42,381 nt of DNA, from the NCBI GenBank assembly GCA_027858315.1, contig JAQICV010000088.1, positions 1-42,381 on the forward strand, written 5' to 3'. This stretch comes from Candidatus Woesearchaeota archaeon. Its GTDB lineage: Archaea > Nanobdellota > Nanobdellia > Woesearchaeales > UBA583. Made by a program: the position numbers and the translations under genes. The notes below the pieces were generated by a model, which saw only the letters and a program-made list of their open reading frames with translations, did no database searches and had not been told where the DNA came from. This document shows positions 1-42,381 of this stretch, one piece after another. Positions within the stretch are counted from its first letter, which is position 1, and each line of letters starts with the position of its first letter.

Positions 1-1
1 T

Positions 2-805
2 AAACATGAAATAGATGATTCAGATAAATATCTAACAAAAGGTGTTACAGGTTATAATACAAGAGAAGTAGAAGGTGGAGAAGTTGGGGGTATTACTAAT
101 CAGGTATCTGGTATGTTTAGAACAGCTAAGAAAAATATAGCAGATAAAGGTTTATTTGGAAGTATAAAATCAACTATATCTGATGTAAAAGATAAAGGGA
201 TTTCTGGGTTTTTAAAAAGTCGAACTAAAGAAAATGAAGAAAATAGTATAGCAACCAAAAGAGAAAATAGAGTAAATTTAGCTGATTTTAGAAATCTACA
301 AAAGAAGCGAGAATCAAGTAAAGCACAAAATAGTTCTGCATTAGGCCAGACAAATTTTCGAGATACACTTTCAAAAAATGCACAGCAGTTACAGGGAGTA
401 AATCCTTTATTGTATGCAAAAAATGGTGCTTCTCTTAATAAAGTAAGAAAAATTAAGAAAGAAGTATTAAAAAAGTTAGAGAAACCAATAGAATTTAAAG
501 ATGGTGGTAAAGTTAATGTTATCCCAGAAGGAAAACTACATTCCAGATTAAATGAACATAATGAAAAGGAGATTACAAAAAAAGGTATTCCTGTAGTTAT
601 TTATAAGGATGGAGAAGCTATACAACATGCAGAAATAGAGAAAGAAGAATTGATAATTAACTCAGATCTTACTAAAAAAGTAGAGGATCTAAAAAAGAAA
701 TATAAAGAATCAGACGAAGATAAATATCTAATTGAGGTAGGAAAACTTTTTTCAGAAGATATTCTAGAAAATACAGAAGATAATGTTAATTTAATAGAAG
801 ACTAG
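2..805 (+). CDS. Structural/cargo-type phage protein, 5' end outside the window
   Basis: The reading frame is open from base 2 to a TAG stop at 803-805, so 267 residues of the C-terminal part are visible and the start lies upstream. An internal ATG at 113 is probably not the start, because the frame continues without a stop before it. The visible part is Lys/Glu-rich and low in hydrophobic stretches. Near its end it has a Gly-Gly-Lys segment (KDGGKVNVIPEGKLHSR) followed by a block around KKGIPVVIYKDG and AEIEKEELII. From memory this block recurs in crAss-like phage structural proteins; I cannot name its function. There is no in-frame TGA. The gene is followed after 5 bases by the DUF192 gene, suggesting one operon. 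The KKGG-like motif links it to the next genes. Confidence 0.75.
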   Translation, partial: KHEIDDSDKYLTKGVTGYNTREVEGGEVGGITNQVSGMFRTAKKNIADKGLFGSIKSTISDVKDKGISGFLKSRTKENEENSIATKRENRVNLADFRNLQKKRESSKAQNSSALGQTNFRDTLSKNAQQLQGVNPLLYAKNGASLNKVRKIKKEVLKKLEKPIEFKDGGKVNVIPEGKLHSRLNEHNEKEITKKGIPVVIYKDGEAIQHAEIEKEELIINSDLTKKVEDLKKKYKESDEDKYLIEVGKLFSEDILENTEDNVNLIED

Positions 806-810
806 AACTT

Positions 811-1383
811 ATGAAGAAAGTAAAAATTAATATTGGAGACAAAGATTACATAGTAAAAGTAGCTGAAACAGAAGAGCAACAACAAGAAGGATTACAAGAT
901 ATTAAGGAGTTGCCAAAAGATGAAGGAATGCTGTTTATCTGGGAAAAGCCAGAAGAAATTTCTATGTGGATGAAAGACACTAAGATTCCTTTAGATCTAG
1001 TTTTTATGGATTCAGACTTTAATGTTTTGGATATTTTTGAAGGAGTCCCAGAATCAGAAGATTACTTAACAGTAGATGATACTTCTGCTGTTTTAGAGGT
1101 TAATAAAGACTCTGGAATAAAAAAAGATGATATTTTAGAATTTATTGGTGGAACTGTTAAATCAGGAAAAATGTTGGTTTTAAAAGAAGATGGAACTCCT
1201 CAAATGGAATTAGAAGGAGGAGAAAGGATTTTTTCTCGACCAAATACAAAAATACTAATAAAATTTTCTAAAAGAGCTTATGCTACTAAACAAGATAAAG
1301 ATTATAAGGCTCTAGGTAAAAGAATCTTCAAGTTTTTAGACATGCAAGATTCTAATGAACCTGAGTATGTAGAAAATAAATAA
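811..1383 (+). CDS. DUF192-domain protein of the phage structural region
   Basis: 190 residues. Residues about 15-75 match the DUF192 (UPF0127) pattern: an ET-EQQ-EGL start, the core DEGMLFIWEKPEEISMWMKD, then TKIPLDLVFMD. The biochemical role of DUF192 is unknown, so none is assigned. The C-terminal third (GGERIFSR, then a region ending QDSNEPEYV) is an extra phage-specific part that, from memory, also occurs in crAss-like homologues. The start is the first ATG, 5 bases after the preceding stop; there is no Shine-Dalgarno sequence. The stop is TAA. Its Trp residues are TGG, and there is no in-frame TGA. Its position among structural-type genes suggests a virion component or morphogenesis factor (inference). 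Confidence 0.8.
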   Translation: MKKVKINIGDKDYIVKVAETEEQQQEGLQDIKELPKDEGMLFIWEKPEEISMWMKDTKIPLDLVFMDSDFNVLDIFEGVPESEDYLTVDDTSAVLEVNKDSGIKKDDILEFIGGTVKSGKMLVLKEDGTPQMELEGGERIFSRPNTKILIKFSKRAYATKQDKDYKALGKRIFKFLDMQDSNEPEYVENK

Positions 1384-1429
1384 TGTGAATGTCTTATAAG
1401 AATTTTTAATTTTAAAATTAATTTAAACA

Positions 1430-1675
1430 ATGAAAGTAAAAACCAAATTTTTACAAGCAGGTGGAGCAGCACCAGCACCAGCACCAGCTGGAGCCCCAGC
1501 AGGGGGACCAGAAGAACAAATTATGCAAATGGCACAACAAATTGTACAAGAACTTGGGCCAGAAGCAGCAGCAATGTTATCACAGATGATTATGGAGATG
1601 CTCCAAGGAGGAGGCGCTCCACAAGAAGCCCCAGTTTATGCAAAAAAAGGTGGGAAATTAGTAAAAGTTAAGTAA
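1430..1675 (+). CDS. Small Ala/Pro/Gly-rich phage protein with C-terminal KKGGKL motif
   Basis: 81 residues. It has a basic start (MKVKTKFLQAGG), an Ala-Pro repeat linker at about 12-27, a Met/Gln/Ala-rich amphipathic helical middle (about 30-60), and a basic tail YAKKGGKLVKVK. I recall similar small Ala/Pro-rich proteins next to the cargo genes of crAss-like phages, but no function is known to me. The codons of the linker are much more GC-rich than their surroundings, as Ala and Pro require. The gene is followed by an intrinsic terminator, so it is the last gene of the left operon. The stop is TAA. An AT-only palindrome lies 8 bases upstream of the ATG. Confidence 0.7.
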   Translation: MKVKTKFLQAGGAAPAPAPAGAPAGGPEEQIMQMAQQIVQELGPEAAAMLSQMIMEMLQGGGAPQEAPVYAKKGGKLVKVK

Positions 1676-1684
1676 TTAATTAAA

Positions 1685-1722
1685 GGGAGCAGGACAGAAC
1701 ACTGTCTCCCTTTTTCTTTTTT
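1685..1722 (+). terminator. Intrinsic terminator after the structural-gene operon
   Basis: GGGA at 1685-1688 and GACAG at 1693-1697 pair with CTGTC at 1702-1706 and TCCC at 1707-1710 around an AACA loop, with a small bulge on the 5' side. The hairpin is followed by TTTTTCTTTTTT. It lies between the small Ala/Pro-rich gene and the first recoded giant gene, whose ATG is only 15 bases further on. Part of the late transcription must therefore pass or re-initiate here. Confidence 0.8.
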
Positions 1723-1736
1723 AAAACATTCACAAT

Positions 1737-4700
1737 ATGGCATTGGTAAAAAAATTGAAAAATGGAAATACAATAACCCCCATACAAAGTGTGGAGGATT
1801 TTTTAGATAAAAAATTAGAAAACACTAAATTTACTAAAAAAGCCCTTCCTCATGCTCAAAAAGCTGCACAAAAATTTAGAGACCTATATAAAGAATTTTA
1901 TAATACTCCTAAATTTGGTGAAGTTTACCAGTATGATAAATTATCCAATAAATACACTGTTAATAAAGAACAACTTCCAGAGGATTTAAGAGGATATAAT
2001 TGAGAAGGAACAGATAAACCTGTTAGTAAAAATATATTAGGACAATATTCAACTGGAAATGAAGAAGAATCTAATTCTTTAATTGCCTCTTGATTATTAG
2101 ACTTTGAAACAAATAATCCTGCAGAACCAGTAGAGAAACAAAAAAGATCTATAGCTTCTTTACAGGATTTTATAAGACTAAGAGATTTTGGTGGAAAAGG
2201 AGATGTATTTGAATCTCGTTGGGAAGAAATGGGAGAAGAAGATAGAAAAATAAAAACTCTTGATGCTGCTAAAAGAGCTGCACAAGATTATTTAGATGAA
2301 TCTTCTACTAATAAAGATAAATATAATTACGAAAAAGTAGAAGAAACTCAGAATCTATTAAGTATTATAGAGAATGGTGATTGAGATTTATTTGTAGATT
2401 CTGCTAATAAATTAGGTTGAGACCCAACTAATCTTAGTTATAAAGATAGAGTTGAAGAAGAGCCTGCAGATTCAGAAGAAAACCAACTAAAAAGAAAAAT
2501 TGAAGCTTTAAGAGAGAAAGGTTTGGATGACCAAACTATTGGAGCTTTAACAGCTAGTGGTTATAATAATATTGTAGAAGACTATAATCCTTCAGGAGAA
2601 GAATGGTTTTCTAATTTCTTAAAAGAAAAAAATTGGTTAGTAGTACAAGATAAAATGGGCAATAAGAAAATTCTTAATAAAGGAATGTCTATTAAGTCTC
2701 ATTTATTTGATAATCCTCGATCTGAGGGATATGGACATTATATTAGTTCTGATGATGTAGGAAATGTAAAATTCTTTTCCCCAACTACTGAAGGATGAAA
2801 TAGAGAATATTTTAAAAATCCAGTCGGAGATGCCTTTGGTTATAGAGGATTAGAAACAAAATTACCAGAAGAATATGCTGCGTGGAAAGCAAAAGGATGG
2901 CAATCTAAAGACAAAGAAGGTAATATTGCTTTAGATAAGTTTGGTTTTGCAGATTTTACACAAAAAATTACTTTGGAACATCCTACTACAGATGAACTAA
3001 TAGAATTACAGTGGACACCTAAAGGATATATAAAGCAAGGAACAGAAGATCCTTTTGACATAGATATATCTGGTTATACACAGGATTATAAAGAAATGCC
3101 TATAAGTAATATGTTAAGTGCAGAAGGTGATCCTTACTTAAATATACAAGGAACTCAACAATTTAATAACTGAGAAGAACTAGAATCAGAACTTTCTTTT
3201 ATTTTAGATCCAAATAATCAAGTAGGGAGAACTGAAGCAGTAGATTATGATAGGATGGCTAGAGTTATATCAGATTTAAGATATAAAATAGAAAATCCTT
3301 CTTCTATGGGAGAGAGGTTAAAAGCTCTTGATTTTTATGAAAAAATAAAAAATATGGGTCTTGGTGCAGCTATTAAACAAATACAAAATAGTGCCAAAGA
3401 ATTAGGAGGTCTTTCTAATACAGAAACTCCAACTTCTATTAATGTTAATCCAAATTATTCAATTAATTCAACTACTACTAAAGGATTTACCTTTAAAAAA
3501 GGTGGTGTATTGGACTCTTTACAAAAAGGTGGTGTACTAAAGTTCAAAAAAGGTGAAAGTATGCCTATGTCTGAATACTTAGAAAAGTATGCAGGTAAAA
3601 AAGAAGAGAAAAAAGGTAAGAAAGAAGAAGAAAAAACTCCTATTAAAGATGTTACTGGAACTTTAAAGGACATGGATGCTTTAGATGTAAGTTCTTTAGC
3701 AGCTACTGGAGCTTCTTTTATTCCTGGATGAGGATTTTTTGGGGGACTTGCTTTAACTGGTATTGATGTTGCTAGAGGACTTAGAGATGATGATTCTACA
3801 GGAAGAATTATAGGAGAAACTGCTTTAAATCTTGGTTTTAGTCTTGCTAGTTTAGTTGGATTTGGTGGATTAAGATTGTTAAAGGGAGCTTCTAAAGCTG
3901 CAAAAACAACAGACAGAGTTTTAGATACAGGAAAAGCTCTTAAAAATATCCAAAAGTTAGAAAAAGTAGGAGGAGCTACACAAGATGCTACTAAATTAGT
4001 AAAAGGAGTATCTTCTGCAACTAAAAAATTAGGAAAGGAAAGTTTAGAGTCATTTGGAGAAAGAATTTCAAAATCTAATATAAAGAATTTATCTTTAAAA
4101 GATAAAGAAATTCTAAAAGATTTAGGAATAGCAGTTAGAAAAAATGGTGCTTTAGTACATGAAATTCCTGGAACAGTGGGACAAACTTTAAAACAATCTT
4201 CTGTTAAAGAAATTATTAAGGGTTCTAAAGAAGCTACTTTAAGTTTCCAGACTCTTAAAACAGGTGCTTATGCACAAGAATTGGCAGGTATTTCTAAAGT
4301 AGCTAAGAAACTTGTAAAAAGTAAAGCTGTTAAAAAAGGACTACAAGTTGGAATGCTTGGTGCAATAGGTGTTCCTGCTGTTAAGTCTGCTATTAGTATG
4401 ACAGGGGACATCAAAGAAGGTGGTTTTGGAAATGTACAAGTAGGAGATTTACAAAGAGTTATGGCAGTATCTTCTTTAGGAAGACAGACTTGAAGAAACT
4501 TTAAAGATGCTAAAGCAGTTAAAAGATTTACTAAATCTACTTCAGTAGTAGATGATTCTTTTACTTTAAAAGCAGGTAAAAAAGAATTTACTTTAGATAA
4601 ATCTATAAAAATTCCTCAGAAAGTAAAATCATTAAAAACTCCTATAAAAGGTAAATATAAACCAGAACAGCTTAAAGAGTTTAAAGATGAATTAAAAACT

Positions 4701-6449
4701 TCCGGAATAACTAAAAAGAGTGATGTAAAAGAAATACTTAAAAGGCTAGAACGAAAAGGAGATGTCGTAGTTGTTACTAATAAAGGATCTCAATCTGGAT
4801 TAGAAATGGATGTAACTGCTGATAAATTCTCAGGTACTGGAGCTTCTGATTTTATTAGAGCAAAGAAAGCTTTAAATAGAGGATTAACTAGTTCAGGCTC
4901 ATTTGGAATGTGGAGATTAAATCCAGCCAAAGTAGCTAAAGTAAGAAATTTAAGAGGCAAGTTAAATAAAATTGATAGTGACTTAGGAAGTATTCCACAG
5001 GGAACTACACAATTTAAAAACTTACATAAACAACAAACTTCACTTATTTCTGAATTAATTGAAACACAAGCTCTTAAAAAAGGAGGGGTTCTAAAATTCC
5101 AAAATCCAGCAATTCCTTTATCTTCCTCAACTCCATCAACGATGTTAGGTGAAGTAGATGTTTTTGGAGTAGATAACTCTAAAAAAGGACTTATAGGTAA
5201 ATTACCAACTGACGAGAAGTGGCGAAGATTTAAAAATAGTTTGCCTGCACCTGGAAATTCAAACTTAGTAAATAAGAATGGAACTTTAAATACTATAGAT
5301 ACACCTCTTACTCCTGTAATTAATGATAAACTAGAACTAAATAAAATAAGAGAGGTTACTCAAAGAGCAAGAAATAGTACTTTATTTGCTCCAGGAAAAA
5401 GACTTTCTTTAATGACTACAAAAGATTATACTCTTACTGCTCCTACTAATGAAACATTATCTGGTATTGGAGAAAGTGGTTCAACTAATTATACAGGATG
5501 AAAAGGGCCTTTATCTGATAGAAAATGAAAAGGATGGGATAAAATAAAAGATTATGCAAAAGATCCGTCAGTATGAGGAAATGTAGGTAATTTAGCAACT
5601 GCTTTAATCTATAATAATAAAATTGCTAAAAAACAACGAAGGGCTGCTGTAGAAGGAATTGTAAAACCTGATTTTATGAAAAGAAGATTTTACAGAGTTT
5701 CTTCAGATGTAGATGCGCCTTATGCTTCAGCAGCTTCTAATTATATAGGAAAGTCAGGAAGACTAGCGAGTAATTCTACTGATATTGAGTCTGCTAATGC
5801 TATTCAATTAGAAGGAGAAAAGTTAGCTTCTCAAGCACGGCTTGAAGGGTCTGTTGCTAAAGCTAATGATCTTATGCAAAAGAGAGTTCAGCAAGAACAA
5901 TCAGATGCTTCTGTAGATCAAGCTAATTTAGGCTTAATGAATAAATATAAAACAAATGTAGCAAGAGCTAGTCAACAACTTAGTTTAGTAGATTCTAAGA
6001 AATATAAAGCAAATGCCACTGCTATACAAGGTTTTACTAAGACACTTGCAAGTAACATTGAGAAAATCAAAGGACAACAATTAAGTAAAGATTATTATAA
6101 TATTATAAATGATCCTGAATATACTAAATTAAACACCAGTCTTTCTGACATTATGAGAAGTAAAGGAGACTATAAAACAGAGTGAGATGACTATATAACT
6201 AGTGATGAAGGAAAGACAGCTAGAGCTAGTAACCAAACATTTGAGCAGTCTAATCAATATAGCCAATGGAAATCTAAATTAGATGCTGCACAAAATCAAT
6301 TAAAACCATATATTGAGAAGATAAAAGCAGCTAGATTAAATTTACAAGTATATAATCCTTATTCTATGGAAAAAGGTGGAAAATTAAATCGAAGTATTTT
6401 GAAAAATAATGAACTTGCTTTAAAATCTTTGATAAAAATATTTAATTAA
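1737..6449 (+). CDS. Giant structural/cargo-like protein (1570 aa), TGA read as Trp
   Basis: One continuous frame if TGA is Trp; it ends at TAA 6447-6449. I count about a dozen in-frame TGA codons, for example at 2001, 2796, 3171, 3729, 4491, 5499 and 6183, in contexts that suit Trp; TGG is also used. The N-terminus starts MALVKKLKNGNTITP and is helical and charged. At about residues 587-608 there is a Gly-rich basic repeat (KKGGVLDSLQKGGVLKFKKG), again KKGGVLKF at about 1113 and EKGGKL near the C-terminus. Two hydrophobic Gly/Ala-rich segments (about 655-682 and 697-715) could insert into membranes. The remainder is Lys/Ser/Ala-rich and probably helical. No enzyme motif is visible. By position and the shared KKGG motif I infer a virion-internal or tail-associated cargo protein. 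The stop overlaps the next ATG as TAATG. Confidence 0.8.
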
Positions 6450-8305
6450 TGAAGGTAAATATAAATAAATATCAAAATGGGGGAGGATTTGCTACTTTCC
6501 TCCCCATTATTAAAGGTGGGAATACACCTACTCAAAAAACTTCCAAAAGATCCACTACAAGTAAAAAGGAAGAAGAAGAGGAAGCTGGAATTGTAGATGA
6601 TAAATTATATGCAGAACTTATAAAAGAGGGTTTAAGAAATGATGTTGATATGTTTATAGACAAATTGATAGAAATAGAATCATCTGATTTAGCTTATACA
6701 GATCCTCAAAATAGATTAAGAATGCAGAGACTTTTAGAGAAAGATATTAATAATATCTTACAACAAAAAAGTTATTGAACAGATTCTATTAATAAAGCTA
6801 AAGAAGCTGGGGGATTAAATGAAGTAGCTGTTGGAAGTAGTGGAGAAGTCTTTGTGAAAGATAAAAAAGGAAAAGTTGAAGCTATTTCTACTTCTGAATA
6901 TAAACGAAAACATGAAGGAACTCCTGTAATGACAGTAGCAGAATTATTAAATGCTAGACAATTTAATCCTGATTTAGCATTTAATTCAGAAGTTTTTTCT
7001 GTAGCACAAAGTGCAGTGGGATTAAAGACTATTACAGACCACGCACAAAAATTAATGGAGACTTTAAGTGATTATTCTGAATCTTCTGATCTTGTATATG
7101 ATAAAAAAGATTTAAGACAGCAATTAGAATATTTAGAAGCACAACCTGCATCAGAGTCTGTTATTAATGCTATGAAAGATTTAGAGGAGGTTTTAAATAC
7201 TCCTGGAGATTATGCTGAGGTGAAAACATCTTATACATCTAAAAGAAAAAATATAGACAGAGCTTTAAATTATATATGAACTTCTATAGGACAAGGTGCT
7301 CAGAGAAAATTAAATGCTGTTGGAGCAGTAAATAATCTAGAAAATCCTAAAGAGATTCTTTATAATATGTTATATTCTTATACAGAAGAAGACACAGATA
7401 AAACTATATCACCTGTATCAGAAACTTCCGCTACAGGAAGTAGTCAAGTAAAATCTTTATCTGCTTTTCAAATATTAAATAAAGGAGTTTTAAATAATTC
7501 TTTAAATACTTTTGCATTAAATGAACCTGAATTAGGTATTGTATTAAGAGGCTCTATAGGAACTGAAGGAGTTCTAGTAGGTCAAGATGATAATGCTATT
7601 GGACAAACTACTTTAGGAAATATTTTTTCCAAACATGGATATTCTAGAGTTTTAGATACAAGTAAAGCTTTCTTTGGAGATAAAGAAATTAAATTACAAA
7701 ATCAAAATCAGATTATACATGATGGGTCTACTACAGCTAGAACTTTTTTACCTGTTAATCCAGATGGAACTCTTGATTATGGTTCTTTTGAAGTATTTAA
7801 AAAATTATATGCTGAATATGAAGCTAAGAAAGACACTGCTTCTAAAGAAGAGTTAGAAAGAATATTTAATGAAGAGGGATTTAATGTTACTATTGATGAA
7901 GATGGAAATGAAAAATTTCTTAGGGAAAGTAAGTTAGTTAAACCATTTTTAGCTATGTATGGCTGAACAAATAGTGCTTCAGGTCTTACCGATGATAATA
8001 GTGGTGCAAAACAGCTTTCAAAAAATGAACAAAATCAATTAGAACCAATTTTTAATGATATTTGGACAATAAGAACAAATGAAGGAGTACAAGATTTTAC
8101 TCCAGATAAAAGTTGGCATAATGAAAAATATTATAAAGGACTTATTCTTGTACCTTATAGAGATAATGCAACTGCTATTGTAGATGCTATATCTAAACAA
8201 GGAGCTACAACTCCAGTCCCTACATTACAAACTGTACAACATAATTATAAAGAAATGAATAAGCCAACAATTAATGGCAATGCTAAGGCTTTAGAAAATA
8301 ATTAA
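6449..8305 (+). CDS. Cargo-like phage protein (618 aa), TGA read as Trp
   Basis: Frame 6449-8305 contains three in-frame TGA codons (6776, 7277, 7964) and ends with TAA. The start ATG overlaps the preceding TAA (TAATG), typical of coupled translation. The N-terminus KYQNGGGFATFLPII is of a kind I associate with crAss-like cargo proteins. An FATFxPII string recurs at the N-terminus of the lysozyme-like protein encoded at 33800-34591. A basic-acidic linker (about 35-48) follows, then helical regions and a mixed C-terminal region. No catalytic motif is recognisable. The gene sits directly before the helicase-containing giant gene, one base apart, so it is probably part of the same transcript and the same particle compartment (inference). 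Confidence 0.75.
6477..6507 (+). other. GC-rich hairpin just inside the 618-aa gene
   Basis: ATGGG(G)GAGGA at 6477-6487 pairs with TCCTCCCCAT at 6498-6507: ten pairs with one bulged G. It lies 28 bases after the start codon. It uses TTC CTC CCC codons, which are rare in this AT-rich genome, as if pairing rather than codon preference were kept. The function is unknown; control of translation is possible. Confidence 0.4.
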
Positions 8306-8306
8306 T

Positions 8307-11300
8307 ATGGAAATAAATAAACCTAATGATATACTAGTTGCTACTTTAAATAATCCAAGAGCAACAATTTCAGACTTAAAATCTTCTGAATTTACTCCAG
8401 AAAATACATCATTATTTTCAAAAGATGAGTATAAAAGATCAGATTTTATAAAAGAAACATTTAAAGATAATAAAGGAAATTTTGATGAAATCGCTTTTGA
8501 TAAATTTTATGAATTAGCTTCTGTTAAGTATAATGATTTAACAAATAATAAATATATACAAGATATAGAAGAAACGCAATATGATCCATTTGACATTACT
8601 AGACCTATTGATTCTTCTACTTATAAAGTATCTGTAGAATATTCTCCTGATAAAAATCCTTTTAAAGAGAAGTATAGTCAAACAGGTATTAATAGTATAT
8701 CTGAATCTGATGCTTCTTTAAGGGAAATTGCTCAGACAAGTGATATTTATGATTCAGAAAAAGAAGAATGGTTAAATACTTCTGCTAATGAATTAGGTTT
8801 ATTAAATAAATTTTTTGGGGAAACTTTAGTGTATGCACAATGAGATGAAGATGGTACACACGAGGATCCTATGAGTGGTTATTCAGTTAATCATAGAGTA
8901 GGTGACTGAAAAATAAATAAAAGAGGTAATCTTTTTATAGAAACGTTAGGAGATAGAGAAGTTTATAATAAACAAGTAGTTAATCCAACGGACATATTAA
9001 CAGCCGATCATTCTTTAGTGAATAAGTTTGATTTTTTTGATGCTGATAATAAAGAAACTGCTGTTGGTAAAACTGCTGTAAAACTTGCTGCGAATATAGC
9101 TCCATTTTTAATTCTAGGAGTAGGTCGGCCATATGCAGCAGTAAAAGCTGCTATTTCATTAGCTTCTGTTTTACCTACTTTTTATAAAGCATTTGAAGGC
9201 ATTCTTACTAATGATGAAACTTCAGATACTTTTGAACTAGCTACCTCTGCTGAAAATTACATGGCTAAATTTGCTGCTCGTTCTTTATCTGATGAAGCTC
9301 AGAAAAGTATGTTCAGTGGAGAAGCTATTGCCCAAATGACAGGAGATATATTTTCTCAAATTTACGAACAAAGAGCAGCAGCAGGATTAGCTAAAATCTT
9401 AAAATCTACTAAAGCAGGGCAACTTACAGTTAAACAAGAACAATTAGTTCAGAAAGTTAATACTAAGTTATATAAAGATCTTGCAGCAGGTAAATTTGGT
9501 ACAGGAAAAGCTGCCATGAAGAAGATGACAAAGATTGGAAAAGCAGCTATGAATAAACTTCCAGAAATGAAAACTTTCCTTAAAAATCAATCTCAAATGG
9601 CTAAAACATTTTCTTTGGGATATATGGCTTTGACACAAGCAGGTGATATATATGGACAAGCTGTTAATTCTGGATTTGATAGAAGAGTAGCAGGATTTGC
9701 AAGTTTAATGGGCACTGCTGGTATATATGGTGTAATGTCCAATAATAGAATGGGAGATTGGTTTTTAGACAAAACTACTGGATATACTACTGGTGTAAAT
9801 AAAGCAACTATAAGTAAAGCTGCTAAAAGGTTATTTCCAGAAGTAAAGAAAGGATTGGATCTTCCAACGGAGGCAGCTAAAAGATCTGCTTTAGCAACAA
9901 CTGTTAAAAAATTTAAGGCTAATTTAGATGATTTATTTTTTACTCCATCTTCTATAGGAGAGAATCTATTGAAACATGGTTTTATCGAAGGTGTAGAAGA
10001 AGTTACTGAAGAAGTAGTAATGGATGGAGTAAAAGGATCTATCGATGCATTAACTAGTTTAGGATTAGTAAAACAAAAAGGAGACTTTAATACAGTAGAA
10101 AATGTATTTTCTAAAGCAGGTGCTGAAAGATATTTAGCTTCTTTATTAGGAGGTTTATTAGGTGGAACTTTATTTGAATTCCATAGAACTAGACTAGAAC
10201 CTTGGATAAAAGGACAAGATATTCCTAAAGATGTAGAACAAGATTTATATCAAGTTATAGGTAATGGACATGCTGATCTTCTTATAAAAGAAGTTAATAA
10301 ACAAAGAAATAAATTAGGAAATCAATATATATCTCCTTTACCTGGAGAAGAAACTAATCCAGAAGCAAAACCAGGACAATCGCAAGCAGATGTAATAGCA
10401 GATGTTTCTATCTCAATGATTAAAAATGTTGAGGGTATGATGCGATCTAATGACATTATCAAAACAGATGATGCTGTTATTGAACAAGCTATGAGGGATG
10501 AAGTTATTATCAAAGATTTAAGGAAAGCTAAAGGAAGTGCTCCTATAGGAATAGAAGGTATTATAATTGATGATTTTAGAAAAACTGCTGCAGAGATAGC
10601 TTATTATGCAGGAGAAATAGAGAAATATAAAGATGATGCTGAAACTGTAAAAAGATTAAAAGGAGAACAATCAGAATTTATCAAAAGAAAAGATGATATT
10701 TTATCTGGTTCTTTAAATGCAGAATATTTCGATGAAATAATGGTTTATTTTAATAAGCATATAAGCAATAATTATGCTGTTTTGGACAAGGCCGCTTTTT
10801 CTGAGGGTGCATATAAAAAAGACTATTACAGTCTCCCAGAGACAGGTGCAGGGCTCACAAAAGAAAGAATTAATCAGGAATGAAAACAATATGTGGAATC
10901 AACAAATTTAAGAGAGAAATTAAAAGTTGCTACTTCAGTTTATAAACAACATGAAAAGAATTTAAATAACGTTTTAAATGAGTATGTTGATAGTGGATAT
11001 TCTAAACATAGAAAAGATATGTATGAGAATGTCCTTAAATTAAGTGAACTTACAAAATCTTTTAATGATGCAGATCCAAAAGAAAGGGAAGCTCTATTAA
11101 ATAATTATATTATCATAGCAAAAGATATTGAGGCTAAAACTGGTAAAAGATTATTACCTTGGGATAATATGAAGACTGATTTTGTAAAAGAACTTATAGA
11201 AAATAAAGTAATAGTAGGACCTAATAATCAATCTATTAATAATTATTTGGGAAATAATGAACAAAAAAGAGAAACATTTACTCAAATAATGGAAGCAATA

Positions 11301-14300
11301 GTGGAAACTTATCCAACATCTGTTATTAGTCCAAATATGCTTTCTACTACTTTTGATCAAGCTATAGGTACTCATAATTCAGAAATACAAAAAAATATAG
11401 ATTCTATTATTGCTGAAAATCCAGATTGGGAAAATGATGAAGAACTTTTAAAGCAAATTAAATCTCTTCAGGATTTAAAATTAGATGTTTATTTACTTGC
11501 ATATTCTGATACACCAGCATTTAAAGATAAAAGCAAAGAAAATAGAGCAGCTTTATTACAAACTCATAATAATATAATTAATGAACAGACAGCTAAAATT
11601 ACTTCTATTGAAAATTGGCAAAAAATTCCTGAGTTAGTAACGGAAAAAGAAAATCTTGAAAATTCTTTAGTAAATGCAGAAAAAGTTTCCATAGAAGATT
11701 TTTCAAATCTTAGGTTAAAAATAGTAGAAGAATTAGAAAGTTATGCTAATTTATTAGGAATAAATACTCATGAAGTAGGATTAATAAATTCTATGACTCA
11801 ATTTTCTTCAGAATTAGATAAAATTAAACCTGCTTCTACTGAAGATTCATTAGAGAGTATTTTATCTTCACCTTTATTTAGTATTTATGAAAAATATAAT
11901 TATAATAATCCAGAATTAATTACAAGTATTCGCAATGGAGAATTAAATAAAGATAACGTTGTATCTAAATTAAATAATTTCTATACTCTTATAAAAGATA
12001 AGAAAGATGCTTTTACAAAATATGAGGAAAAAGCTAATGAATTAGAAAAAGACCTAAATACTCCAGGAGATATATTCTCCTTAAAAAATTATGCTTTGGA
12101 AGCTATTATTGCTGAAGTTAAGAATGGAAATTTAGACCAAGAACTTAGTTCTGCAATGGAAGAAGAAATAGAATCTGAAATAAATTATATTAGAGATACC
12201 TATTTTAAGTATGATAATCTAACAAGAGATCAAATTCTTGATATAATCAGAAATGGAGATTCTTATAGTAAAATAATGGAAGAAGTATTCCAAAGATTTG
12301 CAGAAGAAGATACTTTTGAGGATTTATTAGAACAACTTCCTTCTTATATTAATACTATGGATGAAGTAGATTCTTTAGCTCCTTCAATAAATGATTTCTT
12401 AGGTGGATATAAGAATAGTGATTCTATAAAAGAGTTACTAGAATTAACAAATAATTCTTTCATACCTAATACTATATATGATTATCTACAACAGTATGAA
12501 ATTTATCTTAATGATAATAAGCCAAGAAAGAAATCTATATTTCAGATTTTAAAAGAGGAAGAATTATCCTTATTCCAAGCTTCTGATATTACAAATTATC
12601 TTTCAGAAGGAATAAGAAATTCTGACATGCAGAGTGCTATTAATATGTTGAAAATGTTTAGAGGAACTGTAGAAGCAGCTAAAACCTCTGAATTAAGTGT
12701 AGATAATCCTTATGGATTTATTACTACTAGACAAAATTTTGCTAAAAGAAATGGATTAAAATCAGATATTTTAGATTTAAAAACATTTCCTTCTGATATA
12801 GCAGAATTAGCTAGTAAAGATCTAGAAAGAATTGAGAATAAATTACTATTTTTAAAAGAACTATCAAAACAAAATTCTGCTAAATCTTTCATAGAGCAAG
12901 AAATTATAAGAGAAAATATTAATAAAATTTTAGTAGAACATTGAGAACAATTAGAGGGATTAAATTTAAAGTATAATAGTAAAAATATTGTACCTAATCT
13001 TGATGATATATTTTCACAAGAACTTTCTGATGAAGAAAAACTTCTAAGAATTAAAGAAGAGTTATATAAATATCATAAAGGTAGTTCAGAAGTAGACAAG
13101 AATAATATTATGAAAATCTTGTTAAAAGAACAATATTCTTTTAATAATCAAGTAGATGAATTGGGACAAGTAGATAAAGAAACTACTGATATTTCAAGAC
13201 ATTTCTTTATTAATCAATTTGCTTCTGCTTTAGTTTTAAATAATAGGGATTTTAATATTAAATTATTAAATACGATAAAAAGTGATTTTGATAAAGCTCC
13301 TTTCTTTACACAGGAAATTGCTCTAGAACCACTTTTTGCTTCACTAATGTCACCTGAATTATTTGCTACTATAGCAAGAGAATCTGCTTTGCCAGAAACT
13401 CATATAACAGACTATATTACGTATGTATTAGGAGGAGCAGGAACAGGAAAATCTTCTGTACTTTTAAAATCTTTAATTTCTTTTATTAAAGGTAAAAATT
13501 CTAATATGTCAGTATGATATTCTGCACCTCATAGTGAGCAGGTTGCTGCATTAAAAGAAAATGTTGGTTATGATAATATTACTAAGAGTTTAAATAAGTC
13601 AGATTTATTTAAAGCATTAGGTATTTATAATACTATCTTGGAAATAAATAAAGAGGCTGATAAAACTGAAAGTGACATAGTAACTTTAAAAGATAATAGG
13701 TTACATATTAATTATGAAAAGATTTCTTTTGAAGAATTTCCAAATAATCTCCCTGATTTAATTTTCATTGATGAAATAACTCACTTTAATGCTCTTGAAT
13801 TAGAAATAATTAATGAAGTTATTAAAAAAGCTTATGAAAAAACTGGTAAATTTACTAAAGTCATTGGCGCAGGAGATCCTACACAAAAGGGAGCTTTATT
13901 AAAGGGATCTTCTTATAATGTTGATAGAGTTTCTGGTATTTTTACTACTCCTTTAGATATAACAATTAGAGCTTCAAATGTTCAGAAAAGAGTGAATAAT
14001 GATACTATATCTGGAATAGTTAAAGCTTTAAATAAAGAGTATAAAGATGAAAAAGACTTGCAAAAAGCACTGTCAATCATTAGAGGAAAATTAAAACTGC
14101 GATATTATCTTGGAGAAGATACTATTACTGGAGATTTAATAACAAATAAAATAAATAAGAAGTTATTAAAACCAATTAAAAATAGTTTAGAACAAGACAC
14201 AGAAAAAACCCTTGGTATTTTAGTAACACCAGAATTAGAGGAGGAGATTAAAGGATTGATAGATGAATTAGGTATTAATGAAGAGCAAGTAAAATATTAT

Positions 14301-16892
14301 ACGAAGGATAATATACAAGGTTCTGAAACTGACTATTTCATTTTTAATTTAGGTAATATCACTGAATCAGTAATAACTCATAAATTTAGGGCTTTTAATA
14401 CTTATATGTCTAGAGCTAAATCAGGTTCTATTATAATAAATGATAAAGAAGTTGAACATTTAGACATAACTAATGCTGAAGCAGATGAATTCCCTGAAGA
14501 AATTAAACCATTATCTCCAGAAGTTATTGAAGAGGCTAAAAACACAAGAGCAGAGATTATAACAAATATATTAAGAGGAGATTCATCTTTACAGTCAGAT
14601 TTCTTATTTGATTCTACTGAAGAAGATAATGTACCTGATGTTGAGGTTACAGATCATATTAATACTAAACCTGAAGTATCAGAGGAAGCAACTACAACAG
14701 ACTCTGAAATTGAGAAAAAGGTACTCGATTTTAATTATATGTTCCATACATTTTATAATGATTTTAATGTAAATATAACTGACAATGGAGACGATGTAAT
14801 TCTTATAAAGGGGAGTATTAATTCTGGCTTAAACTTCTTATTTGAAGAAGGATTGAAGGAAATTACTTTGAAGAAAAAAGAGTTTCAGAAACTTTCTAAA
14901 GGATTAATAAGATTAAAATATGATATTTTAAAGAATATTACTGAACAGAATGAAAATTTAATTCCTGATGATAATGTGGTTTTTAATAAAATGTTTGGAG
15001 AATTGTATTCTTCTAATAAAATTAACTCTTCATTAGTATTAAAGAAAACAGTTTATTCTGAACAATTTAATGCTCCATATGCTAAGATTGGTGATGTTAA
15101 AGAAAAACATTTAGAAACTGGAGATACTTATTTAAATTTATATTTAAAAGTAGAGAAAGATTCTGGTAGTTATTATGTGCATTTAGCCACTGCACCTTCT
15201 ATTTCAACTATTTCTGAATTCTTTAAAAAATCTCCAAATAATATTAGTACATTTAATAACTTTTTGAAGCAAAAAGAAGTAATGGAAACACCTATTGATT
15301 TAAGTTCAATTAAATTCCAAACTTCTACTCGATTTGAGAAAACAAAAAATAAAAACTATAATCTAAATGATTTAGCTGATATTCCAGGGATTACTTTCTG
15401 AGATTTTTCAGGAGATACACCTAAAACAGGAGATAAAACGTCTTATAATTTATATCCTACTGAGTTTAATGAATTTGCTAAGTTATATGAAAAAATGAGG
15501 TTTGGTAAAGCTATTGAACCAGAGAGATTAGAAGAGTTATTTAAAATACACAAAGGGAAACCTTATGTTGCTGTATCTTTTGTTAATTCTGCAAATGCAG
15601 GTAATAGCCAAGTTAAATTTATATCATTAAATAGTAAAACAAGAACGATAGAAGAAATACGAAAAGCAGCAGGAGAGGCTAGAAGCGCTATTCTAGCTAA
15701 GAAAAAAGGAACAACTCCAGACACTTTGTTAAGTGGAGGACAAGTTATTGATTTATTAGTAGATTTAGCTGCAAACAAACCTAATTTATTTTCTGCCTTA
15801 TTTGAACAGAAGTTTCTTACTGATGCTATTTCTATAAATGATTTGAATTTGGATTCATTAGAGAAAGAAAAGTGAGAACAATATTTTAAAGGTCTTAATG
15901 ATAAACTAGGGCAAGATATTATAAGCCATATTGCTTATGAGCCTGAAGATAATCCTAATTCAGTTTTACGAAAAGTAATTGAAAGAATTGGAAAGCATGT
16001 TAAGAACTATAAAGGAGATGAGAAAAACTTTTATACAACTATTAAAGCAGATGTAGTTAAAGAAATTAAGAGGGGAAAAGAAAAATACTGATTCTTAAAA
16101 TTTTGGAATGTATTTTCTTTGTATAATAGATTAGATTATTTAATAGAAAAACAAAATCAAGATCCTGAACTTCAAGAAAGGTATAAGGAACTTCAACGAG
16201 TTCTAGATCAAATATATAATTATTGGTCAGATAAAGAGTTCTATTATAATGTAAAGATAAAACCAATTAAAGGAACTACTAAACCTATAATAGATAGACT
16301 ACCTTCTGATTTAGATCATTTATATACGACACTGGTTCCAGAAGGGCCAAGATTATTAATTGATTTTACCTCAATTTTAGAAGGCCCAACAGTTAAAGAG
16401 ACTGTTAAACAAATTGAAGAAGTGGAGACTATAAAAGAAAGTGTTTCAGAAGATGTTTCAGGGGAATCAGAAGAAGTACAAGATGTTGTACCTACTATGT
16501 CTGTACAAAATTTTAACTCTGATTTTAAAGATTCAGAAGGACCTCTTTTAAAGTCAAAGATAAATGAACTTCAAGATTTTATTGAAGAAGTTACTAATCC
16601 AGAAGAAGTTGTTAATAATGTATTAACTCATTGACCAGTTCTATATGATTTATTAGAATCAGATGTAGAAGTATTAAATGATTCTGGAGAAATACAAAAA
16701 ATAATTAAATTTAAGAATTTAACAGAAGGTGAATTTAATTTATATCCAAAAGGATTATTAAAAATAAATTATTCAGGAATAGAATCTTATTTAGACACTC
16801 CTTATGGATGAGAACCTACTTTGATGTTAGAAACTTTATTAGACTCTTTATTAAATCACGATGAGGAGAATGGCACTATTTGAATATGTTAA
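8307..16892 (+). CDS. Giant virion-type protein with embedded superfamily 1 helicase (2861 aa), TGA read as Trp
   Basis: A single frame to TAA 16890-16892 with about eleven in-frame TGA codons (8841, 8907, 10881, 12942, 13515, 15399, 15873, 16089, 16632, 16809, 16881). The N-terminal region, including FFGETLVYAQWDEDGTH, resembles a giant crAss-like protein family as I remember it; hydrophobic segments lie at about 255-290. A long helical, acidic middle follows (about 860-1600). Helicase motifs come next: Walker A GGAGTGKSS (1709-1717), Walker B LIFIDEI (1818-1824), motif III GAGDPTQ (1854-1860), an RASN arginine region, motif V-like NIQGSETDY, and motif VI YMSRAKSG (about 2033-2040). This order fits UvrD/RecD-type SF1 helicases. 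The C-terminal 800 residues are not recognised. It probably acts on entering DNA after ejection (inference). Confidence 0.85.
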
Positions 16893-16904
16893 AAAAATAA
16901 AATT

Positions 16905-19900
16905 ATGAAAATTTGTTCTATACCTGTACAAAAAAGAATACTTAAAAAAATCTGAAGAAAGCGGGTAAAAACTCCTGAGGAGGTTACTCAAATTTTAGGG
17001 GAGAGCCAAGAAGGACTTACTATTAAGAAAGCTCTTAGAGAATTTGATTCTACACATGTAGAGACACTTAAAACTGTTTTAGATGTTGTAGGGTATGATT
17101 ATTCTCAAATAAAAAAGAAGAGAAAAGCAGAAGTATTTAAAAAAGTTAATAATATTGTCAGTAACTTCCAATCACCGGAGGTTACTGACCTTTTTGGTAA
17201 TTTAAATCAAGCAAAAAATTACTTTGAACAATTTATTAATATACAAATTACTAAAGCTTCTTTACTAAATTCAGATGAAGCAGATCAGTTTGTGAAAAAC
17301 TCTGCTGAATTAAATAAAAATATGAGAGAACTTAAAAACTCTCTATTTAAAAAAGTAGTAGATTATTTAGATACTATAGGTAAATTAGAAAACAGAGAGC
17401 TATTTTATAAAGAAATTAAAGGTGAAGAAGTTTTTATTGGTAAATTATATAATAAAAAAGGAGAACTTATAAATTATAATTTATATAGTAATGTTTTAAA
17501 AGATTTTGAGGCAGACCTTTATTATGATAATACTGATTTAATAAAAACATATTCAAATAAACAGATACTTAATTTTTCCACTAATATCTTAGATCCTACT
17601 ATTAAATTTAAATTAGATGCTTATAATGCCTCTATATTTTTAGTTAACTTTGATAATATTATTAAAAAGTATTTTTCTAATAGAATAGGTATAGATTATG
17701 CTGCGTTTAATGATTTAGAATATTCTCCTTTAACTCCTAATAAATACTTTATTAAAAATAAAGGAAACGAAACTGTGTATTGGAATGAAGATACACATGC
17801 TTCTGAAGGAGTTAACACTATAGCAGATGATTTAACAAAGCAAATTATTTCTATTATTCCTCGATTTAATAGTTCTGGAGAATTTACTAATTCTTATTTA
17901 CAGAAGAAAGATTTAGATGGATTAGGAGCTACTTTAAAATCTTTTGAGCTTAAAAATGAGAGTTATTTAAGTTCTGTAACAAATTGAGTTTCTATTAATG
18001 AGTCTCCTAAGAAAGCTATTAAGTGGTATTTGAGTAAAATATTAGAAGCTCATTCTAAAAATTTTAAAGGAACTGAATTTGCTAAATATAGAGATTTTAG
18101 ATATAAAATTGATGTAATATTATCTTTAGATACTTTTTTAAAGAGTATTAATGAAAAAGAAAAAAATAGTGATGGTTCTATATCTAATATTTTAACACAT
18201 GCTATAAATAATTCTTATGGTGCTACCTATATTATATATGATGCAAATAAAAGAGTATTAGATCATTTAGAAATGCATAGTCATAATGCAGAAAGAGTGG
18301 ATGTACAAAATTCTGTTTATACACATCTACTAAATAATGCTACTCAACCAAGTCTTTTTGTATCTGGATTGTCTGGTGGAAACAATACATTTAAATTTAC
18401 TTCTAATGATTTATCTAAAGAATTAGATAACATAGAGAAAGAAGTAAGTACAAATGCTGGATTAGCTAATTTTATATATAAAAAATTAGGAATTCATATT
18501 GGTGTAAATGGAGCTAGTAAATTAAGGAATTTAGAGGAGTGGGGAGATTATACTCATTACAATCTACAAAGTATATTAGAATCTATTAGAAATCCAGAAA
18601 ATTTAAAAAAATCTTTACTGGGAACTATTTTAGATAATGAATCTGCTGTTGAAGAAAAAGATTCTGAAATATCAGCATCTAAAAGTGCTGTGATAGCACC
18701 CCTTACTAAAAATTCATTATTTCAAGATATTATAGATATTCATTTATCAGATCATTTAGTACAACCTATTACTACTACTAAAACTTTGTCTGGAGAAAAT
18801 ATTCCTACTTTTAAAATCCCAAATTTATCTTATATGGATTTAGAAGTATTAAAACAGCAAAGAAAATTAGAGAAAATTTCACCTAATAATAAATTTAAAA
18901 GTATTCTTTTAGAAGGAGATGTTCTAAGAGGAACTAGTTCTAAATTAGAGATTAGATCTAATCATGAGAACAAAGCTGCATCTAAATGAACTGTTTTAGA
19001 AAATTTTACAGCTAATTTTTTCTATGATTTCTTAGATAGTTTTGCGGATAATTCTGAATCTGAAAATATTGAGGTTATACTTGGTAATTATTCTGATAAG
19101 AGTCATATTGTAAGCAAAATGATTAATAAGAATGTTGCCTATCAAGATAAGAACACTTCCAAAAGTAGGAATATTATAGGAAATTCTAATGGAACAGATA
19201 TGTTATCTATAGAAGAGTTATTAGAATTAGTAAGAACTCAATCCTTGCGTTTTTATACAGATGTTACTAATAATATTTTTGATGAATACTCTAAACTTGA
19301 TAAGGACTTAAATAAAAACTTAAATAAAGAAAAGAATTTTAGTAAAAAAATTACTATTATTAATAATTTTTTAAGTAAGTATGATAAAACTGTTTTATTA
19401 AATTTAATTAGAAAAGTAAGGAATACAGATAAAACCCTTAATATTACAGAAGAGTTACATTATAGTTCTTATGTAGACCCTGAAACAGGAGATACCAGAC
19501 TTGCTGTAAATCAACAAATAGTGGATTTTTACAATATTTTTAGTAATAAAACATGGTTTAATGAATTTGTAAGAGCACAGGAATCTTCTTTTAGAACTAA
19601 ATTAGCAGCAGAAAATGGAGATATTTTATTTGATAATAATTATATTCAAGCTGTAAATAATTCAACAAAAAGTAGAGATGGATTTACAGATTTACTAAAT
19701 TCTTTAGGTATAACTCAAGAAGAAAGTAAATTTATAAATTCTAAACAAGAACATAAGGCATATAAAAAAGTTGCAGGAAAAGATGAATTCTTACTCAATC
19801 CTTTACTAAAAAAATGAATGTGAGTAAATGCTTTATTTAGAAATGAATATTTATATATTTCATTCAAACCAGAGTACATGCATCCTCATAAAGTAAAGGA

Positions 19901-22900
19901 CTTAAAATTTAGAGGAAATAATTCTCCAAAAAGTTTTTTAGACATTAGAGAAGAATTCTCTAAAGAAATGAGTGGAAGATTATCTTCAATGGCTAAAAGG
20001 AATGTTGTATTTACGTCTACTATAGAACTGCCTGATAAAAATATAAAATTAGGTATACCAGATAATGTAAATTTAGCAACTATTGAGGATGCTACAGCGA
20101 TATTATATAATATATCTGGACAAACTTATAAGCAAGATTTACATGATGGATCAAGTTTTATCTTAGCTCCTTATAGTAAGATGATAGAAAATTCTTACCC
20201 AGGAAAAAGTTATTTAGGAACTAAAAAACAATTTGGTACTTTTATAACCCCTTATGGCAGCTCTGTTAAAAAAGATGCTGAAATGGTAATAACTAATGAT
20301 TTGATTATTAATTCTAAAAATGCTAAAATTAATTTTAAGAATAAACAGAAACAAATGTTAGGTATTCCTATTAATGATTTAAATATTCAAATTAATAACC
20401 AAACTTTACCTGATAATATTTTCTATGATAAAAAGGATATTATAAGAGTCTCTAGTTATAGTTTAAATAAAGTAGGGAATAGTCTTATTTTATCACAAGT
20501 TATTGATAAATGGAATGGTAGTTTATGAGAAGCCCAAGAAGCTAAAAGGGATATTAAAATAAAAACTTTGTATGATATATGGAATGCCTTTGGTGCGGAA
20601 CATTCTTTAAATTCTGAATTTGACTTTAATGAAGGATCTAATGATTTTATATATGATTTAATAACTTCTATACAATTTGATGAGAATGGAGATCAAGTAG
20701 AAGAAGGAAAATATCTTTTAAAAGATAAAATGATTCATGTTTTATCTAATAAAACTGCAATAAAATCTGGAGCAACTAATTTAAACCCTAAAAATGCTTG
20801 ATTTGATAATTCTAGTTTATCTTATACTACTTATCAAAATAATTATATGGGGCCTCAGTTAGATGCTAATCATGAAGCAGATGCTTCTAAAATTAGAGAG
20901 ATAACACAAGTTATTTCTGCATTAGCACAGAATGAGAGAACTGCGGGATTAGCTGATAAAGTATATAATGATATTGCAAATATAATTGAGAAATCTCTTT
21001 CTGAATATACAGAATATTTAGATAAAGATCCTAAAGAAATTGCCTCTTACTTTTCGAAAAAATTATATAATTCGTTAAGTAAAAGTGATAATAAAAATTT
21101 AGCGCAATCTATTATAGAGACTTTTTCTAAAGATTCTTTAATTCCTTTTAGTAACCAACATTTTTTCCAAGATTTTGTAAAAGATATGATTACTAGAATG
21201 AATACTGATTTTATTACAAGATATTATTCTGGAATAGGAGCTGTGTTAAATCCTTCTCATAATATAATTCAATTATATGAAGATCAAGATGGAAATATAT
21301 CTACTCAGAGGGATATTACTAAGGAGGCTTTAGAAAGTACTATAGAAGGCAATAATATAGAAGAAATTATAAATGCCTATATACAAAATAAATTTGTTCC
21401 TAAAGAAGTTAGTATTAATTCTATTGCTCCTGGAGATGCTATTATATTAGATAATAAAATAGAGATTTTAGATAATATTGATACTTATTATAATATTAAG
21501 AAAAAACTTAAAGGACAAACTGTTCTTAAGTCTTATGCTACTCCGAGAGACCTACGTCCTGAACTATTAAAGTATTCAACTGAAAAAGGAGCTGTTATGT
21601 CTAATACTTTTGATTCCGATCCAGTCAGACTAAAATTCTCTTATGAGAAATTAATGCAAGGAGACTTAGAAGCATCTGATGAGGATTATAAAGTATTACA
21701 AGATTTTTCAGAATTTTTTGCTATTGAATTTAAATCAGAAGAATTAGGAGTATATTTAAATAAATGAAATAAAAGAAATCATGAATTAATTAGTAATAGA
21801 TTAATTATAAATTCAGTAGATTCTATAAAAGAAGAAAAAACAGGTAAATATGATTTTTCTAAACTATTTATAGGAGAAAATAAGAAAGATTTATTATTTG
21901 GTTTTTTTGATGATGTAAAGAGTAATTTCTCTCTAAAGAATAATAATGTATCTAATATTGTTAAATATTCTTTTAAACCAGCAGAAATTATAATGCCAAA
22001 CCTTTATAAAGGAGTCTTTGGATTAGGAAATACTAGTATTTCTGAGATTAGAAAGAAAGGATCTGAATTTTTTAGAGCTCCATTAGAAGAAGAATTTGAA
22101 GTTTCTAGTATAAAAGCTGATTTAAAAATCAATACTCCAGAAGGAAATAATCCAATCTATATTAAATATGTAGAAGATATTTCATTATTTAAATCGAAAA
22201 AACATCCATTAATAATAGATAATTCATCTTATAATAAATCTAATAAAGTTAGATTAGATGCTTTTGGACAACCATTATATGAAGTTCCACAAGATGCTAT
22301 TTTAAATATAGAAGGAGGAAAAGATATTTTATATCTAAAAGCAGCTTCTATAAATAAAAACAATAAAATATTTTTTCCACAAGTAAAGAAAAATTTAAAG
22401 AATTTTATAAAATCTTTTAATGGAAAAATATCTTCTATTGTTCCTTTATTAAATAATAAAGTAGATATAAAATTGGAATCTGAAGAAATGTGGAACAGTA
22501 ATGAATTATCTTACAACATTTTTAAAAATTTCCATAATTATAAAGGAATAGCACCATTAATTGAAGATCCAGAATGGTTAGAAAATAATCTTGAGGATAT
22601 TTTATCTCAATTATCAAGTACAAGATATGTTTCTTGAGAAAAATCTTTAGAAGAGATTGTAGCAAGAATACCTTCACAATCATTGCAATCTGTAATGGAG
22701 ATGCGAACTGTTGCTTATAAAAACACTGATTCTAATGATGTTTATGTATCTGTATGGCAGATATTCTATCAAGGTAGTGACTTTGATATTGACAAAGCTT
22801 ATATTATGGGTTATGGTATTGATCATAGTGGGCAATATGAAGGATGATCTAATTTATCTACTTATTCTACTAAAGAACAATTAGATATTATTGAAAGATT

Positions 22901-25583
22901 GCCTTTACCTAATGGAAAAGAATATTCTTTAGTAGACTCTGGAGGATATAATTTAACTGATTCTTTTAATATTTTTAAAGAACAGTATAAGAATTTAAAT
23001 AATGTAAATGAACTAGATGTAAATACTTTGTTATTATTTGAGTCTATGTTAAAAGAAATTGAATATATAGAACCAGATATTACTTTAGATATTATTTCTG
23101 AGGAAGATAAACAATTAGCTTTAGAATTTATTAGCTTAATTAATGACCATAATTTATCAGAAGAGTTTATAGATAAGGAAAATGCTGTTAAAAATTCTAT
23201 TATAGCAACTACGAAACGAATAGTATCAGCTCCTAGTAATAGATTATTAGCAAGTTCTCCTATTGATGATGCTTTAGAAGCCCATAAAAAAGGTGCAGAA
23301 AAAGCAGCTACTCAATATAATATAAAAGAAAGAGATCTTTCTTCTTATGATATGATAAGTTATTATAAACAACAGTATGATGCATCTGTAGGAAAAGATG
23401 ATGTAGGTATTGGTGCTAATGGATTGAAAGTTTTCTTTAATTTGTCAAATTATTTTAATAACTGGTTTGATACAGAAGGATATTTATCAGGAAATTTATT
23501 AACTAGTCCATACTCATTTAAAAAGTCTTTATTTATAAATGGAAAAGATTATAATATTCATTCTATATCTGATACTAGAACTTTAAAAGGATTTACAAAT
23601 CATTTAAAAGAAGTTTATCAGTATAAAGATGATGAATTAAGTTTGCTTAATAATGATGCAGCTTTAATTATTTCTGGATTTGTTTCTGGAGCTACAGATA
23701 ATGCAAAAGAGTTGATTATGGCTAAAATAAATGCTATAGTAGAATTATCTGGAATGCATTTATATATGTATTCTTTAGGGTTTACTCCAGAAGATGTGGC
23801 TCTGTTTATGAATTCTGACTTAGCTAGATTTATCGCTAGAGAATTACAAACTAATAAATTTGATGTAGCAAGTACTGAAGAATCTCATATTTTATCCCTT
23901 ATAGATACTTATATAAAAGATAATAATTTAACAGAAGATCAATTAAAAGAAGTAGAATCTTTTCGAGATATTTACTACGGAGGACAAGAATATAAAATAT
24001 TAGCTTCTATACTTAAGGTTAATCAAAGAACTAGAGCTAATATAGCAGAATTACATAAATTCTTTTCTCGATTTGAAAATGCTATGTTTACTAGAGAACA
24101 TGCTGTATTAGGTATGAATTTGAGTAAACTGAAAACATTTGGAGAAAAATATGTAAAAGTACCAAAATATTCTGAACTTTATAAGAAAGAAAAAGATTTA
24201 GTAGATACTATTATTACTAAGAATGAAGTCTTAACAGAAAATGAAAGAGATTATGTAACAGAAGTTTTATTTAATTCTAGAAATATAAAAGTAGTTGATC
24301 CTAATAATGAATCTGTTAATATTACAACTTCTATATTAGGAGGTGGATTTGATTTTAGGCATTATTTAAATAGTAATAATGAAGAGTATATTGAAGCTAC
24401 AATAAATTATTATAATTTATTTAAAAATACTATTAATATATTTCATGTTATACAAAATTCTCCCCATTTTAAGCAAATGATTAATGGAGCATTTCAAACA
24501 CATAGGTCGTTAAATAAAACATCTAAGAAATATAATTTTATATTTTCTGATTTTAAAGATATACTTAAAAGAAAATCTCTTGAATTATATAATAATAATA
24601 AACAATTAGTAAAGTATAGTTTAGGAAACAAAGCTTTTAATGTTAAAGTAGATGAACAGACAATAAATAAAGCATCTATTACTTTTGATAAATTTGCTGT
24701 TAAAAAATGAATTGATAGTAATAATAGAATAAAAAGATATAAATTTAATGTAGTAGATCTTTTGCAAACTCTTGATAAAGATAACATTGTTTTATTTAAA
24801 AATGATTTTTCTAAGTTATATCCTGTTGGGTTATTAAAAGGAGGAATTTTACATTCTGATAAAACTATAAAAGTAACTAAACAAGATGAAAATCCTACCA
24901 TTATAGATTTATATACAGATACAGGAATAGCTAACTTTAAAGTAATAATGGAAGAGCTTTTATTGCCTATCTTAAAAAATTCGAGTAGGAGTTCTTTAGG
25001 AAGCTTTTTAAAAACTAGTACTGTAAAGAATTATTTGGGACAATTTACTTCTCAAATCATTCCAACTTTTAAAATTAGTGATTTAAATTCTCCTCAAAAT
25101 CTTGATAGATTTGAAGAACTATTAAATTCTTTTAATGATGTAGATAAAGTTATTGAACCTAAGAATAGAATATTTAATTCTGAAGGAGTGGAAGTATCTT
25201 GGAAAAATCTAATGTATCTTTATAATTTAATTGTTAATAATGATTTGTATGGCCCTAAAAGACTTACTCCTATTTTTGAAAACTTTATAAGAGAAGAGGG
25301 TCTTTTCAAAGATTATATAGAATTTTCTAAAAGAGTGGATGCAGGAGAAGTAGATATATTTGATAATGTATCTGAAAGAGATATTTTATGGTCTATATTT
25401 AATAGAAAAGGTAATCTGAATTTAAATGGGCAAACTACTTTTGTAATAAATAATAATTATCCTATAAATACTAGATTAGAAAATGTAAAACAAGTAACAG
25501 ATATGCAAATACAACAAGATATACATAATACTCTCTCTTTAATTGAGTATAAAAACCTAATTATTAATTATAAGTGTTTTTAG
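16905..25583 (+). CDS. Virion-type DNA-dependent RNA polymerase (2892 aa), TGA read as Trp
   Basis: One frame from ATG 16905 to TAG 25581-25583 with about a dozen in-frame TGA codons (for example 17985, 18987, 19815, 19821, 20526, 20799, 21765, 22635, 24708). The key evidence is GSDFDIDKAYIMGY: the DFDID triad (residues 1959-1963, bases 22779-22793) matches the metal-binding DxDxD motif of the double-psi beta-barrel RNA polymerases of crAss-like phages (phi14:2 gp66 family, related to eukaryotic QDE-1-type polymerases). A block GPQLDANHEAD at about 1315, followed by TQVISALAQNE, is also of the kind seen in these proteins. Family members are about 2000-2500 aa, so this one is long. In the family the enzyme is carried in the virion and transcribes early genes on ejection. 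The start is the only ATG after the preceding stop. Confidence 0.85.
17157..17195 (+). other. Terminator-like hairpin inside the RNA polymerase gene
   Basis: GTCAGTAACTTCC (17157-17169) pairs with GGAGGTTACTGAC (17177-17189): 13 continuous pairs, one of them G-U, around a 7-base loop. It is followed by C and TTTTT. By form it is a good intrinsic terminator, yet it lies about 250 bases inside an open frame, which stays intact. It may attenuate transcription or structure the mRNA. Confidence 0.55.
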
Positions 25584-25586
25584 ATT

Positions 25587-28500
25587 ATGATTTGTTATTA
25601 TTATATAAAATTACCAGATGGCGGGAATATAAAAATTCCTGCCTCTTCTGGTATTTCTTCCTTAGATGAAGAATTAAACAAAAAAATAAAAGAATATAAA
25701 ACTTCTAATGATATAAATAATTCTGATGCTCTTTTAAATTATTTAACACAAGATTTAAAAGTTGATATACCAGTAGAAGATTTAAAAGAAATTTTAGTGG
25801 ATTCTAATGAAGATAATTTAATTAATAATATTAATGATTATTTAATTGATAATGGATCTTTAGGGAATCTATCTACTATTTTATTAAGAAAGATAACACA
25901 GGGCGAAACTACTTTTGAGTATATTCCACCTAAAAAAAGAAAGAATACAATTACTGGAAAAGAAAAAGTAGAATTAATAACTTTAAAAGATTTATTACAA
26001 AAATTACAAGAACCTATAGGACAAGATTATTTAGATAAGATAGATAATATAGGCATAATAAATAATATAAGTCCAGAAGAAAAACTTTTTGACTTAAATA
26101 ATAAATTACAAGAACTTAAAAATGCAGGAATAAATTCTAAAGTAGAAGTTTCTTTACATAATTTACTGAGTTCTGTTTTTAAAAGTTCTAATAAAAAACA
26201 AGCTTTATTGTATTCTTTAAATTTTTCCGGGAAAACAAGTGATTCTATTGTAGTAAGTACAGAAGAATCAATTGAACCTATAATTTTTTATAATGAGAGT
26301 AATTCTTTATCTTTAGCTTTAGGTATTTTTAAATACTTAGGAAAAAATTTAGATGAAGAAACTTTACAAGAAGTTTTAGAAGAATTTAATATTACACAGG
26401 AAATATCTCCACAAGATTTTTTTATGGGGAAATTTGTTAAAGATGAATATGTTCCAGAAGCATTAGCTACTTATTTAAAAGATCCAAAAATAAATCAAAC
26501 TCTAATAAATAGATTAGTTGAGGCTGTATTTATTAGTAACCAAAATTTTTATGGCTGAACTAATGCTCAAACCCAAGAGTTAATAAGTAATACTAAAGAT
26601 TTAATTAAATATATTGATTTAACTAAGTACTCTAAAGATCCTTTTTCCGAAGAAAAGGAATTAAATATTTTATATAAAAAAGAGTCAGAAGAGAACTCAG
26701 CTACTTTAGTAGATAATATTTCTAAAAGATTAAAAAACAAATCTATAAAGGAAAGAAGAGATTATTTTTATGCTCCTAAAGAGACTAAACAATTTTCTTC
26801 TGAAAACAATATTAATCATCAGCTAGATGCATATAACTTTATCCAAAGTAATCTATTATTTAAAAATGATTTAATTAAATTTCCAAGTATAGGAGAATAT
26901 GGAATTTATGTAGTTCCATTATCCATTAAATTAAATAAAAGAGGTCTGAGAATGACCGGATTGGGAGAAGTTAATGGAGAGTTTAAATTATTTTATGAAT
27001 ATTTTAATGATGATAATATTAAAATTGAATATAGAAAATTAGAAACTACACAAAATCCCCCTCAATTAGAAAATGCAGCTACTTTAGCGAAAGAAAATAC
27101 TATTTCAATTGTCTCTTCTGGTAGCACTTTTTTAGATTCAGAAATTGTGAAAAACAATGTCTCAAGAGGATCTACTGTTTTTAGTAAAAGAGGAAAAAAA
27201 GAATATATTAACACTGTTAAAGCAATACATCCGGGAGGTATAGAAGTAAATTCTAAAGGAAAATTCTTAATTCCTTTTGATAATATTACTAAAATAACTG
27301 TTCCTAATTCTGAACATTTTGTAGATAAAGAGTTTACAGATAATGACCGCAATAAATTTAGTTCCTTAAAAAATTATTCTGAGATCACTAGAAAAATATC
27401 TCCTCATTTTTACTTGGAGACAGGAGATTTAATTGTTTATGCAGATGAACAAAGTGATAGAATCAATAGAGTAGTGAGTACTTCTGATTTATATGTATAT
27501 ATGTTGATTAAAAACAAAAAAGGAGAACATTCTATACAGGAACTTCCAAAAGAAACTATTAGAAGTGCTTTTAAGAAAAATAAACCTTTATCTTTAGATG
27601 AAAGTTTTAGAATAGCTGCTTTTGATAATGTAGTTACTAGAGACAAGTCTATCTCTAAATATATTTACTCTTACTTTAGTAATTATGAATTAGCAAAAAA
27701 TGATGATTATGTGATCATTGATTTAGAAAACTCTTCTGGTATATTTCAAATAATAGATAAAAAGAATAATGTTTTTAATAAAATTGATATAAAAGCAGGA
27801 GAAAATAATTTATCTAATCATTATATTAAAATTGATGATACTTCTAAGTTAAAGAAATTTATAACTACAAGAGATATTTCTTCAGAGTATGCTGTAGATG
27901 TATCTGATGTAAATAATTGAAATATTGAAACAGAAAAACCTGATGGAGAATATTCTGAGTTAGCTTATTTTATTCCAAAAGGAACTGATATTTCTAGTAT
28001 GACTTTATTACATAGTAATAATCTTAATAAAGGATTTAGTGTTGAGGCAAATAAAAATATAGCTGTTCCCGATAATTATGTTAATGTAACTCAACAATTA
28101 AAAGAGCGGATAGCAAAAGAAACAGGGAAAGAAGTAGAAGGTTTATTTGTTCGTAAATCGGGAAGTTTTATATGAAGGAATGTTAATAGATTTTTTAGAT
28201 TTAAAGAATTTTCTCAGCTTTCTTTAGATCAAAAAGAATTCTTACTTCAAACAAATGCTTATGTGACATTAACTAATAGAATAGGTTTAGAGAATAAAAT
28301 CTATAGAGTAGCTAATTTAGGAGAAAATTCTGTTACTTTAGAATATAATACTTTTTCAAATACAGGAAAATTCTTAACTATATTGAAAGATGTATCTAAA
28401 GAAGAATTCTTTAAACGAGTCGGTATTTATTACATAATGCATGGAAATGATAAAATACCTTTTATTAAAAGAGAGCAAATACAGATACAAAAAAACAATC

Positions 28501-29123
28501 AAATTGATCCTGATATATCTCAAAGAAAAGATATTTATACAAAAGTATCTTCTTTATTTTCTAATATATTTAAAATAAAGGTAGATATTTCTTCTGATTA
28601 TACAGAGATGAATGATAAGAAAGCTTGAGTAGAATCAGAATCAGGAAAAGAACCTAAAATAGTTTTAAATTTAAACAATAATAAAGCTAATGATACGGAT
28701 TTAGTACATGAGTATTTACACTTATTTTTATTTGCTTTAAAATATAATAGTCCTTTTTTATATGAAGAATTACTATTAGATTATAAAAATAAAAATAGTA
28801 TAGAGTATTCAGACTGGAATTTAATTGAAGAATCTTTAATAGCAAAATTATCAGATTTTATGAATAATAAATCTAAACTTCCTTTAGTAAATTTTAAGTA
28901 TTTTTCTCAGGCATTTTCAGAATCTTTGGATGCTATGAAATTAAAAGATGTGTCTATAGAAAATAATATTTTTGGTATTTTAAATAAATCAATGAAAGAA
29001 ATATTTCCTGAAATAGACAGTAAAGTGATGAATGAAGGAGTAATACTTTTTGAAAGTAATTTTAAAGATTGGTTCTCTGATAAGATAAAAAATGATAAGA
29101 ATTTTAAAATGGAGTGTATATAA
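25587..29123 (+). CDS. Giant protein with C-terminal zincin (HExxH) domain (1178 aa), TGA read as Trp
   Basis: The ATG lies one codon after the TAG stop of the polymerase gene and in the same frame. The frame runs to TAA 29121-29123 with at least four in-frame TGA codons (26556, 27918, 28173, 28626). The first 900 residues are not recognised. Near the end, VHEYLH gives H1041-E1042-H1045, the zinc-binding and catalytic set of zincin metallopeptidases. E1081/E1082 in NLIEES, about 36 residues later, are candidate third ligands. Zincin domains have been described in giant proteins of crAss-like phages, to my recollection. The protein could process other cargo proteins or host targets after ejection (inference). 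It ends with the TAATG overlap that starts the next gene. A strong hairpin lies near its start. Confidence 0.75.
25612..25653 (+). other. Strong mRNA hairpin downstream of the polymerase/zincin TAG junction
   Basis: TACCAGA (25612-25618) pairs with TCTGGTA (25647-25653). Inside it, GGCGGGAAT (25620-25628) pairs with ATTCCTGCC (25635-25643, one G-U) around loop ATAAAA. Sixteen pairs in AT-rich coding DNA, with rare GGC, GGG and GCC codons, begin 28 bases after the TAG codon. It may affect initiation of the zincin gene or read-through of TAG. Confidence 0.5.
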
Positions 29124-32100
29124 TGGATGCAAGATGTGTATATACAGTAGTTATAGACGGTAAAGAAGTTTCCATGAATTTGAAGGAACTTACAGAACAC
29201 TATTATAAAACTACTGATTTATTAAAGAGAAGTAGAATCTTTAGTTCTGAAGAAACTCAATTAGCTGCAATAGAACAGATAACAAAGAATGTAAAAAGTA
29301 AAGAATCTTTAAAAGCAGAAAATATAACTTTAGTAAGAGACTTTGCAACTAAAGAACAACCTCAACTTATTAGAGAACTAGGTTTATCTGAGCAAGATAG
29401 ACTAGTTCCTGAATATGTAGAAAGTAATAGAATTATAAAATATATAGAAGATAAAATTAACACAGGAGAAGAACCTATTTTAGATTCTAAGGAACATCCT
29501 GAGTTAAATAAATATATGCAATTAGATTCATTGTCTAGATATACAAAAGAAAAAGTAAATCATTATCTAAAAGAAATTACTGAACTAATAAAATTTGATA
29601 AAAAGACTATGATAGTTGCTAGAGACTTACATGGAATTTTAGTTGCTGTTTCTAAGTATAATGGAAATTTTGATCATCCCATAGTAGAGAAAGCTTTAGA
29701 ATCTTTTTATGAGAATAATCAAGAAATATTAGAGGGAGATAAAAGAATTTGGAAGAAAGTTTTAATCAGTACTTTAGATAGAGTACATACATATTTGAAA
29801 AATAGAGGAACTATTTTATCTTCTGTATCTCTTTTGTCTGAACAAGGTATTACTGATTTAGGTACTACAATTGATTCTATTGTTGTAGATTCAAATGGAG
29901 ATTCTCATATATTTGATTTAAAAGTTTCTAAAAAATCTTTTGATCAATGGGATATATCAAAAATACAAGAAACAGATTGAATATTAGCTTTAAACAGACA
30001 ACTTTTAGGACAATATACAGAAATAAAAAACACTTCATTAAATATAATTCCTATAGAACTTGGGGATTTTACTAATGGAAAATTAAATCCAGAAAATCTA
30101 GGATTTAGTACAGTACAAATTAGGACTGCTGATCAACCTACTTTGTGAGAATCTGGAAAGCTTAAAAAAATTGCTAAAAAGATAGTTCCTGAAACTTTAT
30201 TTGCTTCTTATGATCCATTAAGGAAGAAAGAATTACTTACGGATTTAGAAGTACTATTACCTGGATATACTGTTAAAACTGCAAAAGAAGAAACTGATAT
30301 TGAAAAACTAGTAGAGAAGGCTAAAAAGACTGGTAAATGGTATTATTATAATAAATATGAGTTACCAGAAATGCCTAAAGGATCTATTGTTATTAAAGAT
30401 ATAGATTCAGAAGGACGTACCAAAACAACAGAACAAAAAGAAAAAGAGTTTAGAAAAAAAGTAACTCCTGTATTAGCTAGAGTTTTAGAAGATGCAGCAA
30501 AAAATGTATCTGTATTAAGGGAGAAGATAACAAGTGCTATTGCAGATCCAGATAATAAAATATTGACAAGTAAGAACACAGAACAAAAAGCACTTGTTAA
30601 TAATGTTTTAAAAGATTTTATACATGGTACTTATCGAGTAGTAAAAGATACTCAAGAAATGACTTCTTTAGGATTTATAGTTTTAGAAAATACTAAAAAT
30701 GGAAAACTTTCTGTAATTAATATTTCCGCACATGGACAGAAAGCTTCTTTTGATGAAGATTTAATTTATGAAGAAGTAGAATATATTAAAACATTTGCAT
30801 TTCTAAATAGATTTTATAATGAACTTGGTTTAAATAGAACAGAGATTGAAGAGATTATAATACTTAATTTAGATGGTTTACAGGTAGGTGGAAAAGATGT
30901 AGAGAAAATGTTTAATAAGTTTACTGAGTTAATGCAAGTTAAAAAACTTACTAATAAACTAACACATAAGAATATAACACCTTTATTAGAAAGAGCTTGA
31001 AATTTAGTGAGAAGTAGTTTAAGAACATATTCAGGAACTGATAGAACTCAGGTAGAAAATATTCTAAAACCTATATGAAATGAATCTTTTCAAAATATTT
31101 CTTATGAAAAACTTAGAGAAATACAAAAAAGTATGTTTGAAGCATTTCCTGATTTAGTTGACCAAACTCGACAACCTTCAATATCTTTTAGTGACCAAAG
31201 GCAATATTTATTTGCTATGATACAAGTATTATTATTAAGTAAATCAGGACAACTCCCAGAAGGAGACTTTTTAGGTATGAGAGATTTTAGTATAGGATGG
31301 CCTGATGTCAAAAGTTTAGTTGCATCTTTATATAGTAAATCACAAGAAAAATATAATAAAGAAGGCAAAAAAATTCTAGGTGTTATGGGTTCTTTAAGAT
31401 TATCTACTCCTGATAAAATTGGTTCAATAGATTTACAAAGTATAAATAAAATTATTTCTTTAACCAATAGTAGAATTAGGCAATTAATGGTAAAGCAATC
31501 TAGTAAACTAAATGGAATCACCACAGAATTTTATGATAAAATTGGGTATTCTAAAACTGCTAGAAATTTTATAGGAGAGTCGCGTTCTAAATTTAAAAAT
31601 ATTTGAGTATTAGATGATACTGGAGACATTTCTATTAAGTGGCAATTAAAAAATCCATATGAAAATAATATAGATAATGTTATGACTGATGCAGAAAGAG
31701 AATATGCTAAAAAAATTCTTTTTGAGATACAAAAATATATGTTGAATCTTAAAACAAAAGACATAGAAAGTATTGATATTTCTACATTAGAAACAATTAA
31801 AAAAACAGACAAAAGCCAAGAAATCTTAAAAGCTATAGAGAGTGAAGAGTATTTTAAAATGCCTTTAATTAGATCTCAACAATTAGATAGATATGGTAGA
31901 GCTCTAAGTGGTGGTATTAAAGGTATGTTTCAATCTGGAAGAGAATTATCTAATGAATTTGAAGATTTTATTGATACTCGAGAATTAAGTAAAGAAGATT
32001 TAGAAAATATTAATAAGCAACAAAAAGGGTTGTATGAAATGCCTGATGTATATGCTATGCAAAATGATGAATCTAAAGCAGAAGCAATACGAAGACATAA

Positions 32101-33757
32101 GGACACAGTTTATTGGGAATTAAATTTAGACACAATAGCTCATAAAGTTGCATTTACTAAAATCCGAAAAAATTTATTAGACCACAAACTCCCTATTATA
32201 AGTGCTTATATTTGATGAATGAAATTGCAGTCAGGGAAAAAGAATGAAGATATGTCTAAAGAACTTGATTATATTATCGATCAGGTAACTGTAGCAGCAT
32301 TAGATGGCCCAATAGTAGATGAAGAATTTAAAGACCCCTCTATTGTAATAGCAGCAGTTAAAAAAATTACTACTATTGGAATGCTTGCTTTTAGACCTGT
32401 TTTAATGGCAAAAGAATTAAGTATTGGATTACTTAAAGGATTTAATATAGCAGCTTCTAAAGTCTTTGGGAAAGATTTATTTGATTCAAGGTCATTGACA
32501 CTTGCATTAGAAAAATTAGGAACTGCCAAAAAAACTTTCGCAGCTGAATTTAATTTAATTGATAGATTAAATCATTATTATGGAATAGCTAATATGGACT
32601 TAAATACTATTGCTGAAAAAATGCAGACTGATAGAAGAGGTTTTATGAAAGGTTTAAGTCCTTGAATGTATGCAATGAATACTATACCAGATTATTATAA
32701 TAGAATGGCTTTATTTTTAGCTAAAATGATTTATGATGGATCTTATGATGCACATGAACTTGTTAATGGGGAATTAAAATACAATACTAAAAAAGATGCC
32801 AGATTTTCTTATTATTTTGAAAATAGACATAAATATGTAAATGATGATGGTAATTATACTCCTGCATTAAAGGATGAGAAATATAATAGACAAAGAAATT
32901 TATATTTATTATTAGCAAACCAACTTACTATTGAAAGAACTGGGTTAACTGATGAAAAGTTTTCTGAAACTATATTAATAGACCAAGCATATATAGAAAA
33001 AGAAAGGGATAGTTTTAAATCTCTCGCAGATACTGCATATGGATATTACCATAAGGATTCTCAGGCTCTTTTACATAACATGGCTTTTGGGATTACATTT
33101 ATGCAATTCATGCAATATTGACCAGGCAAAATGCAAATGTGGTTTGGAAAGCCAGTTTCAGCAGAAATAAGTCCTATAGGAAAATTTGCTCAAAAGTTTA
33201 TTACTGATGATGATGGAAATAAACAATTACTATGAAGAGAACAAATATTAGATGAAGAGGGTAATTTCACAGGTGATTTTAAGCCCACTACTATTAATAC
33301 AGGAGACCCTTTAATTGAATGACAAGGATCTCCTCAAGAAGGACTTTTCTATGCCCTAGGATATACTATTCAAGATATTTTTAGAGGTAATTTTTCAGAC
33401 ATTAAAAAAGATGAGAAGGAAAGATTAGGGAAACTTCAATTTGCAGCTATAGATGGATTATTGTTAGTATTATTCTGAGGAATGATTGTAGCTATGATTA
33501 AAGGAGCTAGAGAAGATTGAGGAGAAGATGAAGTTGGAGAAGATATGTTAAAATTTGCAGAGGCTGTTTCAACAAAAGTATTAAATGAACAAAATGTATA
33601 TCAAAATACTTTGGGAGCATTTAGTTCAGAACCAGCATGACTTACTTATTCTACAAAAGTAGCAGGAGATACTCAAGATGCTATTACTGGAACCGGCAGT
33701 TTAAAAAATATGGTAGGACAAAATTTCAGAGCATTTGAAATCTGAGATATGGAATAA
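29123..33757 (+). CDS. Giant protein with PD-(D/E)XK nuclease domain and C-terminal membrane segment (1544 aa), TGA read as Trp
   Basis: The start ATG overlaps the preceding TAA (TAATG); a GTG at 29114 in the same frame is a less likely start. The frame ends at TAA 33755-33757 and holds about fifteen in-frame TGA codons, including two in a row at 32213-32218. Residues about 248-290 fit the PD-(D/E)XK nuclease fold: D251 and D256 in TIDSIVVD, then HIFDLKVSK with D265 and K267, followed by a helix with LNRQLLGQY. A hydrophobic stretch near 1443-1462 (LLLVLFWGMIVAMI) looks like one transmembrane helix, shortly before the C-terminus. The long middle is helical and unrecognised. As the last gene of the late cassette it is probably a packaged, ejected protein acting on DNA; whether the nuclease targets host or phage DNA cannot be told. 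Confidence 0.75.
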
Positions 33758-33760
33758 AAA

Positions 33761-33795
33761 AAAATCCCCCACGCAATTAAGCGATGGGGGATTTT
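33761..33795. terminator. Bidirectional terminator between convergent late and minus-strand units
   Basis: AAAATCCCCCACGC (33761-33774) pairs with GCG-A-TGGGGGATTTT (33781-33795) with one bulged A and loop AATTAA. T-runs lie on the right (plus reading), and the A-run at 33756-33764 gives a U-run for minus-strand transcripts. It sits exactly between the last recoded gene and the convergent lysozyme-like gene. Confidence 0.9.
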
Positions 33796-33799
33796 CTGT

Positions 33800-34591
33800 T
33801 TAGTACCTTTTTAAATATCTTTCAATAGAAGCACCATATCTATCTTTAAAGCCTTTTTTAGCTAAATCAGTATTTTTAGTATCATATAGCCAATCAAAAA
33901 ATGTTTTTGCTCCCATGTGATGCATTGCTCCTGCAATTTTATTTTCTGTTAAAGTATGTCCTTTAATAGTTTTGCCTATTAAATCATCAATAGATTTATC
34001 AGGAGCATTATGGTTTTTCAGATAATTATTTAAATATTTTTTATTAAGTTCTTTGAGTTTTAAAGCAGACTCATGTTGTAATATAGTATCTTTAGAAAAA
34101 GCTTCTTTACTAGAATTTACTGCTTTAAAAGCATCTTCTCCAAATTGATACAAGCCATAATATCCTAATGAATTTTCTATTGTTGGATTATAAGTACTTT
34201 CTCCTTTAGCTAAAGTATCTAAATATATTTTATCTTCCTCAGAAATTGGTAATGTATATATTTCTTCTTGTATTTCATTTGAATAAACAGGTTCTTTCTT
34301 TTCCTCTTTTTTAATAGGTGTACTATTTTCTTCAAGTTTTTTTATCTCTAAAGAATTCTGTTTTTCTGTGGATTGTTTTATTCTCTTTAAAGCTGTTTTA
34401 TCTCTAAAAGAGATTAAAGGAGGAAACTCAACTACAGAAGTATTATCAATTTTTTCTCTTGAATCCACTAATTCACTAAATTCTTTCTTAAAGAAAGGAT
34501 TTTTTGGTAAAGGAAGTTCATTATCTTCATAATATTTTAGCATTTCTGCTCTCTGTGTAATTATAGGTGTGAAAGTTGCAAAATTTTCCAT
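33800..34591 (-). CDS. Lysozyme-like/lytic transglycosylase protein
   Basis: 263 residues. Residues 1-120 are a charged, probably extended region starting MENFATFTPII. Residues about 121-263 resemble the lysozyme-like fold of phage transglycosylases: Glu131 in KGESTYNP is the likely catalytic acid, followed by SLGYYGLYQFGEDAF (141-155) and a late segment AGAMHHMGAKTFFDWLYD. The substrate would be peptidoglycan, for cell-wall penetration at infection or for lysis. No signal peptide is seen, so export would need a holin or delivery in the particle. The N-terminal FATFxPII is shared with the 618-aa late protein, which favours a virion location. Trp is TGG. The gene is the only one in its unit: terminators on both sides and a candidate promoter upstream. 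Confidence 0.75.
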   Translation of the reverse strand: MENFATFTPIITQRAEMLKYYEDNELPLPKNPFFKKEFSELVDSREKIDNTSVVEFPPLISFRDKTALKRIKQSTEKQNSLEIKKLEENSTPIKKEEKKEPVYSNEIQEEIYTLPISEEDKIYLDTLAKGESTYNPTIENSLGYYGLYQFGEDAFKAVNSSKEAFSKDTILQHESALKLKELNKKYLNNYLKNHNAPDKSIDDLIGKTIKGHTLTENKIAGAMHHMGAKTFFDWLYDTKNTDLAKKGFKDRYGASIERYLKRY

Positions 34592-34615
34592 AAAGTTTAA
34601 TTTTCTATTAATCTA

Positions 34616-34649
34616 CAAAGTTACTTTATTATATCCTAATAAATTCAAA
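34616..34649 (-). promoter_or_regulatory. Candidate Bacteroidota-type promoter for the lysozyme-like gene
   Basis: On the minus strand TAACTTTG (34623-34616) matches the Bacteroidota -7 element TAnnTTTG. A TTTG at 34649-34646 lies 22 bases upstream, slightly longer than the usual spacing for the -33 element. The element is 25 bases before the ATG and just after the terminator of the upstream operon, where a promoter is needed. Confidence 0.45.
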
Positions 34650-34654
34650 ATTAT

Positions 34655-34686
34655 TAAAAAAAATAAAGGACACTATCTAAGTGCCC
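34655..34686 (-). terminator. Intrinsic terminator of the minus-strand small-gene operon
   Basis: Read on the minus strand, GGGCACT (34686-34680) pairs with AGTGTCC (34674-34668, one G-U) around loop TAGAT. It is followed by TTTATTTTTTTT (34667-34656). It lies 6 bases after the stop of the 87-aa gene. Confidence 0.85.
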
Positions 34687-34692
34687 ATAATT

Positions 34693-34956
34693 TTATTCTG
34701 TAACATATGTTTTTATATGTTCATTATTTTTATTAAATAAAGTTGTTATCTGAAGATTTAATTGTTCAGTTGCTTTAATAGCTGCATAATTAATATTAAA
34801 CAATCCATGATATATTAATTGTATAATATTTTTTAACTGTTCTGCAGTTGGATAAGTTTTCTTTTCTCTATAAATATATTCTGAGATAAAACTATTTAAT
34901 TCTTTCTGAGTAATCCTTTCTCTATTTAATATTTTTATTATAATGTTTTTATACAT
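34693..34956 (-). CDS. Small phage protein of unknown function (87 aa)
   Basis: 87 residues, starting MYKNIIIKILNRERITQKELNSF. It is basic and helical with no cysteines and no hydrophobic stretch long enough for a membrane helix. No family is recognised. It starts 9 bases after the stop of the kinase gene, and its stop (TAA) is followed by a strong terminator, so it is the last gene of the long minus-strand operon. Confidence 0.65.
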   Translation of the reverse strand: MYKNIIIKILNRERITQKELNSFISEYIYREKKTYPTAEQLKNIIQLIYHGLFNINYAAIKATEQLNLQITTLFNKNNEHIKTYVTE

Positions 34957-34965
34957 AAATTTTCT

Positions 34966-35376
34966 TTATTTAAGATACTTTCTATACATGTTCATTATCA
35001 CGTCTTCTCCTACTGGTTTTTTTCTGTTTTTATCTCTTTGGACACATTCTTCAACTGGGGTATTAAACTCTTTTAAAACAAAGTCTATATCTCTCTCATT
35101 AGCAATTTTCTCCCACCAGTTATAGTGCCTCTGAGAAAAATTCGTGTCATCAACTATTATAGAAAATCCAGCATCAAGTAAATAATTTCCTGCTTTATGT
35201 TGTATATCTAAAACTAACTTTTCAAATTTTTGGTTAAAAGGAGGATTACCCATAAATTCTCTAATAGAATCTTTATTAATTCTTTTAAAATTAATAAATT
35301 TAGTACAATGTATTACTGCAAAAGTACTTTTACCAGATGCAGGCAACCCTCTTAAAAATAATATTTGTTGATTCAT
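34966..35376 (-). CDS. Polynucleotide-kinase-like P-loop protein
   Basis: 136 residues, a single P-loop kinase domain. GLPASGKST (10-18) is the Walker A loop. INKDSIREFM follows, as in T4 polynucleotide kinase and related AAA_33 kinases. VDDTNF is the Walker B-like acid region, and ECVQRDKNR...PVGEDVI is the arginine lid. The length fits the kinase half of T4 Pnk only; the C-terminal phosphatase domain is absent. The likely reaction is ATP-dependent phosphorylation of 5'-OH ends of RNA or DNA. With the RNA ligase gene at the right end of the window it could form an RNA-repair pathway (inference). Trp is TGG (a tandem TGG TGG in YNWWEK). Confidence 0.8.
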   Translation of the reverse strand: MNQQILFLRGLPASGKSTFAVIHCTKFINFKRINKDSIREFMGNPPFNQKFEKLVLDIQHKAGNYLLDAGFSIIVDDTNFSQRHYNWWEKIANERDIDFVLKEFNTPVEECVQRDKNRKKPVGEDVIMNMYRKYLK

Positions 35377-35380
35377 AATT

Positions 35381-35677
35381 TTATTCTTTTAAAAATCCTA
35401 ATTCATTTAAACATGCTAATACTCCTTCTATTTCTTCACTTCCAAGAGACAAACGTTTTTCTTTCGATTTGTTTTTATAACTCCAGTGAATACTTAAATC
35501 GTAGCCTTCTCCATTAATCCATTTCATACAATGAAATAGATATTCATGATATTCACCATTTCCAATAGGAATTGTCGTTCTAAAACAAGTAGCTTTTAAA
35601 TCTCCTTCTTTTTTAGGAGTAAAGCTAAATTCTTCCCCTGAATTAAGTAACTTCTTTGCTTTCTTTTTATTCTTCAT
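35381..35677 (-). CDS. Small phage protein of unknown function (98 aa)
   Basis: 98 residues with a Lys-rich start (MKNKKKAKKLLNSGEEF). It continues with a mixed alpha/beta region that includes a beta-like stretch YHEYLFHCMKWINGEGYDLSI and a short C-terminal helix ending LNELGFLKE. No family is recognised. It ends 4 bases before the kinase start and follows the preceding stop by a single base, so it is clearly within the same operon. The stop is TAA and Trp codons are TGG. Confidence 0.65.
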   Translation of the reverse strand: MKNKKKAKKLLNSGEEFSFTPKKEGDLKATCFRTTIPIGNGEYHEYLFHCMKWINGEGYDLSIHWSYKNKSKEKRLSLGSEEIEGVLACLNELGFLKE

Positions 35678-35678
35678 A

Positions 35679-35849
35679 TTATAAAGTTAATTCTACAGAA
35701 TCAGTTAACATCCAACTTATATTAGATGTTCCAATTCCTAATGTTTCCTCTATGTAATCTTCTATTAAATTTGGGTCTCCGTCATAAACAGTAATTTCAG
35801 CTACACCCAATTTATAATCTAAAATAATAAGATATTGTATATTACTCAT
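35679..35849 (-). CDS. Small phage protein of unknown function (56 aa)
   Basis: I choose the ATG at 35849, giving 56 residues starting MSNIQYLIILDYK. It overlaps the stop of the upstream gene in the arrangement ATGAGTAA, typical of coupled genes; an in-frame ATG at 35888 would give 69 residues but overlap more. The product is acidic, with alternating hydrophobic residues suggesting beta strands. The family is unknown. Confidence 0.6.
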   Translation of the reverse strand: MSNIQYLIILDYKLGVAEITVYDGDPNLIEDYIEETLGIGTSNISWMLTDSVELTL

Positions 35850-36333
35850 TTTGTTGTTTGTTATAGTGATAATTCCAAAACATTGCATTACACATTAAAT
35901 GTCCTATATGTAGTTCTCCACTTTCCAAATCATGTGTTTCTCCATCCATAATAGCAGTTAAATGTCTAAAAGCTGATTCTTCAATATCTTTTAAAGGCAT
36001 ATCTTTCATCCAATTAAATGCTTCATATTTATTTGCTCCAAACATTAATACTTTTACTAACGGTTTCATAGATTTAAAATGAACTAAACCCCAATTTAAT
36101 TTTCCTTTATTATATCTTAAAGCTTTTATTATTTCTAACTCAGAAATTTTTTTCTTAGATTTAGATTGACATTTATAAGAAATAAGTACATCTGAATTAC
36201 CTATAGCACCTGTCAATTCACATCCACAATGATAGACAATCTCCCAAGCATGGAGAGAATTAGAATAGTCTTTCTGAGGAGATGAACAATAAGGACATGT
36301 ATCTAAACTTTTATAATTCTTTAATTTTTTCAT
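35842..36333 (-). CDS. DUF5664-like nucleotide hydrolase-type protein with N-terminal zinc ribbon
   Basis: 163 residues. Residues about 10-60 hold cysteine and histidine pairs (CPYC, YHCGCEL, YKC) and look like a zinc ribbon. From about residue 73 the pattern RYNKGKLNWGLVHFKSMKPLVKV, FGANKYEAFNW, EESAFRHLTAIMDGE, ESGELHIGHLMCNAMFW fits DUF5664, a phage family related to dATP/dGTP diphosphohydrolase-like proteins. Such proteins are proposed to act on nucleotide pools; I do not assign a substrate. The start overlaps the end of the upstream gene by 23 bases. It lies close to thyX, which also supports a nucleotide role. Confidence 0.7.
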   Translation of the reverse strand: MKKLKNYKSLDTCPYCSSPQKDYSNSLHAWEIVYHCGCELTGAIGNSDVLISYKCQSKSKKKISELEIIKALRYNKGKLNWGLVHFKSMKPLVKVLMFGANKYEAFNWMKDMPLKDIEESAFRHLTAIMDGETHDLESGELHIGHLMCNAMFWNYHYNKQQNE

Positions 36334-36619
36334 TTTCTAAGTATTCTTTATAATAATATAAATCTTTTAATGTTTCTATTAATTCCCTTTGATCAGAAAA
36401 TAATTCCTCTAACTTTAAGTTTAGAAACATTATAGACTCTTCTTTCCAATCTTCAGGAATAATATCTTTCGGATTTGAAGAAGTATACATTTTAAGTAAA
36501 GCTTCTATTGACTTTAAGTCTTCTTCTTTCTCTTCTATTATATCTACTAGATGTTCTTTACTATTAATCTGAATTCTACTTAGAAAAATATCTGTTGTAA
36601 AATCTATTCCCCAACTCAT
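36311..36619 (-). CDS. Conserved crAss-like phage protein of unknown function (102 aa)
   Basis: 102 residues beginning MSWGIDFTTDIFLSRIQI, continuing as an acidic, probably coiled-coil helical protein (about 25-100) with the short block NPKDIIPEDWK. I recall similar small MSWGIDF-type proteins in phages of Bacteroidota, with no known function. Its 3' end overlaps the DUF5664 gene by 23 bases. It lies 49 bases downstream of thyX; that gap is AT-rich with no clear signal. Confidence 0.7.
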   Translation of the reverse strand: MSWGIDFTTDIFLSRIQINSKEHLVDIIEEKEEDLKSIEALLKMYTSSNPKDIIPEDWKEESIMFLNLKLEELFSDQRELIETLKDLYYYKEYLENEKIKEL

Positions 36620-36668
36620 AATTTATTATCATTTAATTTTCTATTAAGTATTTATAAGGAATAATTTA

Positions 36669-37349
36669 TTACATAAACATTCCATTTCTCCATTGTATTT
36701 CACTAAAAACATTAGGAAGTTCTATTTCTAAATATTCTCCAATATTATTAGCAATTATTTGTATTTCTTTTTCTGCATGATTATCGCATCTAACATTAAG
36801 AAAAGCTAACCAACTACGTAATGTACCATTAGCAGACATTGTAGTAGTTAAACATCCTGGAAGTAAATGTCTAGCACATTCTTTAGCTACACCATTAGAA
36901 GTAAGTTCTAAATATAAACTTTGTACTTTATTTAAAAAATCTTTTATTGCATCAGAAGCTAATATATTATAAGAATTATCTATTATCCAGTTCATATTTA
37001 TAGTAGGATTAAATATATCGGTACTACTTTGTCTATTAGTAGGATGTTCTTTTCTAAGTTCAATATCTTCAAATTTAATTCTATTTGAATATCTAGTAGA
37101 ATGTTCTTGAAATTTAATTGATTGATGTCTTAGTATTTGTCTTCCTATATCTCTACTTGTTTCAATTTCAAATGTAAAATTAATCATATCTAATGGACTC
37201 CAATGAGCACTATCCATTAGATATTTTACTAATTTACCTTCATCCTCTTTAATAATACCATGTCTAGCAATTGCAGAAATAATTTGTTCTGAATTTAATT
37301 CAGAATATTTTCCTATCCCCACAGTTTTTGTTATAAGTTGTACATTCAT
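36669..37349 (-). CDS. thyX: Flavin-dependent thymidylate synthase ThyX
   Basis: 226 residues, the usual length for ThyX. The enzyme makes dTMP from dUMP using methylenetetrahydrofolate, FAD and NADPH. The signature region is LRHQSIKFQEHSTRYS (73-88), corresponding to the ThyX motif RHRxxSxxxxSxRY. S84, R86 and Y87 are kept, while the third Arg is Gln76 and the first Ser is Lys79. The C-terminal substrate-binding region ARHLLPGCLTTTM...NGTLRSWLAFLNVR...AEKEI also fits. The start ATG overlaps the stop of the upstream gene (TAATG). It is consistent with a phage raising its thymidine supply for an AT-rich genome. Confidence 0.93.
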   Translation of the reverse strand: MNVQLITKTVGIGKYSELNSEQIISAIARHGIIKEDEGKLVKYLMDSAHWSPLDMINFTFEIETSRDIGRQILRHQSIKFQEHSTRYSNRIKFEDIELRKEHPTNRQSSTDIFNPTINMNWIIDNSYNILASDAIKDFLNKVQSLYLELTSNGVAKECARHLLPGCLTTTMSANGTLRSWLAFLNVRCDNHAEKEIQIIANNIGEYLEIELPNVFSEIQWRNGMFM

Positions 37350-37651
37350 TATAATTTTTTAAATTCTATTAATAATTCTTCTTTCCTTAACATTAAATCT
37401 TCTGTGCACTTAATTAAAAACTCCTCATAATGTTTAACGAAATTATCATACTTAAAAGCTATAGCATCTTTACTACCAGTTCTCGCTACTTCATGTTGAT
37501 ATAAGTCTAATTTTCCAAAAACATTTCCATGATGGTCACTAGTATGTAGCCAAACTGTACTTTTTGAAGGATTAAATTTATTAATATACTCATCTATAAT
37601 CTTTATATTTTGTTTAATTTTTGTAGCTCTTTTAAATGTATTTGCTTCCAT
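37349..37651 (-). CDS. Small phage protein of unknown function (100 aa)
   Basis: 100 residues, helical at both ends with a central segment STVWLHTSDHHGNVFGKLDLYQHE. The H-T-S-D-H-H cluster might bind a metal, but no family is recognised. The stop overlaps the thyX start by one base (TAATG), suggesting coupled expression with thyX; a role in nucleotide metabolism is only a guess from position. Confidence 0.65.
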   Translation of the reverse strand: MEANTFKRATKIKQNIKIIDEYINKFNPSKSTVWLHTSDHHGNVFGKLDLYQHEVARTGSKDAIAFKYDNFVKHYEEFLIKCTEDLMLRKEELLIEFKKL

Positions 37652-37675
37652 TATTTTAAATAATTTTATTTAATG

Positions 37676-37873
37676 TTATACTCCAAATATCATAATTGAT
37701 AATTTATCAACTATAAACATAGCGAATAGAATTATAATTACTATTGAAAATATAAATAGTATAAATGCTGGATATTGTTTAGCGTAATCTTGTGTAGTAT
37801 TATATTTTTTTCCTGATGCTTTCATCAGCAAACCAGATATTATTAAAATTGCTATCCCAGTTATTATTTCCAT
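37676..37873 (-). CDS. Small membrane protein, two predicted transmembrane helices
   Basis: 65 residues: hydrophobic segment 1 at about 4-18 (ITGIAILIISGLLM), a polar basic turn (KASGKKYNTTQDYAKQY), then hydrophobic segment 2 at about 35-55 (AFILFIFSIVIIILFAMFI). It may be an inner-membrane protein; a holin-like or superinfection role is possible but has no specific support. It sits in the middle of the small-gene operon. Confidence 0.6.
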   Translation of the reverse strand: MEIITGIAILIISGLLMKASGKKYNTTQDYAKQYPAFILFIFSIVIIILFAMFIVDKLSIMIFGV

Positions 37874-37892
37874 AATTTAAAAATTTTTCTTG

Positions 37893-38084
37893 TTAATCAT
37901 AGTTTGGTTCATTATTAATTATTAATCCACATTTTATACATTTATAGTTAATCCATTTAATATTCTTAAATATACCTGTATCATCTATTTTTAACTTATT
38001 TGAACCACATGTAGAACAATATTCTTCTTTTTCATTCCAAGGTGCAGAACTGTCGAATTCTGCACCTAATGGTAAATTACTCAT
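37893..38084 (-). CDS. Small zinc-ribbon protein (63 aa)
   Basis: 63 residues beginning MSNLPLGAEFDSSAPWNE, a start I recall from many small phage and prophage proteins of Bacteroidota. Two cysteine pairs (CSTC at 23-26 and CIKC about 25 residues later) form a probable zinc ribbon. Its role is unknown; nucleic-acid binding is plausible. Its start overlaps the upstream gene by 8 bases. Confidence 0.7.
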   Translation of the reverse strand: MSNLPLGAEFDSSAPWNEKEEYCSTCGSNKLKIDDTGIFKNIKWINYKCIKCGLIINNEPNYD

Positions 38085-38454
38085 TTTTATTTTTAATTAT
38101 TTCAATTGCTTTTAAGATTGCTACTTCTCTTGCTTGATATAAAGTATAATATATACCACAACCGTCTCCTTTATTAGTATTATTATAATTATTATGAATA
38201 TAAAATCCATATCCATTTGCAAGTAAAGCTAATGTAATAAATATATTATATTTATTATCAAGCCAATCAATAGCTTGCTGCCAAAGTGGTGCTGCACATT
38301 GATCTTCATGTAACCACTTTTCTGAATTGCTTATAAATCCAATATCAAATGAATATACCATTATTTTAGGATTATACCATCCAAAACACTTTTCATCAAA
38401 TCCTAATTCTTTAAGAGCTAACGCTATTTCATAAGTACAAAATTGTTTTTTCAT
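38077..38454 (-). CDS. Conserved Bacteroidota phage protein of unknown function (125 aa)
   Basis: 125 residues. The pattern FCTYEIALALKELGFDEKC near the N-terminus and APLWQQAIDWLDNKYNI in the middle is one I know from a common small protein family in phages and prophages of Bacteroidota. No function is established to my knowledge. The C-terminal helix (AREVAILKAIEII) is amphipathic. The start ATG overlaps the upstream stop (TAATG), and the stop overlaps the next start, so the three genes are translationally coupled. Confidence 0.75.
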   Translation of the reverse strand: MKKQFCTYEIALALKELGFDEKCFGWYNPKIMVYSFDIGFISNSEKWLHEDQCAAPLWQQAIDWLDNKYNIFITLALLANGYGFYIHNNYNNTNKGDGCGIYYTLYQAREVAILKAIEIIKNKNE

Positions 38455-38654
38455 TACTTTATAATATTTAAAATTCCATATCTATCTTTGAGTACTCTTA
38501 TTTGATCATTACCTCTGAAAGTGATTAATTCAGCTTTATCTCTTTGTTCTTTATTCATACTGCTATTTTTGAAATCATATATATTTATATCTTTTACTGG
38601 TAAATCTTTTTTAGATTCTCCTAAATCATCACGTACTAATATAATTTCTTTCAT
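38454..38654 (-). CDS. Small phage protein of unknown function (66 aa)
   Basis: 66 residues, charged, starting MKEIILVRDDLGESKKDL and ending in VLKDRYGILNIIK. No family is recognised. Its ATG lies inside the ATGA overlap with the upstream gene, whose stop under the standard code is the TGA. The stop is TAA, overlapping the next ATG by one base. Confidence 0.6.
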   Translation of the reverse strand: MKEIILVRDDLGESKKDLPVKDINIYDFKNSSMNKEQRDKAELITFRGNDQIRVLKDRYGILNIIK

Positions 38655-38845
38655 AATAAAATTGAGGTTATTTCCAATATTTTCATTGGTTTATCATTAC
38701 TTTCATATCTCCAAATAGACCAATAATCTAAACTAACCCATAGTAATCCATGATATGTTAATGTTGTTTCTTTTTTCTTATTACTATATGTTATTGTATA
38801 ATCACTTAATATTAGTATTAGAGATATTAGTACTAGTATTATCAT
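38651..38845 (-). CDS. Small membrane-anchored protein ending in TGA
   Basis: 64 residues starting MIILVLISLILILSDY: one N-terminal hydrophobic helix (2-14), then a polar, Trp/Tyr-rich domain. The stop is TGA at 38653-38651, the only gene in the window that appears to end with TGA; the next ATG overlaps it (ATGA). If TGA were read as Trp here, the protein would gain only five residues (WKKLY) before a TAG. It starts directly after the upstream TAA. The function is unknown. Confidence 0.6.
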   Translation of the reverse strand: MIILVLISLILILSDYTITYSNKKKETTLTYHGLLWVSLDYWSIWRYESNDKPMKILEITSILL

Positions 38846-39136
38846 TTAATCAATAAGATTTAATGCTTGTCTTAAATTACTACCAAGAATGTTAATGTCA
38901 TTTTCCATTTTACTTGTAATATCATCAAATATTCCGATTAAATCTGGATGTTCTATATTTTCTGGTATTAATTCACTGCTCTCTTTCTTAGCTTCTTCTC
39001 CCTCTGTTCTGTTAAATTTTTCTATTAGAGTTTCACTCATTCTTACTAAATCATTCAATTCTTTAGCTCTTGTTTGTAGCCTTTTTCTTGCACTAAGCAA
39101 TGTTCTTTTTTCAACAGGACTATCTGTTTGACTCAT
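38846..39136 (-). CDS. Small helical phage protein of unknown function (96 aa)
   Basis: 96 residues, strongly charged and almost wholly helical: a basic block KRTLLSARKRLQTRAKEL (10-27), then an acidic coiled-coil-like region and a C-terminal helix SNLRQALNLID. No enzyme motif or family is recognised. The stop TAA is immediately followed by the next ATG. A 79-base gap upstream separates it from the 107-aa gene; this gap is AT-rich with a pyrimidine-rich patch on the plus strand and no clear hairpin. Confidence 0.6.
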   Translation of the reverse strand: MSQTDSPVEKRTLLSARKRLQTRAKELNDLVRMSETLIEKFNRTEGEEAKKESSELIPENIEHPDLIGIFDDITSKMENDINILGSNLRQALNLID

Positions 39137-39215
39137 TATATTAAGTATTAAATATTGGGTACTCTATTAAGTTTTCCCCTTCCCTTGTTAATCTGTATTA
39201 TATCATTAGAGAGAA

Positions 39216-39539
39216 TTAGTATACAGCATTGCAAAGTTCCTCAACTAAACTTTCATCCTCAGAGGCTAACAAAAAATCTTCTCGTGTCATTGTACCATCA
39301 TCCCAGGCACTCCATGCTCTTTTACTAATAAGTACTTCATCTCCTAGTACTTCTCTAATACTTTCTTTTTCATTCTCATACATTTTATTAGCTGTATCTC
39401 TTATTTTGAATAGATGAAATCTTAAATGCTTCCCTAGTTCATAAATAACCTCATCTTTTGTTGGTTTCTTTATTGCATCTATAACCATATCTTCTAGATC
39501 TTTTAAATAATCATCAATGTATTCTGTTTTATTTTTCAT
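39216..39539 (-). CDS. Small phage protein of unknown function (107 aa)
   Basis: 107 residues, acidic and helical, starting MKNKTEYIDDYLKDLEDM and ending EELCNAVY. It contains SKRAWSAWDDGTMTREDF, where Trp is TGG. No family is recognised. It follows the 87-aa gene by 20 bases and ends in TAA. Membership of the same operon is inferred from spacing and direction. Confidence 0.6.
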   Translation of the reverse strand: MKNKTEYIDDYLKDLEDMVIDAIKKPTKDEVIYELGKHLRFHLFKIRDTANKMYENEKESIREVLGDEVLISKRAWSAWDDGTMTREDFLLASEDESLVEELCNAVY

Positions 39540-39559
39540 GTTATCATATATTTTAATAT

Positions 39560-39823
39560 TTAAGAATTACCATTTTTTAACCATTCTATTCTCTCCTCTA
39601 ACTCTATTATTTCATCCTCAATTGGAGTTTCTTTTTTGTTATATTCAGTTATTAAATAATTATAAGCATGGATAAATTCATTCATTTTCTTAGGTATTCG
39701 TTCCCAGTTTTGGCTTTCATATACTCTTATAAGATTATGTCCAACTGCCATTATATTTAATACTACCATATCATTTTTAATAAGGTTTCTTCTTACTGAT
39801 TCTTTTAATACGTTTAATTCCAT
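39560..39823 (-). CDS. Small helical phage protein of unknown function (87 aa)
   Basis: 87 residues beginning MELNVLKESVRRNLIKNDM, predicted all-helical with a C-terminal Glu-rich coiled-coil segment (EDEIIELEERIEWLKNG). Its ATG overlaps the end of the upstream 54-aa gene by 10 bases, which indicates coupling. No domain is recognised. Confidence 0.6.
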   Translation of the reverse strand: MELNVLKESVRRNLIKNDMVVLNIMAVGHNLIRVYESQNWERIPKKMNEFIHAYNYLITEYNKKETPIEDEIIELEERIEWLKNGNS

Positions 39824-39978
39824 AATTGTTTTTTAATAACCCTAATTAATTTTGCAGATATTCGTTCTGAACTACATTCAGTATGTTCATGTTCTTTAGC
39901 AAATCCATTCCATTCTTGCATTAACTTACCACAAGTTTTACATTTAGGTTGTTCTGATATTATAAGTTTTTTTTCCAT
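39814..39978 (-). CDS. Very small zinc-finger protein (54 aa)
   Basis: ATG at 39978, TAA at 39816-39814. The 54 residues begin MEKKLIISEQPKCKTCGKLM and include a CxxC pair (C13, C16) and HEHTEC (about 30-35), making a compact C2HC-type zinc site. The end is helical and basic (RVIKKQLWN). It lies between a terminator and the 87-aa gene, with a 10-base overlap to the latter. No function is known; a nucleic-acid or protein-binding adaptor is plausible. Confidence 0.55.
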   Translation of the reverse strand: MEKKLIISEQPKCKTCGKLMQEWNGFAKEHEHTECSSERISAKLIRVIKKQLWN

Positions 39979-39984
39979 AATTAT

Positions 39985-40028
39985 AAATTAAAATAAAGTG
40001 GTAACAAGAAATATATCCTTGTTACCAC
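39985..40028 (-). terminator. Intrinsic terminator on the minus strand
   Basis: GTGGTAACAAG (39998-40008) and CTTGTTACCAC (40018-40028) form a perfect 11-bp stem with a 9-base loop. On the minus strand it is followed by TTTATTTTAATTT. It directly follows the stop of the 60-aa gene and precedes the zinc-finger gene by about 20 bases, so it may act as an attenuator. Confidence 0.85.
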
Positions 40029-40036
40029 ATAAGTAT

Positions 40037-40219
40037 CTATTCACCTTTTACAAATTCATAGATTTTGGCTGCAACTTTAACAACATCTTCTTGTTGTTTT
40101 TCCCATTTTTCGTCAACCTCTAAATACTCTGGTTTTCCCACAACTCTCGTTGCATAATCAATGCATTTCATTCTTACTTCTTGGTTTCCTTGGTTTTCCA
40201 ATTGTTTTAAATTATTCAT
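40037..40219 (-). CDS. Small phage protein of unknown function (60 aa)
   Basis: 60 residues beginning MNNLKQLENQGNQEVRMKCIDYA and ending AAKIYEFVKGE, predicted helical. From memory, similar short proteins occur in phages of Bacteroidota without a known role. The stop is TAG, confirming that TAG is a true terminator in the minus-strand genes. It is followed by a strong hairpin terminator, and preceded by one copy of a repeated leader motif. Confidence 0.6.
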   Translation of the reverse strand: MNNLKQLENQGNQEVRMKCIDYATRVVGKPEYLEVDEKWEKQQEDVVKVAAKIYEFVKGE

Positions 40220-40222
40220 AAT

Positions 40223-40273
40223 ATATATTTAAGTTTCATGCGTTTAATCCCTCCGCACAAGAAAGGGTTTTAA
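40223..40273 (-). repeat. Repeated leader motif, copy 1 (upstream of the 60-aa gene)
   Basis: On the minus strand TTAAAACCCTTTCTT (40273-40259) is followed after 22 bases by AAACTTAAATATAT (40236-40223), which ends 3 bases before the ATG. The same two blocks occur upstream of the 69-aa gene. The first block overlaps the stop codon of that 69-aa gene. It may be an early promoter or regulatory element. Confidence 0.4.
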
Positions 40274-40479
40274 TTATTTATAGAAGCAAGTAGTTTCTGT
40301 GCAACAACTTTTGATAATTGAATTTTACAATGTGGATTAGTCCATTTTTCTCCTTTAGCCAAATCCACTGCACCTGGATAATCAGGTGAATACCCGTTTG
40401 CCATTACTTCTAAGCATTTTTTGTCAATTCGCAGTTCTGATAATAAATCTTTTACTGCATTGTCTAATTTGTCATACAT
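40270..40479 (-). CDS. Small phage protein of unknown function (69 aa)
   Basis: 69 residues: an N-terminal helix (MYDKLDNAVKDLLSEL), then GYSPDYPGAVDLAKGEKW and a C-terminal helix (LSKVVAQKLLASINN). No known domain is recognised. A 112-base AT-rich leader upstream carries the second copy of the repeated motif. Confidence 0.6.
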   Translation of the reverse strand: MYDKLDNAVKDLLSELRIDKKCLEVMANGYSPDYPGAVDLAKGEKWTNPHCKIQLSKVVAQKLLASINN

Positions 40480-40527
40480 AATTTTAAAGTATTAAATATC
40501 AGTACTAATATATATAACTACTGATAG

Positions 40528-40564
40528 ATATATTTAAGTTTATTTATCTAAGAAAGGGCTTTAA
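40528..40564 (-). repeat. Repeated leader motif, copy 2 (upstream of the 69-aa gene)
   Basis: On the minus strand TTAAAGCCCTTTCTT (40564-40550) is followed after 8 bases by AAACTTAAATATAT (40541-40528), 48 bases before the ATG at 40479. The blocks are identical to those of copy 1 except for one base, but the spacing differs (8 against 22 bases). The rest of the gap 40480-40591 is AT-rich with no other clear signal. Confidence 0.4.
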
Positions 40565-40591
40565 ATATGTTATTATTCATATTATTAAATA

Positions 40592-40870
40592 TTAGTAACA
40601 ATTTGGCCCTACTCCACAATCGCATTCTTGTCCATCAGGATCACTTAATGTTCTTGGTTCACATCTTCCAGTATTTCCACATTTAGGGCAAACTGAAGGA
40701 CTAATATGTTGTATAGTTGAATGTGTACTTAATCGTTCCTGTAATAAAATTTTAAATAAAAAAGCTTCATCCATTGTAATAGTCATGGTTCTTCCAAAGT
40801 TTCCACTAATTGTTCTATTGATCCTGTCACTTAAATTAATCTTTTCTATTATTTCATTGTAATTATTCAT
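40592..40870 (-). CDS. Small cysteine-rich zinc-binding-type protein (92 aa)
   Basis: 92 residues. The first 55 are helical; the last 35 carry CPKCGNTGRC, then ECDCGVGPNCY: six cysteines in pairs that look like a zinc ribbon or knuckle. No family name can be given. It lies downstream of the structured 135-base gap and upstream of the repeated leader. Confidence 0.6.
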   Translation of the reverse strand: MNNYNEIIEKINLSDRINRTISGNFGRTMTITMDEAFLFKILLQERLSTHSTIQHISPSVCPKCGNTGRCEPRTLSDPDGQECDCGVGPNCY

Positions 40871-40890
40871 AATATTATTTATTAAAAAAC

Positions 40891-41003
40891 AACTCCTCGC
40901 AGGGTTACTGGTTTACCATTCTTACTATTAACCCTTTTTCATTTAATTAATGGCCTAACAGCTTTCCTTACATTTTCTTAATGCTAATGTGTTTTGAGGA
41001 GTT
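40891..41003 (-). ncRNA. Putative structured RNA in the 135-base gap
   Basis: Read on the minus strand, AACTCCTC (41003-40996) pairs with GAGGAGTT (40898-40891) and closes a region of about 100 bases. Inside, AGGGTTA (40935-40929) pairs with TAACCCT (40907-40901), with a small TGG-TAAA-CCA hairpin nested in it, and ACATT/AATGT can pair in the 5' half. The closing stem is followed by GTTTTTTAAT, as in an intrinsic terminator. No ORF fits. It has no T-loop or anticodon arrangement of a tRNA. It could be a non-coding RNA or an elaborate terminator/attenuator between two minus-strand genes. Confidence 0.45.
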
Positions 41004-41005
41004 AT

Positions 41006-41407
41006 TTATAATCCATGTTTAATTTTAATTTTTAATTTATCCTCCTTAGATAATACTGTAGAATTTCTTCCAATATGCCACTGAAAACATTCTTTACATT
41101 TATAAGCAACTCTTTTATGAATAGTTTTGTCCATTGTATTTATTCTCATCGCTGCTTCAATAGCTTCTTTATCACTAGAATATTTCTTTTTATTTTTATA
41201 TTTTACTTCTCCTGTACCTATATTTTTATTTAAAAATGTTTTACATTGAGAAGATTCTTGTAAAGATTTACTATATATTTTAATTGTATATTTAATACTT
41301 TCAGTAGATAAAATTATTGAATCATGTATTATTTCACAAGATTCAATATTTTCTATATTTTCTGGAAGTAAAGTTAATACTTGATTCAATAATTTTATTT
41401 TATCCAT
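41006..41407 (-). CDS. Phage protein with C-terminal zinc-ribbon-like motif (133 aa)
   Basis: 133 residues. The N-terminal half is mixed helix/strand. The second half has a helix SDKEAIEAAMRIN followed by KRVAYKCKECFQWHIGR: a CxxC pair with Trp-His, which resembles a short zinc-binding segment frequent in small phage proteins. No function is known. It follows the RNA ligase gene by 17 bases, so it is likely to be cotranscribed with it. Confidence 0.65.
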   Translation of the reverse strand: MDKIKLLNQVLTLLPENIENIESCEIIHDSIILSTESIKYTIKIYSKSLQESSQCKTFLNKNIGTGEVKYKNKKKYSSDKEAIEAAMRINTMDKTIHKRVAYKCKECFQWHIGRNSTVLSKEDKLKIKIKHGL

Positions 41408-41424
41408 TAGTTTTATTTTAAAAA

Positions 41425-42381
41425 TTAATTACTAGACTCAATGTCTATTTCTCCTTTGTCTAATTGCTTTGTTTCTTTCTCATAGAAGAGACTGGACTTA
41501 ACTTTATAAGCTTCAAAGGAGTTATTTTCAATTCTAATTACACAGCCCTCTTCAGGTACTATGTTAGAGCACATATAGCAGTCTTTATCATTATATTTAT
41601 TTTTTAAAGTAGATAAAAAATGAGTTTGCCAATGTTCTAGATAGAATTTATTATCTGAATCTATTTTTAGTAAATCTTTAGCATAACCATAAAATAATTC
41701 AGGAACAGCATTTAATCCATATTCTTTACAAAAGTCTTGAACTTGTTTAGCAGAAAATTCAAATACTTTTCCATCATTGTTAGTATAAGTAATTCTGTAT
41801 ATATAAATACCAAAAGGAGTAGGTTCTTTATATTTATAACATTTCCTACATTCTACCATAGAATTGTCTTCTTCAAAAGTATATGCTGGAATATTTAATT
41901 CAGAATGTTTTATAACTCCTTTTACAGTATTAATTAAATTACCTGATTTAAAAGGTTTATTAGATTTTCCTTTAACAACTTTATCTCCAATTTGAATTGG
42001 ATTATTAGAAAAATTATCTAAAGAATAACCGTAATCATAATCCTTTTGAATAGCTGCTCCAGAAGGTAAATTCCCTATTATTTCGGAGTAAAAAGATAAT
42101 CCATTCTGTAAAAAGGGTTTTAATTGTTCATGTGCTAATCCCCAAATATCTACATCATAATAATGATTAGCATTTGGATGTAATTCTTCATTCTTTATCA
42201 CTTTTCGCGAACTGTAGATATAATCATATTCAGTATTGACTATATTTACTCCTAATTTTTTAAGTATCTTTTCATTCCATTTAAGGGGTTTTTTACATAG
42301 AATTTTAGAAGAAATACACGAAGTTCCATGTAATTTGTAAGAAATACTTATTAAATCTTCTGGATGTATTCTATGTAAATT
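41425..42381 (-). CDS. RNA ligase, N-terminus outside the window
   Basis: The frame is open to the right edge; 318 residues are visible. A GTG at 42201 is in frame but cannot be the start, because key ligase motifs lie upstream of it. Visible motifs of the nucleotidyltransferase RNA ligase family are: motif I KLHGTS (visible residues 16-21, the Lys being the AMP acceptor), SSRKVIKN (57-64), motif III-like FGIYIYRITY, motif IV EGCVIRI, and motif V YKVKSS near the C-terminus. Two Cys pairs (CRKC, CYMC) may bind zinc. The enzyme seals RNA 3'-OH and 5'-phosphate ends with ATP. With the polynucleotide-kinase-like protein at 34966-35376 it could repair cleaved tRNA (inference). Confidence 0.85.
   Translation of the reverse strand, partial: NLHRIHPEDLISISYKLHGTSCISSKILCKKPLKWNEKILKKLGVNIVNTEYDYIYSSRKVIKNEELHPNANHYYDVDIWGLAHEQLKPFLQNGLSFYSEIIGNLPSGAAIQKDYDYGYSLDNFSNNPIQIGDKVVKGKSNKPFKSGNLINTVKGVIKHSELNIPAYTFEEDNSMVECRKCYKYKEPTPFGIYIYRITYTNNDGKVFEFSAKQVQDFCKEYGLNAVPELFYGYAKDLLKIDSDNKFYLEHWQTHFLSTLKNKYNDKDCYMCSNIVPEEGCVIRIENNSFEAYKVKSSLFYEKETKQLDKGEIDIESSN

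Follow-up and report, generated by a model that had tools for sequence, protein, structure and literature searches.

Genes and features of the window

The window is the whole 42,381-nucleotide stretch analysed here, contig C88 of a 1.77-Mb genome bin. Six tandem frames occupy positions 1737–33757 of its forward strand. They contain 56 in-frame TGA codons beside 41 TGG, with no in-frame TAA or TAG, and every one of them has TAA or TAG as its stop codon. The original prediction described frames interrupted only by TGA, more than fifty times, at exactly these coordinates, and held that reading TGA as tryptophan yields continuous proteins of 618 to 2892 residues ended by TAA or TAG; our count agrees on both points for all six frames. 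Read in either of the other forward frames, these genes are full of stop codons (23–299 TAA and 10–125 TAG per gene); the absence of TAA and TAG from the late frames is therefore not due to chance.

The first late protein is P0001 (1737..6449, 1570 amino acids), which contains 12 TGA and 10 TGG codons, ends with TAA and is homologous to a protein of G008, a 178-kb IMG/VR contig, at 23–24%. P0002 (6449..8305, 618 amino acids) has three TGA and two TGG codons and matches G008 at 36%. Two giant proteins follow. P0003 (8307..16892, 2861 amino acids, 11 TGA, 8 TGG) matches G008 at 33% over 2869 columns and includes an AAA/helicase-like region at residues 1697–1891. P0004 (16905..25583, 2892 amino acids, 11 TGA, 12 TGG) matches it at 39% and carries a DFDID motif near residue 1960, which is also in the consensus of four relatives; the likeness to crAss-like RNA polymerase is one of motif only, and comparison of P0004 with the PDB by sequence gave no RNA polymerase match among solved structures. 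The homologue of P0004 in the phage record MT835470 is broken near DFDID (about 41960–43030 of MT835470 locus L001), as described for Zeta RNA polymerases, and the copy in the window is intact. The block is completed by P0005 (25587..29123, 1178 amino acids, four TGA, two TGG, 26% to G008) and P0006 (29114..33757, 1547 amino acids, 15 TGA, seven TGG, 36% to G008). The final TGA of P0006 lies four codons upstream of its TAA, and the G008 counterpart of this gene has 12 TGA.

Pfam and PHROGs searches gave no match for most of the length of the giant late proteins. A short motif resembling K-x-Q-x-G-G/D/N is repeated at the starts of late proteins and inside them (P0001 and P0002 in the window, and L038 9221–10739 on the minus strand); it is possibly a tag for virion targeting or cleavage. 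Upstream of the late frames, three forward-strand ORFs (113..1675), one of them with a DUF192 domain, contain no TGA and two TGG, too few tryptophan codons to judge.

The minus strand carries an early/middle block of 23 small genes (33800..42201). Their products include Thy1, a dGTP/dATP diphosphohydrolase, an AAA kinase, an RNA-ligase-like protein and a weakly transglycosylase-like protein. These genes had been described as intact in the standard code, using TGG and leaving TGA unused. This holds for sense codons, where 37 TGG and no TGA are found (Fisher p = 2e-11 against the late frames), but a single gene, the only one to do so on this strand (38651..38845), stops at TGA, in an ATGA overlap with the start of the next gene and with a TAG four codons further on. 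Between the convergent blocks is a hairpin resembling a bidirectional terminator (about 33761..33795), with a folding energy of -23 to -26 kcal/mol for both strands; it was not listed by a simple terminator scan.

Probable further contigs of the phage, and its relatives

Proteins of MT835470 were used to locate other phage genes in the bin. Contig C89 has terminase and portal genes, C43 has the capsid gene, and C25 has a gene for a family A DNA polymerase. Nine TGA occur in the terminase and portal stretches combined, and TGA is also present in the capsid pieces and absent from the DNA polymerase gene. The terminase, portal and capsid proteins on C89 and C43 are 42–59% identical to those of MT835470, PHROG matches are to terminase, portal and major head protein, and a search with the MT835470 terminase hits 124 records, many carrying the name Crassvirales. 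By homology of the large terminase, portal and major capsid protein the phage is placed in Crassvirales, which bears out the crAss-like identity proposed earlier. Two opposed gene blocks, one for replication and one for virion and transcription proteins, are a trait of Crassvirales; the blocks of the window converge at 33.76 kb, and the same arrangement is seen in G008 and MT835470.

Contigs C88, C89 and C43 correspond to three distinct parts of the G008 late block and are therefore most simply read as one genome. In C43 the capsid gene is found in four pieces (6371–10431), with a group I intron (7970–8268) and two endonuclease-like ORFs; the GIY-YIG/NUMOD endonuclease-like ORF has three in-frame TGA. 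Contig C105, from the same bin, was rejected as part of the phage; it comes from an unrelated phage that uses the standard code, and its DNA polymerase and terminase-like genes carry intein-like insertions.

The six TGA-recoded terminases form one clade with support of 99/100 in a tree built without the named Zeta genomes. This clade adjoins standard-code MT835470 and TAG-recoded MT835539, and lies apart from Suoliviridae and Steigviridae. Terminase identity to the nearest public contigs found is 61–70%. Relatives were found with profile A1 and with the phage terminase; a search with P0006 alone gave none, nor did searches of genome contigs. G008 and G007, although different IMG records, look nearly identical where both cover, with the same tRNA and the same match identities. 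The phage is likely to belong to the Zeta crAss-like group (proposed Echekviridae). Zeta traits are a genome of 145–192 kb, many tRNAs with suppressors, and introns; size and tRNAs are seen in the relative G008 and the intron-split capsid gene in the phage's own contig, its own genome being incomplete.

TGA codons and the UCA tRNA

An earlier alignment, with TGA translated as W, led to the same result as the one reported here but was biased by the query. Every TGA and TGG codon of the late genes was therefore masked before alignment with eleven relatives. Opposite our TGA codons these relatives have tryptophan in 88 of 208 aligned pairs (42%), and opposite our TGG codons in 108 of 196 (55%); for no other residue does the rate exceed 2.4%, the value for Tyr. 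The relative's own codon is TGG in 36 of the tryptophan pairs at TGA, 11 of these in standard-code MT835470. For the window proteins alone, 23 of the 49 covered TGA sites have tryptophan in at least one relative. Homology also spans both flanks of the TGA codons, for example across residues 8–1547 of P0006 aligned with G008, these codons are therefore not protein ends. The alignment that had been proposed as a check thus finds tryptophan in the TGA columns, and termination of homologues at TGA, which would have told against the prediction, is not seen. Since masked TGA columns are tryptophan in relatives, 36 times as TGG, TGA encodes tryptophan in the late genes of this phage. In-frame TGA at the tryptophan positions of homologues is what is expected of a phage with genetic code 4.

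TGA use is split between late and early genes. Over all phage contigs the ratio of TGA to TGG is 82:72 in late genes and 0:76 in early genes (p = 3e-19). In near-complete G008, TGA accounts for 220 of 281 tryptophan codons in the late block and 0 of 16 in the pre-late genes. The TGA share of tryptophan codons in the window late genes is 0.58, against 0.81–0.84 for other A-ending codons; in G008 it is 0.78, close to that contig's own A-ending codons (0.82–0.89). The low share may mean that the switch is more recent in our lineage, or that UGA carries a cost there. Two apparent cases of early recoding in G008 were discarded: the six TGA of the adenylosuccinate synthetase gene precede its real start, and many of the forward-strand TGA taken together (51/244) come from miscalled ORFs or homing endonucleases.

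Within the window the change in TGA use coincides with the convergent hairpin. The original prediction placed the switch precisely at this terminator and tied it to the transcription unit; the position stands for the window, but fails as a rule. On the forward strand of contig C3, which its neighbours in G008 mark as a late strand and which also bears a suppressor tRNA, the counted genes contain TGG 27 times and TGA not at all; a GIY-YIG endonuclease with three TGA lies outside that count. On the opposite strand of C3 the gene at 9221–9916 has an in-frame TGA with homology to MT835470 on either side of it, and an early-strand tail-lysozyme gene of G008 has three TGA and no TGG. With part of the late strand free of TGA and some opposite-strand genes that contain it, strand is only a rough proxy and recoding follows the class or timing of the gene.

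A tRNA search of the window found none. The search for a TCA anticodon beyond it, also suggested with the original prediction, located a 72-nt tRNA with ordinary arms on contig C3 of the same bin (C3:11163–11234). Of its two neighbouring genes, one matches a gene beside the TCA tRNA of G008 and the other a gene beside the TCA tRNA of G006, so the position of this tRNA is conserved. Because both flanking genes also flank TCA tRNAs in these TGA-recoded relatives, C3 very probably belongs to the same phage as the window; C3 and C88 have no overlapping ends, and they are joined on the grounds of their common relatives and recoding. The UCA tRNA expected of a genetic code 4 phage would thus be encoded by the phage itself.

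All three TCA tRNAs (C3, G006 and G008) have G73. G73 is the tryptophan identity base in bacteria, archaea use A73. The nearest non-suppressor by score is tRNA-Trp for the TCA tRNAs of G006 and G008 and tRNA-Gln for that of C3; the identity of the inserted residue as tryptophan therefore comes mainly from the codon test. An Rfam search beside the C3 tRNA gave no family except tRNA itself, and no PF00579 or PF00472 proteins (TrpRS and release factor) were found in the G006 and G008 records. The claim that late protein synthesis depends on a UGA-reading tRNA-Trp has gained a UCA tRNA that is very probably phage-borne and whose charging with tryptophan is presumed. G008 also has a tRNA with a CTA anticodon (L108 4197–4271), though TAG still terminates genes there.

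Interpretation and known systems

We are confident that the window is a piece of a crAss-like phage genome in which UGA serves as a normal codon for tryptophan in the late genes, those for terminase, portal, capsid and the giant virion proteins, and which includes a UCA tRNA; the charging, the timing, the competition with RF2 and the unity of the genome are parts of this reading that we infer. Early in infection the host would decode in the standard code. The early genes, with no sense UGA and few UGA stops, would be read almost alike in either code. The UCA tRNA would most likely be charged with tryptophan by the bacterial host's own TrpRS, as suggested by the G73 discriminator and by the records of relatives, in which no TrpRS is found. 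As the suppressor tRNA accumulates it would prevail over RF2 at UGA codons, and complete late proteins could then be made.

It is also conceivable, if unlikely, that TGA means tryptophan throughout the phage at all times, the early genes having merely not yet accumulated it, with no switch in time. TGA stops are indeed rarer in early genes than in a standard-code relative (5/59 against 15/45, p = 0.002, by heuristic gene calls), TAG stops are unchanged, and one early-strand gene of C3 contains TGA. Drift alone, however, predicts about 0.8 TGA in early genes, which share the bias towards A-ending codons (GAA 0.85, AAA 0.87) and yet have no TGA among their 76 tryptophan codons, and some genes still stop at TGA in ATGA overlaps. 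Readthrough, decay or assembly error as the source of the TGA codons can be practically dismissed, as can the decoding of UGA as Cys/Sec or Gly. Fifty-six TGA occur without any TAA or TAG, and the columns show tryptophan and no Cys or Gly signal. ARAGORN prints 'SeC' for the anticodon TCA, which is all that favours such a reading, and the C3 tRNA, with its 72 nt and ordinary arms, is unlike a selenocysteine tRNA.

The sharing of one bin by the phage contigs might suggest that the cell represented by the bin reads UGA as tryptophan, with nothing specific to the phage. This is very improbable, and for the bin itself it is refuted by its TGA stops (10 of 61 long ORFs end in TGA) and by its tRNA-Trp, which has a CCA anticodon and appears to have A73. 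No RF-1 family protein was found in the bin, in a search for which controls were positive in 10/10 bacterial and negative in 4/4 archaeal cases, and the bin carries archaeal MCM, RLI and DNA polymerase II. The bin is archaeal and, as far as sampled, uses the standard code. The phage encodes an N-acetylmuramoyl-L-alanine amidase, which acts on peptidoglycan. This enzyme and the G73 TCA tRNAs, set against an archaeal bin, mean that the phage is best seen as bacterial and its contigs as mis-binned.

If late genes are decoded after a switch, the order of the map may itself build the switch in, a suggestion we make tentatively and think rather less probable than not. The UCA tRNA would lie on the late strand in a TGA-free stretch, ahead of the TGA-rich virion genes; the early genes, which avoid sense TGA and, for the most part, TGA stops, would be legible in both codes, and the late genes would be unreadable until the tRNA had been made.

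With these results, the crAss-like groups that read UGA as tryptophan and carry its tRNA gain a further lineage with good support. Standard-code and TAG-recoded lineages lie close by, so that the gain and change of codes are open to study in one family. They also show that such phage contigs can end up in a genome bin of an archaeon, in which gene calling by the standard code would make their genes look broken.

Late-gene recoding in crAss-like phages, which the original prediction took as known, was published in 2021 by Yutin et al., who described phages with UGA=Trp and UAG=Gln, mostly in late genes, and suppressor tRNAs, as well as group I introns in the capsid gene and code changes over short distances, between close Zeta branches (PMC7886860). 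Our phage has late UGA reassignment, a suppressor tRNA and a capsid-gene group I intron in common with these, and differs as a further lineage that lies in pieces within an archaeal bin. Lera, a Zeta crAss-like phage of the proposed Echekviridae, is about 180 kb with 26 tRNAs, including tRNA-SUP-TCA and tRNA-SUP-CTA, and has TGA in terminase and structural genes (PMC12386605). G008, with 178 kb and 27 tRNAs by ARAGORN including TCA and CTA, is like Lera as described. The gut phage records MT835470 (standard code), MT835492 and MT835539 (both TAG=Gln) have the same gene order and homologous late proteins, and differ from our phage in code and by protein identities of 22–58%.

In the stop-recoded phages of Borges et al. 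2022, late and lytic genes reportedly bear the recoded codon, early genes being standard and late genes needing the suppressor; going by that description, the same early-standard, late-suppressor logic applies to our phage. A review links recoding to the genes for late structural proteins and lysis, taken as a single unit (PMC10136315), and UAG=Gln has been demonstrated by proteomics (PMC9523058). Late-gene UGA=Trp recoding in crAss-like phages is thus already known, and what is new here is the lineage.
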